Source: Flavobacterium aestivum (lineage in GTDB: Bacteria; Bacteroidota; Bacteroidia; Flavobacteriales; Flavobacteriaceae). Taken from it: a stretch of DNA of 64,000 nucleotides. This document shows positions 1 through 64,000 of the stretch, one piece after another (the first letter of the stretch is position 1; every line of letters begins with the position of its first letter). The DNA lies in contig NZ_CP113977.2 of NCBI RefSeq assembly GCF_026870175.2, positions 2,108,001 through 2,172,000 of the forward strand, given 5' to 3'. The notes beneath the pieces are model-generated. The model searched no databases, was not told where the DNA came from, and saw only the letters and a list, made by a program, of their open reading frames with translations. The position numbers and the translations under genes are program-made.

Positions 1-160
1 GGATGTTGTTGTATCCATTAACAAAACACCCGTTTATAATTATTCTTTAGAAAAAATAAATGAGATGTTTAAGTCTGAGGAAGAGAAATGGATTAATTTA
101 GAAATAGAAAGAAATGGCCAAGTAATGGGATTTAGGTTTCAACTATTGGACATTTTATAA
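1..160 (+). CDS. C-terminal end of a PDZ-domain protein (partial)
   Basis: The frame is open from base 2 and stops at TAA 158-160, giving 52 residues; the start lies left of the window. The visible part begins DVVVSINKTPVYNYSLEKI and ends FRFQLLDIL. It resembles the last strands of a PDZ domain (the GDxVxxINGxxV segment), as found at the C-terminus of exported aspartyl-protease-like proteins of Flavobacteriia. The protease assignment is inference from memory of that family, because only the PDZ tail is visible. It is followed within a few bases by a strong hairpin terminator. Confidence 0.6.
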   Translation, partial: DVVVSINKTPVYNYSLEKINEMFKSEEEKWINLEIERNGQVMGFRFQLLDIL

Positions 161-163
161 ATA

Positions 164-203
164 AAAAAACCGCTAATTGAATTTTGTCAATTAGCGGTTT
201 TTA
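164..203. terminator. Bidirectional intrinsic terminator
   Basis: A 16-bp perfect stem (165-180 with 187-202, core CCGCTAATTGA) and a 6-nt loop are flanked by an A-run and a T-run. It sits between two convergent genes, the PDZ protein (+) and the DUF1573 protein (-), and can end transcription from both sides. Confidence 0.9.
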
Positions 204-219
204 TTTTGAGTTTAATTTT

Positions 220-615
220 TTAATTAGGTATGACTTCCCCTTTAATTTTTAGTGGTACTCTACCTTCTTCATAGTTTACTGCATTTGTTTCAACAGTTAT
301 TGTTTTTCGTATAGGTCCAGGAACCATATTGTATTTGATTTCGATTCTATCTGATTTTCCAGGCAAAATAGGTTGGCTTGGTTTATAAGTTACTGTACAA
401 CTAGCTGTAGATTGAATGGCTATAATGGTCAACGGAGCATTTCCTGTATTTGTAAATGTAAATTCACGTATTCCATTATCACTTTGCTTGTATATTTTTC
501 CGTAATCTACAGTGTTGTCTGCCTGATGAAATTCAATTTTTGAACCGCTTTGTGCAAAGCCAATGCTACTGATTAAAAGCATTACGATAAGAGTTGCAAT
601 TTTTTTCATTTTCAT
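220..615 (-). CDS. DUF1573 domain exported protein
   Basis: 131 residues with a signal peptide (about 1-21, hydrophobic core then FAQ). The rest is one Ig-like DUF1573 domain, recognised by the pattern DYGKIYKQSDNGIREFTFTN, then NTGNAPLTI, a Cys in TASCTVTY and the late segment IKGEVIPN. DUF1573 proteins are common in Bacteroidota, exported, with an ASH/MSPdomain-like fold; their role is not established. The start could be Met1 or Met3 (MKMKK). It is transcribed divergently from valS with a 158-bp spacer and shares a convergent terminator with the PDZ gene. Confidence 0.85.
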   Translation of the reverse strand: MKMKKIATLIVMLLISSIGFAQSGSKIEFHQADNTVDYGKIYKQSDNGIREFTFTNTGNAPLTIIAIQSTASCTVTYKPSQPILPGKSDRIEIKYNMVPGPIRKTITVETNAVNYEEGRVPLKIKGEVIPN

Positions 616-700
616 ATTTTATTTGAAAGAAAAGTAAATGTACTTACTTTTAATTAATACACAATTTTTTATTTCTCTTTTTATACTGTGCTTAATTATT

Positions 701-708
701 TACTTTTG
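701..708 (+). promoter_or_regulatory. Possible -7 promoter element of valS
   Basis: TACTTTTG matches the Bacteroidota -7 consensus TAnnTTTG exactly and lies 66 bp before the valS start. No convincing -33 TTTG is seen at 19-21 bp upstream, so this rests on one element only. Confidence 0.4.
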
Positions 709-773
709 TCCTTTATATATGAATAGCAAAAATCAAACCAAAGTATGATTTTGGTTTTAACAGTTACTTTTTT

Positions 774-3407
774 ATGACAATTCCCGCACAATTTGACGCT
801 AAAACCATTGAGAATAAATGGTATGACTATTGGATGAAAAATAATTATTTTCATTCGGAACCAGATCATAGAACGCCTTACTCCATTGTAATTCCTCCAC
901 CCAATGTAACCGGAGTTTTGCACATGGGGCACATGCTTAACAATACAATTCAAGATGTTTTGATTCGTAGAGCACGTTTGAAAGGTTTCAATGCTTGCTG
1001 GGTCCCTGGTACTGATCACGCTTCGATCGCTACTGAGGCTAAAGTAGTTGCCAAATTGAAAAAAGAAGGAATTAATAAAAATGACTTAACACGCGAAGAG
1101 TTTTTAAAACACGCTTGGGAATGGACTGATAAATATGGTGGGACTATCTTGGAACAATTGAAACAATTGGGTTGTTCTTGTGATTGGGAACGCACTAAGT
1201 TTACTATGGATCCTGATATGTCAGCTTCTGTAATTAGATCTTTTGTTGATTTATATAACAAAGGTTTGATTTATCGTGGTTACCGTATGGTAAACTGGGA
1301 TCCTGAAGCCAAAACGACTTTGTCTGACGAAGAAGTTATCTATGAAGAGCAACAAGGAAAATTATATTTCCTTAAATATAAAATTGAAGGAACAGAAGAT
1401 TTCTTAACAGTAGCAACAACACGTCCAGAAACTATTTTTGGGGATACTGCTATTTGTATCAATCCTAATGATGAGCGTTTTGCTCACTTGAAAGGGAAAA
1501 AAGCTATTGTTCCTATTTGTGGAAGAGTGATCCCAATTATAGAAGATGAATATGTAGATGTTGAGTTTGGAACAGGTTGTCTTAAAGTGACTCCAGCTCA
1601 CGATATGAATGACAAAACTCTAGGGGAGAAGCACAATCTTGAAATTGTAGATATCTTCAATGAAGATGCAACTTTGAATAGCTTTGGATTGCATTACAAA
1701 GGAAAAGATCGTTTTGTGGTTCGTACTGAAATTGCTCAAGAATTAGAGAATAGTGGTGCTTTGGCAAAAACGGAAACGCATCTTAACAAAGTGGGAACTT
1801 CTGAAAGAACCAAAGCAGTGATTGAACCTCGCTTGTCTGATCAATGGTTCTTGAAAATGGAAGATTTGGTAAAACCGGCTATCAAAGCGGTTTTAGAAGA
1901 TGGAGATATTAAATTGCACCCAAAACGTTTTGATAACACTTACGCACATTGGTTAAACAATATTCGCGATTGGAATATCTCACGTCAATTATGGTGGGGA
2001 CAACAGATTCCAGCCTATTATTATGGTGATGGCAAAGAAGATTTCGTAGTTGCCGAAACTATTGAAGAAGCTTTGAAATTAGCCCAAGAAGTAACAAACA
2101 ATCCACAATTAACCATAAGCGATCTTAAGCAAGATGTCGATGCCCTTGATACTTGGTTCTCTTCTTGGTTATGGCCAATGTCTGTTTTTGGAGGAATTAT
2201 GGATCCTGAGAGTGCGGATTTTAAATATTATTATCCAACTAATGATTTAGTTACCGGACCGGATATTTTGTTTTTCTGGGTTGCGAGAATGATTATTGCT
2301 GGTTATGAATATACTGGAAAGAAACCTTTTACGAATGTGTATTTAACGGGATTGGTTCGTGATAAACAACGTCGTAAAATGTCTAAATCTTTAGGAAACT
2401 CACCAGAGCCATTAGAATTAATCGAAAAGTTTGGTGCCGATGGAGTTCGTGTAGGATTGCTTTTGAGTGCTTCTGCAGGAAACGATATTATGTTCGACGA
2501 AGAATTATGCAATCAAGGAAAAGCGTTTTCTAACAAAATTTGGAATGCCTTCAAATTGATCAAAGGATGGGAAGTATCGGATTCTATTTCACAACCAGAA
2601 TCTTCGAAAGTAGCTATCGAATGGTATGAAGCTAAGTTGCAACAAACCCTTTTGGAAATTGAAGACAATTTTGAAAAATATAGAATTTCTGATTCTTTGA
2701 TGGCAATCTACAAATTAGTTTGGGATGATTTCTGTTCTTGGTTTTTAGAAATGATAAAACCAGCTTACCAACAGCCTATTGACAGCGTAACTTTTGCGAA
2801 AGCGATAGAAATGTTGGAAAATAACTTGAAATTATTGCATCCGTTTATGCCTTTCCTAACAGAGGAAATTTGGCAATTCTTGGCAGAAAGAACAACTGAG
2901 GAGGCATTAATTGTTTCGACTTGGCCGGAAATGAAACCTTTCAACGCTCAATTAATTGCTGATTTTGAAAACACAATTGATGTGATTTCAGGAATCAGAA
3001 CTATTCGTAAGGACAAAAACATTCCGTTTAAGGATACTATTGAATTGAAAGTGGTTAACAATGATAAGCTTTCAACCTATTTTGATTCGGTAATAACCAA
3101 ATTGGGTAATATTACTTCATTAGAATACGTTTCGGATAAAGTAGATGGTGCTTTGTCTTTCCGTGTAAAATCGAATGAGTATTTTATTCCAATTACAGGA
3201 AATATAAACGTTGAGGAAGAAATTACAAAATTAACTGCTGAGTTGGTGTATACACAAGGTTTCTTGAAATCTGTACAAGCAAAACTTTCTAATGAGAAAT
3301 TTGTAAATGGAGCACCGGAGAAAGTATTAGCAAATGAAAGACAAAAAGAAGCTGATGCACTTTCTAAAATTGCAACATTGGAGCAAAGTTTGGCTGGACT
3401 AAAATAG
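774..3407 (+). CDS. valS: Valine--tRNA ligase
   Basis: 877 residues, the normal length for bacterial ValRS. This is the cytoplasmic class I enzyme that charges tRNA-Val. The HIGH box is HMGH at residues 50-53 inside PPPNVTGVLHMGH. The KMSKS box is at residues 535-539. The CP1 editing domain carries TTRPETIFGDTAICINP, and FFWVARMI precedes the KMSKS loop. The C-terminal 80 or so residues form the tRNA-binding coiled coil typical of ValRS (LAGLK end). The ATG at 774 gives a natural N-terminus. It is a single-gene unit with its own terminator. Confidence 0.98.
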   Translation: MTIPAQFDAKTIENKWYDYWMKNNYFHSEPDHRTPYSIVIPPPNVTGVLHMGHMLNNTIQDVLIRRARLKGFNACWVPGTDHASIATEAKVVAKLKKEGINKNDLTREEFLKHAWEWTDKYGGTILEQLKQLGCSCDWERTKFTMDPDMSASVIRSFVDLYNKGLIYRGYRMVNWDPEAKTTLSDEEVIYEEQQGKLYFLKYKIEGTEDFLTVATTRPETIFGDTAICINPNDERFAHLKGKKAIVPICGRVIPIIEDEYVDVEFGTGCLKVTPAHDMNDKTLGEKHNLEIVDIFNEDATLNSFGLHYKGKDRFVVRTEIAQELENSGALAKTETHLNKVGTSERTKAVIEPRLSDQWFLKMEDLVKPAIKAVLEDGDIKLHPKRFDNTYAHWLNNIRDWNISRQLWWGQQIPAYYYGDGKEDFVVAETIEEALKLAQEVTNNPQLTISDLKQDVDALDTWFSSWLWPMSVFGGIMDPESADFKYYYPTNDLVTGPDILFFWVARMIIAGYEYTGKKPFTNVYLTGLVRDKQRRKMSKSLGNSPEPLELIEKFGADGVRVGLLLSASAGNDIMFDEELCNQGKAFSNKIWNAFKLIKGWEVSDSISQPESSKVAIEWYEAKLQQTLLEIEDNFEKYRISDSLMAIYKLVWDDFCSWFLEMIKPAYQQPIDSVTFAKAIEMLENNLKLLHPFMPFLTEEIWQFLAERTTEEALIVSTWPEMKPFNAQLIADFENTIDVISGIRTIRKDKNIPFKDTIELKVVNNDKLSTYFDSVITKLGNITSLEYVSDKVDGALSFRVKSNEYFIPITGNINVEEEITKLTAELVYTQGFLKSVQAKLSNEKFVNGAPEKVLANERQKEADALSKIATLEQSLAGLK

Positions 3408-3428
3408 CATAAAGCTTTTATATAATTT

Positions 3429-3472
3429 AAAATCCCAATTCTGAAATTTTTCAGGATTGGGATTTTTTATTT
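3429..3472. terminator. Intrinsic terminator after valS
   Basis: AATCCCAATTCTGA pairs with TCAGGATTGGGATT (3431-3444 with 3451-3464) around a short loop, followed by a T-run. It lies between convergent valS and the signalling operon, so it may serve both. Confidence 0.85.
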
Positions 3473-3487
3473 TTAGAATCAAATACG

Positions 3488-4618
3488 TTATGTTTTTTGA
3501 ATCTCACTGTAATTTTGATTAACGTTTTCTACAACCAAATCGTATATTAAAAATTCACTGCCAGAGCTTGGAGCATTATTTATTTTGATATTCACGCCAT
3601 TACGCTCAACCAATTTTTTTACTAATCCCAGACCAATTCCAGTACTGCTTTCGCCTCTGGGTTTATTGCCTAATGTCTGAAACATTTCGAATACTTTTTG
3701 ATGGTGTTTTTCTTCAATACCCGGACCATTATCCATTACGGATAGAGTACGTTCTTTGGTATTAAATTCTATTTTAATTTCGGTGATTTCTTTGTCATTA
3801 AACTTTATTGCATTCGATAATAAGTTAGATAGTATTTGATGAATAGCTGGTGGTTGAAATATAATGTTGTTATCCAGATTTACTTTTTCAATATGAACAT
3901 TACCCATTGGGTTTATGAGTTTGATTACCTTATCTGCAACCGCTAATAAATTTACATTTTCCTTTCCTTCATTATTCTGAACACATTTGGTGTAATGAAG
4001 TAAATCCTCTATTAGATTAGACATAATGGCTGTAGAAGTTTTTACCATCTCAAACATTTCGGCAGATTCTCCTTTTAGATTCAAAAAATGATCTTCTTCG
4101 ATTATTTCCAACAAGCCTTTAATATTTCCTAACGGAGTTTTTAAATCATGTGCTAAAATATTACCAAACTGTTCTAATTCTACGTTCTTTTCATGAAGCT
4201 TACTATTCAATAATTTCAGTTCTTGGTCGTAATCCCAAATTCGTAAAAAGGAATCCACTTTTTTGCGGGTTACTTCAGTAATTAATGGTTTGAATAAAAA
4301 ATCAATTGCCCCTAAATCATAGGCTTTATTCATGAATTTTGGTTCATCGCTTATTGCTGTTACAAAAATGGTAGGAATATAGGCTGTATCGGGATGATTT
4401 TTTACTATTTCCACAAATTCATACCCATCCATTTCGGGCATTTGTACATCTACAAGAATCAAGGAAACTTTTTCTTTTAATAGTACTTGCAGAGCTTCAT
4501 TTCCGGATAAACAGGTAATTATTTTTCTTTCCGGGTGTTCAAGAACACTTTTTAAAGCAATTAAATTTTGAGGCATATCATCAACTAATAATATGGTATG
4601 TTTTCTATTTTGCTTCAT
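3488..4618 (-). CDS. Receiver-histidine kinase (REC-HisKA-HATPase)
   Basis: Cytoplasmic protein of about 376 residues with no membrane segment. An N-terminal receiver domain (about 5-120) has the acidic pair in ILLVDD, the phospho-acceptor Asp in LILVDVQMPEMDGYEF and a KP pair in LFKPL. A short linker leads to a HisKA domain with the H-box AHDLKTPLGNIKG near residue 155. HATPase_c has N box NLLSNAIKF and G boxes DNGPGI and GIGLGLVKK. I chose the inner ATG at 4618 because it starts MKQNRKHTILLVDD and overlaps cheB by 14 nt; an ATG at 4639 would add seven residues. It is the last gene of the operon, so it can receive phosphate from the upstream hybrid kinase and also act as a kinase itself. Confidence 0.85.
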   Translation of the reverse strand: MKQNRKHTILLVDDMPQNLIALKSVLEHPERKIITCLSGNEALQVLLKEKVSLILVDVQMPEMDGYEFVEIVKNHPDTAYIPTIFVTAISDEPKFMNKAYDLGAIDFLFKPLITEVTRKKVDSFLRIWDYDQELKLLNSKLHEKNVELEQFGNILAHDLKTPLGNIKGLLEIIEEDHFLNLKGESAEMFEMVKTSTAIMSNLIEDLLHYTKCVQNNEGKENVNLLAVADKVIKLINPMGNVHIEKVNLDNNIIFQPPAIHQILSNLLSNAIKFNDKEITEIKIEFNTKERTLSVMDNGPGIEEKHHQKVFEMFQTLGNKPRGESSTGIGLGLVKKLVERNGVNIKINNAPSSGSEFLIYDLVVENVNQNYSEIQKT

Positions 4619-5162
4619 GGTTAAGTTTTTTAATAACATTGTTTACTGTTAGCACATCGTGATTTTCATAAATTTTGATTGCTGATTTGGGCATTACATT
4701 AAACTCAGCTTCCATGCAATCTTGTACTATACTTGTTCCCCCGTTTTCTGCGATTAATTTCAGGCCTTTTGCTCCGTCATGATTGGATCCTGATAATAGT
4801 ATTCCGCAACATTTCTTTTTTAAAACATGTGAGAATGATTCAAAAGTAACATCAATCGATGGTCTGCTATAATTTACTAATTCTGATGAGTCTAATGAAA
4901 AACTCCAGTTTTCTTCTAATAATAAGTGATAATCCGATGGTGCTGTATATAAAAATCCTTTTTTAGCAAATTCTTTGTCTTCTGCTTCTTTTACCTGATA
5001 ATGTGAGTTTAATTGCAAATGTTTTTCCAGTGATGAGTCTGAGTTTTTTAGTCTATGCAAAATAAGCACAATGGGTACTTGTATATTTTTATCTAACCCT
5101 TTAAGAATTGATAAAATAATATTAAAAGAACCTGCAGACCCACCAATGACAATCATCTCCAT
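4605..5162 (-). CDS. CheB-type protein-glutamate methylesterase domain (no receiver)
   Basis: 185 residues forming only the CheB catalytic domain; the usual N-terminal receiver is absent. The triad is visible: Ser in IGGSAGS (about residue 9), His in LILHRLK, and Asp in SGSNHDGAKGLK. CheB removes methyl esters from glutamates of chemoreceptors. No methyl-accepting receptor is encoded in this window, so the substrate is unknown and may be the neighbouring hybrid kinase (inference). Its stop overlaps the next gene and its start is 2 nt after cheR, which indicates translational coupling. Confidence 0.85.
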   Translation of the reverse strand: MEMIVIGGSAGSFNIILSILKGLDKNIQVPIVLILHRLKNSDSSLEKHLQLNSHYQVKEAEDKEFAKKGFLYTAPSDYHLLLEENWSFSLDSSELVNYSRPSIDVTFESFSHVLKKKCCGILLSGSNHDGAKGLKLIAENGGTSIVQDCMEAEFNVMPKSAIKIYENHDVLTVNNVIKKLNHEAK

Positions 5163-5164
5163 AA

Positions 5165-5977
5165 TTATTTGATTTTTTGGTAAATTTTTTCAACTCTATC
5201 GATTTCCTTGAATTTATCGTAAACGCTGCTAAAACGTAAAGATTCCTTGCTTCCTAATGCTAAAAAACCATGTATTGGCAAACTATTATAGAACAGATTC
5301 AGAACTTTGTCTTGCAATTCTTCATTAAAATAAATCAACACATTTCTGCATGAAATAAGTTGACACTCTTTAAAAACTCCATCAGTAACTAAGTTATGGC
5401 GCGTAAATAAGATCTCTTTTTTTAAATCTGAATTTATAATTGATTTTTTTCCATCAGAAATAAAATATTGATTTAGCGATTCTTTACCACCACATGAAAA
5501 ATAATTATTGGAATACTCTTTGAAATTTTTATTGGAGTAAATTCCTTTTTTTGCTTTTTCTATAGCGTTTGAGCTTATGTCTGTTGCATATATTCTTGAT
5601 TTATGTTGTAATCCCAGTTCTTTTAAGAGAATGGCAAGGGAATAGGTTTCTTCTCCAAAAGAACAACCAGCACACCAAATACTTATTTTGGGATAACTAT
5701 CCAGGTATGGAAAAACGTTAGCAATCAAAGATTTAAAAAAGCTAGGGTCTCTAAAAAATTCACTGACATTGACAACTATTTCATTCACAAATTTGTTGAA
5801 GTTGCCAGGATTATTTATTAGTTCATATTTTAAATCGACAATAGATCCCATATTGGAAATTTCCATAAATCGATTGACACGTCTAAGCATCGAAGCTCTG
5901 GAGTAGTCAGCGAAGTCGTATCCGTGTTGTTTTTGTATTAGAAAAACAATTTCTTCAAGGTCGTTAAATTCTATCAT
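5165..5977 (-). CDS. CheR-type protein-glutamate O-methyltransferase
   Basis: 270 residues. The N-terminal helical part (MIEFNDLEEIVFLIQKQHGY, then YSRASMLRRVNRFME) matches the CheR N-domain. The SAM-binding domain has ISIWCAGCSFGEETYSLAIL, IYATDISSNAIEKAKKGIYS, and ISCRNVLIYFNEELQ, all standard CheR motifs. It methylates glutamates on chemoreceptor-like coiled coils using SAM. It starts directly after the stop of the hybrid kinase (no gap) and is followed 2 nt later by cheB. Together they suggest reversible methylation of a sensor other than a classical MCP. Confidence 0.88.
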   Translation of the reverse strand: MIEFNDLEEIVFLIQKQHGYDFADYSRASMLRRVNRFMEISNMGSIVDLKYELINNPGNFNKFVNEIVVNVSEFFRDPSFFKSLIANVFPYLDSYPKISIWCAGCSFGEETYSLAILLKELGLQHKSRIYATDISSNAIEKAKKGIYSNKNFKEYSNNYFSCGGKESLNQYFISDGKKSIINSDLKKEILFTRHNLVTDGVFKECQLISCRNVLIYFNEELQDKVLNLFYNSLPIHGFLALGSKESLRFSSVYDKFKEIDRVEKIYQKIK

Positions 5978-8900
5978 TTATTTATAAATCCATATACTGA
6001 TTAATGAAATAAGCTGTTGGATATCAATTGGTTTTGACTGATAATCCGAAGCTCCCGCGTTTAATATCTCTTCTCTATCGCTTTTCATTGCCTTGGCAGT
6101 CAACGCAATGATAGGTAGGTTTTTCCATTTAGAATTTTCTCTTATTTTTCGGGTTGCTTCATACCCGTCCATCTCTGGCATCATAATATCCATTAACACA
6201 ATATCTATGTTAGCATTATTATTAAGCATTTCAAGAGCTTCGATTCCGTTAAAAGCTGTTAAAATTGATGCTCCTTTTGTTGCCAAAGCACTCGATAAGG
6301 CATATATATTTCTTATGTCATCATCTACAATCAATATATTCTTGTCTTTAAGAACTTCTCCAGCCAATAAACTTGGTCCAGCTTTGTGTTCTTTTTTATC
6401 GGAGGTTTCAACCATGTCTAAAAAGAGTATTAACTCATCTTTTAATCTTTCTGTAACATTGTTGGTTTTTATAACAACTCTGTCAGCACTATTTTGGAGT
6501 TCTAATTCGTCCTCTTCGGTTAACGATTTTCCTGTATTTACGATTATATTAATGTTTTTGTTTTTGGATACTTTTCTAAGTGCTGATATATTATCAATGT
6601 TTTTAGAATCGGGTAATCCTATATCCATAATGGCACAATCGATATCGTCATTTTTTAGAATATTCTCAGCTTCTGTGAATGTATGGGCTTGTATACAAAT
6701 GACATTTCTATCACAATTATGAACTAATTCTTTGATTGAATAATTAAGACTTACATCATCTTCTACAATCAATACCTTTTTGAAAATGGAATTTATCTGG
6801 ATATCAATCGAGGCAAAAGCGCTTTTTAGCTTTTCTGTGGTTATTGGTTTAATGAGGAAATCAAAGGCTCCCATTTCTTTGGCAAGCTTCTCTCTATTCA
6901 TACCGGACATTACGTGTACCGGAATATGCTGTAATTCCTTATCTTCTTTTAGCCATTTTAGAACTGTCCAACCATCTATTCCGGGTAATTTCATATCCAA
7001 AATAATTGCTTTTGGTTTGTATTTTTTTGCATATTGATAACCCGTTTCTCCTTGATAAGCAACAATCGCTTTAAAGCCGTTATCATGAGCTACTTGTAAT
7101 AGTACTTCTGCAAATGATGCGTCGTCTTCTATGATTAATATTGTTTTATCATCTATAGTTACTTCTTTTCTGTCATCATTCAAATTCTCTGTTAAATCCA
7201 AAGTGGCATCTGATGGTTTTGGTGCTTCTTCTGACTTAGGGTGATTTTTTTCAACAGAGCCTATTACTGTCACATTTTTTTTAGGGACACTAGTTGTTTG
7301 AAAATTTGCTGGGATATAGACACTAAATCTGCTTCCTTTATTCAATTCACTTTTAAAATCTACCTCTCCACCTAGAAGTATGGCCAATTCTTTTGAAATA
7401 AATAATCCTAATCCTGTTCCGCCATATTTTCTACTTGTTGAACTGTCTGCTTGTTGGAATGTTTGGAATAATTTCGTTTTATTTTCTTCGGATATACCAA
7501 TTCCATTATCTTCTATATGTATTGAAAGAATTTTGTTTGGGCTTAATTTAGATAGTGAGGCTGATGTAAATTCATTTTTATCTGTGCATGAAGAAAATAA
7601 TAATGAAACTTTTCCTTTTTCTGGGGTAAACTTGAGTGCATTAGACAAGAAATTCTTAAGAATTTGTTCCAGTTTTCCGATATCTGTAAAAAGTTCTTTT
7701 GGGCAATCATCCGAAATAGCGGTTGTGAACTCAATGTTCTTTTTTAACATCTGAACTCTAAACAATCCATCCATATCTGAATAGACTCTTTCGACTATAG
7801 ATTCTTCCGGATAAACTTCAACTTTTCCAGCTTCAATTTTAGAAATATCCAGAATGTCTGTAATTAAATTTAATAAATCTTTTCCAGAGGAATTAATAAC
7901 TGAAAGATTATCAATTTGTGAGCTGGATAAATTACCAGCTATATTTTCTTTTAAAAGATCAGAAAGAATTAAAATACTGTTTAGCGGTGTTCTTAATTCA
8001 TGTGACATATTCGCCAAAAACTCGGATTTATATTTACTGGCTTGTGCAATTTCTTCCGCTTTAATATTTAATTCTTCTTGTGCTATGACCAGTTCGTCAT
8101 TTTTCAGGCCAACTTCATAGTTCTTATTTTCAAGTTCTCTTCCTTTTTCTTCTAAGTAGGCATTAGTTTGTTCTAATTCGGCTGCTTGATTTCGGAGTTC
8201 TTCTTCAGATTGTTGTAGCAATAAAGTTTGTTTGTTTAGCTCCTCATTGCTTTGTCTAAGCTCTTCTTCTTGAACTTGAAGGATATTGTTTTTACGATTT
8301 ATCTCATCGGATGATAGTATTAATTCTTCATTACGAATGAAAACCTCGATTGCACTTCCTACCGACTCAGATATAGTTAGTAATAACTTTTTATGGCTAT
8401 CATTAAAATTTTCCAGTGAGCCAATTTCAATTACTCCAATTACCACATTTTTATAGGAAATAGGAGTGATTAACACATTGTAATAAGGTGACTTACCAAG
8501 TGAAGATGAAATATAAGAATAACTATTAGGCAAATTATTCAGGCAACTTTGTTGGTTCCTTTTAGCAACCTCGCCAACTAAACCTTCGCCAAACGTAATT
8601 ACAGTAGGTGTAGATGCATCATCTGCATATCCTCCAATTTTGTGTAATTGATTGGTATCATCGCTTGCGCTTATTATATAAAAATTAGCTTGACAACCTT
8701 GGGTTTGTTTTACGATGGTTTGACAAATATTCGCTCCAAATTCAGACAAGTCTTTTGATTCTACAATTGATTTATTTACTTCAATTATATTTTTCTCCAT
8801 GAGACTAACTTCTTCGGACTCTTCTTGTAGCCTGCTTAATTCTAGTGACATTGTATTCAGCGAATTGTTCAATGTATCGTTATCACTTCTTAAGCTGATT

Positions 8901-10048
8901 TTAGAGCCAAAATTCCCAGTGCTTATTTTTAATGATAGATCAATTTGCTCATTTATTGCCGCTAATAATTGATTAAAAGAATTACTTATTGCAACAAACT
9001 CTGCATTGCCTGAAAAGGCTGGTTTTTCAATAATTTCGCCAAGTGATAATTTTTTTATCGATGATGTTATTGAATGGAGAGAGGTCGATAAATTAGTTAT
9101 TAGTTTATAGATAAGGAAAAATGTAACTAACAAAAACAACGATAAAATAGAAACTAAAACTATAATTGACTCTAATGCTGATTGCTTTTCTTTATTTGCA
9201 AAATCTAAAATGAATCTTAAATTATCATCTTCTAATTTCGCATATTTGGTTATAATTCCGGATGTTTTTTTCCACCATAAATCAGGAGCTAGCTCTGATT
9301 TTCTTTCAATAATAAGTTCAGAATCAACATTGAAAGAGGCTACTTTACTCGAGTTTTTAAATTTGAGTAATTCTTTATTTAAATCATCAAGTCTGAAATT
9401 TACTAATTTAAAATTGACAACGGCTTCATACTCCTTTGCATTAAAATAATGTTCTAATAGTGAGTTAGATAATGCTTCATTGTTTTTATTGTTTATTAGA
9501 GTTTGCAAAGCTGCTGCTCTTTTTAGCAATGCTACATTTTTTAATATTACATAGTTATAGTAGTTATTGCCCAGTTTAGTCAATTCCGGAGACTTGCAAT
9601 TGACTATTTCCCGTTCAATCAGATTGCTTAATACTTCATTAAAATGTACGTATTTAATATAAGCGGTTGTTGGTGTTTCTATTTTATCTTCAATATTGAT
9701 CTGAAGATTTAATATGGAGGCTTGTAAAGATTTAAAATTTTTAGAAATTACGGTGTCTTTACTATTGGATTTTGAAAACCATTCATTTGTTTTTCGTTCT
9801 GCTTCCGGAAGTAGATATCTTTTTGAGGAGTCATAATAAGAATAATAATTTAAATCTCTCTCGTTACTAATTATGGATATTCCATTTGAGAGTAAAGCAA
9901 TATTCTTTATGTTTTCTATACTAGAGCCGATAATTTTATAATTATCCAGAGATGATCTAATATTGGATATGGTCATATAAATTAATCCTGAAATTGGTAT
10001 TAACAGAATTAAAATCAACTGCGATTTAACTGATAATGATTTCCACAT
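5978..10048 (-). CDS. Large hybrid sensor histidine kinase (sensor-HAMP-GAF-HisKA-HATPase-REC x3)
   Basis: 1356 residues. TM1 is at about 8-28, followed by an extracytoplasmic helical sensor (30-285) that recalls the NIT nitrate-sensing fold; TM2 is at about 290-312. Then come a HAMP and a second HAMP-like stretch (315-415), a GAF domain (about 430-575) and a long heptad coiled coil (EEELRQSNEELNKQ and repeats, 580-675). HisKA has HELRTPL at about 681. HATPase has the N box near 803 and GGTGLGLF near 878. Three receivers start near 972 (IIEDD, Asp in LDMKLPGIDGW), 1091 (IVEDD, IMDIGLPDS) and 1236 (IVDDD, LMDIMMPEMDGYEAT). It is the first gene of a four-gene operon with cheR, cheB and a REC-kinase. 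The coiled coil between GAF and HisKA is a plausible methylation target. The sensed signal is unknown. Confidence 0.92.
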   Translation of the reverse strand: MWKSLSVKSQLILILLIPISGLIYMTISNIRSSLDNYKIIGSSIENIKNIALLSNGISIISNERDLNYYSYYDSSKRYLLPEAERKTNEWFSKSNSKDTVISKNFKSLQASILNLQINIEDKIETPTTAYIKYVHFNEVLSNLIEREIVNCKSPELTKLGNNYYNYVILKNVALLKRAAALQTLINNKNNEALSNSLLEHYFNAKEYEAVVNFKLVNFRLDDLNKELLKFKNSSKVASFNVDSELIIERKSELAPDLWWKKTSGIITKYAKLEDDNLRFILDFANKEKQSALESIIVLVSILSLFLLVTFFLIYKLITNLSTSLHSITSSIKKLSLGEIIEKPAFSGNAEFVAISNSFNQLLAAINEQIDLSLKISTGNFGSKISLRSDNDTLNNSLNTMSLELSRLQEESEEVSLMEKNIIEVNKSIVESKDLSEFGANICQTIVKQTQGCQANFYIISASDDTNQLHKIGGYADDASTPTVITFGEGLVGEVAKRNQQSCLNNLPNSYSYISSSLGKSPYYNVLITPISYKNVVIGVIEIGSLENFNDSHKKLLLTISESVGSAIEVFIRNEELILSSDEINRKNNILQVQEEELRQSNEELNKQTLLLQQSEEELRNQAAELEQTNAYLEEKGRELENKNYEVGLKNDELVIAQEELNIKAEEIAQASKYKSEFLANMSHELRTPLNSILILSDLLKENIAGNLSSSQIDNLSVINSSGKDLLNLITDILDISKIEAGKVEVYPEESIVERVYSDMDGLFRVQMLKKNIEFTTAISDDCPKELFTDIGKLEQILKNFLSNALKFTPEKGKVSLLFSSCTDKNEFTSASLSKLSPNKILSIHIEDNGIGISEENKTKLFQTFQQADSSTSRKYGGTGLGLFISKELAILLGGEVDFKSELNKGSRFSVYIPANFQTTSVPKKNVTVIGSVEKNHPKSEEAPKPSDATLDLTENLNDDRKEVTIDDKTILIIEDDASFAEVLLQVAHDNGFKAIVAYQGETGYQYAKKYKPKAIILDMKLPGIDGWTVLKWLKEDKELQHIPVHVMSGMNREKLAKEMGAFDFLIKPITTEKLKSAFASIDIQINSIFKKVLIVEDDVSLNYSIKELVHNCDRNVICIQAHTFTEAENILKNDDIDCAIMDIGLPDSKNIDNISALRKVSKNKNINIIVNTGKSLTEEDELELQNSADRVVIKTNNVTERLKDELILFLDMVETSDKKEHKAGPSLLAGEVLKDKNILIVDDDIRNIYALSSALATKGASILTAFNGIEALEMLNNNANIDIVLMDIMMPEMDGYEATRKIRENSKWKNLPIIALTAKAMKSDREEILNAGASDYQSKPIDIQQLISLISIWIYK

Positions 10049-10326
10049 AACTTTAGATTTGGTTCATCTAAGGTAATGTTTTTATTGTTAATATTCTAAT
10101 ATAAAGTAGTTTAAAGAATAAAAATGTAGTTTGTCGATAAATTATCATTAAAGCTTTTTGAGTTTTTAGCCGCGATTCTACTGCTAATTTATTACCGCAT
10201 TCTAAGTTTTACTTTTTTAAATCTTAGTTAAAAAAGTCAGTTTGCTGAGCGAACAAATAGTATTGTAAATGATTTTTGAGTAAAAAGTATAAACGAATTG
10301 TTGTGATAGGTGTACTTTTATAAAAC
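10049..10326. other. Gene-free spacer upstream of the hybrid kinase
   Basis: No ORF with coding character is seen on either strand. It holds the leader of the hybrid kinase operon and the downstream flank of the TonB receptor. I looked for TAnnTTTG with a TTTG partner on the minus strand and found no convincing pair. Confidence 0.5.
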
Positions 10327-10357
10327 AAAAAAACCGCTTCAGAAAAAGCGGTTTTTA
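10327..10357. terminator. Intrinsic terminator after the TonB receptor gene
   Basis: AAAAACCGCTT (10329-10339) pairs with AAGCGGTTTTT (10346-10356) around a 6-nt loop. On the minus strand it follows the stop of the siderophore receptor by about 28 nt and is trailed by T residues. Confidence 0.9.
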
Positions 10358-10384
10358 TTGCAATATATAAACTAACGGTATTTT

Positions 10385-12688
10385 TTAGAATTTATATCTT
10401 AAGCTTGTCAATACTTGACGTGGAGCGATTGGGTTTACACTGTAGTTTTCGTGTACAGTATAGTTCAACTCATTTGTAACATTTGATAATTTACAAAGGA
10501 TAGAGAATTTTTTCCAAGTATAACCTGCTGATAAATCAAGAGTAGTGTATCCTTCTAATGGAATTTCTCTGTACCAAATTCCATCAGGTTTAGTAGAGTC
10601 GTATTGGTTATTCCAACCTCCGATACGGTCGCCAATATAGTTTCCTATTGCTCCAAGTGACATTCCTTTTAAGATTCCTGTTTGTAATGTATAGAAAAAG
10701 CTTAAATTGGCTGTGTTTTGAGGTGTTCTTGCTACTCTATCCCCTTCGATGAAACTTCCGTTTTTTCCAGAAGTTTCAGTATAACGCATATCATTATAAC
10801 TATAACCTGCAATGATGTTTAAGCCTTGGAAAGGTCTTGCTGTAATATCAACTTCAATACCTTTACTTTTTGTTTTTCCTGTTAGCATTTTAATACTTGT
10901 GTCAGCATATGGTGTTCCGTCTGCCTGTAAAGCGGTTTGAGCTAAATTATTGTTGGCAATTTGGTAAACAGTTACGTTTGTACTTAAAACTCCTCTCCAG
11001 AAATCTTTTTTGATACCTGCTTCATATTGGTCTATGATAGAAGCTTCAATTGGTTTCAAATCTACAGTAGTTCCTGTGTTTGGTGTAAATGAGCTTGAAT
11101 AACTAGCAAACAAAGACATATCTTTTGTAGGTTGGTAAATTAAACCAACTTTAGGAGAAAATGCATTGTCTAAACGTTTTGGTGTAACTGTTGGTGTAGC
11201 TTTTTCCGGATTTCCAGCACCCGTTGCTGTTTCTTTATATGTTGTAACTTCAGCTTCTTGCCATGACCAACGGATACCTGCTAATACTTTAATTTGCTCA
11301 GTAACCGAAATTAAATCTTGAAAATAGGCTCCAAAACGATTCGTTTCTGTTTTAGCAATTTGTGTTATTCTTGAGTTCGGTATATCATTTCTTTGTGTTG
11401 AAGGATCGAAATTATAAAGATTTATAGTGTCATAAAGAGTAGGATCATATTTTCCATTAATTTTTATCTGTTTCTCATTGAAGGCAAAAGTATAAGCTGT
11501 TGCAAATGAATTTTCCCAATCTGCTCCAGTAAATATTTGGTGTTTAACACTACCTGTATTGAATGTTCCTTGTAAGCTTAACTGATCTCCAAGAATTTGC
11601 TCCAAGTTTTTGTTTTGTGTTAATCCTCTGTTCCAGGTACCAGGAACTGGATATAATTTAGTGTCGTCTAAATTAGATAATTGAGCAGTAGATAATTGGG
11701 TTCTGTTGTAAGTTTGGAAAGAGCTATTGAAATTCAATTTCCAGTTTTTGTTAAAGTCGTGGTTTACCAATACCGAAGCACTTGCTGATGTCGTGTTACC
11801 AGTAGACCAAAGCGCACCGTAAAAATTGTTACGTGGTACATCTACAATCTCTTTTCCGATAATTCCTGTTCCAAAATCAGGAGTCCAATCAGCATCTAAA
11901 TAATCTCCTTGAACCGTAATTTGAGTTTTATCAGTTACCAAGAAAAGCAAAGATGGATTAACATAAATACGTTCGTTTTTTACAACATCTCTAAAACTTT
12001 CTGAGTTTTCGTAAGAACCTGCAAATCGATAAGCTATATGTTTATTTAAAGGTCCGTAAAAATCAACAGATGGTTTGTAGAAAGAATAACTTCCCATTTG
12101 CATAGAAATTTCTCCACCGCTCTTGAAAGATGGTGTTTTAGTAACTAAATTCAAGATTCCTCCAGGAGCTACGTTACCATATAATAAAGCTGAACCTCCT
12201 TTAAGGAACTCAACTTTCTCTAAAGATGCTACATCAGGAATAGAACCTGAGTTATAACGGAAACCATTTTTGAACATGTTGTTGGCAGACATATCGTATC
12301 CTCTTGAGAAGAAAGATTCTTGAGCTCCACCACGGGCTGAACTTACATAAACCCCATTAGCATTTTTAAGAACTTCACTAAGACGGATTGATTGTTGTTG
12401 TTCTATGATTTCAGATCCAATTACTTGTACACTTTGTGGTGTATCCATTGGTTTTAAACCTGAACGTAAGGCTGTAACCGGTTTTTGTTGCTTATTGGCG
12501 GTTACAATAACTTCTTTTAAGTATTCTCCTCTTCTTTTTTTTATGGTATCATTAGCTGATTTTATAGTGTCTGAAGAGAAATAATAGATGTCATTATTAT
12601 TTGTGTTGTTCGTATTACTTGCTGTTTCTTGGGCTTGACTATTGAAACAGAATAATAAGAAAGTTAGGGGGAGTAAAATATATTTCAT
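10385..12688 (-). CDS. TonB-dependent siderophore receptor
   Basis: 767 residues, an outer-membrane gated barrel for ferric siderophore. Signal peptide 1-19 ends NSQAQ. The plug domain follows (about 60-190), with EVIVTANKQQKPVTALRSGL, the siderophore-receptor hallmark MDTPQSVQVIGSEIIEQQQ, and GGSALLYGNVAPGGILNLVTK. The rest is a beta-barrel with the motif TTLDLSAGYTWKKF and a C-terminal aromatic strand ending RYKF, as required for BAM insertion. It lacks the N-terminal carboxypeptidase-like domain that the second receptor of this locus has. A good promoter lies just upstream, and it ends at a strong terminator, so it is probably a monocistronic unit. The ligand cannot be told from sequence. 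Confidence 0.92.
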   Translation of the reverse strand: MKYILLPLTFLLFCFNSQAQETASNTNNTNNNDIYYFSSDTIKSANDTIKKRRGEYLKEVIVTANKQQKPVTALRSGLKPMDTPQSVQVIGSEIIEQQQSIRLSEVLKNANGVYVSSARGGAQESFFSRGYDMSANNMFKNGFRYNSGSIPDVASLEKVEFLKGGSALLYGNVAPGGILNLVTKTPSFKSGGEISMQMGSYSFYKPSVDFYGPLNKHIAYRFAGSYENSESFRDVVKNERIYVNPSLLFLVTDKTQITVQGDYLDADWTPDFGTGIIGKEIVDVPRNNFYGALWSTGNTTSASASVLVNHDFNKNWKLNFNSSFQTYNRTQLSTAQLSNLDDTKLYPVPGTWNRGLTQNKNLEQILGDQLSLQGTFNTGSVKHQIFTGADWENSFATAYTFAFNEKQIKINGKYDPTLYDTINLYNFDPSTQRNDIPNSRITQIAKTETNRFGAYFQDLISVTEQIKVLAGIRWSWQEAEVTTYKETATGAGNPEKATPTVTPKRLDNAFSPKVGLIYQPTKDMSLFASYSSSFTPNTGTTVDLKPIEASIIDQYEAGIKKDFWRGVLSTNVTVYQIANNNLAQTALQADGTPYADTSIKMLTGKTKSKGIEVDITARPFQGLNIIAGYSYNDMRYTETSGKNGSFIEGDRVARTPQNTANLSFFYTLQTGILKGMSLGAIGNYIGDRIGGWNNQYDSTKPDGIWYREIPLEGYTTLDLSAGYTWKKFSILCKLSNVTNELNYTVHENYSVNPIAPRQVLTSLRYKF

Positions 12689-12721
12689 TTTCTTTATTTG
12701 GAATAATTAAAAATAACTATG

Positions 12722-12752
12722 CAAATATAGTTTTCAATTATCGATTGACAAA
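12722..12752 (-). promoter_or_regulatory. Bacteroidota-type promoter of the siderophore receptor
   Basis: On the minus strand a TTTG at 12752-12749 is followed after 19 nt by TATATTTG at 12729-12722, a perfect match to the TTTG-N19-TAnnTTTG pattern. It ends 33 bp before the start codon. No clear Fur-like operator was recognised. Confidence 0.7.
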
Positions 12753-12990
12753 GCTTATTTAGATTAAATATCAATAATATTTTAACGTTGTTTTAATAGG
12801 TTGTTTTTTAGTGTATTATGGATTGTTTTTTAATGAAATAAGTACCCTTTCTTAGTTATTGAGTAAGATAAATCTCTGTTTTTATTTCTGTAAAAATCAA
12901 AACATCGTCTTCAGAAAGAAGATGAGGCTGTTTTTTATGTCATTTTATGCTAAAAAGATCACTGACGTATTGCATAAAACTGACATATTA

Positions 12991-13040
12991 AAAAAAACGC
13001 TTATAACAGATTATGAAAATCATGCTAAAAGCGTTTTTCA
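12991..13040. terminator. Hairpin downstream of apbE
   Basis: AAAAACGCTT (12993-13002) pairs with AAGCGTTTTT (13029-13038) with a 26-nt loop. It lies about 60 nt after the apbE stop in minus-strand direction and carries a T-tail there. The loop is long, so efficiency is uncertain. The rest of the 410-bp gap between the receptor and apbE shows no gene. Confidence 0.6.
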
Positions 13041-13098
13041 GTGCCTCCCTTTTTATGGTAGCTTTCAAAAAAGGTTTTGTCTGGACAATAGGTTGGGC

Positions 13099-14136
13099 TT
13101 ATTTTGTGGGAACGGATTTCAACCTGTTCCATTTTATTTTTTTGTTTTTTAAATTTTTAGATTTTACTACTTTTCCATCATCAGTAATCATCAGGCAGCT
13201 ATATCCGGGGAATTGGTTGAGTAAGTTTAAGCCAGCTGTTTTTCCTAACACCATTAAGGAGGTACTTAAACCGTTTGCTGTTTCTGCGTTGGGACCAAAA
13301 ACGGTGACACTACAAAGTCCTGTTGCAGGATATCCCGTTGCAGGATTGATAATGTGTGAATAGCGTTTACCATCAAAAACAACAAACTTTTCATAGCTTC
13401 CTGATGTGGTTACAGCCTCTTGCCCTAACGGAACAATCGCTAAAAGGGTGTCTGGATGAAAGGGATTTGTAATACCGATATTCCAATTCTTTCCATTAGG
13501 TTGTTTTCCCCAAGTGCTCATATCTCCGGATCCGTTTACAATTCCGGCGTTGATTCCTTTTGCGAGCATCATGTCCCGACATTTGTCGGTGGCATATCCT
13601 TCACCAAGGGCACCAAACCCAATTTTCATTCCTTTCAGTTTTAGGAAAATGGTAGACTGAACGCTATCTAAAACTATGTTTTTGTAGCCTACTTTTTCTA
13701 CTGATTTTTTAATGGCCTCCGCAGAAGGCATGCTTGTCATTGATCCGTCAAATTTCCAGATTCTGTCCATTGCCGCAAAACTGATATCAAAACTTCCATT
13801 GGTAATTTCAGAAAAATGAATGGCTCTTTTGGTGAGTTCAAAAACTTCTTTGTCGACTTTCACTGGACGAATACCGGCATTTTGGTTTACTTCGGATATT
13901 TGTGTGTTGGGTTTCCAATCGGATATTAAATATTCGATTCGGGTGATTTCGGCAATAACGCCATCTATATTTTGTTCTGCTTCAAGCGAATCTTTTGCTA
14001 CAATAGTAATGTCAAATCTACTTCCCATAAGCAGGGTTGTTCTTTTTCGTAAAACTTGACTGTTGCTGGAAATACTACATATTAGTAAGCTGAAAAATAG
14101 AAATTGTTTTAGGTTAAAAATGTATCTCAACTTCAT
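13099..14136 (-). CDS. apbE: ApbE FAD:protein FMN transferase
   Basis: 345 residues with a signal peptide or anchor (about 1-26). ApbE uses FAD to attach FMN by a phosphoester bond to Thr/Ser in exported redox proteins. Family motifs are clear: TLLMGSRFDITI at the N-terminus, SDWKPNTQISEVNQNAG, the segment KIGFGALGEGYATDKC, GIVNGSGDMSTWGKQP, HIINPATGYPATG and the metal-site region ETANGLSTSLMVLG. It lies within the locus of PepSY, flavodoxin-FNR and DUF2271 proteins; the DUF2271 protein has a TGAS motif fitting an ApbE target. The 408-bp gap upstream suggests a separate transcript, but no good promoter was found. Confidence 0.93.
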   Translation of the reverse strand: MKLRYIFNLKQFLFFSLLICSISSNSQVLRKRTTLLMGSRFDITIVAKDSLEAEQNIDGVIAEITRIEYLISDWKPNTQISEVNQNAGIRPVKVDKEVFELTKRAIHFSEITNGSFDISFAAMDRIWKFDGSMTSMPSAEAIKKSVEKVGYKNIVLDSVQSTIFLKLKGMKIGFGALGEGYATDKCRDMMLAKGINAGIVNGSGDMSTWGKQPNGKNWNIGITNPFHPDTLLAIVPLGQEAVTTSGSYEKFVVFDGKRYSHIINPATGYPATGLCSVTVFGPNAETANGLSTSLMVLGKTAGLNLLNQFPGYSCLMITDDGKVVKSKNLKNKKIKWNRLKSVPTK

Positions 14137-14224
14137 AATATATAGGTTGTGTTATGCTTAATGTTTTTTCGGTTCTACACTCAATCGTGTGGGTTTTAAA
14201 AATTAAAAATTTAATTTTTCTTTG

Positions 14225-14290
14225 CACCATTAAGTTATTAAGATTCATTAAGCCCTAGAAAACTTAATCTTTCTTAATCTCTTAATGGTG
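14225..14290. repeat. Long imperfect inverted repeat
   Basis: CACCATTAAG starting at 14225 pairs with CTTAATGGTG ending at 14290. The inner halves (TTATTAAGATTCATTAAG and CTTAATCTTTCTTAAT) also pair, around the loop CCCTAGAAAA. A T-run follows on the + strand. It lies in the 408-bp gap between apbE and the PepSY reductase. It may act as a terminator or be a dispersed Flavobacterium palindrome. Confidence 0.7.
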
Positions 14291-14360
14291 ATTTTTTTTC
14301 TTTCTTACTCACACAATTCATGGTAGAACCATATTTTCTGCTTTGATTTTGTATTATCTG

Positions 14361-14398
14361 TGAAAATCTGCGTGCTAATTTTTTTACGCAGATTTTCA
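14361..14398. repeat. Perfect 13-bp inverted repeat
   Basis: TGAAAATCTGCGT (14361-14373) and ACGCAGATTTTCA (14386-14398) form a stem with a 12-nt A/T-rich loop. It is the second palindrome in the gene-free stretch 14137-14544, about 150 nt after the stop of the PepSY reductase. It could be its terminator, but no clean T-run follows on the minus strand. Confidence 0.65.
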
Positions 14399-14544
14399 AA
14401 GATTTCCGCAGATTCTGTTTCGACTGTTGGGATGTTTTTTTTACTTTTTTGGATGTCGGGAAAAAATAAAAAATGTTTTCCTTTAGCTCTGTTGTCCTTT
14501 GTAATCTATCCTAAAAATATCAAATCTTTCTGCTTCAAAAAAAC

Positions 14545-16743
14545 TTAATAACAATCGGTTAGTATTTGTCCGTTTGCTTTATAATCTGAAATAGACATAG
14601 ATGTTTTTGCCAAACATAATTCATTAAGGACAGATTCAACATCCTTTTGCATAGCAAGTGATCCGCAAATCATTATAACTCCTCCGTGCATGAGTAAATC
14701 TGTAAAAAAAGTGGCATCTCGTTTTATAAGATCCATCACATGATAATGTTCTGCTTCGCGTGATAAAGCCAGATGGAAACTTTTGAGTTGCTGTTTTTGA
14801 ATACTTTCGGCGGTAAATTTTTTATATCCCAAAACGGTTTCGGTTTCTTTTCTAAAACCTGAATACAAATGAACTTCTGTCTTTTTCTTATTTTGCTCAA
14901 TCATTCCAAGGAAAGGAGCGATACCCGTTCCGTTTGAAATAAGAGCTACTTTAGGAGCCTTTTCCGGAAAGTGGAAAGTGGCATTCCTGATGATTCGTGC
15001 TTTTATAACAGTGCCAGGTTCAACACTATATAAATAACCTGAGCCTAAGCCTGAAGGATGCAGTTTTACCACTAATTGTATGTTGCCATTGTGATTGCCA
15101 ATAGAGTAGAGGCGTTCTCTGGTGTCATTTGCCGGATAAATGGCCAAGAGATCACCTGAACTAAATTTGGTTCTCATACTGGCGCGTAACGTGAGTAAAA
15201 ATGTATGTTCAGTCTCAGAAATGGCAGTTTTGTCAAGTATCATAAGTTTCTGTAAACCTTTTGGAACATGATTGTATAGAGATGGAGTGGTAGAGAGTGC
15301 AAGACCTGTTTTCTGGCTCCATAATTTTACCCAATTAACAAATTCTTCGGCAGATTTGTCATTTACGGTTTGTAATTCTAAGATAGGTTCTGCCCAATTC
15401 TGTTTTGCTAATAGAGCATCAGCTTCACGCGCAAAACCACAGAAATCTGGATACGCCTTCGAACCAAAACCTACTACGGAAACATTGATTTTTTGCTGTT
15501 GCTCGGTTTTGTTGACCAATGATATAAATTTATTTCCATTAGATGGGGCATCTCCCAATCCGTGTGTTGAAGTAAATAGGATGAGGTGTTCCGCTTTTGG
15601 ATAAGCTGAATAATTATTCAATTCAGTGATGAAAACTTTTTCTCCGTGGGCAATCAATTGCTTGTGAATAGCATTGGCAAATCGTAGCGAACTACCATTC
15701 TCTGATCCTACCAGCAAAATGAATTTACTTTCATCGGCCTTGTATTTGTTTTTAATACGACTCGATCTTCTCTTTAGCGTCATTGCAAAACCGGAGTAGA
15801 TAAAAAACAGAATGTTTAAACATGCTATTCCTAGTATTATAGCCCAAACAATACTTGCTCTACCGGTATGCAAGTCAAGACTCAAATCCGATAGTAGTGC
15901 TGTCATCGGAAAAAGTTTTTCACTTACAACAGTTCCCGAAATTTGATCGACTTCAATTTCTCGGTCTTTTAGTTTAATGATATAATATTCCTCTGGATCG
16001 TCAGAGAATGGAAATTCAATTTTGTCAACATCAGCTAGAAGGATGCTATTAAAAACCGATGTTTCAGCCTCTTTTTTTGAAATAGGAGCGGTCTTTACCA
16101 TTTCAGTTTTTTGATCTGAATCTGTTTTTGGTATGAAAAAATTAAATTTTTCCAATGTCAAATACGTTCCGGTAAGTGAAATTATTAGGATGGGAATCAA
16201 TGCTAATCTACCCAATAGAACATGGTAGTATTGAGCAAAATAATCTTTGATGACTTTAGAAAAGAAATTGCGTAAACCTCTTTGTCTGTTAATAACGAGA
16301 GCAAAACCAGAAATAGATATTAAAACCAATATAAACGAAATAAATCCGGTAAAAAATCGCCCAGCTTCCTTTAGAAATAATGAACGATGAAGCGAGGTGA
16401 CCCACTGAATGAATTCACTTTTTTTTATGGGTGTGCCTAGTGTTTTTCCTGTTCTTGGGTCAATATAGGAATTGATATCATTGTCATCTTTATCAATAGC
16501 CTGTAATGTTACAAACTGATTGTGATCAATGCTTAATTCGGTTATTTCAGGATAGATTTTTTTTAGGACAGGCAAGGTTTCTCCCAACGTTATTTTTTCG
16601 AAATTTTCGACTTTGTATGGTGGCGTTTTCTCCTGAATTGCATCTACCGCAAGTATAGTACCGGTTACGGATGCCAATATTAAAAACAAGGATGAAAACA
16701 CTGCCAGAGCTAAGTGTGTGTATCGCCAGAAAGAAAGAGTCAT
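14545..16743 (-). CDS. PepSY-flavodoxin-FNR fusion, probable siderophore-iron reductase
   Basis: 732 residues. The N-terminal half is a PepSY-TM protein: TM near 10-30 (ALAVFSSLFLILASVTGTI), periplasmic PepSY segments, TM pairs near 130-150 and 180-205, and TM near 298-318, with His in WVTSLHRSLF and YYHVLLGR as possible heme ligands. A flavodoxin domain follows (about 340-480: ILLVGSENGSS, STHGLGDAPSNG), then a ferredoxin-reductase module (500-732) with RERLYSIG (FAD), SNGTGIAPFLGMI (NADP) and MICGSLAMQKDV. Known PepSY reductases pass electrons from NAD(P)H to periplasmic ferric siderophores. It lies between apbE and the DUF2271 gene, in a locus with two TonB receptors. Confidence 0.88.
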   Translation of the reverse strand: MTLSFWRYTHLALAVFSSLFLILASVTGTILAVDAIQEKTPPYKVENFEKITLGETLPVLKKIYPEITELSIDHNQFVTLQAIDKDDNDINSYIDPRTGKTLGTPIKKSEFIQWVTSLHRSLFLKEAGRFFTGFISFILVLISISGFALVINRQRGLRNFFSKVIKDYFAQYYHVLLGRLALIPILIISLTGTYLTLEKFNFFIPKTDSDQKTEMVKTAPISKKEAETSVFNSILLADVDKIEFPFSDDPEEYYIIKLKDREIEVDQISGTVVSEKLFPMTALLSDLSLDLHTGRASIVWAIILGIACLNILFFIYSGFAMTLKRRSSRIKNKYKADESKFILLVGSENGSSLRFANAIHKQLIAHGEKVFITELNNYSAYPKAEHLILFTSTHGLGDAPSNGNKFISLVNKTEQQQKINVSVVGFGSKAYPDFCGFAREADALLAKQNWAEPILELQTVNDKSAEEFVNWVKLWSQKTGLALSTTPSLYNHVPKGLQKLMILDKTAISETEHTFLLTLRASMRTKFSSGDLLAIYPANDTRERLYSIGNHNGNIQLVVKLHPSGLGSGYLYSVEPGTVIKARIIRNATFHFPEKAPKVALISNGTGIAPFLGMIEQNKKKTEVHLYSGFRKETETVLGYKKFTAESIQKQQLKSFHLALSREAEHYHVMDLIKRDATFFTDLLMHGGVIMICGSLAMQKDVESVLNELCLAKTSMSISDYKANGQILTDCY

Positions 16744-16763
16744 TGATGATGATTTTTTTTAAT

Positions 16764-16938
16764 ATTTTACCATATAAGGCATATAAGTTTTGTTGCTTTT
16801 TTATAAAACGTACATGACTTAATGGTTGTGAATAATAAAAACGATTGCTGTTAAAATGTTTACCACATAAGGCAAATAAGAGCATATAAGTTAGTTTTTA
16901 CAAACCCTTAAATGACTTTATTTGCCTTATATGGTTAA
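16764..16938. repeat. Inverted-repeat element with CCATATAAGGCA ends
   Basis: ACCATATAAGGCA (16769-16781) is repeated as its exact reverse complement at 16923-16935. An internal near-copy, TACCACATAAGGCAAATAAG, is at 16861-16880. The element fills most of the 214-bp gap between the DUF2271 gene and the PepSY reductase and has no ORF. It looks like a small dispersed repeat or MITE-like sequence. Confidence 0.6.
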
Positions 16939-16957
16939 AAACAAAAGCTATCTGTTT

Positions 16958-17440
16958 TTAGATTTTATTCAATCTTACGTATCGGATGTACCCTTTACCT
17001 TCTGTTTTTTCTGCCATTGCTTCTGTCGTGAGGGGGATTTCTAAATCGGCTGTGTAGTATTTATTGTCTTCAACAGCAGTTTCAAAACGCAATTTATATC
17101 CTTTGTTTATTTTAGAATCTTCTATTTCTAATGTAGTTGTGCTACGGTCACCACCTGTTACAGAAGCGCCTGTTTTGGCACTGATATCGGTAGGTTTTTT
17201 TGAATAGAATTTATGCCATTCTTTAAGGGTTTTGTACCATTTTTTATCATCTCCCATTACGTATAGGGTTTTGTCATAATCGCCTTTGGCATTTACAATC
17301 GATACTACGATGTAAGCTCCTTCTCCCATATAGTTTGACATTTGGAGCATGCATTTGTATTTACTGGTTTGTGCTGTGGCTTGGAAAGATAAAAAGAAGA
17401 TTAATGCAGCTGTTAAGGCTATTTTATGTATTGACTTCAT
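16958..17440 (-). CDS. DUF2271 exported protein, predicted flavinylation target
   Basis: 160 residues, signal peptide 1-24 ending ATAQ. The mature part matches DUF2271 (YKCMLQMSNYMGEGAYIVVSIV; WYKTLKEWHKFY; RFETAVEDNKYYTADLEIPL; GYIRYVRLNKI). It carries DISAKTGASVTGGD with T90-G91-A92-S93, close to the [ST]GA[ST] motif to which ApbE attaches FMN. DUF2271 genes are known to co-occur with apbE and PepSY genes. Inference: it is a periplasmic flavin carrier passing electrons from the PepSY reductase to ferric iron. Heptamer repeats begin 6 bp upstream of its start codon. Confidence 0.85.
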   Translation of the reverse strand: MKSIHKIALTAALIFFLSFQATAQTSKYKCMLQMSNYMGEGAYIVVSIVNAKGDYDKTLYVMGDDKKWYKTLKEWHKFYSKKPTDISAKTGASVTGGDRSTTTLEIEDSKINKGYKLRFETAVEDNKYYTADLEIPLTTEAMAEKTEGKGYIRYVRLNKI

Positions 17441-17445
17441 ATTTA

Positions 17446-17522
17446 ATTATGAGTTATGAATTATGAGTTATAAGTTTTGAGTTTTTAGCTTACGGCTTAC
17501 GGCTTAAAGCTTACAGCTATTC
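17446..17522. repeat. Two adjoining heptanucleotide tandem repeats
   Basis: 17446-17480 holds five degenerate units: ATTATGA, GTTATGA, ATTATGA, GTTATAA, GTTTTGA. After 7 bp, 17488-17522 holds units GCTTACG, GCTTACG, GCTTAAA, GCTTACA, GCTATTC. They fill almost the whole 87-bp spacer between the ankyrin gene and the DUF2271 gene. The first set is the same heptamer family as the perfect array at 23734-23789. Confidence 0.85.
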
Positions 17523-17527
17523 AGCTA

Positions 17528-19027
17528 TTATTTTAAAAATTCTATAGATACGTTATTTTTTGATAAAGACTCATTTTCTTTTGCCAAGGTATAAACACTT
17601 TCGTCAAATTCTGTGTTTATGTCTTTTTTGGCACCAATAGATAATAAGTATTTTAAGATAGCGTCGTCTTTAGAAATCATTGCTGCTTTGTGTAAAGCGG
17701 TTAAACCATCTTTGTTTTTAAGGTTTATATCGATTTTCAAGTCGGCAATTTTCTTTAGCAAAGCTAAATCATTTTTGGTTATAGCCAAATGTAATAGTGT
17801 GTTACCGTCCTTTTGAGGAGCGGCCAGATCTAATCCTTTACCTTGAAGTAATTGTATTTTAGTACTAAAAGGATCTTGTTTTTGACCTTCAGGACCACGA
17901 TTCATTTGTGGTCTGTAAGATTGTATCAGATAAGCTCCTAGATTATTTCCTTCTTTGTCAGTAACCATAACATCAGCACCTTTATTCAAAAGTAGTTCTA
18001 CTGCACTTGGAGTTCCGGATTTAACTGCAATTGTTAGTGCTGATTCTCCTTTTTCGTTTTGAGTGTTGTAATTTTTTACAATTGGTAATAATTGTTCTAA
18101 TGCTGTAGTCTCTTTTGCGGAAGCGGCAACCATTAATGGAGTGTTTCCTTCGTTATCCGCTTTATTTGCATCTACTCCTTTAGCCAAAAAGTAGTTAATA
18201 ATCTCGGTTTGGTTTGGTTTGTTTGCCAGAAAATGAAGTACTGTTTCTCCAGTTTTGCTGGTTGCAGTTGGTTTTATTTTCAAATCTTCAACTAAGTATT
18301 TATAGGTTTCAAGAGTATTTGTTTCTCTGCGGTTACCTTGTGCTGCTATAATTAGTGCGTTATCTGTGTATTTTATTCCTTTGTCCAATAACGTTTTTAG
18401 CAAAGCAATATTACCAGTTCTTGCGGCATAGTTAAAAGCGGTATTGCCATTATTATCTATGTCTTTAAGAGACATTCCTTTAGAAATAAAATAGTTGGTA
18501 AGCGTAAGGTCTTTGTCATACGGTATAGCCATAAGCAGTAGGTTTGCACCATCCTGATATTTTTTCTTTGGGTCTATTCCGGCTTTAAAAAGTGCGTCAT
18601 AAACTGCAGTGTTTTTTTGTCCGCTACTGGCAGCTGCTGTGATTGGGTAACTACTGTGACTATCTTCTAAATTAATATTTGATCCTTTTGCAATAAGGTA
18701 TTCAACGATTTCCAGATTACCTTTTGCGGCAGCCCAGTGAAGATAAATACGATTATCGTGAGTTGATTTATTAACTCCATTTCCGGCTTGTTCCAATAAA
18801 AATTTTATGGTGGCGTTTGGGGCATCATTATTTATAGCGAGAACAACTGGGTCAAATGCTCTGTCATTAGACTCAGATGGATTGTTTCCTTTTGCTATTT
18901 CTGCTTGTACGGCGGTTACATCTGGAGTTGTTTTCCAGAATGATTGCTCCAAAAGCGTATTTTTTTGTTGCGCACTAACGAATAAAGTGGCTAATAGGGA
19001 AAATGAAATAAAGAAATTCTTTTTCAT
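17528..19027 (-). CDS. Exported ankyrin-repeat protein
   Basis: About 499 residues from the ATG at 19027, chosen because it gives the signal peptide MKKNFFISFSLLATLFVSAQ; an upstream ATG at 19081 would bury this signal. The mature protein is made of roughly ten to twelve ankyrin repeats, with recurring patterns such as LHWAAAKGNLEIVEYLIAKG, TAFNYAARTGNIALLKTLLD, TPLMVAASAKETTALEQLL, SALTIAVKSGTPSAVELLLN and TALHKAAMISKDDAILKYLL. Ankyrin repeats bind proteins. Its place between PepSY and DUF2271 genes suggests a periplasmic partner role in iron or redox handling, but that is inference. Confidence 0.88.
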   Translation of the reverse strand: MKKNFFISFSLLATLFVSAQQKNTLLEQSFWKTTPDVTAVQAEIAKGNNPSESNDRAFDPVVLAINNDAPNATIKFLLEQAGNGVNKSTHDNRIYLHWAAAKGNLEIVEYLIAKGSNINLEDSHSSYPITAAASSGQKNTAVYDALFKAGIDPKKKYQDGANLLLMAIPYDKDLTLTNYFISKGMSLKDIDNNGNTAFNYAARTGNIALLKTLLDKGIKYTDNALIIAAQGNRRETNTLETYKYLVEDLKIKPTATSKTGETVLHFLANKPNQTEIINYFLAKGVDANKADNEGNTPLMVAASAKETTALEQLLPIVKNYNTQNEKGESALTIAVKSGTPSAVELLLNKGADVMVTDKEGNNLGAYLIQSYRPQMNRGPEGQKQDPFSTKIQLLQGKGLDLAAPQKDGNTLLHLAITKNDLALLKKIADLKIDINLKNKDGLTALHKAAMISKDDAILKYLLSIGAKKDINTEFDESVYTLAKENESLSKNNVSIEFLK

Positions 19028-19317
19028 ATATGTAAAATTTATTAGTAGTCTAACGGGTAATATATTTATTCGATTAATCAATTTCTAAATCAGTCCCGGC
19101 ACTATTGATTAGTTATTTTGAAGGATTATTTAGATTGAATAAAAATAGTGCAAATATAGAAATTAATATTACAATGACGCATTATTATTGCCCTTTAAAG
19201 AGGTGATTATTTAATGTTTTTTAATTTTTTTGTGGATTTTTTTATTTCAGGACTTTCTGTACTATTTCTAATTCAAAGAAGTATAACGATTTTTTGAAAT
19301 CCGCCATTTGGACAATA
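19028..19317. other. Leader of the ankyrin gene, no ORF
   Basis: No coding sequence is seen. TATATTTG on the minus strand at 19158-19151 fits a -7 element 124 bp before the chosen ankyrin start, but no well-spaced TTTG partner is present. The terminator at 19318-19367 isolates this region from the PepSY gene, so the ankyrin gene should have its own promoter here. Confidence 0.45.
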
Positions 19318-19367
19318 AAAAAACAGAAAGGTTTAAAGTAGTTACTCCAAACCTTTCTGTTTTTTTT
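19318..19367. terminator. Intrinsic terminator after the PepSY gene
   Basis: AAACAGAAAGGTTT (19321-19334) pairs perfectly with AAACCTTTCTGTTT (19349-19362), a 14-bp stem and 14-nt loop, with flanking A- and T-runs. It closes the receptor-PepSY transcription unit on the minus strand. Confidence 0.92.
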
Positions 19368-19383
19368 ATATTAAATGATGCGC

Positions 19384-20508
19384 CTAAGCGATTGTTGTAT
19401 TTTTCTTTTTTTTCTTTCGTCCCCACCAAACATAGAATCCGGTAATAGGTAGAGTTGCAATAAGCAAGCTGATTAAAAAAGCAAATATTTTTCCGGGAAG
19501 TCCTAATACTGCTCCTGTGTGAATGTCGTAATTCATACGCATTAGTTTATCGGCAGTGGCAGCATTTTTATATTTTCCGTAAATGTGTTCGACCTCTTTT
19601 TCTTCTAATGTATATTGGTCAAAATAACGGTAATCAGTTTTCCAGTGGGTCCCTTCGTCTGGATTGGCATTGGCTGCAATTGCCGTACTGTCATTTTCTG
19701 GCGGATGTACCTCGATAGATTTTGCATGTGGATACTCTTTTTGCATTTGAGCCCAAACTTTATCCAATGGTTTACTTGGAGGAACTGTTTTCTTGGTAGA
19801 AACCGGGTCTTGATAAACCAATGATTTTTCGCCACCAATAACAGTATAATAAGAGTACGCAAACCATTGAAATCCCCAAACTAAACCCGTAATGGCAAAA
19901 ATAAGAGCTATTAGAAGCACATAAAAACCAGTGATATTATGTAAGTCATAGTTTTTGCGTTTCCATTTTGTTTCTTTTTTCCATCTGAATCTAAAGCGTT
20001 GCTTGGTCGCATTTTTATTTCGGGGATACCAAAGGTAAAGCCCCGAAAGTAATAGAACTAGGAATACTAATGTTGCAGTGGCAACCACAATTTGCCCTAT
20101 TTCTGGAGGTAGCCAAAGGTAGAAATGTCCGTCGAGGATGAATCTGAAAAATCCTTCGTCCATATTCGCGGTTTCCAGTACTTTACCAGAATAGGGATTT
20201 AGGTATACTATGTAATAATAAGTTGGTTCGTAATGAAAGAATATGGCTTCTGCAGATTTTTCGGCACCATTATATTTAATCGCATGAAGGGATTTACCGG
20301 GAAGTTCTTTTCTGGCAATCTGTTCCAACTGAGAAGGAAGGAGGAAGGGCTGGTTTTGTTTTTCGACAAAACGATATTCTTCTGTACTATTTTGAATTTC
20401 CTCCTGAAAAGCATACAAACAACCTGTAATGGCAAGTATAAAAACAATTATGCCTGAAGATAACCCCAGCCATAAATGTATTTTTCCTATCCTTTTTTTT
20501 AGACTCAT
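19384..20508 (-). CDS. PepSY-associated TM protein (siderophore-iron reductase type)
   Basis: 374 residues. TM1 at about 15-32 (LGLSSGIIVFILAITGCLYA), TM2 at about 140-160 (VVATATLVFLVLLLSGLYLW), TM3 near 190-213 (NITGFYVLLIALIFAITGLVWG) and TM4 near 340-362, with periplasmic PepSY domains between. The C-terminus is very basic (RKKKKKN). His residues beside the membrane segments (HLWLG, DLHNITG, YDIHTGAVLG) could bind heme. Such proteins are linked to reduction of periplasmic ferric siderophores. It follows the 802-residue TonB receptor by 69 bp and shares its terminator, so they form one operon. Confidence 0.88.
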   Translation of the reverse strand: MSLKKRIGKIHLWLGLSSGIIVFILAITGCLYAFQEEIQNSTEEYRFVEKQNQPFLLPSQLEQIARKELPGKSLHAIKYNGAEKSAEAIFFHYEPTYYYIVYLNPYSGKVLETANMDEGFFRFILDGHFYLWLPPEIGQIVVATATLVFLVLLLSGLYLWYPRNKNATKQRFRFRWKKETKWKRKNYDLHNITGFYVLLIALIFAITGLVWGFQWFAYSYYTVIGGEKSLVYQDPVSTKKTVPPSKPLDKVWAQMQKEYPHAKSIEVHPPENDSTAIAANANPDEGTHWKTDYRYFDQYTLEEKEVEHIYGKYKNAATADKLMRMNYDIHTGAVLGLPGKIFAFLISLLIATLPITGFYVWWGRKKKKKNTTIA

Positions 20509-20530
20509 CTTTATAAAAATAAAATTAAAT

Positions 20531-20557
20531 AAACTCCACTATTTTCAAGTGGAGTTT
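20531..20557. terminator. Hairpin between receptor and PepSY genes
   Basis: AAACTCCACT (20531-20540) pairs with AGTGGAGTTT (20548-20557) with a 7-nt loop. It lies in the 69-bp spacer inside the operon, with an A/T-rich tail on the minus strand. It may cut down transcription of the PepSY gene or protect the receptor mRNA 3' end. Confidence 0.6.
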
Positions 20558-20577
20558 ATTTGCGGTTTTAGTAATGC

Positions 20578-22986
20578 TTAAAATTTATAACTAACAGATA
20601 AACGAACGTTTGTTCCCGGTTCTGCTTGCCAATAGAAATATGAACCTGAGTATTTACCACCTGAGTATAAATATTGGTTTAATATGTTGTTGACAATTAC
20701 ATTATAGGTCATTTTTCCTTTTTGGTAGGTAACTCCTCCGTCTAAACGGAAATAATCAGGCAAATTTGTAGATTGATCATTAGAGACAAACCATGGAGAT
20801 CTATCTACTTGATATTGGTATCCTAATGAAAGACCTAGTCCGTTTAGGGCACCTTGATCCATTTTATAATTCAACCAAGTATTTTGAATATGTCTTGAGG
20901 TTCCAGCAACTTGAGTTCCTACTAATGCTGGATCTGTGTCTTTAGTTACTTTAGCTTCTGTAAAAGCATAGTTCATAACAAGGTCTAGGTTTTTAAAAAT
21001 TTCTCCTCTAACATCTACTTCAACACCTTTTACTTTTTGTTCTCCGCTTTGTCTGCTGTACTGAATTGCTCCTGTAGAATGTTCAGGATCTGCAGTCAAG
21101 ATGTTTTTGTTTGTAATTTGGTAAACTGCAACAACAGAGTTCCATTTTCCGTTCATCCAATCTCTTTTGAAACCCAACTCAAGATTATTTCCTGTTTGGG
21201 GATCAAAACTTTTGCCTTGCCAATCTGTTCCGTAATTTTCATTAAACGATTGATCGCTCACAAAATAAGCAGCCGTGTTTTTGTTTAAAGAATAACTTAC
21301 TCCAACACGAGGTGTAAATTTGCTGTCTTTGAAAGAACCAGAATAAGGGTTTGATGTTTTTAGAGTGGTGTATCTACCAGCAAGTGTCAAGCGAAGTTTA
21401 TCTTCGAATAAGCCAAGTTCATCTTGCATATAAAAAGCATTGTAACCATTGTGGTACTGAACGCCTCTTTCTTTTATATTTCTGCTTCTGTCAAAATTTG
21501 GCATTGCAGATGCAGGAACATTTCCGTGAATAGGATTGTAAATATTAAACGGAACTATGTTTCCGCTGGCATCATACCCATTAAGCGCAGCTGATTGACT
21601 CCAGTCATGGTAGTACATTTTATCACTCATATCAATTCCTCCTAGGATTTTGTGTGTGATAGATCCTGTTTTTTCTTCTCCGTTTACAAAGAATTGTCCA
21701 GTTTTGGTTAATCCTAAAATATCCCAAATAGAAATTCCACGATTTAAGATTTCATCATTTCCTGGAGTAAAACCAGGCCATTGTGGCCACATAGACATTC
21801 CTTCTTGTTTGTAATTAAAGTAAGAAGCTTGTCCTGTAAATTTCCATTTGTCATTTATTTTATGGTCTATGATTGCCAAAATGCTTTGGTCATCCATGTT
21901 GGTAGGCTTAAAGTTTGGCTCACCAGTGGTAAAACTTTTTGGTAAATCAGCATATCCTCTGTTTGAGAAGACATAGTTTGATCCTATAATGTTTACTTGA
22001 GAAAATTGTTTGGTGTATTCTAGCGTAATCGAAGTGTTATCATCGACTAAGTATTTTAAAACTGGTGCAATCGAGTAACGGTTGTTGTAGTCAAAATCAC
22101 GGTGACTTCCTTTGGCTTGTCCCATAACATTAATGCGGTACAATAGTTTTCCGTCTTTAGAAAGTTTTCCGTCAAAGTCCAAAGATGCTCTGTACATATC
22201 AAAACTTCCTAACGAAATATTAGCTTCACCTTTTGTGCGGCCACTTGGCTTTTTTGTAACAACGTTGTAAAATCCGCTAGGGTTTCCGTTGGCAAGCATA
22301 AATCCAGCTGGACCTTTTACAAATTCTATACGTTCTACCATACTCATGTCCTCTGTCAATGGACCCCAAGTTGTACTCACGTTCATACCATTTCTAAAAG
22401 CCGATACTTGACTTCCTCTCATAAATATATTGGCATAATTATCCCAATGTTCTACTCTAGTGGCACCACTTACGTTGCGGGTTACACCTTCGAGCATATC
22501 GAAAATTTGTTGATCCTGAATTAATTTTCCAGTGATAACCTGAATGTTTTGCGGAATTTCTATGATAGGAGATTGTAACCTAAGGGAAGAAGATATACGG
22601 TTGGTTTTGAAAGCACTTTTGTTACTTAAAACCACTACTTGATTCAACTCTGTATTAGATAATGCGAGGTCAATGTTTACAGTTGCAGTTTCGCCAGATA
22701 CAACGCTTACGTTTTGTTCTACATCATTATAACCAACCAAGGATACAATTAGTTTGTAGTTACCATCTGGAACTTTTGTGATGGCAAAAATACCGTTATT
22801 ATCGGCAATGGTTGTTCTGTTTAGCTCTTTGATAGTGATAGAAACACCTTCGGCTGGTTTGTTATCACTGGTTTTAACGGTTCCTTTTATGCTCCCGGTT
22901 ACTTGGGCAAAAATTGTTGCCGAAAAAAGGAGAAATAGGCATGTAAGTAATTTAAGTTGGGGGAATTGTTGATTCATGTATTTCAT
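20578..22986 (-). CDS. TonB-dependent siderophore receptor with N-terminal carboxypeptidase-like domain
   Basis: 802 residues. Signal peptide about 1-27 (SATIFAQ); start MKYMNQQ, with a second ATG three codons in. Residues 29-110 are a CarboxypepD_reg-like Ig domain (GSIKGTVKTSDNKPAEGVSI, VPDGNYKLIVSLVGY). The plug follows with IIEIPQNIQVITGKLIQDQQ, the siderophore-receptor signature, then NIFMRGSQVSAFRNGMN and KGPAGFMLANGNPSGFYNVV. The barrel ends in VSYKF. It resembles hydroxamate/pyoverdine receptor types (FpvA/FoxA-like) in general layout; the ligand is not known. It is first in an operon with the PepSY reductase. Confidence 0.92.
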   Translation of the reverse strand: MKYMNQQFPQLKLLTCLFLLFSATIFAQVTGSIKGTVKTSDNKPAEGVSITIKELNRTTIADNNGIFAITKVPDGNYKLIVSLVGYNDVEQNVSVVSGETATVNIDLALSNTELNQVVVLSNKSAFKTNRISSSLRLQSPIIEIPQNIQVITGKLIQDQQIFDMLEGVTRNVSGATRVEHWDNYANIFMRGSQVSAFRNGMNVSTTWGPLTEDMSMVERIEFVKGPAGFMLANGNPSGFYNVVTKKPSGRTKGEANISLGSFDMYRASLDFDGKLSKDGKLLYRINVMGQAKGSHRDFDYNNRYSIAPVLKYLVDDNTSITLEYTKQFSQVNIIGSNYVFSNRGYADLPKSFTTGEPNFKPTNMDDQSILAIIDHKINDKWKFTGQASYFNYKQEGMSMWPQWPGFTPGNDEILNRGISIWDILGLTKTGQFFVNGEEKTGSITHKILGGIDMSDKMYYHDWSQSAALNGYDASGNIVPFNIYNPIHGNVPASAMPNFDRSRNIKERGVQYHNGYNAFYMQDELGLFEDKLRLTLAGRYTTLKTSNPYSGSFKDSKFTPRVGVSYSLNKNTAAYFVSDQSFNENYGTDWQGKSFDPQTGNNLELGFKRDWMNGKWNSVVAVYQITNKNILTADPEHSTGAIQYSRQSGEQKVKGVEVDVRGEIFKNLDLVMNYAFTEAKVTKDTDPALVGTQVAGTSRHIQNTWLNYKMDQGALNGLGLSLGYQYQVDRSPWFVSNDQSTNLPDYFRLDGGVTYQKGKMTYNVIVNNILNQYLYSGGKYSGSYFYWQAEPGTNVRLSVSYKF

Positions 22987-23043
22987 GTTTGAAAGTGAAA
23001 AGTTTAAAATAATTATTGCTATTTAGAATAAATAAGAATAATG

Positions 23044-23051
23044 CAAATGTA
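23044..23051 (-). promoter_or_regulatory. Possible -7 element of the receptor-PepSY operon
   Basis: Minus-strand TACATTTG (23051-23044) matches TAnnTTTG and lies about 58 bp before the receptor start. No good -33 TTTG was found. Confidence 0.4.
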
Positions 23052-23135
23052 AAAATTTAACTTTATTTAACAGTTTTTATTTAGATTTATTATAAATTAA
23101 ATTACAAATACCTGTTTTTGAGTATTTTAATGCAT

Positions 23136-23169
23136 AAAAAAAGCCTTGCTTCGTATGGCAAGGCTTTTC
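23136..23169. terminator. Intrinsic terminator after the DUF6265 gene
   Basis: AAAAGCCTTGC pairs with GCAAGGCTTTT (23158-23168) around an 8-nt loop, with A-run before and T-run after. It lies about 20 nt after the DUF6265 gene stop in minus direction. Confidence 0.9.
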
Positions 23170-23191
23170 TTATGTATAAAAAAGTAAGTTT

Positions 23192-23683
23192 TTACTCTGT
23201 TTTTTTGTTCTGTTTTTTCATTCCAAATTTCTCAGAGCTTGGTTTTCCGAGTTGGATTCCTGAGATTTCGGCAACCAAACTATCTTTGCTAATTTGAGTA
23301 TAAGTGATTTTTTGTGGATAATCGTGTTTAGGATTTTCGAAAACCAATTTTTTATCTGTTGATGAAGTCATGTTAAAAGTAACAGGTTTGTCATTATTTT
23401 GACCTTTTACAGTGGCTATATAAAATAATTCTTCTCCTTTTTGTTGTAATGTTATGGTTTCAGAATGCAAAGTGTCATTCTCTTTGATAAAAAATGATTC
23501 GGCTTGAAAAGTACTGTCATTAAGACGTTTCCAGTTTTCAGAAAGTACGCCTTCATCTACTTTATTTTCCCATTCCCCAAGTAGCCAATTGCTTTTTTTA
23601 ATTATTTCCTTCTCGTTTGATTCTGAATTTTTACAAGAAACAAATGCTATCAAAAGTAATATAAGTGTTGTTTTTTGAAACAT
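23192..23683 (-). CDS. DUF6265 lipoprotein
   Basis: 163 residues with a lipoprotein signal: MFQKTTLILLLIAFVSC, lipobox FVSC with Cys17. The rest fits DUF6265: NWLLGEWENKVDEGVLSENW, SFFIKENDTLHSETITLQ, and FENPKHDYPQKITY with the conserved NPxHDYPQ motif. Members form a lipocalin-like barrel; function is not known. It is a single-gene unit with its own terminator. An eight-copy heptamer array lies about 50 bp before its start codon and could affect its promoter. Confidence 0.85.
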   Translation of the reverse strand: MFQKTTLILLLIAFVSCKNSESNEKEIIKKSNWLLGEWENKVDEGVLSENWKRLNDSTFQAESFFIKENDTLHSETITLQQKGEELFYIATVKGQNNDKPVTFNMTSSTDKKLVFENPKHDYPQKITYTQISKDSLVAEISGIQLGKPSSEKFGMKKQNKKTE

Positions 23684-23733
23684 TGGTATAGATATTTGGT
23701 GTTATTTCTAAACGCTAAAGTATAAAAAATAGG

Positions 23734-23789
23734 ATTATGAATTATGAATTATGAATTATGAATTATGAATTATGAATTATGAATTATGA
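23734..23789. repeat. Eight perfect copies of ATTATGA
   Basis: A 56-bp array of eight identical 7-bp units (ATTATGA), read directly from the sequence. It lies between the topB stop (23822) and the DUF6265 gene start (23683), about 50 bp upstream of that start. Perfect short tandem repeats change copy number easily. Confidence 0.97.
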
Positions 23790-23821
23790 ATTTTAAATCT
23801 TAGTAATCTCTAAAATCTAAC

Positions 23822-26110
23822 TTATAACTTAGAAAGTATAGCATAAACCAATTCTTTGGTTGGTTTTTGATCTTTTAGTTTTTCTCTGACCTCTTCAAAA
23901 GTTACTTTATAGTCGCATCCTAATTTATAATCACCACATCCATAAGCGGTTTTTCCTTTCATAACTATTCCTTTTTTACATTTAGGACAGGCTATTGCAT
24001 CTGGTGTTGTTTTTGCGGCTGTCTTTTTAGGTTCTAATTTGAGTTTGAAATTTTCATCAAAACGAAGCAAACCTTCTACTGTACCAGCATTAGTTTTGAT
24101 GTCTTTTAAATTTACTGTTGATCCTTTTTGGAGTAATCGCAAGTATTGGTTCTCTGATATTTTTTTCTCTCCGAAAGTAAATGGCAATACGAAATTACAA
24201 CCTGCTTTATAATCACCACATCCATATGCTGATTTCCCTTTTACCAGTGTTGTTTTTTTGCATTTTGGACAGACTTCGGCCAAAATTCCTGCCGCTTTCT
24301 TTTTCTCAACGATAGCTTCTTGTTTCTGAATCGTTCCTGCATGCGAAATATTGGCACGTCTGGTTTCGCTTCGTACTTCATACACCAAAGCATCGACCAT
24401 GCGTTTCATATTACTGATAAATGCACCAGCGGTATATTCTCCTTTTTCAATATCCTTTAACTGTTTTTCCCAAGTACCGGTAAGCTCAGCCGATTTTATT
24501 AATTCATTTTGAATAGTATCAATAAGTTGAATCCCCGTTGGTGTTGGTAAAACTTGTTTTTTGTTTCGAACTATGTATTGGCGCTTGAAAAGTGTTTCGA
24601 TAATATTGGCTCGGGTTGATGGACGCCCGATACCGTTTTCTTTCATCAGTTCGCGCAAATCTTCATCATCTACTTGCTTACCTGCGGTTTCCATAGCACG
24701 TAATAAGGTTGCTTCTGTAAACTGATTGGGCGGTTTGGTTTCTTTTTGCAAAAATGAAGGTTCATGTGGGCCTTTTTCTCCCAAAACAAAACTCGGTAAT
24801 AGGTCGGCTTCTTTTTCTTTTGCGTTTGGATCTTCAAATACTATTCGCCATCCTTTTTTTAAGATTTCTTTTCCGGTGGTTTTAAAAGTTACATCGGCAG
24901 CTTTTCCTATTACTGCGGTGTTGGCTACCAAACAATCGTCGTAAAAAACAGCAATAAAACGTTTTACAATAATGTCATATACTTGTTGCTGATTGTACGG
25001 CAGATTGTTTTGTATTCCCGTTGGAATAATCGCATGGTGATCTGTTACTTTTTTGTCGTTGAAAACCTTAGGCGATTTTTTGATTTTTTTCTCTAAAAGC
25101 GGCTGTGTTAACTCTGAGTAATTGGTTAATTTCCCAAGAATACCAGGTACTTTCGGGTAGATGTCGCTTGGTAAAAATGTGGTATCAACTCTCGGGTAAG
25201 TAACTACCTTTTGTTCGTATAAAGTTTGTACAATTTTTAGTGTTTCATCTGCCGAAAAACCAAACTTAGTATTGCAATACACCTGTAAACCGGTTAAGTC
25301 AAAAAGCTTTGGCGCATATTCATTACCATTCTTTTTTTCGATGGAAACAATTTCAAAATCACTTTCTTTGACTTTTTCGGCCAAAATTTCACCGTCTTCT
25401 TTTTTTAGAAAACGACCTTCTTCATAACTGAAAAGTGTTTCTCTGTATAAAGTTTGTAACTCCCAATAGGGTTGTGGTTTGAAATTCTCGATTTCTTTGA
25501 ATCGGTCTACTACCATGGCCAATGTTGGGGTTTGCACCCGCCCAATTGACAATACTTGTTTGTATCCGCCATGCTTTACGGTGTACAAACGCGTGGCGTT
25601 CATGCCGAGTAACCAGTCGCCAATGGCTCTGGAAAATCCTGCGTAGTATAGATTATCGTAGTTGGTGGATGGTTTCAGGTTTTCAAAACCTTCTTTTATG
25701 GCTTCGGTAGTAAGGGATGAAATCCATAGGCGTTTTACTTCGCCTTTATAATGGGCTTCATTCATTACCCAACGCTGAATGAGTTCTCCTTCTTGCCCAG
25801 CATCCCCGCAGTTTATAACCAACTCGGCTTTGTCAAATAGGCTTTTTACAATTTTAAATTGCTTTTGAATCCCTGAATTTTGAACCACTTTGGTTTCAAA
25901 TTTTTCGGGAAGCATAGGTAGGTTGTTCAAATCCCAACTTTTCCAATTGGGTCTGTAATCATTAGGTTCTTTTAGGGTGCATAAATGACCAAAAGTGTAA
26001 GTTACAGCATAACCATTTCCTTCGTAATACCCATCGTGTTTGGTATTGGCTCCCAGAACGGATGCGATTTCTCGTGCGACACTTGGTTTCTCAGCAATAC
26101 AGACCTTCAT
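23822..26110 (-). CDS. topB: DNA topoisomerase III
   Basis: 762 residues, a type IA topoisomerase that passes single strands and resolves intertwined DNA. TOPRIM begins MKVCIAEKPSVAREIASVLG and includes NCGDAGQEGELIQRW, where the usual DxDxxGE-like acidic pattern appears as CGDAGQEGE. The catalytic Tyr is Y305 in TYPRVDTTFL. GIGRPSTRANIIETLFKR is the standard late motif. The C-terminus holds two zinc-ribbon-like repeats with Cys in CPKCKK and YGCGDYKAGC / YGCGDYKLGC. A second full-length type IA enzyme is not in the window. It probably stands alone; the downstream end shows only the heptamer repeat and no strong terminator before it. Confidence 0.95.
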   Translation of the reverse strand: MKVCIAEKPSVAREIASVLGANTKHDGYYEGNGYAVTYTFGHLCTLKEPNDYRPNWKSWDLNNLPMLPEKFETKVVQNSGIQKQFKIVKSLFDKAELVINCGDAGQEGELIQRWVMNEAHYKGEVKRLWISSLTTEAIKEGFENLKPSTNYDNLYYAGFSRAIGDWLLGMNATRLYTVKHGGYKQVLSIGRVQTPTLAMVVDRFKEIENFKPQPYWELQTLYRETLFSYEEGRFLKKEDGEILAEKVKESDFEIVSIEKKNGNEYAPKLFDLTGLQVYCNTKFGFSADETLKIVQTLYEQKVVTYPRVDTTFLPSDIYPKVPGILGKLTNYSELTQPLLEKKIKKSPKVFNDKKVTDHHAIIPTGIQNNLPYNQQQVYDIIVKRFIAVFYDDCLVANTAVIGKAADVTFKTTGKEILKKGWRIVFEDPNAKEKEADLLPSFVLGEKGPHEPSFLQKETKPPNQFTEATLLRAMETAGKQVDDEDLRELMKENGIGRPSTRANIIETLFKRQYIVRNKKQVLPTPTGIQLIDTIQNELIKSAELTGTWEKQLKDIEKGEYTAGAFISNMKRMVDALVYEVRSETRRANISHAGTIQKQEAIVEKKKAAGILAEVCPKCKKTTLVKGKSAYGCGDYKAGCNFVLPFTFGEKKISENQYLRLLQKGSTVNLKDIKTNAGTVEGLLRFDENFKLKLEPKKTAAKTTPDAIACPKCKKGIVMKGKTAYGCGDYKLGCDYKVTFEEVREKLKDQKPTKELVYAILSKL

Positions 26111-26199
26111 TTTCTCCTTCTAATTTGAAGGCGCAAATTAGGAATTTAGAAATTGGTATTAAAGAGAAACTTTATGGAGTTATGAACGGAGTGAGTGAG

Positions 26200-26298
26200 T
26201 CATTGCGAGGAACGATGCAATTGCACTATCAGAAACCAATCCAAAAAAATCATTGGAGGCGGATATGCTAAATGCGATTGCATCGTTCTTCGTAATGA
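26200..26298. repeat. REP-like inverted repeat
   Basis: A 25-bp arm starting TCATTGCGAGGAACGATGCA (26200-26224) is matched by its reverse complement at 26274-26298 with about 22 of 25 identities; the loop is 49 bp. It lies in the 227-bp spacer upstream of topB. Palindromes with TCATTGCGAGGAACGA ends are common dispersed repeats in many bacterial genomes. Confidence 0.8.
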
Positions 26299-26337
26299 TT
26301 TTGATTGTGAATTAAATAAAGACATTTTTGAATTCTT

Positions 26338-27573
26338 TCAGATATTTTGGTCTTTCAGTCGTTTAATTTCCTTTGTTAGTGTTTGTTTCTCGGTCCTTGA
26401 TTTTGTCAGCTTAATGGCTTGCTCGTAATGATTAATAGCTTTGTTACTATCGGTGTCTGCATACAAGTAACCTAACAATCCGTGATAATAGTTATTATCA
26501 GTCAAGTTAAGTTTATGAGCTTCTGGTATGGCTTTTTCGTGTCCGTAAACTTTGGCAAAGGCAAATGTTCTGTTTAATGCTGTTATGGGCGAATACTCAA
26601 TAAGTATGAGTTGGTTATATAATTGTAAAACGTGATCCCATTTATTTTTGTCTGTAGATGTTGAGTGCCAATAGGCGATACCTGCTTCTAAATGGTATTT
26701 CGAGATTTCGTTCCCGTTACAGGCTTTTACTAAATAATAGTTTCCTCTTTCGATCAACGATTTATCCCATAAGTTTTTGTCTTGTTCATCAAAGAGGATG
26801 GCATCACCATTTATGTTTACTCTTGCTTCAAGCCGTGAACTCTGGAAACATAGTAAGGCTAATAAAGCGTTTGTTTGTGGTGTATTGGTAAATGAATTTT
26901 CTGTTAACAGGAGTGTAAGTCTGATTGATTCCGAACAGAGTTCTTTTCGGATAAGTTGGTTATTGGTTTTAGAAAAATAACCTTCGTTAAAAAGTAAGTA
27001 TAAGGTTTTTAAAACAGTATCTAATCGCGATTTGATTTCAGTTTCGCTTAATGATTTGATTTGAAAGTTGTCGCTACGAAGATTAGTTCTTGCTCTTTGT
27101 AGTCGTTTTTTAATGGTTTCAGTTTTGGTCAGAAACGCGTTTGCAATTTCTTCTATAGAAAACCCACAAAGAATTTGAAGTGCCAAGCAGATTTGACTTT
27201 CGGTTGAATTAGTTGAATTGCAAACCGCAAAAATCATGGCTAATTGGCTGTCAGAAATTGTCTGACTGCTAAATTCAAAATCCTGTTCTGCTTCATTTTC
27301 ATTCAGTTTAATAGTATCTCTGATTTGAGTTTCAAAAACTGTAAGGTGTTTGAAATAGTCTTTTGCTTTATTTTTGGCAACGGTATATAACCAAGCTGTT
27401 GGATTTTCGGGTAGTCCTTTAATTGCCCAATATTCTGATGCTTTCAAAAATGTTTCGCTTGCAATGTCTTCGGCAATTTCAATATTTTTTAATTGAAACG
27501 TTTTACAAAGTACAGCTACAATCTTGCTATACTCCGTCCTGAACAAATGCGGAGTGATTTCGTTTAATTCCAT
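26338..27573 (-). CDS. ECF sigma factor with C-terminal extension (ECF42-like)
   Basis: About 411 residues from the ATG at 27573 (MELNEITPHLFRTEYSKIV); an ATG at 27594 adds seven residues. Sigma region 2 is at about 10-80 (IEIAEDIASETFLKASEYW, AWLYTVAKNKAKDYFKH) and region 4 at about 115-165 (SIEEIANAFLTKTETIKKRL). The rest is the DUF6596/TPR-like extension typical of the ECF42 group (ALLALLCFQSSRLEARVN, HYEQAIKLTKSRTEKQ). In that group the extension controls sigma activity and the target is usually the neighbouring DGPF/YCII gene. Here that partner lies 45 bp upstream on the same strand, which fits well. No anti-sigma factor is present. Confidence 0.88.
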   Translation of the reverse strand: MELNEITPHLFRTEYSKIVAVLCKTFQLKNIEIAEDIASETFLKASEYWAIKGLPENPTAWLYTVAKNKAKDYFKHLTVFETQIRDTIKLNENEAEQDFEFSSQTISDSQLAMIFAVCNSTNSTESQICLALQILCGFSIEEIANAFLTKTETIKKRLQRARTNLRSDNFQIKSLSETEIKSRLDTVLKTLYLLFNEGYFSKTNNQLIRKELCSESIRLTLLLTENSFTNTPQTNALLALLCFQSSRLEARVNINGDAILFDEQDKNLWDKSLIERGNYYLVKACNGNEISKYHLEAGIAYWHSTSTDKNKWDHVLQLYNQLILIEYSPITALNRTFAFAKVYGHEKAIPEAHKLNLTDNNYYHGLLGYLYADTDSNKAINHYEQAIKLTKSRTEKQTLTKEIKRLKDQNI

Positions 27574-27618
27574 AGTAAAAAAAGGTCTTTGCATCGCTAC
27601 AAAGACCTTTGTAAAAAG

Positions 27619-27960
27619 TTACAATACGCTAATTTCCCTAATCTCAAGACTACCGCCTGCGGAAAAAACCGGACAATCCTGCACTAAAACGGAGGCTTCC
27701 TCAATTGATTCGGATTTTATGATGGTATAACCCATAATTGATTCCTTAATTTCAGTATAAGGCCCATCCGAGATTATGTCATTATCTGTCATTACTTTGC
27801 CAGTACTTACTAGGCGGTTTCCTCTGTCGGATAATTTGTTCTGTGCTGCAAAGCTTGCGACCCAATTGATCCATTTTTGTGTAGTTGCCTGCATTTCTTC
27901 TGGTGATAATTCAGGCATTGACTTGTAGTCTCCTCTAAATACTAATAAGAATTCTTTCAT
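27619..27960 (-). CDS. YCII-related DGPF-type protein, ECF42 partner
   Basis: 113 residues, one YCII/DGPF domain: MKEFLLVFRGDYKSMPELSP, WVASFAAQNKLSDRGNRL, SDGPYTEIKESIMGYTII with the group's DGP[FY]xExKE signature, and the end GGSLEIREI. DGPF proteins are small cytoplasmic dimeric alpha-beta proteins of unknown activity, regularly encoded beside ECF42 sigma factors. It precedes the sigma gene on the minus strand by 45 bp, so the two are probably cotranscribed and autoregulated. Confidence 0.88.
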   Translation of the reverse strand: MKEFLLVFRGDYKSMPELSPEEMQATTQKWINWVASFAAQNKLSDRGNRLVSTGKVMTDNDIISDGPYTEIKESIMGYTIIKSESIEEASVLVQDCPVFSAGGSLEIREISVL

Positions 27961-28136
27961 TTGTTTACAATTTTATTGTTTGTCTTAATGACGATTGATA
28001 TTGCCAAAGGGGGACAAAGTTTTTTAATTTTTTTGTTGAGGTATGTCTGCTTTTAAGTTTAACAACTTCGGTATTTAAATCTTCAACAACAAGTCGCTAC
28101 TGTATCTATCGGAGTTTTTATGTTTGCTTGATCTAT

Positions 28137-28550
28137 TTAATTTGGAGAATAGCTTGTTTTAGTCAAAATGCGGTCTTCAATGTTTCCTACCAAATCTCCA
28201 AATTTCGCACTTGTCTGTTTTTTGATTTCTATCCATTCTTTATCGGCTCTAAATTGTTCCCAGGCTTGCTTCATGGTTATTTCATTGGGCCATTCTAAAA
28301 GATAAATAAATTCAACTTTGTTTTCTGATTTTGATTCCCAAATAGAAGAAATTTTAAAGTTGTATTTCTTCATTATGCGCATAGCATGATCTCGAAATCG
28401 ATCATGAAAATCTTTCTTGTTATTTTCAAATATTTCATAAACACGCAATTCATAAATAGGATTTGGTTTTTTATCGGTGGCTACAACAGTTGTATTTTGA
28501 CATTTTACAGATGTTGTAATTAATAATAAAGTCAATAAAAGTAATTTCAT
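28137..28550 (-). CDS. Exported NIPSNAP-family protein
   Basis: 138 residues from the ATG at 28550, which gives a signal peptide (MKLLLLTLLLITTSVKCQN); an ATG at 28595 would add 15 residues ahead of it. The mature domain is NIPSNAP-like: YELRVYEIFENNKKDFHDRF, HAMRIMKKYNFKISSIWES, EFIYLLEWPNEITMKQAWEQ and FRADKEWIEIKKQT. These are dimeric ferredoxin-like alpha-beta barrel proteins; the bacterial ones have no settled function. It is a single gene with no close partner. Confidence 0.85.
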   Translation of the reverse strand: MKLLLLTLLLITTSVKCQNTTVVATDKKPNPIYELRVYEIFENNKKDFHDRFRDHAMRIMKKYNFKISSIWESKSENKVEFIYLLEWPNEITMKQAWEQFRADKEWIEIKKQTSAKFGDLVGNIEDRILTKTSYSPN

Positions 28551-28730
28551 ATTTGATGATTTATTGTGTTCATTTTGAAGGTTTACTCGGTACAATCAAA
28601 ACTAGCGGTTGGTTTTTTATACACGCGTAAATTTAATAAAAAGATTACAAAACAAAAGCTGCCTTATAAAAATCAAAGAATTTCCAAACACAAGTCAAGC
28701 TGCTACGTTGACGAAAGCTGATTTAAGCAA

Positions 28731-29837
28731 TTATTGTTTGATAAATTTTTCGACATTTGGGATTTTCTTTAATGATTTTGTGTTTTCATCAAGAATTTTT
28801 GAGGCGGTTTTGTTTATTTTTTGAAGAGGAATTGTTTTCCATTTTTCTAAATCCTTTTCAAAATCGGTATTAAATAACTCTTTGGATAAATCTCTGATCA
28901 CGCAAAATGCTGCAATCGAATGCCCGTTTTGGCTATCATAATTGGCATTATTTATAAAAAAGCCAACTCTTTTCAGTATTTCATTTTCTGTTTTATATAA
29001 TGCCAATTCGGTCAATTTTGCTCTATATTCTAAATCTGCAGAACCTATGCCTTTTAATTGTGGGAATAATTTATAGTCCGCAAAATGTCTGCCTTCATGA
29101 CCAAGATAACTAACTTTAAAAGCTTCTGATTTTAAATCATACGCTTTTTTTACACAAAACAAGGCTTCGTTGGTTGCCCAGCCAGCTGGATAGTACCTGC
29201 CCAAAGTGGCATATTCGCTCCAACCCAAAGTAATAAAATCATCCATAAAGTAGATTTTGACTAAAGTTTCCTTTCCGTCATAATTGAGCTTATAGATAGT
29301 ATCTTTTTCTGTTTTCCAAACTAACAAATCATACAAATTTCCTGTTTTTCCAAACCCTGTTGTATGATACCCTAAACTAGAGATGTATTTTTTTTGATAT
29401 ACATCGATACTGTCCTCATTGATGGTTAAATTTTTTGCAGCTGAAAAATTGGCTTTAAGAAAATCAGAAACATTTTTCATCATGAGGGTATCGTTTTTAT
29501 TTTCTTTGTTTAAGAATGATAACCGCCAATAATCTCTGTAAATTTTTAAAAGCTCATCCATTTTTGATTTTCGGGTTTCCAGGAAATCACTTTTATCTTC
29601 TTCAAACTTGAATCGGTTTTCAAAATTCGATTTGAATTGTAGGTCCTTTTGAGCTATTTTTTTTGTTGGATCTATATCCAGTAATGGCAAAGCCGATTTA
29701 GGATTCCCATCTAATGCCAAGGCATAAATTTTGGTGTAATCCAGTTTTATACTGTCATTTTGAATGGCTTGCGCATTTGTTTTTGCAATTGAAAATAAAT
29801 TCAGAATAAGTAAAATAAATAATTTGAAGATCTTCAT
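28731..29837 (-). CDS. Exported protein with HExxH zincin motif
   Basis: 368 residues, signal peptide about 1-23 (SIAKTNAQ). I do not recognise a named family. The N-terminal part is helical and charged (KMDELLKIYRDYWRLSFLN). Around residue 245 lies YLGHEGRHFADYKLF, an HExxH motif (HEGRH) followed about 18 residues later by DLEYRAKLTELALYK with a candidate third ligand Glu. That is the arrangement of gluzincin metallopeptidases. Proteolytic activity is inference from the motif. It stands alone on the minus strand; gaps on both sides show no shared operon. Confidence 0.7.
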   Translation of the reverse strand: MKIFKLFILLILNLFSIAKTNAQAIQNDSIKLDYTKIYALALDGNPKSALPLLDIDPTKKIAQKDLQFKSNFENRFKFEEDKSDFLETRKSKMDELLKIYRDYWRLSFLNKENKNDTLMMKNVSDFLKANFSAAKNLTINEDSIDVYQKKYISSLGYHTTGFGKTGNLYDLLVWKTEKDTIYKLNYDGKETLVKIYFMDDFITLGWSEYATLGRYYPAGWATNEALFCVKKAYDLKSEAFKVSYLGHEGRHFADYKLFPQLKGIGSADLEYRAKLTELALYKTENEILKRVGFFINNANYDSQNGHSIAAFCVIRDLSKELFNTDFEKDLEKWKTIPLQKINKTASKILDENTKSLKKIPNVEKFIKQ

Positions 29838-29944
29838 AATGAAAGGTTTCTATAAAATTTCCTGTTCCTTGTTTTTTCTAAATAATAGTCTTTAGTTAAT
29901 CATCATTTTTTAACTAATGAAGTTGCATAGCTTCTCTCTTGTTT

Positions 29945-30718
29945 TTAAAATACGCTATGAAAATTTTGGTTTTTAAGAACTGTCTCAACCTCTGTTCCTA
30001 GATATTGATATATTTTACTGTTCAAAGAATTTCCCATACTAATTCGTTTTACTCCTGCATTTTGGAGAGCATCAAAATCTGGTAGAGCAGGCATACAGAG
30101 CACATTTATTGGTAGGAGAGATGCCTCTGTTAAAGCCGATATATCTTCGATTTTTGTAACACAAGGGAAAAACAATCCATGGGCACCAGTGGTTTGATAA
30201 ATTTGGATTCTTTTCTGGGCTTCAACTAAGCTATTAGGCAAATTCAGCAAGAATGCGTCAGAACGAATATTGATAAACATCTCAATACCCTCTTTTGAAA
30301 GTTCTTCAATAACCGACTTAATTTTTTTAGAAAATGCTTCAGCATCTATAATTGTTCTTACTCCATGTTCGACTATAGAGTCTTCAATGTTTATTCCGCA
30401 AACACCAATTGTATTCAATTCCTTTATTCTCTTTACTATCTCGGCAGGCGTTTCTCCATAACCAGCTTCTAAATCTACTGAAAGCGGTATAGTCACTGAC
30501 GCTGCAATACGCTTTATTATGAATAAATATTCATCAAAGCTCATTTGTTCACCGTCATCGTACCCTAGCGTTTCTGCAACTGCGTAGCTTGATGTGGCGA
30601 TGGCTTTAAAATCCAGATCTTCCATTTTTTTGGCACTTTGTACATTCCAAACATTGCCAATCAACAATGGTTCCTGCTGATAGTGTAATTCTTTAAATTT
30701 TTGAAAATGATTTGTCAT
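29945..30718 (-). CDS. Isocitrate lyase / PEP mutase superfamily protein
   Basis: 257 residues from the ATG at 30718 (MTNHFQKFKELHYQ). TIM-barrel protein with LLIGNVWNVQSAKKMEDL, AIATSSYAVAETLGYDDGE, the metal-site strand PLSVDLEAGYGETP, and GVCGINIEDS. C-terminal segments RISMGNSLNSKIY close the barrel. This is the PEP phosphonomutase-like group (Pfam PEP_mutase), of which many members are uncharacterised C-C or P-C lyases; the KKCGH loop of true isocitrate lyase is missing. It is a single gene, possibly regulated with the lipoprotein and Crp-type gene further upstream on the same strand. Confidence 0.85.
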   Translation of the reverse strand: MTNHFQKFKELHYQQEPLLIGNVWNVQSAKKMEDLDFKAIATSSYAVAETLGYDDGEQMSFDEYLFIIKRIAASVTIPLSVDLEAGYGETPAEIVKRIKELNTIGVCGINIEDSIVEHGVRTIIDAEAFSKKIKSVIEELSKEGIEMFINIRSDAFLLNLPNSLVEAQKRIQIYQTTGAHGLFFPCVTKIEDISALTEASLLPINVLCMPALPDFDALQNAGVKRISMGNSLNSKIYQYLGTEVETVLKNQNFHSVF

Positions 30719-30811
30719 ATTGTTTAATTTAAAATTAGAGAGCAATTCTATTTTTTGTATTTAATTAATGTTAGTTTTTTTAATATCCTAAATTACTGAA
30801 TGCTTTAGTTT

Positions 30812-31282
30812 TTATAACTTACGGTTACTGCTAAAAGAATCTCTGAACATTTTCCAGCCCTGAGGAGTTTTTTTCCAGAGTACAAGGAATTTACCATCAT
30901 CAAATAATTCTCCTTTGTCATTAAAAGACTGCCATAAACCCTCTTCTGTTACAAACTCAAGGCCATCACCATATACGGCTGTTGTGATAAATTTGCCATT
31001 TCTCATTCCGTAGCTATCATAAGCTTTTCTAAAGAATTTTGATGCGGCATCATGACCATACATTGGTACAGAATTGGGTGCCATAATAACTGCATCCTTA
31101 GCATAACGATTGATGAAAATGGATGAATCGTTTTTTACGAATGATTCAAAATATATTGCATTGCTTTCCGCTATTGCTTTTTTGGCTTCTTCCAGAGCGG
31201 TATTTTGAATTTCTTTTTTAGGATCCTTACAGGCTAAAAGGCTTGTAAGGACAATTGCTGAGATAAATAATTTGTTTAGCAT
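30812..31282 (-). CDS. SnoaL/DUF4440-like lipoprotein
   Basis: 156 residues with lipoprotein signal MLNKLFISAIVLTSLLAC (Cys18). The mature part fits the NTF2-like fold of DUF4440: AIAESNAIYFESFVKNDSSI, NRYAKDAVIMAPNSVPMYGH, and the end GKFLVLWKKTPQGWKMFRDS. Such domains bind small molecules or act as isomerase-like folds; no activity can be assigned. It follows a Crp/Fnr regulator gene by 87 bp on the same strand. Confidence 0.82.
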   Translation of the reverse strand: MLNKLFISAIVLTSLLACKDPKKEIQNTALEEAKKAIAESNAIYFESFVKNDSSIFINRYAKDAVIMAPNSVPMYGHDAASKFFRKAYDSYGMRNGKFITTAVYGDGLEFVTEEGLWQSFNDKGELFDDGKFLVLWKKTPQGWKMFRDSFSSNRKL

Positions 31283-31369
31283 AATAGATTTATTGTTTTG
31301 TTACCATGCAAAATTCAGCTTATGCTAATAAAAAAGAAGTGACGTATATCACTATTTTGAGGAAGCTGA

Positions 31370-31948
31370 TTATTTTTTCAAACGGCTCAATGTTTCTCTT
31401 GTTACACCCAAGTATGACGCTAATTTCCTTTTTGAAACCCTTTGTATCAGGTCAGGGTACTCTTTAAGCAAGAGATTAAATCTTTCGGTAGCATCATTGG
31501 CCATATAGGTAAGCAGTCTTTTTTGTTGTTTTATAAAACTGTCGTTGGCTTTTTTACGGAAAAAATGCTCCATCTTGGGAATGGCTGAGCATAATTTTTC
31601 CCGATCATCAAATGAAATTGAAATCAATTCTGTTTGTTCAAGGGAATTAATCTCAAAAATGGCTGTTGTCTGGTTATAAAATGCTTGTTGGTCTGTAATC
31701 CAGCATCCTTCATTGGCAAATTGTATTATATGTTCTTTCCCCTCATTATCCGTAAAGTTGGATATAAGTAAGCCTTTTACAACCCAGTAGGTGTAGTTTA
31801 CTTTTTCCCCCTGTTTTATTAGGCTATCGCCTTTCTTGAGGGTGATTTTTGAAAAATAAGGTAAAATGTTTTCAAACTCTTTTTCTGTGATAGGAGAGAA
31901 GTTTGTAATATGTTTATAGAAGATGTGAAATTCAGCCGTCTCGTTCAA
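31370..31948 (-). CDS. Crp/Fnr-family transcription regulator
   Basis: 192 residues. The N-terminal cyclic-nucleotide-binding-like beta roll (about 15-130) has LKKGDSLIKQGEKVNYTYWV, LISNFTDNEGKEHIIQFANE and the dimer helix; the C-terminal winged helix is short, with RVSKRKLASYLGVTRETLSR as recognition helix. There is no Cys cluster for an Fe-S centre, so it is not an oxygen-sensing Fnr. It begins a minus-strand run with the SnoaL-like lipoprotein. Confidence 0.87.
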   Translation of the reverse strand: MNETAEFHIFYKHITNFSPITEKEFENILPYFSKITLKKGDSLIKQGEKVNYTYWVVKGLLISNFTDNEGKEHIIQFANEGCWITDQQAFYNQTTAIFEINSLEQTELISISFDDREKLCSAIPKMEHFFRKKANDSFIKQQKRLLTYMANDATERFNLLLKEYPDLIQRVSKRKLASYLGVTRETLSRLKK

Positions 31949-32020
31949 CTTTTTGTGATTTATATTTTTAGATATTTTATATTGCTCAACTGTTTATTTG
32001 TTTAGTAACTATGCTATTTT

Positions 32021-32180
32021 ACAATGACTGCTAATACCCCAGCCAGTCTTAAGCTGATGGGAATTTTTGTTCCTTGGGTTGTTTTATCACCAAACCAAAT
32101 ATACAAAAAAGAAGTTTTCTCCGACAACTATCAGGCTACCTTAAAAGCCATTAGTTCAAAACAATAGTTAGTAATGGCGA
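32021..32180. repeat. Candidate cassette site 1 (degenerate palindrome)
   Basis: Left end TGACTGCTAAT, right end GTTAGTAATGGCG. The inner part (GGGAATTTTTGTTCC and CCAAATATACAAAAA) is shared with the site at 62796-62940, 30 kb away. This is the leftmost place where the palindrome family described in the findings is seen. Confidence 0.45.
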
Positions 32181-32186
32181 ATAATG

Positions 32187-32226
32187 AACAAAGCCCTTCT
32201 ATCTTTCGACGGAAGGGCTTTGTTTT
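32187..32226. terminator. Intrinsic terminator after serine hydrolase gene
   Basis: CAAAGCCCTTC (32189-32199) pairs with GAAGGGCTTTG (32212-32222). It follows the serine hydrolase stop by about 20 nt on the minus strand and closely resembles the terminator at 34428-34461. Confidence 0.88.
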
Positions 32227-32244
32227 GCTGATTTAATTTTAAAT

Positions 32245-33573
32245 CTATATTATTTTGTCTCCTTTTTTGGTGCTAAGACCTTGGTAGACTGTTATTCCTA
32301 TGACTTTTCCATTCTCAACTTTAAACTTTACTCTAATGTCTTCTTCTTTTACAAAGAAAGAGTTCTCTTTGTCTGCAAATATTTGGATCTTAGGTTCATT
32401 TTTTATTTGTGCAAATAATTGATTATCAATACGTGCTATTTTTATATGATAATCTGTATTTATCTCATAGTCGCCCACATATTTTTCTAATACATCATCA
32501 CTAATTTTTGTTTCCTCAAAAAAGCGGTATGGCTTATCGTAAAGAATTGCTAAAATGGAAGTTCCGATTGATTCAATTTCTGTGTTATATATATTATTTA
32601 ACAAAATTACGCACACATCATCTTCTTCAATTCTTCCAAAATAACTGGTAAAACCCTCTATGTTTCCACCATGTGAGATCACCTTTTTTTCATATAAAGT
32701 ATCTATAAAACACCCCAATCCATATCCCTCCAAAAAAGGGGTATAGGCTTCTTTTAAAGTTGATTTTTTTAATACTTTGTTATTTAGCAATCCTTCATGC
32801 CATAAATATAAATCGTGTGCCGTAGTATATAATGCTCCTGCCGAATAAGTGACGGTTGAATCCCAAGGTATGGATTGCTCATATTTGTTTTTGGAGTATT
32901 TAGAATAACCAGTTGCTTTTTGGGTACTATTTAATCCCGAAAAATCAAAACCGCTATGATTCATTTTTAGGGGTTTAAGAATTAGTTCCCTAACATTAAG
33001 TTCGTATGGCTTTCCTGTAATTTTTTCGCTAATCAGTCCTAAAAGTTGATAGCCAGAATTGCAGTATGAATATTGTGTCCCAGGCTCAAAGTAAAGTGGT
33101 TTATCGACATAGAAAGACAGCATTTTCTCTTTACTCATATGTAATTGCTTGTTTTCTTTGAGAAATAAAGGATCTCTAAAGATTTCAGGAAGACCAGAAG
33201 TGTGTGTCAGTAAATGTTTGATCGTTATGTTTGGGTTGAACTTAAATTCTGGGAAATATTTGCTTATTTTATCATCCAGAGTTAATTTATTTTGTTCCGC
33301 TAATTTTAATATAACTGCTGAGGTAAATTGTTTTGTTGTTGATCCTACTTGATAGATTGTATTTGGTGTGTTACTGACATTGTTTTTTATATCTTGAAAT
33401 CCATACCCTTTTTCTAATAGTATCTTTCCTTTTTTACTTACCAGTACAGTTCCATTAAATCGATATAGGTTTGTTGCTTTATCAATAAGGGATTCTATTT
33501 TTTTATCAAATTCTTGTGCATTGCTGTGTAATGATGCAATAATAGCAAACAGTGTAATTAGTGTTTTTTTCAT
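32245..33573 (-). CDS. Exported serine hydrolase (beta-lactamase class C / PBP-like)
   Basis: 442 residues from the ATG at 33573, which gives the signal peptide MKKTLITLFAIIASLHSNAQ; the ATG at 33648 would add 25 residues. Family Pfam Beta-lactamase: SxxK motif S78-T-T-K81 in YQVGSTTKQF, YxN-type motif in YSYCNSGYQLLG, and the third motif in SHGGNIEGF. A C-terminal domain of about 100 residues follows. Such enzymes are periplasmic peptidases or esterases; true beta-lactamase activity is not implied. It is one of two related serine hydrolases here (see 40463-42112). Confidence 0.9.
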   Translation of the reverse strand: MKKTLITLFAIIASLHSNAQEFDKKIESLIDKATNLYRFNGTVLVSKKGKILLEKGYGFQDIKNNVSNTPNTIYQVGSTTKQFTSAVILKLAEQNKLTLDDKISKYFPEFKFNPNITIKHLLTHTSGLPEIFRDPLFLKENKQLHMSKEKMLSFYVDKPLYFEPGTQYSYCNSGYQLLGLISEKITGKPYELNVRELILKPLKMNHSGFDFSGLNSTQKATGYSKYSKNKYEQSIPWDSTVTYSAGALYTTAHDLYLWHEGLLNNKVLKKSTLKEAYTPFLEGYGLGCFIDTLYEKKVISHGGNIEGFTSYFGRIEEDDVCVILLNNIYNTEIESIGTSILAILYDKPYRFFEETKISDDVLEKYVGDYEINTDYHIKIARIDNQLFAQIKNEPKIQIFADKENSFFVKEEDIRVKFKVENGKVIGITVYQGLSTKKGDKII

Positions 33574-33932
33574 GATTTTGGTTAGTATAGGATAGTGGTA
33601 AGTGGTTATAAAAGAGTGGTGTATGCTGATAAGGAAATCTAAAAGCATGATACCAACCTAATTTGGTTAATTGAAGATCAGAGTTCTTTTTGGTTAAAAA
33701 GTATCACTCGTTTCTGATAGCAAAGCTCCGTTAATAGGTCTTGCTTAAATGTTGATTTAAAATAAGATTGTTTTTGCATTTTGGTTAGTTAGTTAAGAAT
33801 AGGACGATTAGCTAGCTGAATTGTTACAATCTTTTTTTGTCTACAATTTTTTAGGGCTTTGAAAAGCATAGAATTGGCAAAAACATTCAACAAACAAAAT
33901 AAACCAATCCTGAATTTTAATTGATTGGGATG
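33574..33932. other. Gene-poor spacer of 359 bp
   Basis: No gene can be supported. A 33-codon minus-strand frame (33779-33678, MQKQSYFKSTFKQDLLTEL) has little to recommend it. TTTTGGTTAGT occurs at 33576 and again at 33779, close to the ATG of the serine hydrolase and of that small frame, so a partial duplication of a leader is possible. CCAATC/GATTGG at 33904-33928 forms a weak hairpin at the DUF2809 gene stop. Confidence 0.4.
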
Positions 33933-34313
33933 TTATCTTAATATCTTTTTAAACCAATATTTTTCGACAATGATTACGATTGTAATTCCCGCAATATACG
34001 TTAGTAAATCAAGCCATGAGGATGAAGTTCCTATAACCGTTCTGGCAATTTTTGAATTTTCAAGACCAAGTTTTTCGACTATATTCAGATATTGAAGAAA
34101 TTCTGTTGCAAAAGAGAAAACCAATACTGATATCGCAACAGTTATAATTGGTAATTTGAGAAATGATCTAACAAAGCAATAAATTAAAATCACAACCAAG
34201 ACATCTCCCATATAGGGTCTGATAAAACGATCATGTACAAAAAGAGCAATCATGATCTCTATTATAAAAATCAAAATTGTTAAGGCAAAGTAGTTTCTGT
34301 TGAATGTCAGCAT
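33933..34313 (-). CDS. DUF2809 membrane protein
   Basis: 126 residues, four predicted TM helices: ALTILIFIIEIMIALFV, VLVVILIYCFVRSFLK, ITVAISVLVFSFATEFLQYL and WLDLLTYIAGITIVIIVEKY. The DUF2809 pattern is clear: RPYMGDVLVV after the first helix and GTSSSWLDLLTYIAG near the end. Related to VanZ-like small integral membrane proteins; function unknown. Single gene. Confidence 0.85.
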   Translation of the reverse strand: MLTFNRNYFALTILIFIIEIMIALFVHDRFIRPYMGDVLVVILIYCFVRSFLKLPIITVAISVLVFSFATEFLQYLNIVEKLGLENSKIARTVIGTSSSWLDLLTYIAGITIVIIVEKYWFKKILR

Positions 34314-34427
34314 AATGCTAATTTAGTTTTTTAAAATCAAGTAAGGAAAGAAAAGACGAGTGATACCCGAGTAATCAGAGAAGCCAGTAACATGTTACAA
34401 TACTTGACGTTTATTATACAAAATCAA

Positions 34428-34466
34428 CAAAGCCTTTCTGTCGGAAGATAGAAGGGCTTTGTTTTA
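34428..34466. terminator. Intrinsic terminator after PEBP gene
   Basis: CAAAGCCTTTC (34428-34438) pairs with GAAGGGCTTTG (34451-34461) with one G-T pair. Stem, tail and the bases up to the stop codon resemble those after the serine hydrolase at 32187-32245. Confidence 0.85.
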
Positions 34467-34489
34467 AGGATTTAGTTTTAAATCTTATA

Positions 34490-35050
34490 TTATTTTTTCT
34501 CTCTTTGGTAATACGTCACAATACTTGCTTTAGCAATGGTATTCGACCATAAATAGTACCCAACTGTTGCAGGATCTGTGTTAGCATCTAGGCCTAATTT
34601 GTCTGTTTTTAATGCGTATACCGTAATTATGTACTGATGTATTCCGTGGTTTTCTGGAGGGCATGGTCCGCCATATCCTGCAGCGCCATAATTTGTAATA
34701 CTTTGAATGGCTCCTTTTGGTGCTAGATTTAATTTTATATTTCCTGCATTGGCAACTAATTCATTAGTGTTATTTGGAATATCAAATACCAACCAATGCC
34801 ACCATCCACTGCCAGTTGGAGCGTCTGGATCATACATAGTGACTGCAAAACTTTTTGTGCCTTCGGGTGCATTAGCCCAAGATAATTGTGGAGATTGGTT
34901 TTTGCCTGTGCAACCAAAGCCTCCAAATTCCTCTGTTTTCGTTGCTTGTCCGCCCAAATCCTTGCTGCTTAAGGTAAATGTCTTTTGGGCAAAAATGGCA
35001 CTTGTTGTAAATAACAAACTAAGTAGTAGTGCTAAATTAATCTTTTTCAT
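34490..35050 (-). CDS. Exported YbhB/YbcL-type PEBP protein
   Basis: 186 residues, signal peptide about 1-21 (TTSAIFAQ). Phosphatidylethanolamine-binding/RKIP family: SPQLSWANAPEGTKSFAVTM, the conserved DPDAPTGSGWWHWLVFDIP and YGGPCPPENHGIHQYIITVYAL, with His of the anion-binding pocket. Bacterial homologues are periplasmic or cytoplasmic proteins with unclear ligands. A TACCTTTG -7-like element lies at 35085-35078 on the minus strand, 27 bp upstream of the start. Confidence 0.92.
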   Translation of the reverse strand: MKKINLALLLSLLFTTSAIFAQKTFTLSSKDLGGQATKTEEFGGFGCTGKNQSPQLSWANAPEGTKSFAVTMYDPDAPTGSGWWHWLVFDIPNNTNELVANAGNIKLNLAPKGAIQSITNYGAAGYGGPCPPENHGIHQYIITVYALKTDKLGLDANTDPATVGYYLWSNTIAKASIVTYYQREKK

Positions 35051-35077
35051 TTTTTTATTTGTTTAAGAATTAGACTG

Positions 35078-35085
35078 CAAAGGTA
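35078..35085 (-). promoter_or_regulatory. Possible -7 element of the PEBP gene
   Basis: Minus-strand TACCTTTG matches TAnnTTTG. A -33 partner at the expected spacing is not evident. Confidence 0.35.
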
Positions 35086-35141
35086 ATTGACCAGAAAGCC
35101 TTTAGGTTATTTTAAAAAGCTCTAAAAGTGTTTCTAAAAGT

Positions 35142-35981
35142 TCATTTTGATAATTGAAATTGTTTTGGAGTGGTATTGTATTTTATTTTGAAGGCTTGGG
35201 TAAAACTTGATAAACTTTCAAATCCAACTTCATAATAAATATCAACAGGACGTTTCTTTTTATTACTCAACAAGTAAGCGGAATATTCTAATCTCTTTTC
35301 CTGAAACCATTTAATGGGGCTTGTTTGGTAGTGTTGTTCAAAATTCCTCTTGAATGTAGAAATGCTCATATTGCATAAAAAGGAAAGCTCCTGTATAGTT
35401 AAATTGTTGAGTTTATTGCTCTCAATTACTTCTGTAAAATGTCTTTTCTGACTGTCTTGGTAGGTGAGTATATTGTTTAAAAACTCGGTGCCGTTTTTGT
35501 GTATTAGATAGGTCAATATTTCTTCAAATTTAGTTTGCAATAAGCTTCTTTGAAGTGAATTATTATATTCTTTTATTTTAATCAAACTCTTGACAAAATG
35601 AAGAATGTAATCATCATACTGAAATATCTCGTAGGGTTTAGAATTTGAATTAACCGTTGTTGTGAGCTTGTTTTTTTGCGAAAATTTAAGCAATATCTCA
35701 TCATCAAAAAACAATAGTATGCTTTGATAAGTATTGGTTTCTGAAAGATTTTCAGTCATTAAACAATTTCCTGATTTGATTAACAAGAATGCATCATTGT
35801 TAATAGCAGTAGTTTTGTCTTGAGTGATAAGTTCTTTTGTGCCTTCCAGTAAAAAACTAAATGCATTCTTTTTCAACATAACTTTATTCTTGACAGAAGG
35901 ACTGGTTATATGATAATCAAAAATTTGAACCTCGCTTTCTGTGTCAATATTTAAATCATTCGGAAGATGTTGAATGTCCAT
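35142..35981 (-). CDS. AraC-family transcription regulator
   Basis: 279 residues. N-terminal effector domain of about 180 residues of the kind with FLLEGTKELITQDKTTAINN and SILLFFDDEILLKFSQ; C-terminal AraC HTH pair (about 185-279): LNNLTIQELSFLCNMSISTFKRNF and RPVDIYYEVGFESLSSFTQA, ending KYNTTPKQFQ. No ligand is known. It lies 91 bp upstream of the PEBP gene on the same strand and could regulate it. Confidence 0.9.
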   Translation of the reverse strand: MDIQHLPNDLNIDTESEVQIFDYHITSPSVKNKVMLKKNAFSFLLEGTKELITQDKTTAINNDAFLLIKSGNCLMTENLSETNTYQSILLFFDDEILLKFSQKNKLTTTVNSNSKPYEIFQYDDYILHFVKSLIKIKEYNNSLQRSLLQTKFEEILTYLIHKNGTEFLNNILTYQDSQKRHFTEVIESNKLNNLTIQELSFLCNMSISTFKRNFEQHYQTSPIKWFQEKRLEYSAYLLSNKKKRPVDIYYEVGFESLSSFTQAFKIKYNTTPKQFQLSK

Positions 35982-36011
35982 TGTGTAATGCGTCTTTAAT
36001 TTCTATCTAAA

Positions 36012-36085
36012 GTCCCAACAACTATGAGAAGGGTTGGAACTGTTTACCCAAATGTATATATTTAAGATAAAGTTTACAAACACAA
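36012..36085. repeat. Candidate cassette site 2, family B core
   Basis: 36041-36082 contains TTTACCCAAATGTATATATT followed by AAGTTTACAAA, a block also found at 40361-40402, 45301-45342 and in diverged form at 38445-38492. It lies just upstream of the AraC gene start. Further right (36151-36172) the bases CGCAAAGACGCAAAGCG resemble the 20-bp palindrome at 56517-56570. Confidence 0.5.
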
Positions 36086-36194
36086 ATAGAATATTATTTC
36101 AAGCTTTAAGCCTCAATATTTTCTTGTAGCTGTATGGTGTTTTATTTGTTCTCGCAAAGACGCAAAGCGTTTTGTTTTTTAGTTTTGTGATTAT

Positions 36195-36752
36195 TTAATT
36201 GTTATTGTTTGTGGGCTCATAGTAAAGTGTTACTGCACCACGACCAAAGGTTTTTGTCTTTAGGAGTTTAAGAATGGTTCTGTCGTTTAGGTCTTCAAAT
36301 AATGGTAAACCGCTTCCTGCTATTACAGGATGGACACAAATTTGGCATTCATCAATTAAGTGAAGTTTCATTAAGCTTATAATTAAACTCCGACTGCCTA
36401 CTAAAATATCTTTACCTGGTTGTTGTTTGAGTTCTAAGACGACTTCTTCAATATCTCGATTTGCCAACTTTGCACTTTCCCATTCTATATTTTTCAGTGT
36501 GTGGGAAAAAACAATTTTGGGAATTTTATCTATTACAATGGCAAATTCGTCAGATGCTTTGTTGCCTGTTAGATTTTTTACAACACTTTGCCAATATTCC
36601 ATGAGTTGATAAGTTTTCCTCCCATACAGAATGGTGTCAGCGCTACTTAACAAGTCAGTATAATGTTGATGTATTTCTTCATCAGCAATCACGGCTGTAT
36701 GATCACAAAACCCGTCAAGGGTCATATTGATTGCTGCAATTAGTTTTCTCAT
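36195..36752 (-). CDS. Dihydrofolate reductase / RibD C-terminal family protein
   Basis: 185 residues, one RibD_C domain: MRKLIAAINMTLDGFCDHTA, ILYGRKTYQLMEYW, KDILVGSRSLIISLMKLHLI and HPVIAGSGLPLFEDL. This family binds NADPH in a DHFR fold; most single-domain members are not characterised reductases. Start ATG at 36752 matches the usual family N-terminus. It is a one-gene unit between two candidate sites. Confidence 0.9.
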   Translation of the reverse strand: MRKLIAAINMTLDGFCDHTAVIADEEIHQHYTDLLSSADTILYGRKTYQLMEYWQSVVKNLTGNKASDEFAIVIDKIPKIVFSHTLKNIEWESAKLANRDIEEVVLELKQQPGKDILVGSRSLIISLMKLHLIDECQICVHPVIAGSGLPLFEDLNDRTILKLLKTKTFGRGAVTLYYEPTNNNN

Positions 36753-36811
36753 ACTATTTTGTTTAAATCAATTAGGAAATTGCTGTCTGTCTGTTGAAGT
36801 TTGTACTGTCA

Positions 36812-36962
36812 ACAAAGGATTATGCATAGCGTTCCGCTGGCTTCGGGAAGTTAAGGCTAGCGGAACGATTTATTTCTAATAAAGATACAATTTTTCGTAA
36901 AGAAAATGTCAAATGGTCTAAGCAACATCTATCATGACAAGTTAATGTTAGCTATAGTTGTT
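36812..36962. repeat. Candidate cassette site 3
   Basis: Inner perfect stem CGTTCCGCT / AGCGGAACG (36830-36868), with right end ATGTTAGCTATAGTTG reaching the stop of the SRPBCC gene. Left end is less clear. It divides the DHFR-like unit from the ArsR-SRPBCC unit. Confidence 0.5.
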
Positions 36963-36968
36963 TTTCTT

Positions 36969-37472
36969 TTATTGTCGTTGCAATAAAGTTTCCAATAATT
37001 GTTCTAAGTTATCAATACTCATTGTGAAACCTTCTTTGAAGCCCATTTCAATCATTTTCTCCAAGCGAGCAAGTGATTCATTATAAATGGTAATGCTGAC
37101 TTTTGTCTTTCCGTTTTCTTCGGTGAAATTATAATTCCAATCAGACCCTGGTAATTCAGGATTTTCATCTTTGTCTGCAAATGCATTATGCATTTTAAAA
37201 TTGGTTTTTGGAGTAATAGAAGTATACTCTTGAATTGCCCAACGCTCTAGACCTTCCGGGCTTACCATAGCATAAAATCTTCGTCCGCCAACTTCGAAAT
37301 TCATATGTTTTGTTTTGGATGTCCAAGGTTTTGGTGCAACCCATTGGTCCAGCATTTCTGCTTTGGTAAAAGCATCCCATACAAGCGAAAGTTCGGCAGC
37401 AAATTCTCTGTTTATGAATACCGTTTTTGTTGCTTTGTCAACGGTAAAATCAAATAGCAAATCGTTTTTCAT
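36969..37472 (-). CDS. SRPBCC (AHSA1-like) domain protein
   Basis: 167 residues, AHSA1/START-like fold: [57 protein letters not shown] and a long C-terminal helix ([21 protein letters not shown]). These bind hydrophobic ligands or other proteins. It starts 5 nt after the ArsR gene stop. This ArsR-SRPBCC pair is a very common arrangement, in which the SRPBCC gene is controlled by the repressor. Confidence 0.92.
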
Positions 37473-37477
37473 TTTTT

Positions 37478-37795
37478 CTATTTTTTAATTGTTGATAATA
37501 AGTTGTCAAGTTGATTAAATTGAATTTCCCATATTTTTCTAAACTGTTCAAGCCAATTGTCTATATCTTTCATTTTGTCTACCTCAAGCTTGTAATATAT
37601 CTCTCTGCCTCGTTGTTCTTGTTTTATTAAATCACATTCTGTGAGTATTTTTAAATGTTTAGAAACAGCTTGTCGGCTTGTGTCAAAGTGTTCTGCTATA
37701 GCATTGGGTGTCATTGCTTGCATAGCAATAAGTGTAATAATTGCTCTTCTTGTGGGGTCTGCAATTGCTTGAAAAATGTCTCGTCTTATTTCCAT
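37478..37795 (-). CDS. ArsR-type winged-helix regulator
   Basis: 105 residues: [20 protein letters not shown], then [20 protein letters not shown] as recognition helix and the wing [20 protein letters not shown]. No metal-binding Cys pair is present, so it belongs to the metal-independent ArsR group paired with SRPBCC proteins. It begins a two-gene operon and a good promoter lies directly upstream. Confidence 0.93.
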
Positions 37796-37821
37796 TTTAA
37801 TTATGCGCTACTATATGGTTG

Positions 37822-37852
37822 CAAATATACATGCAATTATTTGGTTGCGCAA
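37822..37852 (-). promoter_or_regulatory. Promoter of the ArsR-SRPBCC operon
   Basis: Minus-strand TTG (37852-37850) followed after 20 nt by TATATTTG (37829-37822), 26 bp before the start codon. The region also has repeated GGTTGC segments at 37818 and 37843 that could bind the ArsR protein (inference). Confidence 0.55.
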
Positions 37853-37855
37853 TTA

Positions 37856-38117
37856 TTTTTGCCAATTTTTTTAGTCAAAAAGAAAATAATGTAAAAGTTT
37901 GTATTTGTAGAGTGCTGTTAGACAGTTGTTTTAAGCGTTCTAGGCTTTATGAAGATGGGAGATTTCTGTTGTAGATGTTTACAAATATACCGAAATGATT
38001 TAAAGAAAAAGTTGAAAAATAGGGGAGAAGTGTAAACACCGACTCTTCCCGATATACATTAAAGTCTCATTTGTTCACAACTGCTATTTACAGTTTCGTT
38101 TAACTTAATGTCTTCTT
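37856..38117. other. Spacer between ArsR operon and small membrane gene
   Basis: No gene is seen. GGGAGAAGTG...GACTCTTCCC at 38023-38050 forms a short palindrome, and TTTACAAATATACCGAAATG near 37978 recalls the family B block of the other spacers. It may be a decayed cassette site. Confidence 0.35.
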
Positions 38118-38348
38118 TTATATTTTATTTTTCATGAATATCTGATAAAATATTATCATCAATGGAATCCAGCAAACAAATGGAATTAAACTCCATTTTA
38201 TTTTTGATTTTTTAAGTGCATCTGAAAACCAAATATGGTATAATCCTGGAAGTATCAAAATAAAGCTTAAAAGAAAAAACCATGGATTGATTAAAATAAA
38301 AAAGCCAATTGACAATAATATTTTTCCGTATTTGAATGATCCTTTCAT
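38118..38348 (-). CDS. Small membrane protein, two TM helices
   Basis: 76 residues, not recognised. TM1 at about 8-35 (ILLSIGFFILINPWFFLLSF), a short loop with WFSDALKKSKIK, and TM2 at about 52-70 (LIPFVCWIPLMIIFYQIF). Basic ends. It is bounded by spacers that look like cassette sites and has no operon partner. Supported by position, length and hydrophobic pattern only. Confidence 0.6.
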   Translation of the reverse strand: MKGSFKYGKILLSIGFFILINPWFFLLSFILILPGLYHIWFSDALKKSKIKWSLIPFVCWIPLMIIFYQIFMKNKI

Positions 38349-38408
38349 TTTTAGTTTTTACTATTTTTTTAAGAGCAATTTGAGTTCTTTTTTACAATTT
38401 TTGAAAGT

Positions 38409-38530
38409 CTAACGTTTACGTCCAGCTGACTTTATTAAGTTTGGGATAAGTTTGCCAAAACTAACGATTAAAGATAAACTTTAAATTAAACCCAAAAGCT
38501 ACAATAGTGTAAGATCTAGTATTTGTAGTT
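38409..38530. repeat. Candidate cassette site 4, family B (diverged)
   Basis: Left end GTCTAACGTTTACG; the centre GCCAAAACTAACGATTAAAG then TAAACTTTAAA aligns with the family B block of 36041, 40361 and 45301. The right end TTTGTAGTTGTTTT reaches the stop of the next gene. Confidence 0.55.
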
Positions 38531-38533
38531 GTT

Positions 38534-39547
38534 TTATTTTGAGTATTTTGATTTTAATTTACGGTCAATTATCCACATTAGTATTCCATATACAAGCATT
38601 AAGATTGGTAATGTAAATACAAAAAGAAATACATATCCGTGTTTTGAATTTGCTTGCCCCAAAGTAAAATCAATCAATGAATAGGAGATGAAATATATAA
38701 CATAGTACAATATTGGAATTATTAATACACCTAAAGATAAAATTGACTTGTATTTTAAATTCTTTTGTTTGTGTTTTTCTATTAATAATTTTCGATGATA
38801 GACAAACATTACTACCAAGAATAGGATTGATATTCCAAAAGGTTGAAGTATTAGTAATAGGTCTGAAAGAATAGTTGTTTTCTTGGTAATCTCTAACTCA
38901 ATAGTATCTTTCTTGATGTTTTTTATTACCCAATGTGCAGTATCATTTTTAATCTCTGGCTGGCCAATATTTGATGATGCAACTTCTAAATTGTCACCCA
39001 ATAACATTTCAATATTGATTATACCAAATGATTTCCAAAATTTTGAAGGATATAATGAATATTCTAGACGATAAGTTCTGATAAAACCTCGAGTATTATA
39101 CTCTAAATCGGCATCATATTCTACATAGACAGTATTTTTTCCTTTATTTAATTTCGCTTCAAAATAAATTAAATCATCTTTATTTACAGACAGACTATCA
39201 TTTTTAGAATAATAAATATTTAAGGCATCGCTTTTGCCGTAACCATTGATTTTTGATTCGTTATTATTTACGCGAACTGTTTTTTTATTGCTTAATCCTA
39301 TACCAATAAATAGTAACGGATTTGTCTGATTTACTTCTGAATATATGGTGTATTTTATTTTATAGTTTGCAAAATATATATCGTCTTCTGACTTAGTTAA
39401 TTTAATAAAAATATTTTCATTGATAACCTGACAATTTTTTGCACCATATAATGTCGAATGTTTAGAACCTTCAACCCAAGGTTGCGCCATATTTCCAAAA
39501 ATCAATAATGGAAAAAATAATACAACTATAAATAATTTAATTTTCAA
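38534..39547 (-). CDS. Exported membrane protein of unknown family
   Basis: 337 residues, not recognised. Signal peptide about 1-18, then a beta-rich extracytoplasmic domain of about 200 residues with several NxS/T and Lys/Asn-rich loops (YFANYKIKYTIYSE, FEAKLNKGKNTVYVEYDADL). Three C-terminal TM helices at about 232-252 (LLLILQPFGISILFLVVMFV), 270-292 and 305-328, then a basic tail. It may be an exported receptor or scaffold. It is a single-gene unit. Confidence 0.7.
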   Translation of the reverse strand: MKIKLFIVVLFFPLLIFGNMAQPWVEGSKHSTLYGAKNCQVINENIFIKLTKSEDDIYFANYKIKYTIYSEVNQTNPLLFIGIGLSNKKTVRVNNNESKINGYGKSDALNIYYSKNDSLSVNKDDLIYFEAKLNKGKNTVYVEYDADLEYNTRGFIRTYRLEYSLYPSKFWKSFGIINIEMLLGDNLEVASSNIGQPEIKNDTAHWVIKNIKKDTIELEITKKTTILSDLLLILQPFGISILFLVVMFVYHRKLLIEKHKQKNLKYKSILSLGVLIIPILYYVIYFISYSLIDFTLGQANSKHGYVFLFVFTLPILMLVYGILMWIIDRKLKSKYSK

Positions 39548-39582
39548 TTGGGTAGTTTATAGACTAAATACTTTATAGAAAA

Positions 39583-39615
39583 GCAAAAGCAGTTATATAG
39601 TAAAACTGCTTTTGC
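39583..39615. terminator. Perfect hairpin terminator
   Basis: GCAAAAGCAGTT (39583-39594) pairs perfectly with AACTGCTTTTGC (39604-39615) around a 9-nt loop. It lies between the unknown membrane protein and the lipoprotein gene, about 30 nt past the stop of the latter. Confidence 0.8.
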
Positions 39616-39643
39616 GATTCATTGTTCTTCTTTCTTATGACGG

Positions 39644-40282
39644 TTATTTGGTTGGAATAAAATCGTTAAAGTCAAATCCTTGCAAATAAGAAATTTTCCA
39701 GTTGTCATTTTCCTTAATTGCTTTTACTTTATATTTAAAATTGTTGCCCCAAGTCCAGATAAAGGTTGCCGTTTTATTGTCTATTGTAACTTTATCTATT
39801 GTCATAGACTGCCAATAATTCTCTGGGTTGTCTTGACAATTACACCAAGGATTTGAGTCATCGCCAAATGGAGGAATTTCACCAACAAACCATTCAAGTT
39901 TTTTACTTTTTAGATCTTCGTCTATTGTCAATGCAATTTTATTGTAGTTGTCAAGAAATTGGTCGCTGAAAAAGTTGGTCTTTTTAAGTTCTGCCAGTCT
40001 TTGTTTGTGTTTATTTAGGTCAAGTCCAACATATATACTGTCTTGACTGTCTGCTGTTGGGTCAAAGTCGTTTTGCGAACTTTTGTTTTCGTGCCACTTA
40101 TAAAGATTTCTTACAAGTTGTTGAAGATTTTCCTTGTCATTCGTTACTATTTCTGAAGGCTTATCAGTAGAAGGTTTATCAGTTGGAGATTGGTTAGTAG
40201 ATGAAGTTGTTTTTTTGTCAGTTTGATTACAGCCGATGAGTAAAAGTCCAAGAATTAATGCTGTCAGTTTAATGTGTTTCAT
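39644..40282 (-). CDS. Lipoprotein, possibly DUF3828-like
   Basis: 212 residues. Lipobox LIGC with Cys18 after MKHIKLTALILGLLL. A Thr/Ser/Pro/Lys-rich linker (about 22-50) leads to a globular domain: NLQQLVRNLYKWHENKSSQN, FFSDQFLDNYNKIALTIDED, WCNCQDNPENYWQSMTID and WKISYLQGFDFNDF. The pattern with LYKW near the start and a late WKIS recalls DUF3828, but I am not certain. Single gene between a candidate site and a terminator. Confidence 0.65.
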   Translation of the reverse strand: MKHIKLTALILGLLLIGCNQTDKKTTSSTNQSPTDKPSTDKPSEIVTNDKENLQQLVRNLYKWHENKSSQNDFDPTADSQDSIYVGLDLNKHKQRLAELKKTNFFSDQFLDNYNKIALTIDEDLKSKKLEWFVGEIPPFGDDSNPWCNCQDNPENYWQSMTIDKVTIDNKTATFIWTWGNNFKYKVKAIKENDNWKISYLQGFDFNDFIPTK

Positions 40283-40319
40283 TTCTAAATTTTATTCGTT
40301 TGTTTATGCGTCTCTTTAT

Positions 40320-40460
40320 GATGACCGCTAACGTTTCATCAGCTTTGTGAAGCTAGGAACGTTTCGCCCAAAAGTATAAATTAAAGAGAAAGTTTACAAA
40401 CAGGAAATCATCATAATTTTAAGACTTAAAGTCCAAATTTTGGAAAACCGACTAGATAGT
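40320..40460. repeat. Candidate cassette site 5, family B
   Basis: Left end ATGACCGCTAACGTTTC is one of the clearest copies of the core (minus strand GAAACGTTAGCGGTCAT). The family B block is at 40361-40402. The right end reaches the serine hydrolase stop. Confidence 0.7.
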
Positions 40461-40462
40461 AG

Positions 40463-42112
40463 TTATTTTTTGTTGAACTCAATGTTTTTGACGGTACCTT
40501 CAGCTGATAAATCAAATTTTATCACATTATTTTCTTTGTTTCTTCCAAAGTGATAAAGAACTCTTTGTCCATTTCCAAATTCATCTTTTTGACCTAACGC
40601 TAGTTTTATCTTATCATGTTTTGGATAATTTACAAACAAACTACCGTCTTGAATATAGATTTCATATTCAACTGAAAGTTCAGAAGAATAATAACGACCA
40701 ATGTAATCAGTTAAATTGACAGTTTGTGGATCAATAAATGTAGCTCGGGAGAAATAAAAAGGAGTGCCTCCGAAATAGACAATTAAATCAGTCTTGGTAT
40801 TATTAGTTGGCATAAAATCATAGGATACATTAGGGTTATTCATCCGAATAAATTTCCCTTTGTTTGTTGCGAGTAAAAAAATTGGTTTTTTCCCTTGGCT
40901 ACTAAGCGATTGTAGTGTGTCATTTTTCAATAAAATCTCCATTTTCATGTCACTATTTTGTTCTTTATATTGACCAACAAATTTTTGTAAATCATTTATT
41001 TTGTGATGATACGCAATAGATGATTTAGAGGTGTCTCTATTTTGATCTGGTAGAAATAAATCTAAAATTTTGTATGAAATAGGAGTAGGATCAATAGCCT
41101 CTAGATTGGTCAGTATGATAATTGCTAATTTAAGATTTGGAATCGCTATGATTTGAGATTGACCACCAAGACCATAGCCACTGTGATGTATGGTTTTTAT
41201 ATTCTTGTATTCATCAACCATAACGCCACGTGCATATTTGGGAATTTCTCCAGAGGGCAAGGTTTCAACGGTGATAAGAAAGTTTGTTAAATCAATATAA
41301 GATGAATTTAATCCGTTTAAGACATCACTCCATTTAGCTAAATCTTCAATTGAAGAGCCTACACTTCCTGCGCCATAAGTTATTTGATTACTTGATAAGT
41401 GTACATAATTTTTATCCTTATTCTGAACATATCCTAAAGCTTTGTTGGGGATAAGAGTAGTTGTGTCTACCCGGTAAAAGGTATGATTCATACCCAATGG
41501 TGTGAAAATTTTTTCCTTTGCATACTGGTTCAGGTTTTTGCCGGTTATACGTTCAATTACAATTGCTAAGAGTGTGTAGGCAGTATTTCCGTATATGACT
41601 TTTTCGCTAGGGATATTATTCAATTCTTTTTGTTGACAAGCTAATTTGAGTATTGTATTATTATCATGAAACTCACTATCATAATCAAAACCAGCCAACT
41701 CCATTATCGCTTGATAATTCCTTATACCACTTGTATGATTCAACATGTGTCTTATTCTGATGGTTTTTCCATATGAAGGAAATTCAGGAATATACTTTCT
41801 AATGTCATCGTCCAAATCAATTTTACCTTCTTTAATCAAACTCCAGATACAAGCAGCAGTGAATTGTTTTGCAATTGAAGCAATTCCAAAAATACTACTG
41901 TTGGAGTTTTTTATTTGGTTATCAATATTGGCAAATCCGATACCTTTTGAATAGATCAGCTTCCCATTTTCTACAATTCCAATACTAAAGCCGGGTGCAT
42001 TTGGCTTATCAAAATTCTGAAGTATGGAATCTACTTTTGTAAATTCCCTGGTTCTTTGTGCAAAAGATGAATGAAATAGTAATGTTGCTAAAAGGATGTT
42101 GAATATTTTCAT
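40463..42112 (-). CDS. Exported serine hydrolase (beta-lactamase class C / PBP-like)
   Basis: 549 residues, signal peptide 1-19 (LLFHSSFAQ). Motifs: S79-I-A-K82 in GIASIAKQF, Y-x-N in VIYGNTAYTLL and the third motif in HHSGYGLGGQS. A C-terminal part of about 180 residues (LTDYIGRYYSSELSVEYEI) is a beta-domain often found after this hydrolase fold. Periplasmic peptidase or esterase; substrate unknown. Paralogue of the enzyme at 32245-33573 but distant. Confidence 0.9.
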   Translation of the reverse strand: MKIFNILLATLLFHSSFAQRTREFTKVDSILQNFDKPNAPGFSIGIVENGKLIYSKGIGFANIDNQIKNSNSSIFGIASIAKQFTAACIWSLIKEGKIDLDDDIRKYIPEFPSYGKTIRIRHMLNHTSGIRNYQAIMELAGFDYDSEFHDNNTILKLACQQKELNNIPSEKVIYGNTAYTLLAIVIERITGKNLNQYAKEKIFTPLGMNHTFYRVDTTTLIPNKALGYVQNKDKNYVHLSSNQITYGAGSVGSSIEDLAKWSDVLNGLNSSYIDLTNFLITVETLPSGEIPKYARGVMVDEYKNIKTIHHSGYGLGGQSQIIAIPNLKLAIIILTNLEAIDPTPISYKILDLFLPDQNRDTSKSSIAYHHKINDLQKFVGQYKEQNSDMKMEILLKNDTLQSLSSQGKKPIFLLATNKGKFIRMNNPNVSYDFMPTNNTKTDLIVYFGGTPFYFSRATFIDPQTVNLTDYIGRYYSSELSVEYEIYIQDGSLFVNYPKHDKIKLALGQKDEFGNGQRVLYHFGRNKENNVIKFDLSAEGTVKNIEFNKK

Positions 42113-42279
42113 GTTTTTCTCAATAATTACTATTAATGTCCCGCCGGTTTATTCCCGTAGTGGCTTTTTTATTGATTTAGAATAAATATAGCAAAAAGTT
42201 CAGTTTAGGCTTGAAAAAACTAAACTGGCCATGCATCAAACCATTTTTGCCCTTTCGGATTGATTTCTGAGCAATATCT
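42113..42279. other. Spacer with a weak cassette-site likeness
   Basis: No gene. Bases near 42135, CCCGCCGGTTTATTCCCG, resemble the left arm of the site at 62810 (CCCGCCGGCTTTATG). The right side near the DUF1801 gene stop shows no clear core. It is probably a decayed site. Confidence 0.3.
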
Positions 42280-42702
42280 TTAAGTCATCTCAACCCCATA
42301 TCGTATTGCCTCTTCGAGTATATCAATATTTATCTCTTTCAATGTTTTGAACTTAATGCAATATCCGCTTACACTCGCTTTGCCAAGTTTTTCTCCATAA
42401 GTTTCGGATAAGTATTTCTTGTTTTCAATACCGAGGATATAGACTGAGATTCCGGTTTGGTTTGCGCTGATACCAATTTGATAAAACTCTCTGGTTTTTC
42501 CATCTGCATATTTTATGGTGCGAAGTCCATAGCCTATATTGGGATTCGAAACAATTTTATTTTCACTGTTTTTGCCATCCAAAAACCATAATTTACCTTC
42601 TGGCAACACTTGAAGTATGAGCCTGTGTAAATCTTGCATATCACTACGCTTTGGTTCAGGTTGGCTAGTGATATACTCTTTGATTTGTTCTTCTACGTTC
42701 AT
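42280..42702 (-). CDS. DUF1801 (YdhG-like) protein
   Basis: About 140 residues from the ATG at 42702 (MNVEEQIKEYITSQPEPKRS), the usual family start; an ATG at 42750 adds 16 residues. DUF1801 pattern: MQDLHRLILQVLPEGKLWF, YGLRTIKYADGKTREFYQIG and LGKASVSGYCIKFKTLKE. Small cytoplasmic alpha-beta protein of unknown function. A second DUF1801 gene is at 51050-51418. Single-gene unit. Confidence 0.88.
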   Translation of the reverse strand: MNVEEQIKEYITSQPEPKRSDMQDLHRLILQVLPEGKLWFLDGKNSENKIVSNPNIGYGLRTIKYADGKTREFYQIGISANQTGISVYILGIENKKYLSETYGEKLGKASVSGYCIKFKTLKEINIDILEEAIRYGVEMT

Positions 42703-42813
42703 AAAATATATAATGAATGGTTGTATAATTTTTTCATTTTCAAAACTCATTTTGAAAATGAAACTATAATATCAAAACTAAATTTCTCTTGAAAACGATA
42801 CTTCAAAAAAAAA

Positions 42814-42960
42814 ACGGTCACCTAACGTTTTTATTACTTGGTGATGTGACGGATTAAGGAAGCTAAAATTTCGGTTAAGCACTGCTTTGTAAGTATAAAA
42901 CCAACCTTTAATTAAGTCTGAATCTCGTCATATTGCCAAACTGCAGTTTCAGCCGTTTTT
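42814..42960. repeat. Candidate cassette site 6, family C
   Basis: Left arm GTCACCTAACGTTTTTATTA then CTTGGTGATGTGACGGATTA; right arm CGTCATATTGCCAAACTGCA then GTTTCAGCCGTT. The arms are imperfect reverse complements. Centre and arms closely match the site at 61197-61336. The right end touches the stop of the ABC ATPase gene. Confidence 0.75.
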
Positions 42961-43641
42961 TTATTTAAGGTTTAATCTTTCTATTTTATTTCCGATTGTA
43001 AACTCTTTCATTTCGCTTTCTAAAGTGTTAAATTCTTCTTTAAGAACTCTTTTAGTAATTTGTCCATTTTTCAATAAAAATATTTCATCGCAAGTGTCAT
43101 TTAATGTCGAAAAAATATGAGAAGAAATTATAATTAATTTTTCCATCTCTTTCAATTTTTGAATTATTTCGGTAATTATTATATTACTATGAATATCAAC
43201 ACCATTAAAGGGCTCGTCTAAAATGAATAATTTATTTTCTTGTAATAATATTGCAGTAAATGCGAGTTTTTTTCTCATTCCTGTTGAGTATTTTATCGCA
43301 TATTCATTCAAGGGTAAATTAAAAATATTTTTTTCTGTTAAATCGGTATAGCTTACATTTCTAGCATTGCATAATAATTTTATGTATTCATTACCAGTTA
43401 TTTTTGAAAAAAAATAAGGTTCTGTTTGTAGATAGCCTAGAAAATCTTTAGTTTTTCCATATTCACAATTTATTGTTCCTTCATGTTTTTCTAATCCGGC
43501 AATACATTTGAACAAAGTAGTTTTTCCCGCTCCATTTTCGCCAACAATTCCATAAACTTTACCTTTTTCAAGTTTTAAGTTTATTTTCTCTAATACTATT
43601 TTAGTACCATATGATTTAGACAAGTTTTCAATGCTAATCAT
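42961..43641 (-). CDS. ABC transporter ATP-binding protein
   Basis: 226 residues from the ATG at 43641, which is part of an ATGA overlap with the permease stop and starts MISIENLSKSYGTKIVLEKI. Walker A GENGAGKTTLFKC, Q-loop YLQTEPYFFSKITG, signature YSTGMRKKLAFT, Walker B LFILDEPFNGVD and switch His in IIISSHIF. Together with the permease it forms an exporter or lantibiotic/bacteriocin-type transporter pair (inference). Translationally coupled to it. Confidence 0.94.
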   Translation of the reverse strand: MISIENLSKSYGTKIVLEKINLKLEKGKVYGIVGENGAGKTTLFKCIAGLEKHEGTINCEYGKTKDFLGYLQTEPYFFSKITGNEYIKLLCNARNVSYTDLTEKNIFNLPLNEYAIKYSTGMRKKLAFTAILLQENKLFILDEPFNGVDIHSNIIITEIIQKLKEMEKLIIISSHIFSTLNDTCDEIFLLKNGQITKRVLKEEFNTLESEMKEFTIGNKIERLNLK

Positions 43642-44555
43642 TGTAATATTTCTTTTAATTTTTTCGTTGATTGGATGTATAAATAAGGTATAATTAGCAA
43701 TAATAATGGCGGAAGCCATAATGTTAGAGTAAGTATAATTCCAAATCTAATATTTAATTTTTCAGGAAATATTGAATATTTAGCTAACATTGTTGTGAAA
43801 ATAAACAAATATCCTAAACATTGAAAACCTAATAGTATATCAATTTTTGTGTAGAAAAATAAAGACAAACTTATAATTATCGGTAAGCACAAAATTGTTG
43901 AATATTGTATAATGTTTTTTAATTTATATCTTATGAATTCTTTTGGACTCAATGAAAATATCCAAACATAAAATTCATCTTCTGAATTTGTATAATAATT
44001 AAGACATGAAAGTAAAGTCAGAATTAATGAAAAAATTCCCAGATTAAAATTATCAACACTAATCGATATGAATGTCAAAAAGTAAGTAAATAAGTAGATA
44101 AAATAATTTGTCCTAAAACCTACTATAAACTCAAAAGGATACTTATAAAAAGGAGTTGGTAATGTAAAACTTGAATTGTTTTTTAAATATATTAGAGAAA
44201 AGAGACAAACCGAAATTGTGAGTAAAATTGAACTTAAATATTTTTCTTGAAATATTAAAAAGATTATAAACGCTATTGAAACAATTAGGTTTTCGATTAC
44301 TCTTAATTTATAATATTCAATTTTTGAGTAGCATAGCTTCAAAAAATCGTTTCTATTGGCTTCATTCAATTTTAGTATTAAGCTTAAAGCTAATACAATA
44401 TAGATGTATTCAGCAAATTGAGTTTTTTCAAATAATTTAATTGAAATGCCAATGAAAGCAAAAAGACCAAAAAGGTATCCAATTATAGGTTCAATTCCCC
44501 ATTTGGTTAATTGTCTGTTTAGCATTTTAAATTGTAAAATAAAATATTCTATCAT
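43638..44555 (-). CDS. Membrane protein, probable permease partner of the ABC ATPase
   Basis: 305 residues with about eight TM helices: IIGYLFGLFAFIGISIKLF, YIVLALSLILKL, LIVSIAFIIFLIFQEKY, SILLTISVCLFSLIYLK, FIYLFTYFLTFISISVD, GIFSLILTLLSCLNYYT, TILCLPIIISLSLFFY and TLTLWLPPLLLLIIPYL. No family domain is recognised; the four-base ATGA overlap with the ATPase gene shows that it is the permease. First gene of the two-gene unit between sites 6 and 7. Confidence 0.8.
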   Translation of the reverse strand: MIEYFILQFKMLNRQLTKWGIEPIIGYLFGLFAFIGISIKLFEKTQFAEYIYIVLALSLILKLNEANRNDFLKLCYSKIEYYKLRVIENLIVSIAFIIFLIFQEKYLSSILLTISVCLFSLIYLKNNSSFTLPTPFYKYPFEFIVGFRTNYFIYLFTYFLTFISISVDNFNLGIFSLILTLLSCLNYYTNSEDEFYVWIFSLSPKEFIRYKLKNIIQYSTILCLPIIISLSLFFYTKIDILLGFQCLGYLFIFTTMLAKYSIFPEKLNIRFGIILTLTLWLPPLLLLIIPYLYIQSTKKLKEILQ

Positions 44556-44578
44556 TATTTTGGTGTGCTAAAATGGAT

Positions 44579-44681
44579 TGTAACGGTTCTTGGTCTGACG
44601 CAAAGGGAGGCTTTTATTAGAAATATAAAGTGCGAAAAACAAAACCCCGTCTAACGCAAAATCCTTGCTCTGTGTTGTATT
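44579..44681. repeat. Candidate cassette site 7
   Basis: Left TTGTAACGGTTCTTGGTCTG; right CGTCTAACGCAAAATCC then TTGCTCTGTGTTGTATTTTT. Arms are imperfect complements. The left end is 24 bp from the permease start and the right end 2 bp from the SMI1 gene stop, which fits the shared geometry. Confidence 0.65.
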
Positions 44682-44682
44682 T

Positions 44683-45219
44683 TTAGGTTAGTCTTAATGG
44701 ATCATTTTGTTTTGCTCTTGATAAGGATTCCAGTATAAAAGTTTCGATATTTTGAAAAATATCACCAACATATCCTGCTTGATCTGTATCCCAATATAAA
44801 ATTTCTCCTTTACTATCTTTATCAATGTTCAGTAATGCCCAGCAACCATCTTGTCCATCGCCTGCCATTACTGGAATAAATTTTGAAAAATCTAGTCCAT
44901 CTTCTTCTAATATTTCCTTTCTTAAGCCCTTAGTGAAGTCCATTTCTTCTTGTACTAATTCATACTGTTCAATAATTTCAGTAGGAGAGAGCATTCTAGT
45001 TTTATAGCAATCATATGTGAACTCTGATAACCCGAATAATTTCAAAGTTTCTAAATATGAAATTGGTAGATATTCAAATTTGTCCAATAATAAATGAATT
45101 TCTTTATTAGTTGGAGCTTCTCTGATAACAACAATTTCATTACTATCTTCAGATTGATTCCAATTCTGAGTCAAAGCCCATTTTTTGTAATTTTCTAATT
45201 CAATTTTGAGATGGTTCAT
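44683..45219 (-). CDS. SMI1/KNR4-family protein
   Basis: 178 residues, SMI1/KNR4 (SUKH) fold: IHLLLDKFEYLPISYLETLK, LFGLSEFTYDCYKTRMLSPT, FIPVMAGDGQDGCWALLNID and ILYWDTDQAGYVGDIFQNIE. Bacterial members are often immunity proteins against contact-dependent or polymorphic toxins. No toxin is encoded next to it, so it is an orphan. Single-gene unit. Confidence 0.85.
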   Translation of the reverse strand: MNHLKIELENYKKWALTQNWNQSEDSNEIVVIREAPTNKEIHLLLDKFEYLPISYLETLKLFGLSEFTYDCYKTRMLSPTEIIEQYELVQEEMDFTKGLRKEILEEDGLDFSKFIPVMAGDGQDGCWALLNIDKDSKGEILYWDTDQAGYVGDIFQNIETFILESLSRAKQNDPLRLT

Positions 45220-45246
45220 ACATTATACATTTTATAAAACTACAAT

Positions 45247-45392
45247 CGTTCAGCTAATATAGCACACAAAGTCTCGTAGGCTTCGCTAAGTTTTGGCAAC
45301 GTTTTACCCAAATGTATAAATTAAAGAGAAAGTTTACAAATGCAAAATTGTCATGGTTTCATTTCCGCGCAATCGGGTTTCGTTGTTTTTTA
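45247..45392. repeat. Candidate cassette site 8, family B
   Basis: Left TCGTTCAGCTAATATAGCA; family B block at 45301-45342 (ACCCAAATGTATAAATTAAA then GTTTACAAA); right end CAATCGGGTTTCGTTGTTTT. It lies between the small membrane gene stop and the SMI1 gene start. Confidence 0.65.
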
Positions 45393-45406
45393 AAAATAGT
45401 AATCCT

Positions 45407-45817
45407 TTATAAACTCAAAAACGATGAAATAATAAATACGATTGTTGTATATATGAATATACGTTCTACTTTTTTGATTAGATATTTTCGTGAAATCAAG
45501 CTTAGTAAAGCTGTGCTTAATATAGTTGCAATTGCAATAATAGAAAAGCCTTGTATCAGGTCAAAATGGTAGTATGCTAAATAAAAATTAATGAATCCCA
45601 AAAAGATCAAACAAATACTAAAGGTTACATTAAATCCTATCCAGGCTTTCCAAAGTATTGCTTTTGGATCAACCTCAATAGTTGAAACTTTCATTTCTTC
45701 TAATAGCTGCTTATTTGTTGGGTGTAGTAAACTTGAATATAATGCTCCTCTGAAATGAGCAATTCCAATGAATAGGGGTATTGTCGAACCAATTTCCCAT
45801 AAAATTTTTGCTGTCAT
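45407..45817 (-). CDS. Small membrane protein, four TM helices
   Basis: 136 residues. TM1 about 5-22 (LWEIGSTIPLFIGIAHF), TM2 about 56-75 (WIGFNVTFSICLIFLGFIN), TM3 about 85-103 (IQGFSIIAIATILSTALL) and TM4 about 118-134 (IFIYTTIVFIISSFLSL). Family not recognised, though the layout recalls small LIC_13387-like proteins. It is the last of three minus-strand genes with the Coq4-like protein and a Crp/Fnr regulator upstream, spaced 27 and 60 bp. Confidence 0.7.
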   Translation of the reverse strand: MTAKILWEIGSTIPLFIGIAHFRGALYSSLLHPTNKQLLEEMKVSTIEVDPKAILWKAWIGFNVTFSICLIFLGFINFYLAYYHFDLIQGFSIIAIATILSTALLSLISRKYLIKKVERIFIYTTIVFIISSFLSL

Positions 45818-45844
45818 AATGTTACTTTTTAAAATCTATTCCAG

Positions 45845-46402
45845 TTATTTAATGATGAATAAAATCAGAATAAGAGCAAGAGGAACAAAAGGTAATAGAA
45901 AAATAATTAGACTGATGGGTATCCAAAAGTATAGCGTGTTATCATTTTGGGGTTTGTTACTTACATATGATTTTAGGTCACATACTGATAAGTTTAGTAA
46001 TTCCATTTTTGATAAACCACTAGTAAAGGCATTTTTCATGGTTTGCCCTTGTCGAAAAGATTTTAATACTGTTTTTGGGTAAATTAATACACCCAAACCC
46101 ATTGCCCACAATGCAAGAAACCAAATCATGTATATATTGCCCCATCCGCCCGATGCAATTTCCCATGCAGAAACGGCACTTTCGCCCTTCCATGTTGTAT
46201 CGTTATCTGTTAGTACATGATTTATATCGTGTAGATAGACATTTTTATTTCTGCTGTCTAAATTTATCATTGGAAGACTTAAAAAACCGAACTTCATCCA
46301 AGTAATTCGTTTATTCGCTCCACCATCATCTCCAAAATTATTTTCGCTGTAAAATTCTTGGATGGCTTCACCAACAGTTTTGATTTGTGTAATTTGCTTC
46401 AT
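45845..46402 (-). CDS. Coq4-like protein with membrane segments
   Basis: 185 residues. The N-terminal part contains YLHDINHVLTDNDTTWKGES: H58-D59-x-x-H62 followed by 11 residues and E74, exactly the HDxxHx11E metal motif of Coq4 proteins. GESAVSAWEIASGGWGNIYM follows, also Coq4-like. Two TM helices, about 93-112 (MIWFLALWAMGLGVLIYP) and 160-183, are not part of typical Coq4. Coq4 acts in ubiquinone synthesis, but Flavobacteria use menaquinone, so its role here is unknown. It follows the Crp/Fnr gene by 60 bp. Confidence 0.75.
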   Translation of the reverse strand: MKQITQIKTVGEAIQEFYSENNFGDDGGANKRITWMKFGFLSLPMINLDSRNKNVYLHDINHVLTDNDTTWKGESAVSAWEIASGGWGNIYMIWFLALWAMGLGVLIYPKTVLKSFRQGQTMKNAFTSGLSKMELLNLSVCDLKSYVSNKPQNDNTLYFWIPISLIIFLLPFVPLALILILFIIK

Positions 46403-46462
46403 CTTTTTGATATGTTTTAAAGTAAAATTACCTTACAGCGAATTATTTACACTGAACTTGGG

Positions 46463-47032
46463 TTAATTAATTCGTTTGCGAATACGACTTAAAGCTTGTG
46501 GTGTAATACCCAAGTATGAAGCAATGTGTTTTAACTGTATTTGTTGTAAAAGACTAGGATTTTCTTTTATTAAGGATAAGTAACGTTGTTCGGCAGTTTG
46601 AGTTAAAAAACTTCTTTCTCTTTTTGCCTTTCTTAAGTACAGTTGCTCCATTAATAGCCTACCAATACGGTCGCCTCTTTTTGTGTTATTAAGTATGTTT
46701 TGTAGGTTTTCATAGCTTATTTGCCACAACTTGATGTCAGTAAGTGATTCAATGAAACAAAACGAAGGGGTTTTGGTCAGAAAAGAGGAGACTTCACCCA
46801 AAAACCAATTTTCAAAAGTAAATAATAAACAGATTTCCTTGCCATTGGAATCTAAGTAATAATAGCGAGCAGATCCCATTTCTATAAAGCTTAAGTATTT
46901 TTCAACCTCCCCTTGGTGTAGTATTATGCTATTTTTTTTAAATTCTTTAAATGTTGCTAGTGATGAAACGTACTTTAATTCATCATCACTAATGTCAAAG
47001 TGATTTTTAAAAAACTTAATAAAATTGTCCAT
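46463..47032 (-). CDS. Crp/Fnr-family transcription regulator
   Basis: 189 residues: cNMP-type beta roll (KEFKKNSIILHQGEVEKYLS, ICLLFTFENWFLGEVSSFL) and C-terminal winged helix ending LKHIASYLGITPQALSRIRK. The shared TAEQRYLSLIKENPSLLQQI segment makes it a close paralogue of the regulator at 55897-56463. No Fe-S Cys motif. Likely controls the Coq4-like and small membrane genes that follow. Confidence 0.9.
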   Translation of the reverse strand: MDNFIKFFKNHFDISDDELKYVSSLATFKEFKKNSIILHQGEVEKYLSFIEMGSARYYYLDSNGKEICLLFTFENWFLGEVSSFLTKTPSFCFIESLTDIKLWQISYENLQNILNNTKRGDRIGRLLMEQLYLRKAKRERSFLTQTAEQRYLSLIKENPSLLQQIQLKHIASYLGITPQALSRIRKRIN

Positions 47033-47049
47033 AATTAGTACGTCTAGTT

Positions 47050-47202
47050 ACAATGACTGCTAACGGTTTAATGCTTGGTATTCAGGCAGGATTTTTACCA
47101 CAAATATAAAATAAGAAGCCTATATTTCAAAGCTAGAAAAACCTTTTATACAAAGAACAAAATCCAGCTTGATGCCAAACCTTTGTTGTTGGTTTGTTGT
47201 TT
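47050..47202. repeat. Candidate cassette site 9
   Basis: Left ACAATGACTGCTAACGGTTT then AATGCTTGGTATTCAGGCAG; right AAAATCCAGCTTGATGCCAA then CCTTTGTTGTTGGTTTG. Arms GGTATTCAGGCAGGATTTT and GGCATCAAGCTGGATTTT match well. The left end is 18 bp from the Crp/Fnr start and the right end 5 bp from the peroxiredoxin stop. Confidence 0.8.
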
Positions 47203-47206
47203 TTGG

Positions 47207-47893
47207 TCAGTCTTTTTGTTGCAAGGCTAGTAAAACATTCTTTGGTTCTACTCGTTTTTTGTAGTCACCACCTTCGCTGTCGGCAAAAAGAATTTCTTTG
47301 TTTTGTCCAATTACAAAAACTGCAGGAATTGGTACTTCGCCTGTTTCTTCATTGTTGTATTCATTCAAATCAACGCCTATATTTTTTAATGCTTTGTCTG
47401 AACTGCCTTCATATTTCAAAATGCCTGTATATTGTCTTGCAACTTTGTTTCCAATATCACTAAGCACCTGAAATTTCAAGTTTAATTTTTCTTCTGTGCT
47501 TAATGATTTATCTGGAATTTGCGGCGAAACAGCAACTAATGTCGCACCAGTTTTTTCAAAGTCGGGTAAAAGATTTTGAAATTCACGTAACCACAAGTTG
47601 CAAAACGGACACCAACCGCCTCTGTAAAAAATCAGAACTACTTTTTGATTTTGTAAAATGTCATCCAATTTTACGCTGTTACCAATAGCATTTGGAATTT
47701 CAAAAGTTGGTGCGGTGTCGCCAACTTTTACTTTCAATTCAGAACTATATTTTTTCCCAAATTGGAATGAATCGTAAATTACTTTTACCAAACTAAAAAA
47801 GTAATAGCTCTTAGGTAAAATTTTAATTGCTTTAAAACCCAAAAAGGGATTTAGAAAAAAGCGATTGAAATAAGAAATGTTTTTTGTTGCCAT
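47207..47893 (-). CDS. Peroxiredoxin-like AhpC/TSA-domain protein
   Basis: 228 residues from the ATG at 47893 (MATKNISYFNRFF). Thioredoxin fold: VGDTAPTFEIPNAIGNSVKL, then VVLIFYRGGWCPFCNLWLRE with C95 and C98, then ATLVAVSPQIPDKSLSTEEK and FQVLSDIGNKVARQYTGI. This WCPFC subgroup is often called peroxiredoxin-like and has two Cys in the active loop. It reduces peroxides or acts as a redox protein. An AraC regulator lies 78 bp upstream on the same strand. Confidence 0.9.
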   Translation of the reverse strand: MATKNISYFNRFFLNPFLGFKAIKILPKSYYFFSLVKVIYDSFQFGKKYSSELKVKVGDTAPTFEIPNAIGNSVKLDDILQNQKVVLIFYRGGWCPFCNLWLREFQNLLPDFEKTGATLVAVSPQIPDKSLSTEEKLNLKFQVLSDIGNKVARQYTGILKYEGSSDKALKNIGVDLNEYNNEETGEVPIPAVFVIGQNKEILFADSEGGDYKKRVEPKNVLLALQQKD

Positions 47894-47971
47894 ATTTGCA
47901 AATTTGATGATGCAAAATTGCAATGCTTTTTTACGATGGAATAGAAACAAAAAGTCATTCTATGGTAAATT

Positions 47972-48868
47972 TCAGACACTAGACGTTTTGAAGACCAAAG
48001 GTGTAACACCAACTTCTTTCTTAAACACTTTGTTGAAATATGAATTATCCGTAAAACCGACTTCGTATCCAATTTCTGAAACGCTTTTGTCAGTTACTGT
48101 GAGCAATCTTTTGGCTTCTAAAATTATTCGGCTTCTAAGTATTTCGTTTGGTGTTTTTCCAGAACTTTCTTTTATTATTCTGTTTAGATGTCGTGGTGTT
48201 ATGTTCAAAATATTAGCATAGTCGTCTATACTTTTTTCTTCCTTGTAATGTAGTTCTACCAACCGTTTGAACTGTTTGTAAACTGTTAGTGAATGTTTTG
48301 GAACGGTTTTAAGTAAATCTTTATCAACTTGTCTTTGTAATTGTAAAAATAACGTTAGTAGCAAAGATTGAAAAATAAGGTCGTGTTGTGCTGTGTTTTG
48401 GTTGTATTCGCTAGCAATTAAATCTATCGTTTGACGAATAATCTTAAATGTTTCTGCATTTAGTTCGAGTTGTGGATTTCCAAAAGCATTGTCTATAAAA
48501 GTAAGTTCTAGTAATGTGTTTTGGTTGTCCTGAAGCAAAGAGAAAAAATCGGAAGAAAGCAATATTGCACCGCCTGAAAAGTCTTCTGAAGTTTTAAATT
48601 CGTTTTCGTGAACTTGCCCCGGACAAACAAAAAATAAGCTGTTTTTTTTCAGGTTATAGGTTTGTTTGTCTAACGTTTGTGTGCAAAAACCGCTGTCGAC
48701 CCAACCGATAATGTAAAATGAATGTTTATGATAATATTCAATGTCATTTGTATCAATTTGACTGAATAAGGATTGCAGTTCATCAAAATTCAACAAAGCA
48801 AATTCAAACTTCTTGTTAGCCGTTCCAAATAATCGCCCAATATCATAATGTTGAATTTTGCTTTTCAT
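47972..48868 (-). CDS. AraC-family transcription regulator
   Basis: 298 residues. The N-terminal cupin-like effector domain has YYHKHSFYIIGWVDSGFCTQ and SLFFVCPGQVHENEFK; the C-terminal AraC HTH pair (about 200-298) has SIDDYANILNITPRHLNRII and SVSEIGYEVGFTDNSYFNKV, ending FKKEVGVTPLVFK. Typical of regulators placed beside small redox genes. It forms a two-gene unit with the peroxiredoxin. Confidence 0.92.
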   Translation of the reverse strand: MKSKIQHYDIGRLFGTANKKFEFALLNFDELQSLFSQIDTNDIEYYHKHSFYIIGWVDSGFCTQTLDKQTYNLKKNSLFFVCPGQVHENEFKTSEDFSGGAILLSSDFFSLLQDNQNTLLELTFIDNAFGNPQLELNAETFKIIRQTIDLIASEYNQNTAQHDLIFQSLLLTLFLQLQRQVDKDLLKTVPKHSLTVYKQFKRLVELHYKEEKSIDDYANILNITPRHLNRIIKESSGKTPNEILRSRIILEAKRLLTVTDKSVSEIGYEVGFTDNSYFNKVFKKEVGVTPLVFKTSSV

Positions 48869-48892
48869 TTTCTGTCAGTAGTATCGTCCTCT

Positions 48893-48930
48893 GTAATGAC
48901 TGCAAAACAGCTGTTGTGCGTTTGTTTTTT
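48893..48930. repeat. Candidate cassette site 10, minimal or deleted
   Basis: TAATGACTGCAAAACAGCTG then TTGTGCGTTTG: the left end (TGACTGC) and the right end (GTTGTGCG) of the family follow each other with almost no centre. It looks like a site that lost its middle. Confidence 0.5.
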
Positions 48931-48935
48931 TATCA

Positions 48936-49238
48936 CTATAATTTGTACTTTTTTGAATTTGATTTAATCACTAAATAGGGTATGCCAATCAAAAGTGCAA
49001 CAAAAAAAGCAATGTTTTCAATATTTGGATCTTTGAGTTTATTAGCAATAAAATATCCCGCAATCATAACTAAAGCCATTCCAAACATTACATTTCTGAA
49101 CAGGGTTGCGATTCCTTCAATATCAAATTTATCTTTTTCTTCTTTTGACATTGTATTGTATCCAGCAATTAAAAAATACATTTTTCCGTATTTAATTAAT
49201 ATTCCAAGTATTATAAAAAGAATTGCTACACCGATCAT
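48936..49238 (-). CDS. Small membrane protein, three TM helices
   Basis: 100 residues, not recognised. TM1 about 2-19 (IGVAILFIILGILIKYGKMY), TM2 about 48-66 (LFRNVMFGMALVMIAGYFIA), TM3 about 75-92 (IAFFVALLIGIPYLVIK). A soluble loop NTMSKEEKDKFDIEGI between TM1 and TM2 is a DUF3784-like pattern; I give that only as a possibility. Single gene between sites 10 and 11. Confidence 0.65.
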   Translation of the reverse strand: MIGVAILFIILGILIKYGKMYFLIAGYNTMSKEEKDKFDIEGIATLFRNVMFGMALVMIAGYFIANKLKDPNIENIAFFVALLIGIPYLVIKSNSKKYKL

Positions 49239-49256
49239 ATGTTTCTATTTTTTTTA

Positions 49257-49343
49257 GTTTAGCCAAAGGGCTTGTCTAAGGAGGGGAAATCAAAATACAA
49301 ATGCTCTACTTTTACTAAACCTATGTTGTGGTTGTTTTTCTTT
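49257..49343. repeat. Candidate cassette site 11 (partial)
   Basis: Left GTTTAGCCAAAGGGCTTG; right ACCTATGTTGTGGTTGTTTT. Arms are short and the complementarity weak, but it has the same position and the ACAAC-type stop-side motif as other sites. Confidence 0.45.
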
Positions 49344-49355
49344 CTAGCTTTCGTT

Positions 49356-50228
49356 TTATTTTGGGGTAGTTATTGGATATAGATGTCTAAATGAATTTGA
49401 AACTGCTTGGTGCATAATTGTGGCGTGATTTTCTTGTGGTAAATAGTCGAAAAAGACTTTTACATTTTTGTTTTTTGCGTCTTTTATTTTTTCTGTTAAT
49501 ACGTTTGCATCAACTTCCATAACTCTTGGAATTACAGTTGGTGTAAGCCCTTCTTTTCCAACCCCAATATAAATGTCTGTTTGTTGATTAAAATTCTCTG
49601 ACAATAAATTTGAGTTTAGATTTAATAGCGAACCATTGTCCCACCACAAACTAGGACTAATGATTATGTACTTGTTGAAAAGTGTTGGTTTCTTTAATAG
49701 AACTTCTGTTGCAAATAATCCTCCTAAAGATTGCCCGATTATGGTTTTGTCTTTATTCGTTTTATATTTTGTTTCGATGTATGGTTGTAACTCTTTTTCG
49801 ATAAATGAAATGAATTTGTCGGAATGTCCAGTCGTTGGATAAGTCTTTTTGTCTTCTTGGATTGTTGTTGGAAAAGTATAATCTCTTCTTCTGTCTACGG
49901 TAGCAATACCCACTACAATAGACTTTGGGACCTGGTTTATCCATTCAAAACTATTGAACTGAACAAGCCCAACAATATGTACAAAATCTTCATCTGCAGA
50001 ACCGTCAAGTAAATAAATTACAGGATATTTTATTGTGTCGTTTGGGTTGTAACCTTCTGGAAGATAAATATTCAAAACTCTCTTTTCTGAAAGTTCTTTG
50101 GATTGAATTTCGTCAATTATTCCAAGTACAAAAGGTTTTGTAGTTTCTGTTTGTGTCGCTTTAATTTTCTGTCCGAAAGTTAAAGTTGTCGAAAAAGCCA
50201 ATATAAATATTAGAAATGCATTTCTCAT
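49356..50228 (-). CDS. Exported alpha/beta hydrolase, esterase D / IroE-like
   Basis: 290 residues, signal peptide 1-19 (FSTTLTFGQ). Pfam Esterase (PF00756) features: RVLNIYLPEGYNPNDTIKYP, VIYLLDGSADEDFVHIVG, nucleophile S167 in IIGQSLGGLFATEVL, and catalytic His in PQENHATIMHQAV. The family includes ferric-enterobactin esterases and carbohydrate esterases. Location in an iron-poor context here does not decide the substrate. Single-gene unit. Confidence 0.9.
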   Translation of the reverse strand: MRNAFLIFILAFSTTLTFGQKIKATQTETTKPFVLGIIDEIQSKELSEKRVLNIYLPEGYNPNDTIKYPVIYLLDGSADEDFVHIVGLVQFNSFEWINQVPKSIVVGIATVDRRRDYTFPTTIQEDKKTYPTTGHSDKFISFIEKELQPYIETKYKTNKDKTIIGQSLGGLFATEVLLKKPTLFNKYIIISPSLWWDNGSLLNLNSNLLSENFNQQTDIYIGVGKEGLTPTVIPRVMEVDANVLTEKIKDAKNKNVKVFFDYLPQENHATIMHQAVSNSFRHLYPITTPK

Positions 50229-50263
50229 TTTCGGTTAGTTTCCTGTTTGTTATGGGTCGAAGC

Positions 50264-50420
50264 AATGAGCGCCAACGATAGGCGGCTTGCATCTAATGAT
50301 GTGAATATCGTTAAACTATGACAAATATAAACCAAACTTTCAGTTATTAGAGAGTATTTTCTTAAAGAATCAAAGAATTATATCATTGTTGCAAACCGCA
50401 TTTATCTGCTTTATTTTTGG
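50264..50420. repeat. Candidate cassette site 12
   Basis: Left AATGAGCGCCAACGATAGG then CGGCTTGCATCTAATGATG; right ATATCATTGTTGCAAACCGC then ATTTATCTGCTTTA. GGCGGCTTGCATCTAATGATG (left) and the complement of the right arm TGCGGTTTGCAACAATGATA agree over about 20 bp. The left end is 36 bp from the esterase start, and the right end overlaps the next stop. Confidence 0.75.
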
Positions 50421-50920
50421 ATCATTATTTTGTTTATTTTTTCAAGAATGTTATTTGCAGATTCATTATTAAGCCAATCAATAATTCTTATATTTTTGAA
50501 ACCTTTTTGAATAATAATCGAATAGTTTGAATTTGAAAATAAATAATTTATGCGGATGTAATATTTAGTTTTCTCAATTCCTAAATCTAAAATACTGATT
50601 TTTTCAATTTCAGATTTTAGATATTCTTTAGGTTTATTAAAAAGTTTGTTTTTATTAGTGACTTTTATTTTTTCGGGTGAAATTTCTAAAATCACTTTAC
50701 CAAAAGTATTCCATAACCAAATGTAAAGGATGAAAATAAAAAATCCTAGAAATGGAATTAATGAAAAAATATAATTTAATGCAGAAAATATATAAGTATT
50801 TTGCACTGAGGCAAAGGGAAGAAGAACAAACATTATAAAAATCAAAATTAAAAGTCCAAAAGGAAATATTATGGCTATAATCCAATTCGGTTTGTTTTTA
50901 ATTGTTATAATTTCGATCAT
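50411..50920 (-). CDS. Membrane protein with C-terminal PH-like domain
   Basis: 169 residues. TM1 about 15-38 (AIIFPFGLLILIFIMFVLL) and TM2 about 50-72 (YIFSLIPFLGFFIFILYIW), then a soluble part: FGKVILEISPEKIKVTNKNK, EYLKSEIEKISILDLGIEKT, YYIRINYLFSNSNYSIIIQK. The repeated strand and final helix pattern recalls bacterial PH (bPH) domains, but I cannot be sure. Single gene. Confidence 0.6.
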   Translation of the reverse strand: MIEIITIKNKPNWIIAIIFPFGLLILIFIMFVLLPFASVQNTYIFSALNYIFSLIPFLGFFIFILYIWLWNTFGKVILEISPEKIKVTNKNKLFNKPKEYLKSEIEKISILDLGIEKTKYYIRINYLFSNSNYSIIIQKGFKNIRIIDWLNNESANNILEKINKIMIQK

Positions 50921-50927
50921 TTAGTTT

Positions 50928-51038
50928 TATGCACTTTTTGGGTATTAATGGGAAGATAACAAATTAGTTTTTTTGAACTGGAGGAAATCAAGGTACTTTA
51001 TCCTCATTTTGGAAACTCATATGTGGCGTTGTGCTTTT
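50928..51038. repeat. Candidate cassette site 13 (weak)
   Basis: Left TTTTATGCACTTTTTGGG; right CATATGTGGCGTTGTGCTTT. Position and the GTTGTGC end fit the family, but palindromic arms are poor. Confidence 0.4.
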
Positions 51039-51049
51039 CTTCTTTTCGT

Positions 51050-51418
51050 TTAGCCATTAATTTTTATTTCGCCAGTCTTGTACAAATTTATTGTTTTTTG
51101 TAGAATATTCTTTATTGTCTGTAGGGGTAAATCTTCATTTGGGTCAAGTAGCATAATTTTCATTCTGCTTCGGTTTTCCTGAATTAAAAATGGGTCGTCA
51201 AACCGTTTTCCCTCTACAATTCCAATGTAAGATAATTTGTGTTTTTTATGAATCCACAAATAGCAAAACATTTTTCCTTTGTAGCAGAAAAACGGCATTC
51301 CGTATTTCAAAACGTTTGTAATGTCAGCGTCTTGTGAAAGGATAATTTCTCTCAATGGAAGCAAGCAACTTTTTATAGGCTCGTTTTGTTGTTGGTAAAA
51401 ATTATCTATTTCTTTCAT
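51050..51418 (-). CDS. DUF1801 (YdhG-like) protein
   Basis: 122 residues. DUF1801: EPIKSCLLPLREIILSQDAD, TNVLKYGMPFFCYKGKMFC, YLWIHKKHKLSYIGIVEG. Last of a three-gene unit with a GyrI-like protein (2 nt upstream) and a WYL regulator, so likely under that regulator. Distinct from the DUF1801 protein at 42280-42702. Confidence 0.9.
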   Translation of the reverse strand: MKEIDNFYQQQNEPIKSCLLPLREIILSQDADITNVLKYGMPFFCYKGKMFCYLWIHKKHKLSYIGIVEGKRFDDPFLIQENRSRMKIMLLDPNEDLPLQTIKNILQKTINLYKTGEIKING

Positions 51419-51420
51419 CT

Positions 51421-51879
51421 TTATTTTACAGCTATAAATATATCAACTTCTGCGTTTTTCGGGTTTTGAGCTTTTTCACCATACACTTCAAAGTCGGCTG
51501 TATAGGTTCTGTCTAAATCTGAATTCCAAATTTTTGTCCATTCGTCAAAAACCATTCCTTGAAAAATATCTCCTTTGGCTACAAATTTTTCATACTCAGC
51601 TTCTTCAAAAGTTTTACCCACCATTCCGTTCGGAATATTGCTGAGGTTTTCAACTTTGCAACCTAAAATAGTAGTGTAAGGCTTTGTATGGTCCTTTTCG
51701 TAGTCAGTATAAACACAGAAAAGAGTATCGTCAAATTTGTTGGGGATTTTTTCTGTGATTCCTTCGGCCATAAATTTATTCCAAAGCGCAGGAATGTCTT
51801 GTCCAGCTTGTCCGTTTTCGTTTGTTGTGCGTACTGAAATACCGATAACGCAAAATGATTTTATTTTTTGGATGCCCAT
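51421..51879 (-). CDS. GyrI-like small-molecule-binding protein
   Basis: 152 residues, GyrI-like/SOUL-type effector-binding domain: IKSFCVIGISVRTTNENG, IPALWNKFMAEGITEKIPNK, FCVYTDYEKDHTKPYTTILG, and the late FEVYGEKAQNPKNAEVDIFI, which closes the domain. Such domains bind small hydrophobic or charged ligands; stand-alone members are common beside WYL/YafY regulators. Gap to the DUF1801 gene is 2 nt. Confidence 0.9.
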   Translation of the reverse strand: MGIQKIKSFCVIGISVRTTNENGQAGQDIPALWNKFMAEGITEKIPNKFDDTLFCVYTDYEKDHTKPYTTILGCKVENLSNIPNGMVGKTFEEAEYEKFVAKGDIFQGMVFDEWTKIWNSDLDRTYTADFEVYGEKAQNPKNAEVDIFIAVK

Positions 51880-51932
51880 TTTTATGATTTTTTATTGTTA
51901 AGCCGCAAAGCTAAAATGGGCTTGCGACAACC

Positions 51933-52655
51933 CTATGTCATGGGTGCTGAAAAATATTTTGCTCTACAGATTTCAAAATATTCCGGGAGCGTAAGTTTAT
52001 GGGGTTCGAATTTTTCGTTGAGAACATTTAAGTTTTGAATTCTGTCTAAACGAAATGATCTAAAGTCCTTTCGCAAATGACAAAAAGCAATAAGCAACCA
52101 ATTTTCTTGTGTGCTGTAAAGGGCAAAAGGTTCAATGGTTCTTTCTGTTGTTTGGTCAGTATCCGTTGAGTGATATTTTACTTTTATGAGATTAAGATTT
52201 GTCAAAGCCAATTGCAAAACCGATAAATAATTACTGGTTCTGTCGTTGTCTGCGTTATACCTAAAAACTATGCGACTAGAAAGCAAGTTCACTTTGTCTT
52301 TGGTGTTGCTTCTTAAAACAGATTTTATTTTACTGATGGCTTCAGAATATTCTTTTACAAATGATGCGTCTTTGTTTTTTAGTATGAGTTGTTCGGCAGT
52401 AATTAATGCGTTGGCTTCGCTTTCTGTAAACATTATTGGCGGAATTCTGTAACCATCCATTAAAGTATAGCCTTTGCCATCTTCTGTCAAAATAGGAACA
52501 CCAGCTTGTTCCAATGCTTTTATGTCCCGATAAATTGTCCTGTTACTTACTGAAAATTTGTTTGCCAATTCCGAAGCTGTCAAAAGTCGTTTCGTTTGCA
52601 ATTGGGTCAGGATTGCAGTTAGTCGTGAAAGTCGTTTTGTGTCATTGTTGTTCAT
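51933..52655 (-). CDS. YafY-type HTH-WYL transcription regulator
   Basis: 240 residues. HTH_11 at the N-terminus (RLSRLTAILTQLQTKRLLTA, KFSVSNRTIYRDIKALEQAG, VPILTEDGKGYTLMDGYRIP) and a WYL domain (about 135-215: LIKVKYHSTDTDQTTERTIE, PFALYSTQENWLLIAFCHLR, KDFRSFRLDRIQNL). WYL domains sense nucleic acid or nucleotide ligands. It heads a three-gene unit with GyrI-like and DUF1801 proteins. Confidence 0.93.
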   Translation of the reverse strand: MNNNDTKRLSRLTAILTQLQTKRLLTASELANKFSVSNRTIYRDIKALEQAGVPILTEDGKGYTLMDGYRIPPIMFTESEANALITAEQLILKNKDASFVKEYSEAISKIKSVLRSNTKDKVNLLSSRIVFRYNADNDRTSNYLSVLQLALTNLNLIKVKYHSTDTDQTTERTIEPFALYSTQENWLLIAFCHLRKDFRSFRLDRIQNLNVLNEKFEPHKLTLPEYFEICRAKYFSAPMT

Positions 52656-52699
52656 TGGTCAAAGGTTGGAATTTTGTGTTAAACGAAGGAGAGTATTAT

Positions 52700-52832
52700 G
52701 CCTAAAGTTTAGCAGTTTTGCGTCAGTAGCAAGTTTTTAAATATTTAGTTTTAAAGGTAAACAAAATTTCAGCTTAGTAATTTATGGTTAAGAAAATAGG
52801 AGTGAGCTATTTAGTCTAACTACTGTTGTGAG
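52700..52832. repeat. Candidate cassette site 14, family D
   Basis: Left CCTAAAGTTTAGCAGTTTT; right GTCTAACTACTGTTGTGAG. The 47 bp at 52752-52798 (starting TAAAGGTAAACAAAATTTCA) are identical to 53456-53502, so this and the next site are copies. Confidence 0.7.
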
Positions 52833-52836
52833 TCTT

Positions 52837-53385
52837 TTATTTGGGTTTCCAATCAGAATTAAACTTTCTGAATTCTTTAAATATTATTCCGCTGTCAATA
52901 GTAAAAATGTTGCCTCTATTTCTTGAATTCATATTGTCTAAAATTAATATAAACGAAATAAGAAGTTCAATATTGGCATCACAATCAAGAGTTAGATTAT
53001 AGTTGTCACCAACAAGAATTGTGACAGCATCTTTTATGCATAATCCAATTTGTACATCATTTTTGTATATTGACATTTTTCTCTTTTTATGTGAATAAAT
53101 TTCGTAAATGTCATTTCCCAAAATGCATTGGAAATGAGTTCTCCAAGCAGACATAGTTTTAAATTTTATCCGGCGAGCGTCAGGTAATTCAATTTCATAG
53201 TCAGGAATGAAAAAATAAAATGATTTGAAAATATTGATACGTTTAATTAAATTTTTTTTGAGATATAAATGAAGAATGTTTCTCGTAAAGAAATCCGTTT
53301 CTGCATAATATTTTTCGTTTTTTTCTACGCAAATCTTGTATTGACTTCCAAACGAAACTTTTTGTTGTTTAATGTTGATTTTCAA
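52837..53385 (-). CDS. Unknown protein, possible LURP-one/tubby-like fold
   Basis: 182 residues, not firmly recognised. It starts MKINIKQQKVSFGSQYKICV and shows strand-rich segments FIPDYEIELPDARRIKFKTM, HFQCILGNDIYEIYSHKKRK and MSIYKNDVQIGLCIKDAVTI, a layout seen in LURP-one-related (LOR/tubby) beta-barrels. Function unknown. The gene is exactly bracketed by two copies of the same 47-bp repeat, so it sits as a single unit that could have been inserted or duplicated. Confidence 0.6.
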   Translation of the reverse strand: MKINIKQQKVSFGSQYKICVEKNEKYYAETDFFTRNILHLYLKKNLIKRINIFKSFYFFIPDYEIELPDARRIKFKTMSAWRTHFQCILGNDIYEIYSHKKRKMSIYKNDVQIGLCIKDAVTILVGDNYNLTLDCDANIELLISFILILDNMNSRNRGNIFTIDSGIIFKEFRKFNSDWKPK

Positions 53386-53409
53386 ATGTTGGGATTAAAT
53401 GGCTCATGA

Positions 53410-53515
53410 CTTTTGACGGTTTAGCGTCATTAGCGGGGTTTTTAATATTTAGCTCTAAAGGTAAACAAAATTTCAGCTTAGTAATTTATGGTTAAGAAAA
53501 TAAGGGTGAGCTATT
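53410..53515. repeat. Candidate cassette site 15, family D
   Basis: Contains GACGGTTTAGCGTCATTAG then the 47-bp block at 53456-53502, shared with 52752-52798, and ends GTGAGCTATT at the stop of the next gene. Between these copies lies only the 182-residue gene. Confidence 0.7.
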
Positions 53516-53864
53516 GCAGGGATTCTAAAAACCATCCACAAAAACAGTCTTCACAATACCCTATTTGACAATATAGATACAATATTGGTAAAGTGAATAA
53601 AAGGAAAAAAGGTAAATTAGTCAAAGCAATATTAAACTGTTTTTTTCGGATTCTATATGCAGAATCAATGGTTAATCCGATGAACATCGCACAGAGAATA
53701 AAAAACAACAAAAATGCAATTCCTAAACCTGCATCAACTGGATGTTCTCTTTCACGATTTGCTTTAAAAGACATTTGTGCAAAAAAATATAACCCTACAA
53801 GTGGAATGGATAAAATTAAAAATCTAGCAAAAAAATGAACTAAAGTCTGTTTGTTTTTTGTCAT
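53511..53864 (-). CDS. Small membrane protein, three TM helices
   Basis: 117 residues, not recognised. TM1 about 10-29 (FFARFLILSIPLVGLYFFAQ), TM2 about 45-66 (AGLGIAFLLFFILCAMFIGL) and TM3 about 81-100 (IALTNLPFFLLFTLPILYLY). A Cys-rich tail YCQIGYCEDCFCGW follows, which could bind metal or form disulphides. Its TAG stop lies in the end of repeat site 15. Single gene. Confidence 0.65.
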   Translation of the reverse strand: MTKNKQTLVHFFARFLILSIPLVGLYFFAQMSFKANREREHPVDAGLGIAFLLFFILCAMFIGLTIDSAYRIRKKQFNIALTNLPFFLLFTLPILYLYCQIGYCEDCFCGWFLESLQ

Positions 53865-53879
53865 GGATTAATATTGGTT

Positions 53880-54024
53880 TGTATTGACTAGCGGTTTTCG
53901 GTTTGGTGAAGGCAGGGCGTTCGAGGCACTATTGCTTGGCTAATATACAAAGTTTAATAAAAGCACAAAAGCTGAAGTTTGCACTTCAGCCCTGCTTTTT
54001 CCTAAACCGATGTTGTATGTCTTT
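53880..54024. repeat. Candidate cassette site 16, family E
   Basis: Left TTGACTAGCGGTTTTC then GGTTTGGTGAAGGCAGGGC; right GCCCTGCTTTTTCCTAAACC then GATGTTGTATGTC. CGGTTTGGTGAAGGCAGGGC matches CGGTTTAGGAAAAAGCAGGGC (complement). The centre shares CAAAAGCTG and CACTTCAGCCC with the site at 62001-62148. The left end is 16 bp from the upstream gene start. Confidence 0.8.
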
Positions 54025-54025
54025 G

Positions 54026-54448
54026 TTATTCTGCTTTTTCTGCAAAACCGAGTATATAGCCATTAAGGTCTTTTACATAAAACTCCTTCATTCCATACCA
54101 AGTTGTTTTTAGGTCGGTTAATTCAAGGTTTTTATTTTTTAAGTTTTCGTGAAATTCCTTTATTCCTTCAATGTCCATATAAAAAGATACCGTTGCTCCT
54201 ATTGGTAGGTTCTTTGAAAAGATCACATCGTTTTTGAATGTGTCAGATCGTTGAAACATAAATTCAAGACTGTCTTTCTGCATCATTGCATAAACATATT
54301 CTTTGCTGTCATCAAAAGTTTGCTCAATCCCGTCTTGGCTTTCAGGAACTGCCATCACTAATTTGAAGCCAAAATTTTCTGTATAAAATGCAACAGTTTG
54401 TTTTATGTTATTTACTTCAAAGTTTGGTGCTAGTTTTGTTACTTTCAT
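54026..54448 (-). CDS. VOC-family (glyoxalase-like) protein
   Basis: 140 residues, vicinal oxygen chelate fold: VTKLAPNFEVNNIKQTVAFY, TENFGFKLVMAVPESQDGIE, MMQKDSLEFMFQRSDTFK, YMDIEGIKEFHENLKNKNLE and WYGMKEFYVKDLNGYILGFA. The Glu near the end of the last strand and His in the first could bind metal. Often antibiotic-resistance or dioxygenase-like; no substrate can be assigned. Its stop lies 2 bp past site 16. It forms a two-gene unit with the AraC regulator 30 bp upstream. Confidence 0.9.
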   Translation of the reverse strand: MKVTKLAPNFEVNNIKQTVAFYTENFGFKLVMAVPESQDGIEQTFDDSKEYVYAMMQKDSLEFMFQRSDTFKNDVIFSKNLPIGATVSFYMDIEGIKEFHENLKNKNLELTDLKTTWYGMKEFYVKDLNGYILGFAEKAE

Positions 54449-54478
54449 TTTGTAAATATTTAAAATTGAGTTACAAAA

Positions 54479-55222
54479 TTACTTTGGCTCTGCAACTGAT
54501 AATTGTAAAAATCGGTCGTTTTTGTTCTTGTGTAGCTCTTTGGGTGTTGCACCTGTGTATTTTTTTACTTCCTTAATAAAATGAGCTTGGTCAAAGAAGT
54601 TGGTTTGTGGCGATAAGTTGCCATTAGAAATGTCTTTGTATGTAGCATTACAGCGGACTATTTTTAGGAACTCTTTTAATGAAAACCCAAATTGTTGATT
54701 AAAATAGCGATTAATTTGTCTGCTGCTCCAAAATACCTTTTCAGAAAGTTCACTAACTGTTTCTGCTTGGCCTTGGTATATGAACTCAAAAAGTTTCAGT
54801 TTCCTGTTGTCAATCTCTTTCAAATGCTTAATTGAGTTGTCAATTCTGTTTGTTATGTCAGCAACGAATCTTTCAAACTCATAGCTTTGATAAGTGTCTA
54901 TGTTCCAAAAGTTAAAAGGTAAATTTTGAACTGTGTCCAAAATTGATTTTATTTCTTTTTGAAATAAATATTCTGTCGCCAAGAGTTTGAAACGAATGGC
55001 AAAAATTTTAGTTTTTTTAGGAATAGTTATGTCTTTTGGTTTAGTCCAAACGCCTGTAAGTTTTACAGTTGTAAGTATGTCGTTGTCAAATTCCGCAATT
55101 AGGTCAAAGTAACCGTCGGGTAAAATTGTATGTAGTATTTCTGTATCAGCGTTTTCGTATTCCCAAAAACATTGCACAAAATTATCGATATATCCATTCG
55201 GTTTATGTTCTTTATATTTCAT
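54479..55222 (-). CDS. AraC-family transcription regulator
   Basis: 247 residues. The N-terminal domain (DUF6597-like: FVQCFWEYENADTEILHTIL, PDGYFDLIAEFDNDILTTVK, LTGVWTKPKDITIPKKTKIF) precedes an AraC HTH (about 150-247: VSELSEKVFWSSRQINRYFN, QQFGFSLKEFLKIVRCNATY, and a late HFIKEVKKYTGATPKELHKN). This pairing with VOC genes is common. It starts 21 bp from site 17. Confidence 0.9.
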   Translation of the reverse strand: MKYKEHKPNGYIDNFVQCFWEYENADTEILHTILPDGYFDLIAEFDNDILTTVKLTGVWTKPKDITIPKKTKIFAIRFKLLATEYLFQKEIKSILDTVQNLPFNFWNIDTYQSYEFERFVADITNRIDNSIKHLKEIDNRKLKLFEFIYQGQAETVSELSEKVFWSSRQINRYFNQQFGFSLKEFLKIVRCNATYKDISNGNLSPQTNFFDQAHFIKEVKKYTGATPKELHKNKNDRFLQLSVAEPK

Positions 55223-55242
55223 TGTAGGGTTTCACTAAAATG

Positions 55243-55394
55243 GTATACAACGGTTTGAGTATTACCGAAGACATATAAATTGAAGTACTTCAGTATAGCT
55301 AAAGTACAAAAGCCAATAGAAGTGCACAAGTTCAGTTTTGCAATTCGATCTCGCTTTTGGTATTACCTCATTAGAGGTTTGGGCTTCTCGTTAG
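55243..55394. repeat. Candidate cassette site 17
   Basis: Left TATACAACGGTTTGAGTATT then ACCGAAGAC; right GCTTTTGGTATTACCTCATT then AGAGGTTTGGGCTTCTCGTT. GAGTATTACCGAAGAC pairs with the complement GAGGTAATACCAAAAG. The stop of the DoxX gene (TTA at 55391-55393) lies inside the right core CGTTAGCC. Confidence 0.78.
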
Positions 55395-55843
55395 CCTTTG
55401 ATTGTCGAAAGATACGTCCAAAAAATGAATAGGATTTGTAATGGTATTCTAAACCACAAATACGCTAAACCATTACCGTTAAAAGTCCCTTTTTGGTAGT
55501 CAATATGTTTTATGGCTGCGTAGATGTTTGCGGGAAGTAGGAGTATGAAAAATACGATTAGTAACCAAGCTGTAATTACTCTGAAACTAGATATAAAAAG
55601 TCCGATAGCTGCGGCAATTTCAATAATGCCCGTTAAGTAAACGGTTTCGGTTTTGTATGGAATAAAATCGGGTATCATCATTGTCATACCTTTGGTAAAT
55701 GCGAAGTGTGCAATTGCTGTAAACACGAGCATTACCGACATTGCTATTCTACCTGACAAAGCAAATTCATAATTGTCAAGAAATATTTTAGTAACTAATA
55801 ACGAAATAGCAAATACGCTGAGTAAAATGATTAATGGTTTCAT
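55391..55843 (-). CDS. DoxX-family membrane protein
   Basis: 150 residues, four TM helices: PLIILLSVFAISLLVTKIF, AMSVMLVFTAIAHFAFTKG, VYLTGIIEIAAAIGLFISSF and VITAWLLIVFFILLLPANIY. The DoxX pattern FTAIAHF near TM2 is seen. Its TAA stop lies in the GCTAAC core of site 17. It follows the Crp/Fnr gene by 53 bp and is probably regulated by it. Confidence 0.87.
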   Translation of the reverse strand: MKPLIILLSVFAISLLVTKIFLDNYEFALSGRIAMSVMLVFTAIAHFAFTKGMTMMIPDFIPYKTETVYLTGIIEIAAAIGLFISSFRVITAWLLIVFFILLLPANIYAAIKHIDYQKGTFNGNGLAYLWFRIPLQILFIFWTYLSTIKG

Positions 55844-55896
55844 CTTTTTTTTCTGTAAAGGTCGTGTGTTGCTTTAAGCAAAACAATGAACCCAAG

Positions 55897-56463
55897 TTAA
55901 GAAATGCGTTTTCGTATCCTGCTCAATGCCTGTGGAGTAATACCAATATAAGAGGCAATATGTTTTAATGCAATTTGTTTTATGAGTTTAGGTTGTTCGG
56001 TAAATAAATTAAGGTAACGTTGTTCGGCAGTTTCGTTTAGTAACGAAAGTTCTCTTTTTGATTTTTTCAGAAACAAATCTTCACTTGCTTGTCGTCCTAT
56101 TGCATTTCCAATTTCTGTTTCATGGTAAATTGCTTGAAGATCTTTATATGTTAGTTGCCAAAGTGTCGTAGTTGTCAAAGTTTCTATGTGATAAGTAGAT
56201 GGTATTTGAGTCAAAAATGAATCATAGCCGCTTACGAAACCATTGTCAAACGCAAAAGCAAATGTTAGGTCGTTTTCTTCCTTTGGAATATAGATACGTA
56301 TAATGCCAGTTTCAACAAATGAAAGGTGATTTTCTACTTGTCCGGCTTTTAGTAGAAAGTGATTTTTAGGAAATTCCTGTTTTGTAAGTTTTGAGGAGAA
56401 AATCTGCCAGTCCTGCTCAGTCAGTTTAAATGTCTGTTCAAAATATTTTCGGATTTGTTCCAT
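55897..56463 (-). CDS. Crp/Fnr-family transcription regulator
   Basis: 188 residues, beta roll (KQEFPKNHFLLKAGQVENHL, LTFAFAFDNGFVSGYDSFLT) and C-terminal HTH with LKHIASYIGITPQALSRIRK. A close paralogue of the regulator at 46463-47032 (shared SFLTQIPS / TAEQRYLNLF). It heads a two-gene unit with DoxX. Confidence 0.92.
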   Translation of the reverse strand: MEQIRKYFEQTFKLTEQDWQIFSSKLTKQEFPKNHFLLKAGQVENHLSFVETGIIRIYIPKEENDLTFAFAFDNGFVSGYDSFLTQIPSTYHIETLTTTTLWQLTYKDLQAIYHETEIGNAIGRQASEDLFLKKSKRELSLLNETAEQRYLNLFTEQPKLIKQIALKHIASYIGITPQALSRIRKRIS

Positions 56464-56516
56464 TGTTCATTTTTATCAAAAATACAAAACAAACTTTACA
56501 TTTAATCAAAACCCGC

Positions 56517-56570
56517 AAAGACGCGAAGGCGCAAAGAAAACAGTTCTAAACTTTGCGCCTTCGCGTCTTT
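56517..56570. repeat. 20-bp perfect palindrome (CGCAAAGACGC type)
   Basis: AAAGACGCGAAGGCGCAAAG (56517-56536) is reproduced as its exact complement at 56551-56570 with a 14-nt loop. It lies at the 5' side of the Crp/Fnr gene. The same CGCAAAGACGC word starts a partial copy at 36151. It can act as a terminator or be a dispersed repeat. Confidence 0.9.
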
Positions 56571-56606
56571 TCGAGAGACTAAAAATGTTACTTTAATTTA
56601 TAATTA

Positions 56607-56791
56607 AACCCGTTGGGTGAAATTGGCAAAAACGTCAGTTCGAGTGTTTTTTGTGCAATGAAATGAAACAAAAAATGTATCGAGAACCAGTTTTTGGTAC
56701 TAAATTTTCTAGTTCTCGATACGATTTTTTTTCAAAAATCACTCGAACTGACGAAAATTTAGTACCAAAAACTAATTATACCCAACGGGTT
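56607..56791. repeat. Nested inverted-repeat element
   Basis: Ends AACCCGTTGGGT (56607-56618) and ACCCAACGGGTT (56780-56791) are perfect complements. Inside them come CGTCAGTTCGAGTG (56633-56646) with complement 56740-56753, then a TATCGAGAAC/GTTCTCGATA pair, then GTTTTTGGTACTAAATTTT (56690-56708) with complement at 56754-56772. The last pair crosses the others, so alternative structures are possible. No ORF. The element lies between two divergent genes. Confidence 0.85.
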
Positions 56792-56863
56792 AATTAATTG
56801 TAAAACAGTAAATTGGTTTAAAATTTCAAAAGCCAAATCAAGAAAAAACAGTAACTTTAATTT

Positions 56864-58006
56864 ATGAAAAAACATCACAATATTATTATTGCCGGGGCCG
56901 GCGGAATTGCCGAAGCGGTTGGTTTGTTATTGACTGAATGGAGCGACGTGATTCCTAGCCTTTTTATTGGAAATAGAACGCAAGATAAAGCCAAAAAAGT
57001 AGCTGAATGGATTACTGCAGGTACAACGAAACCCTGCAACATTCAAGATTTTCATCTCGCCGAGGAAGGTATTACTCCAGAAATGAAAGCAATATTCCAG
57101 AAAGCAGATATTCTTCTCGATTGCCTTCCCGGTAGTCAAGCTCCAAGAATGGCTCAGTTCGCTAAAGATTATCAGATGCATTACGCTAACCTCACCGAAT
57201 ATGTTGCTGAAACCGATGAAATAATGGCATTAGCCAAAGATGCTCAAACTGGTTTTCTGCTCCAGACCGGTCTGGCACCTGGTTATATAGACTTGCTTGC
57301 CAATGGGCTTTTTCAGCAGTTTTGCAATGATTTTGGAGTCGATCAAGTAGACAAGTTAGAACTTAAAGTTGGTGCCTTAACCATTCATGCCGTTGCACCA
57401 CATTATTATGGATTTACCTGGAGCCCTGTCGGTGTAGCAACCGAATACCTAAAAGACGCCATCGTGCTGCGGGATTCAAAAAAAACTGCTCTGCCTTCAC
57501 TATCGGAAAGAGCTACTATTATTATTGATGGCATTGCTTATGAAGAGGATCTTACCTCTGGTGGAGCCGCTGATTTGCCCGATGCCTTATCAGGAAAAGT
57601 AAGTACGCTAGATTACAAAACCTTGCGTCATCCGGGGCATTATGCTTGGGTTCAAGAGCAACTTACTACTTTAGGGAATACTCCTGACACAATTAAAAGC
57701 CTACAAGAAAAAATGGAGGCTGTAATACCTCACAATGAGGATGACCAAATTGTCTTGTATGCGGCAGTTGAGGGTAAAGATGCGACAGGAATTTTGCGCA
57801 GAAGGGAGATTGCAAAGCGTATTTTTTCTCAAAAAGTAGGAAAGCATCAATTGAGAGCCATTCAAACCACTACGGCTGCACCTTTAGTACAAGCAGCGCA
57901 ACTCCTGCTCGAAACTCCCCATAGTGGGGTTGTCCTCCAAAGCCAAATAGATCCAATGCTTTTTTTAAACGGAAATTATATCCTACCTGTTTACGGAAAA
58001 GTGTAA
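56864..58006 (+). CDS. Saccharopine dehydrogenase family protein
   Basis: 380 residues, the only + strand gene in the accessory region. The N-terminal Rossmann fold has KHHNIIIAGAGGIAEAVGLL with the GxGxxA pattern, then LFIGNRTQDKAKKVAEWITA, ADILLDCLPGSQAPRMAQFA and the segment HYANLTEYVAETDEIMALAK. Sacchrp_dh_NADP and C-terminal parts (TGLAPGYIDLLANGLFQQF) follow. These reductases act on lysine/glutamate-type or other amino-acid adducts; the substrate is not determined. The ATG at 56864 gives the usual N-terminus. It breaks the minus-strand run of the cassette array. Confidence 0.88.
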   Translation: MKKHHNIIIAGAGGIAEAVGLLLTEWSDVIPSLFIGNRTQDKAKKVAEWITAGTTKPCNIQDFHLAEEGITPEMKAIFQKADILLDCLPGSQAPRMAQFAKDYQMHYANLTEYVAETDEIMALAKDAQTGFLLQTGLAPGYIDLLANGLFQQFCNDFGVDQVDKLELKVGALTIHAVAPHYYGFTWSPVGVATEYLKDAIVLRDSKKTALPSLSERATIIIDGIAYEEDLTSGGAADLPDALSGKVSTLDYKTLRHPGHYAWVQEQLTTLGNTPDTIKSLQEKMEAVIPHNEDDQIVLYAAVEGKDATGILRRREIAKRIFSQKVGKHQLRAIQTTTAAPLVQAAQLLLETPHSGVVLQSQIDPMLFLNGNYILPVYGKV

Positions 58007-58264
58007 ATAGGTACCCCAAATCGACAACTGTCGAACAGAAAAGACATATCAGCGTGATCGGGAATGTTTTGCTGAATAGAAATGCTGTGGTGCATAATTT
58101 TAAATTTTTAGCTGAAATTTCTCTAACAAATGTGTATTTTTGTTTAAGTCATGGCAGATACCCAACAGTCTCAGTCATAGCAACCAATTGAGATTGTATC
58201 ACACAATGCCTCATTGCTGTTTTACCAATAAAAAATTTTGCACCGTTTTTAACACCTTTGAATT
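58007..58264. other. Spacer before the XRE pseudogene
   Basis: No gene. TATTTTTG at 58135-58142 fits a -7 element (TAnnTTTG) for the XRE gene but lacks a partner. GTTTTTAACACCTTT at 58245-58259 is the last part of the leader and recurs as the leader of the TPR gene (complement at 60029-60043). Confidence 0.4.
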
Positions 58265-58503
58265 ATGAGTACTACTACAAAACCAAAACATATAGGGCGT
58301 AACATTAGCCGAATTAGAGAATTGCGCGAAATGAAACAGGAAGCATTGGCAGTAGCTTTAGGTGTAAGCCAGCAAACATAGCAAGTTCAATGAATTATCA
58401 ACCAAGTTTCAATCCACTTGATAAAATAGTGGAACTTTCCGAACGTTTAGTTCAAGCCGAAAAAGAAAAAGTAGAATACTTAGAAAAGCTGTTAAAAAAA
58501 TAA
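58265..58503 (+). pseudogene. XRE-family HTH regulator, internally deleted
   Basis: The 5' part (58265-58381) reads MSTTTKPKHIGRNISRIREL then ALGVSQQT and stops at TAG. The 3' part, in another frame, starts at 58390 and reads MNYQPSFNPLDKIVELSERL, ending with YLEKLLKK and the TAA at 58501-58503. Together they match the two ends of the Flavobacterium XRE regulators of about 120 residues, but the middle (rest of the HTH and linker, about 50 codons) is deleted, with a frame change at the junction. Inactive. Confidence 0.85.
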
Positions 58504-58512
58504 CGAGATATA

Positions 58513-58554
58513 TTAGTATAAAAAAAGAGAGACTTGTTGTCTCTCTTTTTTTGT
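58513..58554. terminator. Terminator copy A
   Basis: TTAGTATAAAAAAAGAGAGA then a hairpin AGAGAGAC/GTCTCTCT and T-run. The copy at 60421-60462 is identical outside the 6-nt loop. Confidence 0.9.
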
Positions 58555-58586
58555 AGGTTTTAAACATTCTCATTAAACCACTTTGG

Positions 58587-59999
58587 TTAATTATGTGATT
58601 CAGTTTCCAGTTGTTTAATTGTTTTCTTAGCAGCGGCCAATCGAATTTTTTTATTTTTTTCTACTAGTTTATGTACCGTCCAGTGTTCAATTTTGTGATG
58701 TAAAGGAACGAGTATGGCAGCAATACAAACCATTGTAAGGAGCATGAATATTGGAGAATGATGCGTAAGCTGACCCAGATAAGGATGCAAGAACAGATTC
58801 AATAATTCAAAGGCAATAAGAAGGGCAACAACTCCTAAAAAGTTAATTAGTTTTTGATTCGCTATAATAGTATGACTGAGTAGCAAAAACAAAATAACAA
58901 AACTAACCAGTCCTAAAGCAATGGCCGCATACTCCAGATTGTTTTTGTGTGTCTCGTTTTCCTGTTCTCTTTTTTCAGCGAGTTCTTTTTGTCGCTCTTT
59001 TTCCTGCATAAGCATACTTTCCAGTTTCTTTGTTTTGGTAATGCTATTCATACTGTCGGTTGAAACCTTATAAATTTCGTGGTATTTCAATGCACTGGCT
59101 AAATCCCCTTTTTCTTTGTAATTTTCGTAGAGCATTTTTGAAGCCAGCACTTTATAACGATCTAAGGAACTGCTTTCTGCTAACTTATACATCTTGGAAG
59201 AATAATAAAAAGTAGAGTCCACGTTATGGGCTTCTTTAAAGTAGGTTGCTAGTCCGTAGAAAGCCTTTATGTAATCATCATTTGTTTTGGAGGCTCGTAA
59301 TCCAAGTCGGAAATAAGCTAGTGCCAAAGTAGAATTATGCAATTTATTAAACGTTTGACCGAGACCTGACAGAATAATAACATCCCTATCAGAGGTTTGT
59401 TTCCCCTTCCTTTTTAGCAGTAGGTTCATGTTATAAGCCTGCTGGAAATACTGTAAAGCCAAATCATACTGTTTCAATACGAAGTAAACTCCTCCTATTT
59501 GATAAGTAGCTTCTATTTGCCAATTGAGCTCTTTAGTTTGTTTGGCAAGTGCAATGACTTTTTGTGAATATTCGATACTTTTATTTGCATCACTATAATA
59601 GGACATAAAATTGTACAATCGAAGCATGATCCTTGGATTATTTCGCTTCTCACCCAGCTGTATTGCTTTTAGGAAATGCTCCAGTGCTTTAGGTTGGTTG
59701 TCATTTTTACCAAAATAATACCCCAAAAAGGCCTGTCCAATGGCTTCGACATCTGGGTTTTGTTCTTTTTGACCTATTGCTATGATTTGATTGGGATAAT
59801 AAGTAGAGTCATCTAACCCTGCATTCTCGGTATCTGTCCAGATAAGCAACGCTTCGGTTTGCAAGCTGTCTGTTTTCTGATGACGCAACATTTGAAGAAA
59901 ATGATCCGCTATTCTCTTTTGTGCAGTGGCTGTTAGTGTTGTAAACAATATCAACAAAACTATTAAAGTGGTTTTTTTATTAAGTATGTTTTTGTGCAT
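58587..59999 (-). CDS. TPR sensor-like membrane protein
   Basis: 470 residues, signal peptide about 1-26 (LTATAQKR). About five TPR units between 70 and 320 (AIGQAFLGYYFGKNDNQPKA, ATYQIGGVYFVLKQYDLALQ, LSGLGQTFNKLHNSTLALAY, KAFYGLATYFKEAHNVDSTF, SKMLYENYKEKGDLASALKY), a basic heptad coiled coil (LMQEKERQKELAEKREQENE) and three TM helices at about 360-380, 385-405 and 415-440, then a basic tail. It resembles TPR sensor kinases without the kinase module. Bracketed by two XRE remnants. Confidence 0.85.
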   Translation of the reverse strand: MHKNILNKKTTLIVLLILFTTLTATAQKRIADHFLQMLRHQKTDSLQTEALLIWTDTENAGLDDSTYYPNQIIAIGQKEQNPDVEAIGQAFLGYYFGKNDNQPKALEHFLKAIQLGEKRNNPRIMLRLYNFMSYYSDANKSIEYSQKVIALAKQTKELNWQIEATYQIGGVYFVLKQYDLALQYFQQAYNMNLLLKRKGKQTSDRDVIILSGLGQTFNKLHNSTLALAYFRLGLRASKTNDDYIKAFYGLATYFKEAHNVDSTFYYSSKMYKLAESSSLDRYKVLASKMLYENYKEKGDLASALKYHEIYKVSTDSMNSITKTKKLESMLMQEKERQKELAEKREQENETHKNNLEYAAIALGLVSFVILFLLLSHTIIANQKLINFLGVVALLIAFELLNLFLHPYLGQLTHHSPIFMLLTMVCIAAILVPLHHKIEHWTVHKLVEKNKKIRLAAAKKTIKQLETESHN

Positions 60000-60383
60000 A
60001 AATAGATTGTTAGTTAATAATAGCTTATAAAGGTGTTAAAAACAAAAGTTGTGCCCTGTTATTTATTGCCGCTAACTTGTATAAACACAAAACTTTGCTT
60101 CCCATTTGTTAGCTTTTCAAATATATAACTTAATGACGAAAATGCTGATTAAAACATTCTGTTTTTATATCCTTTTTTTAAAATAACTTCTTTTTATCCA
60201 GTGTTTTATGGGAAATCACAAACGTTGTTCTTTAGCGAAAAAATCCTAGAGCAAGTAGTAGTAGTAAAAAGTCTTTTGAGAGTGAGAGATTGCTTTTTTG
60301 GGGTTGTGGGAGAGAGGTTATAATGGGGAAGCTAGTGTATAAAGATATTTTACTAGGATTGTCGAGCCAATTGCGGAGCTGGT
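60000..60383. other. Leader and spacer upstream of the TPR gene
   Basis: No gene. GTTTTTAACACCTTT (minus strand, 60043-60029) is the same 15-mer as the XRE leader at 58245-58259. GCTAAC (60071-60076) and GTTAGC (60108-60113) frame a 43-bp segment, a possible short cassette-site remnant. Confidence 0.4.
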
Positions 60384-60410
60384 TATTTAGAGAAACTATT
60401 GAAAAAATAG
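60384..60410 (+). pseudogene. XRE-family 3' end remnant
   Basis: TATTTAGAGAAACTATTGAA then AAAATAG reads YLEKLLKK-stop, the same C-terminal end as the XRE pseudogene at 58265-58503. Only the last nine codons are recognisable. The terminator copy B follows at 60421. Confidence 0.65.
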
Positions 60411-60420
60411 CAATATATCT

Positions 60421-60462
60421 TTAGTATAAAAAAAGAGAGACAGCAAGTCTCTCTTTTTTTGT
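60421..60462. terminator. Terminator copy B
   Basis: Same 42-nt block as 58513-58554 except for the loop (CAGCAA versus CTTGTT). It closes the XRE remnant at 60384-60410. On the minus strand it also lies before the TPR gene leader. Confidence 0.88.
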
Positions 60463-60529
60463 GGGTAGTAGTTAAAAAAATCATGTATTTATCCTAAAAA
60501 ATAACTTGAGTTTTTTAATGAATGCTGCG

Positions 60530-60640
60530 CCATACTATTATTAGGGCACGCCTCTCAATTATGAAGGTATCGCCTTTGCTTTTGATAGGCGCGCTTATGA
60601 TTTTTGAAGGCGATGCTTCTTAAATAAGTTGTTAGCTATT
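60530..60640. repeat. Candidate cassette site 18 (weak)
   Basis: GGTATCGCCTTTGCTTTTGA with GAAGGCGATGCTTCTTAA, and right end AAGTTGTTAGCTATTCGG before the GNAT gene stop. The stop-side motif AGCTAACAAC (minus strand) fits the family; the opposite end is not clear. Confidence 0.4.
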
Positions 60641-60650
60641 CGGATCTTGA

Positions 60651-61172
60651 TTAAATTTTCTGTGTTAATCTAAATAAAATCAGATTTGGATTTTCGGCTT
60701 CAATGCTTTCCAAATTTTTAAAATTTAATTTTTGAAGAAGGTTGGTCGAACTTTGATTGTCTTTGTGTGTTGATGCATCTATACTTTTTATTCCAAGTGT
60801 ATCGATTGCATACTGAATAACTTTCCTTGTGGCTTCAATCATTATTCCCTGTCCTTGATATTCTGTTCTTAGTTCGTATCCAATTTCGCATTTCTTTACA
60901 TCATTTACGAAGTCAAACAAACAGATTGTTCCAATTAGTTTTTCGTCGCCAGTTTTTGTAATCGCCCAATAAAGAGTCTCGTCATTTTCAAGTATAATTT
61001 TGATGAAGTTTAAAGCATCTATTAATGTTTTACTAGGTTTTCTATCAAGAAATTTATTTATTTCTTCGTCTGATCGTAACAGTAAAATTTCTACAGAATC
61101 ATTAATTGAAAGTTGCCGAAGCGTTAATCTTTCAGTCATTAATGTTGGGAAATTTTGAGAACCTTTCTTCAT
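60651..61172 (-). CDS. GNAT N-acetyltransferase
   Basis: 173 residues, GNAT (RimJ/RimL-type) fold: LTLRQLSINDSVEILLLRSD, TLYWAITKTGDEKLIGTICL, CEIGYELRTEYQGQGIMIEA with the acetyl-CoA loop QGQGI, and IDASTHKDNQSSTNLLQKLN. It would acetylate an amine; the substrate is unknown. The ATG at 61172 gives an 11-residue tail before MTERLTLRQL; the ATG at 61139 is an alternative. Confidence 0.92.
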   Translation of the reverse strand: MKKGSQNFPTLMTERLTLRQLSINDSVEILLLRSDEEINKFLDRKPSKTLIDALNFIKIILENDETLYWAITKTGDEKLIGTICLFDFVNDVKKCEIGYELRTEYQGQGIMIEATRKVIQYAIDTLGIKSIDASTHKDNQSSTNLLQKLNFKNLESIEAENPNLILFRLTQKI

Positions 61173-61196
61173 TTTATTTTAGATGGATTTTCAGCC

Positions 61197-61336
61197 TGAG
61201 AGCTAATTTTTTGCAGCTTGGTGATGTGGCGGATTAAGGAAGCCTAAATCTTCGAATAATGACTATTTTACAAGTACAAAACCAACTTCCCATTAAGTCT
61301 AAACCCACCATATTGCCAAACGGCGGTTAGCGGTTC
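61197..61336. repeat. Candidate cassette site 19, family C
   Basis: Left AGAGCTAATTTTTTGCAGCT then TGGTGATGTGGCGGATTAAG; right GTCTAAACCCACCATATTGC then CAAACGGCGGTTAGCGGTTC. Arms GCTTGGTGATGTGGCGGATT and GTTTGGCAATATGGTGGGTT (complement) match. The central part equals that of 42814-42960. Confidence 0.82.
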
Positions 61337-61372
61337 GTTGTTCTTCCTGTCATTCGTTATTGTTTTGTTCAA

Positions 61373-61933
61373 TTACTCCCATGGCAGGACATTTATATTG
61401 TCCCACCTTCTTTTAAAACTTTCTGTCATTGTTAAATAATTCTCTTTTGTCATTGTTAATTTGTTTGGCCTAACAACCATATCAAAAGCATCTTCAAGTC
61501 CATAAGGTGCAAAAATTTCAAATTTGTCTGACCACCTTACTCCAATTGCAAATGCAGACAACCAAGTTTCGATACCGTCTTCTGTTCTGTTAAATTTGTC
61601 AATAACATTTCCAAATTTTTTAGGATACCATTCGTAAACATATGCTTGATTTGTAATGTCGAGTTGGAACTTATGTGTTACTATTTTTTCAATATTCGTC
61701 TGATGTGATTTTTCTAATAATCGATCTTCGGTGTCAGAGTAATAAACAATATCAAAATCTTTCACATTTTCAAGGTTAGGTCTGCCAAGTATGTTATTCC
61801 ATATCAATTGAGTTATTGCTCCGCCAGCTAAATAATAGTCTGTTAAGCCATAGTCATTACATTTGTTTAATGTTTCAATGATTTCTGGACAATTATCTAA
61901 ATATGAAATGAGCTCTTTTCTTCGGTGTGTCAT
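61373..61933 (-). CDS. Nucleotidyltransferase-family protein (NTP_transf_6 type)
   Basis: 186 residues: YYLAGGAITQLIWNNILGRP, NVKDFDIVYYSDTEDRLLEK with the paired Asp of the D-x-D nucleotidyltransferase motif, ETWLSAFAIGVRWSDKFEIF and APYGLEDAFDMVVRPNKLT. These small pol-beta-like proteins are DUF925-type, often in toxin-antitoxin or modification context; the exact activity is unknown. Single gene between sites 19 and 20. Confidence 0.85.
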   Translation of the reverse strand: MTHRRKELISYLDNCPEIIETLNKCNDYGLTDYYLAGGAITQLIWNNILGRPNLENVKDFDIVYYSDTEDRLLEKSHQTNIEKIVTHKFQLDITNQAYVYEWYPKKFGNVIDKFNRTEDGIETWLSAFAIGVRWSDKFEIFAPYGLEDAFDMVVRPNKLTMTKENYLTMTESFKRRWDNINVLPWE

Positions 61934-62000
61934 TATTGTTACAGCTTTGAATATTATATTTAAAATCAGTCATTTTTAAAGTTTATAGGGTGTCGCTTAT

Positions 62001-62148
62001 AATGACCGCTAACGTTTCGGGGCTTTGCGTTCGGGCGGGAAATCGAAGTACAAAAGCTGGTTTTATTACTAATGTTTAATTGAAAAACTGCTATTGAACT
62101 TTTCACTTCAGCCCGCCTGAAGCAAAACCCTTGTTATCTGTCGTTTTT
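62001..62148. repeat. Candidate cassette site 20, family E
   Basis: Left AATGACCGCTAACGTTTCGG then GGCTTTGCGTTCGGGCGGG; right AGCCCGCCTGAAGCAAAACC then CTTGTTATCTGTCG. The arms are close complements with one gap. The left end carries the complete core. The centre shares CAAAAGCTG and CACTTCAGCCC with site 16. Confidence 0.85.
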
Positions 62149-62157
62149 TTCGGTCGG

Positions 62158-62763
62158 TTAATAACGCCATTTTTTTACAGTTTCTTCGCCAATGATTTCA
62201 GACACAATTTCTTCTGTCCATTCTTCGACATCTTCTTGTTCAGCTTCTCCAAAAAGGTCAGATTGAGCAAATATTAAACATCCCTTTAAATAGTCGTCAA
62301 AAGTGTCAACCATTTTAGTTAAGTATGGTTTGTTGTCGTGGTCATAATAGAAAATTTCCTTTGTGTCACTGTGAAAACAAAACATATTTCCGTTTCCTAA
62401 ATAGTCACTGAATGAAACCAAAAAAGGTAGGTGCATGTTATCAACTTCGGTAAAGTCAGGTCCGTATTCAGGGTTTTTTGCCCAAATGTTTTTTATCCAA
62501 CCAATTTCATTTAAGTCTTGTAATTGTTCTCCAATATTTGCAAGCCCAAACTTTTGGTAGAAAGTTTTTAAACTATCTGGTAAAGTTGTTTTCAATCGAT
62601 TTTCAAGTTTTTGTATTTCATCAATTGAAATTGGTTCTTTTAATTCGTCATTCCAATTTTCGGCTATAGAATGGATTATTAATTCTGTCTTAATTTCCCA
62701 ATTGGCATCTCCAATTTTGTCAAATGGAATGATAATATCTTCTTTTTTATTTATTTCAAGCAT
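62158..62763 (-). CDS. SMI1/KNR4-family protein
   Basis: 201 residues, SUKH fold: ISIDEIQKLENRLKTTLPDS, LKTFYQKFGLANIGEQLQDL, LPFLVSFSDYLGNGNMFCFH and SDTKEIFYYDHDNKPYLTKM. A second orphan immunity-like protein with no toxin beside it (the first is at 44683-45219). The acidic C-terminus (EEDVEEWTEEIVSE) is unusual. Single gene. Confidence 0.87.
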   Translation of the reverse strand: MLEINKKEDIIIPFDKIGDANWEIKTELIIHSIAENWNDELKEPISIDEIQKLENRLKTTLPDSLKTFYQKFGLANIGEQLQDLNEIGWIKNIWAKNPEYGPDFTEVDNMHLPFLVSFSDYLGNGNMFCFHSDTKEIFYYDHDNKPYLTKMVDTFDDYLKGCLIFAQSDLFGEAEQEDVEEWTEEIVSEIIGEETVKKWRY

Positions 62764-62795
62764 ATTCGTTCGTCTTTAAGCGTTGTGTTTGTAAA

Positions 62796-62940
62796 ATGGC
62801 AGGTAACTTCCCGCCGGCTTTATGAATTTGGGGATTTTTGTTCCCGAACCATTCCGAAAAGACTGAAGCCAAATATACAAAAAGAAGGTTCCATTAAACA
62901 CTAAAACCCCAATTTCACAAAACCACTGTTAGCTGCCGTT
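62796..62940. repeat. Candidate cassette site 21, family A
   Basis: Left GGCAGGTAACTTCCCGCCGG then CTTTATGAATTTGGGGATTT; right AAAACCCCAATTTCACAAAA then CCACTGTTAGCTGCC. GGCAGGTAAC pairs with GTTAGCTGCC (9 of 10). The stop of the DUF1772 gene (TTA at 62929-62931) lies inside the GTTAGC core. Confidence 0.85.
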
Positions 62941-63417
62941 TTTCTTTTCTTGTGAAGAGTTTACTGCTGACATACTAGTTGTCCAAGCTATAAGTGTAAG
63001 GGCAACTAATTCCGCTATTGTGCGAACAGTGTGAAGTGTCCACCATTTGTCACGAAGTGAAGTCCAGTTGCTAGGAAGCGAATCAGTTTTCCAATTCAGC
63101 ATTTCAGTTTGGATAGGAAGATTTCCAAATGTTGAAATGAAAATACATGATGCAAAAAATATGGCAGCAATTAGTAAAATAATATAAACGCTTCTGTTGT
63201 TACGCTGAAGAAATGCTGAAATAATTGTTACGATTGTTGCGGCTATAACAAGTGAAACCATCGGAATGTTTAATGATAAAACTAGCTGTTGTTGCTGTTC
63301 CAAATAGGTGGCAGGTGTATAGTTGTTAGGGTTTAGTCCTATTAAAATACCAAAGCTTGTCCCAGCAAGTAGGGCAGCTAAAATAAGATTGATAAAGCGT
63401 ATGAAAGTTATAGTCAT
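62929..63417 (-). CDS. DUF1772 (anthrone-oxygenase-like) membrane protein
   Basis: 162 residues with four TM helices (FINLILAALLAGTSFGILIG, MVSLVIAATIVTIISAFLQ, SVYIILLIAAIFFASCIFIS, TVRTIAELVALTLIAWTTS). The DUF1772 signature is visible: NLPIQTEMLNWKTDSLPSNW and LRDKWWTLHTVRTI. Some members are named anthrone oxygenase, most are uncharacterised. Its stop lies in the cassette core. Single-gene unit. Confidence 0.88.
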   Translation of the reverse strand: MTITFIRFINLILAALLAGTSFGILIGLNPNNYTPATYLEQQQQLVLSLNIPMVSLVIAATIVTIISAFLQRNNRSVYIILLIAAIFFASCIFISTFGNLPIQTEMLNWKTDSLPSNWTSLRDKWWTLHTVRTIAELVALTLIAWTTSMSAVNSSQEKKNGS

Positions 63418-63481
63418 AATATGTCAATGGTTTATAGTTTTGTTTCTCTGACAATATTTAGAATTTCGTTCCAGCTGGCAA

Positions 63482-63580
63482 AAATGACAGCTAACGTTCT
63501 GGTACTACAGCGGGTTTGGGACTAAATTAAGCCCATTCTTCGGATTTGCCAAATCCGTTGTAGTAGCTGTTGGTGGATGG
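63482..63580. repeat. Candidate cassette site 22
   Basis: Left AAATGACAGCTAACGTTCTG then GTACTACAGCGGGTTTGG; right CCAAATCCGTTGTAGTA then GCTGTTGGTGG. TACTACAGCGGGTTTGG (63503-63519) and the complement TACTACAACGGATTTGG agree at 15 of 17 positions. A compact and clear copy. Confidence 0.85.
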
Positions 63581-63592
63581 ATTTATTATGTT

Positions 63593-64000
63593 CTATTGGT
63601 ATTCATTCAAGGTTTCAGTATTTATTTCTCCAATACAATTCTTTGTTGTTGAAGCATAATTTTTATAAAAAACCCAATATGTTGTTTTTATATCGAAATC
63701 TCGAAGTAACATTAAGTTAATTGTTTCATTTCTGTTTTTTATTTTCACATTGATTTCCAATGAGCCGGTATTTCTTTGACCTGTTTCTTTTTTAATATTT
63801 TTTATATCAATCAACAAATTATCATTTTTTCTGATTGTATCATTTATTATTAATTCATAATTTTTGTCAGCAATTTTTTCAATTTTTTCTTTTATTTCTG
63901 TTCGACTCAATTTACTTTGAAAAGAGCTTAAACTAAAAATAGAAATAAACGATGAAATTGTCAAAATTGCTGAAACTCTATAATATTTATTTCCTTTAGA
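63593..64000 (-). CDS. Exported protein of unknown family (5' end outside the window)
   Basis: The frame runs open from the window edge (64000) to the stop at 63593. The visible N-terminal part reads SKGNKYYRVSAILTISSFIS then IFSLSSFQSK, a hydrophobic signal-like stretch, so the start lies beyond 64000; a TTG at 63964 is inside this signal and not the real start. The rest (LSRTEIKEKIEKIADKNYEL, SLEINVKIKNRNETINLMLL) is not recognised. It is the next unit of the array. Confidence 0.6.
   Translation of the reverse strand, partial: SKGNKYYRVSAILTISSFISIFSLSSFQSKLSRTEIKEKIEKIADKNYELIINDTIRKNDNLLIDIKNIKKETGQRNTGSLEINVKIKNRNETINLMLLRDFDIKTTYWVFYKNYASTTKNCIGEINTETLNEYQ

Follow-up and report, generated by a model that had tools for sequence, protein, structure and literature searches.

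A probable decaying cassette array of an integron-like system in the chromosome of Flavobacterium aestivum

The window analysed here, a 64,000 nt stretch of Flavobacterium aestivum (genome G000; contig NZ_CP113977.2, positions 2,108,001 to 2,172,000), very probably holds most of a decaying chromosomal cassette array that belongs to an integron-like system of the Bacteroidia. The array in the window is real. It extends from about 32 kb to 7.3 kb beyond the window end, and 39 of the 40 ORFs accepted as genes between 31,370 and the window end (ORF list) lie on the minus strand, the sole plus-strand gene being at 56864-58006. An earlier, sequence-only reading had described some 35 small genes from about 32 kb, almost all on the minus strand and reaching the window end, and both the strand bias and the extent were borne out. 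Site quality is graded: sites are well kept near the array head, the best-preserved being those of the 7.3 kb stretch beyond the window end, while those at 32-60 kb are mostly degenerate and the distal ones largely unrecognisable. The attC-like sites in the window, and the genes with which they are associated, are as follows:

63483..63583, minus strand: attC-like site J, from R'' (CCACCAAC) to R' (CGTTAGCTGTCATT); finder score 18.0
62795..62940, minus strand: attC-like site K, 3' end AGTTACCTGCCATT; 83% over 132 nt to a site of G011, E 1.8e-34
62001..62147, minus strand: attC-like site L, 3' end CGTTAGCGGTCATT; finder score 19.6, blast E 3e-18
61197..61340, minus strand: attC-like site M, partly decayed, R' being ATTAGCTCTC; blast E 1.7e-9
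55297..55374, minus strand: decayed attC-like site; 80% over 50 nt to a site of G030, E 2.4e-7
53939..54017, minus strand: decayed attC-like site; 78% over 79 nt to a site of G030, E 3e-12
47048..47190, minus strand: decayed attC-like site with an exact core at 47052-47065; finder score 14.4 (working threshold 16), E 2e-3
42837..42948, minus strand: decayed attC-like site; 71% over 114 nt to a site of Flavobacterium aciduliphilum, E 3e-6
37943..38091, minus strand: decayed attC-like site; 79% over 149 nt to a site of Flavobacterium enshiense, E 1e-25
63593..63964, minus strand: cassette gene, 123 aa, without a Pfam family
62929..63417, minus strand: cassette gene, anthrone oxygenase-like (PF08592), E 1.6e-8
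62158..62763, minus strand: cassette gene, SMI1/KNR4 (SUKH) family, E 4.8e-17
61373..61933, minus strand: cassette gene, nucleotidyltransferase (PF06042), E 1.2e-35
60651..61172, minus strand: cassette gene, GNAT acetyltransferase, E 4.1e-26
51421..51879, minus strand: gene for a Cass2 'integron-associated effector binding protein' (PF14526), E 7.4e-26

Ten genes were checked for roles in defence, and gave one exonuclease-type effector, a weak SAVED match and generic ATPase matches. Terminator-like hairpins are also present in the region.

When sites from other genomes were compared to the window by blast, matches at E <= 1e-5 were found on the minus strand at 37943, 42837, 53939, 55297, 61209, 62010, 62804 and 63492. 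The plus strand gave one match only (E 5e-3), and nothing at E <= 0.01 was found in the first 31.9 kb of the window (1-31.9 kb). Among the matches, site J is closest to a site of G004 (blastn E 7e-27), and site M resembles the stretch 42828-42922 of the same array (83% and 73%). Seven of the nine palindromes that had been singled out as the clearest copies are supported by blast, while that at 47050 is marginal (E 2e-3) and that at 50264 has no match. Exact CGTTAGCNGTCATT cores occur on the minus strand at 47052, 62001 and 63483, and the core pattern with up to three mismatches has 21 matches against 11.8 expected, a number reached in 2 of 100 shuffles. Genome-wide, six of the nine exact CGTTRSCNGYMATT matches lie inside the array, all six on the minus strand, and another sits in a second small cluster. 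With one mismatch, the CGTTRSCNGYMATT search gave 35+39 matches across the genome, compared with 31+28 for the reversed control, and was uninformative. As a sole detector, the core pattern is weak in itself and useless genome-wide with one mismatch, and a pairing test was used instead. Sites scattered in all orientations over the genome, a pattern the sequence-only reading had considered contrary to a cassette array, were looked for; those found are clustered and in one orientation. Outside the array, the genome has a second cluster of three sites and a few lone matches.

Palindromes had also been reported between most units, a description that was not confirmed for strong ones: of the 26 intergenic regions in the array, only 4 gave better folds than shuffled sequence (z < -3), against 7 of 14 such regions outside it. 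Because these z-scores fail to separate the array from other intergenic DNA, the description is not retained for the far part. When weak sites were chained under relaxed rules, 23 pairs came from the array strand and 20 from the opposite one, adding nothing beyond the strong sites. Rfam at gathering scores had no match anywhere in the window.

The extent of each cassette can be read from base pairing. The left arm of a unit's palindrome is complementary to the core that opens that unit rather than to the core next to the palindrome, and this is the sequence signature of integron cassettes cut next to GTT. In G000, using strings picked by eye, own-cassette pairing was found at 80 of 98 positions, compared with 38 of 91 for the adjacent core (0 of 100,000 permutations). 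An automatic finder, which scores a top-strand A:C as 0.3 and a top-strand G:T as 0 and leans towards bottom-strand wobbles, gave 336 of 371 positions for 53 units in nine genomes (permuted mean 204.5, sd 10.6; 0 of 20,000). One pairing set comprises 14 loci picked because sites had already been found there, and its 39 pairs include mis-registrations at a double AAC; a sample of integrases drawn by rule yielded 24 consecutive pairs with own pairing of at least 6/7. Individual sites vary, and some units pair with neither core or with both. The R'' of site J pairs at 5/7 with its own cassette start and 2/7 with the adjacent core, site M has own pairing of 6/7, and sites K and L pair equally with both (6/7 and 5/7, respectively). 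Own-cassette pairing is also present, more weakly, in a canonical attC control.

One whole cassette is shared between two genera. A 979-nt cassette of G030 has an 89.5% identical counterpart in Algibacter onchidii, and the match starts 6 nt before and ends 2 nt after the cassette boundaries. Two other matches between genomes (G011 with L086, and L114 with L185) are without clean ends at both cores. The comparisons were made between species.

In structure, the variant sites of this system have an R box longer than that of canonical attC, with a conserved mismatch at position 11. An A at +11 is seen in 60/62 and 53/53 variant sites but in only 5/29 canonical sites, and in part of the variant sites position 11 of the R box is G.A, which is a wobble on neither strand. 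The L stem is gapless and carries no extrahelical base: in a gapless 17-column pairing, the non-pair cells number 50/1054 and 59/901 for variant sites and 138/493 for the canonical control, with unequal finder thresholds of 16 (variant) and 14 (canonical). Between the R and L stems, at least 51 of 62 sites have a one-sided spacer bulge of 4-5 nt. The canonical R box has the consensus GTTRRRY, which is fitted by the R' of 2/62 and 3/53 variant sites and of only 6/29 canonical controls by the same finder, a fit that discriminates poorly between the two. The difference from canonical attC goes beyond the core letters noted in the earlier description, to R-box length, position 11 and the L stem. 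The bottom strand is predicted to be the more stable in 45 of 50 modelled sites, and a promoter-like TAnnTTTG motif lies in the loops of 22/62 sites in the forward direction and of 4 in reverse. Loop lengths vary greatly, and a covariance model is unsuited to these sites.

The sequence-only reading had noted that the window carries no integrase, and had proposed a search past 64000 for a tyrosine recombinase. The integrase is missing from the window because its decayed C-terminal remnant lies about 7.5 kb past the window end, at the array head, together with an attI-like core. The fossil shares 18/21 residues with the protein of G009 (E 5.7e-6) and is 60% alike over 213 bp (E 7e-9) to an intact gene of F. 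luminosum, which lies two genes from prfA, in the same neighbourhood as the fossil. Compared with IntI4, the variant integrase has a gap opposite residues 206-245, i.e. the IntI-specific (I2) insert is absent, and motif spacing is 58-63 in 14 of 15 array-bearing loci versus 100 in four IntI. Four variant integrases scored 187-212 bits against the TIGR02249 cut-off of 265, and the protein is equally near to the XerA/XerC/XerD models and to the integron model. It carries an extra N-terminal domain, falls outside the IntI clade in a tree, and has IntI4 (2a3v) as its closest solved relative by both sequence and fold. Intact relatives have the integrase first, then attI and then the cassettes, with nearly all cases seen running in one direction. 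In all 21 loci with sites, a core between the integrase and the first site matches the first cassette by pairing (6/7 or 7/7, at the best GTT of that interval), and in 18 of them it is within 300 bp of the integrase.

An ordinary integron remnant (CALIN), with cassettes assembled by a canonical IntI on merely diverged attC sites, would have the same cassette boundaries and attI position, and could also account for the one array gene of the Cass2 family; canonical IntI above the cut-off is present in 84/296 genomes of the phylum. We nevertheless consider it very unlikely, as no IntI above the cut-off occurs in G000 or 40 relatives, only one (G075) of the 34 genomes listed with any IntI match from the same class or closer exceeds it, the fossil at the array head is of the variant family, and the sites are distinct in R-box position 11 and the L stem.

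The linkage of sites to the variant integrase was examined in a class-wide sample of 22, taken by rule as minus-strand, near full-length matches in list order with a start over 6000, together with the eligible G538 and the already examined G095, in both of which an array is present. At least one site lies within 8 kb downstream of 14 of the 22 integrases, and none was found there for the other eight, while control stretches gave 1 site in 280,000 strand-bases. Two or more sites were found for 12, a pair of at least 6/7 for 10, and a pairing attI for 13. Among 80 loci from a named collection, in which many contigs stop just past the integrase, 11 have a consecutive pair of at least 6/7, and all are Bacteroidota records. 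A profile of the variant family matches (E <= 1e-75) in 84/150 genomes of the genus and 147/295 of the class, counts that include some matches without the N-terminal domain, and an array does not accompany every integrase. In public records the listed family members bear generic names, such as tyrosine-type recombinase or XerD. One copy, on a Chryseobacterium plasmid that bears a chained array, is named 'site-specific tyrosine recombinase/integron integrase'. Plasmid locus L190 has chained sites with own pairing of 7, 6, 7 and 2 and no pairing attI, and in plasmid loci L191, L192 and L193 no site chain was found.

Movement of the modules by the host XerC/XerD, as in dif-module systems, with the linked integrase incidental, is very unlikely: although the variant integrase is as near to the XerA/XerC/XerD models as to the integron model, and two Xer-like genes are kept in G000, the arrays follow immediately downstream of the variant integrase and are absent from unrelated stretches, and the boundary signature extends across a gene, as that of a short double-stranded site would not. 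Finally, REP-like palindromes or intergenic terminators without recombination would fit the intergenic, palindromic and repetitive nature of the sites, the terminator-like hairpins and the promoter-like motif in some loops, but are extremely improbable given an outer arm that pairs with sequence one gene away, the single orientation, clustering and integrase linkage, and pairing that held in the by-rule sample (24 consecutive pairs of at least 6/7).

The suggestion that this is an integron-like array of a Bacteroidota type that is distinct or has diverged strongly is therefore upheld by own-cassette pairing, by arrays downstream of a related integrase and by the cross-genus cassette. Cassette boundaries, attI position, integrase linkage, the one cross-genus cassette and the fossil are established at the level of sequence, and the array appears integron-like in its working yet fails defining features of IntI. 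We infer that the variant integrase, lacking the I2 insert and bearing an extra N-terminal domain, is the enzyme acting on these sites, that the sites fold in vivo, and the chemistry involved: the cassette hairpin would fold from the bottom strand and be recombined with attI next to GTT, so that a cassette would run from TT... to its own hairpin and move as a unit. In G000 the integrase gene is lost except for its decayed C-terminal end, and the activity probably with it; the array would then be frozen, and its far half is eroding.

Like chromosomal integrons, this system has a boundary next to GTT with own-cassette R-box pairing, an attI adjacent to the integrase, genes that mostly share one direction, and a bottom-strand hairpin that is the more stable by prediction; it differs in an integrase without the IntI-specific insert, with an extra N-terminal domain and outside the IntI clade, and in sites with A at +11 and an L stem without an extra base. 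The reverse integrons of Spirochaetota, as described in PMC9668308, likewise have integrase and cassettes in the same direction, but theirs is a true IntI, whereas the Flavobacterium variant is without the IntI-specific domain. CTX phage and other hairpin-Xer elements, in the accounts of PMC4792948 and PMC7790495, share the lack of an I2 domain and a folded stem without extrahelical bases, but the variant has a dedicated integrase linked to its sites, together with an attI and a long array of cassettes with cellular genes.

The I2 helix is presented as the innovation that enabled integron integrases to act on single-stranded sites, and how it and extrahelical bases could have arisen together is called a chicken-egg paradox (PMC7790495, PMC4792948), for which intermediates are described as lacking (PMC7790495). 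IntegronFinder is described as requiring the IntI-specific domain (PMC9668308), and its 2022 survey, as presented in PMC9024848, names one complete integron in Bacteroidetes proper, in Salinibacter. On balance we lean towards the view that the Bacteroidia hold a second, unrecognised integron lineage, in which folded single-stranded DNA sites are recombined without an I2 helix or L-stem extrahelical bases. Strand choice would be encoded in the stem, by positions, R-box position 11 foremost, at which the bottom strand forms the better pair (G.T). Such a lineage could be a relic of the pre-I2 state or could have arrived at cassette capture independently. A natural cassette system of this kind would make the question of joint origin testable, the variant family bears on which systems are counted as integrons, and the array may show that gene capture is possible without a part held to be essential.

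In F. aestivum, whose 4.58 Mb genome is a single contig, 39 of the 40 ORFs taken as genes from about 32 kb of the window onward are on the minus strand, in agreement with the sequence-only reading. The array overruns the window by 7.3 kb and stops before prfA. An automatic finder of attC-like sites, used at a threshold of 16, detected 10 sites in the array, two of them inside the window (63571 and 62135), and the top score on the opposite strand was 15.4. Sites from other genomes matched the window at eight places (E ≤ 1e-5), all on the minus strand and beyond 37.9 kb. Palindromes had been proposed between most of the gene units, but from 32 to 60 kb the sites are mostly degenerate. The same search elsewhere in the genome returned single places (best in locus L038, E 1.7e-9) and a second cluster near 3.624 Mb:

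C1:3,624,215-3,626,520 (L187), three sites, no PF00589 gene close by

Three related genes for cyclic-nucleotide-binding (Crp-like) regulators lie along the array (31370-31948, 46463-47032 and 55897-56463). Near-identical (87%), terminator-like hairpins at 58513-58558 and 60421-60466 flank a TPR gene (58587-59999), and this region, which adjoins the sole plus-strand gene (56864-58006, saccharopine dehydrogenase-like), probably does not consist of cassettes.

An integron cassette begins inside the core behind the preceding palindrome, and R'', the left arm of the palindrome, is expected to match the core at its own cassette start, one gene off, rather than the adjacent core. This pattern is seen in F. 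aestivum, where R'' in 14 units pairs with its own start at 80/98 positions versus 38/91 with the adjacent core, and none of 100,000 permutations reached 80. It is also seen in the finder set (62 sites, 9 genomes, 53 consecutive pairs), with 336/371 positions paired; permutation within arrays gave a mean of 204.5 (sd 10.6, maximum 250), and 0/20,000 were as high. Own pairing was 6 or 7 of 7 in 47/53 units, versus 5/53 for the adjacent core. A weaker form of this trend is present in the phylum's canonical IntI arrays (0.57-0.69 at positions 4-10 over 51 pairs).

A chained pair was found in 11 of 80 loci, where the array starts directly behind the integrase and on its strand (Flavobacterium enshiense, F. 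aciduliphilum, Winogradskyella ursingii, Seonamhaeicola aphaedonensis, Algibacter onchidii, Aquiflexum, Cyclobacterium, Zunongwangia mangrovi, a Sphingobacteriales genome and two further Bacteroidota), and one genome (G030) has a divergent order. Among 22 class-wide integrases chosen by rule, a site was found within 8 kb in 14 and none within that distance in 8; control stretches gave one site in 280,000 strand-bases. In all 21 site-bearing loci, a core between the integrase and the first site pairs with the first R'' (6 or 7 of 7), the next-best match in the interval being 4 or less in 19. This attI-like core is at most 300 bp from the integrase in 18/21 loci, and the preceding letters are often like GTATATA. 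A Chryseobacterium plasmid array (L190) carries three copies of one 137-nt hairpin (10177, 12272 and 14653), with equal score and shown ends, one lying about 35 nt past a core; all three resemble cassettes that have no gene.

The window had been described as lacking an integrase, and searches with PF00589 and TIGR02249 showed no IntI in the genome; a decayed integrase end is nevertheless present in the flank (L036) past the window, between prfA and the first cassette:

L036:7324 (C1:2179324), minus strand, attI-like core
L036:7452-7663, integrase end (fossil)

The lineage very likely once had an integrase at the array head and then lost it, because the fossil matches the integrase of genome G009 (18/21 residues identical) and, at 60% over 213 bp, an intact F. 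luminosum gene that lies two genes from prfA (itself 79% identical). Integrase remnants of 85-100 aa occur in three relatives (L053, L054 and L055), the first adjoining two sites.

The recombinase of the relatives matches TIGR02249 as two halves, with the middle part skipped, and aligns to residues 14-205 and 246-319 of IntI4 (2a3v). The spacing from KDR to HxLRH is 58-63 in 14/15 array-bearing loci (the motif was not found in L146) and 56-67 in the other recombinases of the set, versus 100 in four IntI. The N-terminal domain of about 70 residues matched no Pfam family above cut-off. For the integrase of F. enshiense, an AlphaFold model (pLDDT 86, pTM 0.68; residues 331-341 poor) has 2a3v as its nearest PDB fold (E 1.4e-16, TM 0.63, rmsd 7.9). 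A quick tree of 62 rows placed the 11 IntI in one clade (SH-aLRT 100) with the variants outside it, not resolved as a single clade. The integrases of two loci (L043 and L044) reach about 610 aa, and by eye their extended N-terminal part resembles three copies of the small domain; five related frames of 320-321 aa lie in a row at G444:C1:996988-1014829.

Across the 53 units, R-box positions 1-10 are paired in 0.74 to 1.0 and positions 12-15 in 0.92, 0.91, 0.83 and 0.74, beyond which pairing is at background; position 11 is paired in 0/53, versus 0.55 of canonical sites (finder threshold 14). At this position, well-paired units have C.A in 44/47 (G.A 2, A.A 1), 14 named loci C.A in 22/29 and G.A in 7/29 (paired in 0.08 over all 39 pairs there), and the by-rule sample C.A in 17/24, G.A in 6/24 and A.A in 1/24. 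A top-strand C.A is a bottom-strand G.T wobble and G.A is not; a wobble reading therefore fits most sites, not all. R' +11 is A in 60/62 and 53/53 variant sites (two sets), versus 5/29 in the canonical control. The L stem is gapless over 17 columns in the first set, with Watson-Crick pairs in 872/1054 cells, wobbles 92 on the bottom versus 40 on the top strand, and 50 others; the corresponding values are 728/901, 90 versus 24, and 59 in the second set, and 297/493, 40 versus 18, and 138 in the control. Between the R stem and the L stem, at least 51/62 sites have a one-sided 4-5 nt bulge, and the offset is more variable in the second set. Modelled as excised circles, 45/50 sites are predicted to fold better on the bottom strand (mean -30.3 versus -27.1 kcal/mol). 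The Bacteroidota promoter-like motif TAnnTTTG occurs in hairpin loops facing the next gene in 22/62 sites (4 reverse; shuffled mean 4.4), 15 of the 22 being supplied by G011 (L040), and in 12/50 of the second set (6 reverse; mean 2.8); examples in the window are the sites at 37943-38091 and 62804-62933. Some cassettes may supply a promoter to the cassette that follows.

Mobility was compared for 99 cassettes. The most clear-cut example pairs a 979-nt cassette of G030 with one from Algibacter onchidii: their identity is 89.5%, the ends of the match lie at -6 and +2 nt relative to the cassette boundaries, and the flanks are unlike. In G011, one cassette is present in two copies (97.5%), with the match ending at +2 and, at the other end, 155 nt into the preceding site. 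Less clean ends were seen between G011 and F. enshiense (-77, +33) and between L114 and L185 (-5, -173).

Titles and abstracts, drawn from a literature with few subscription journals, mention no such flavobacterial arrays and no integron integrase without I2, and an earlier description is possible. The array system has the boundary and attI features of integrons but not the IntI features or the extrahelical bases, and it probably works like an integron.
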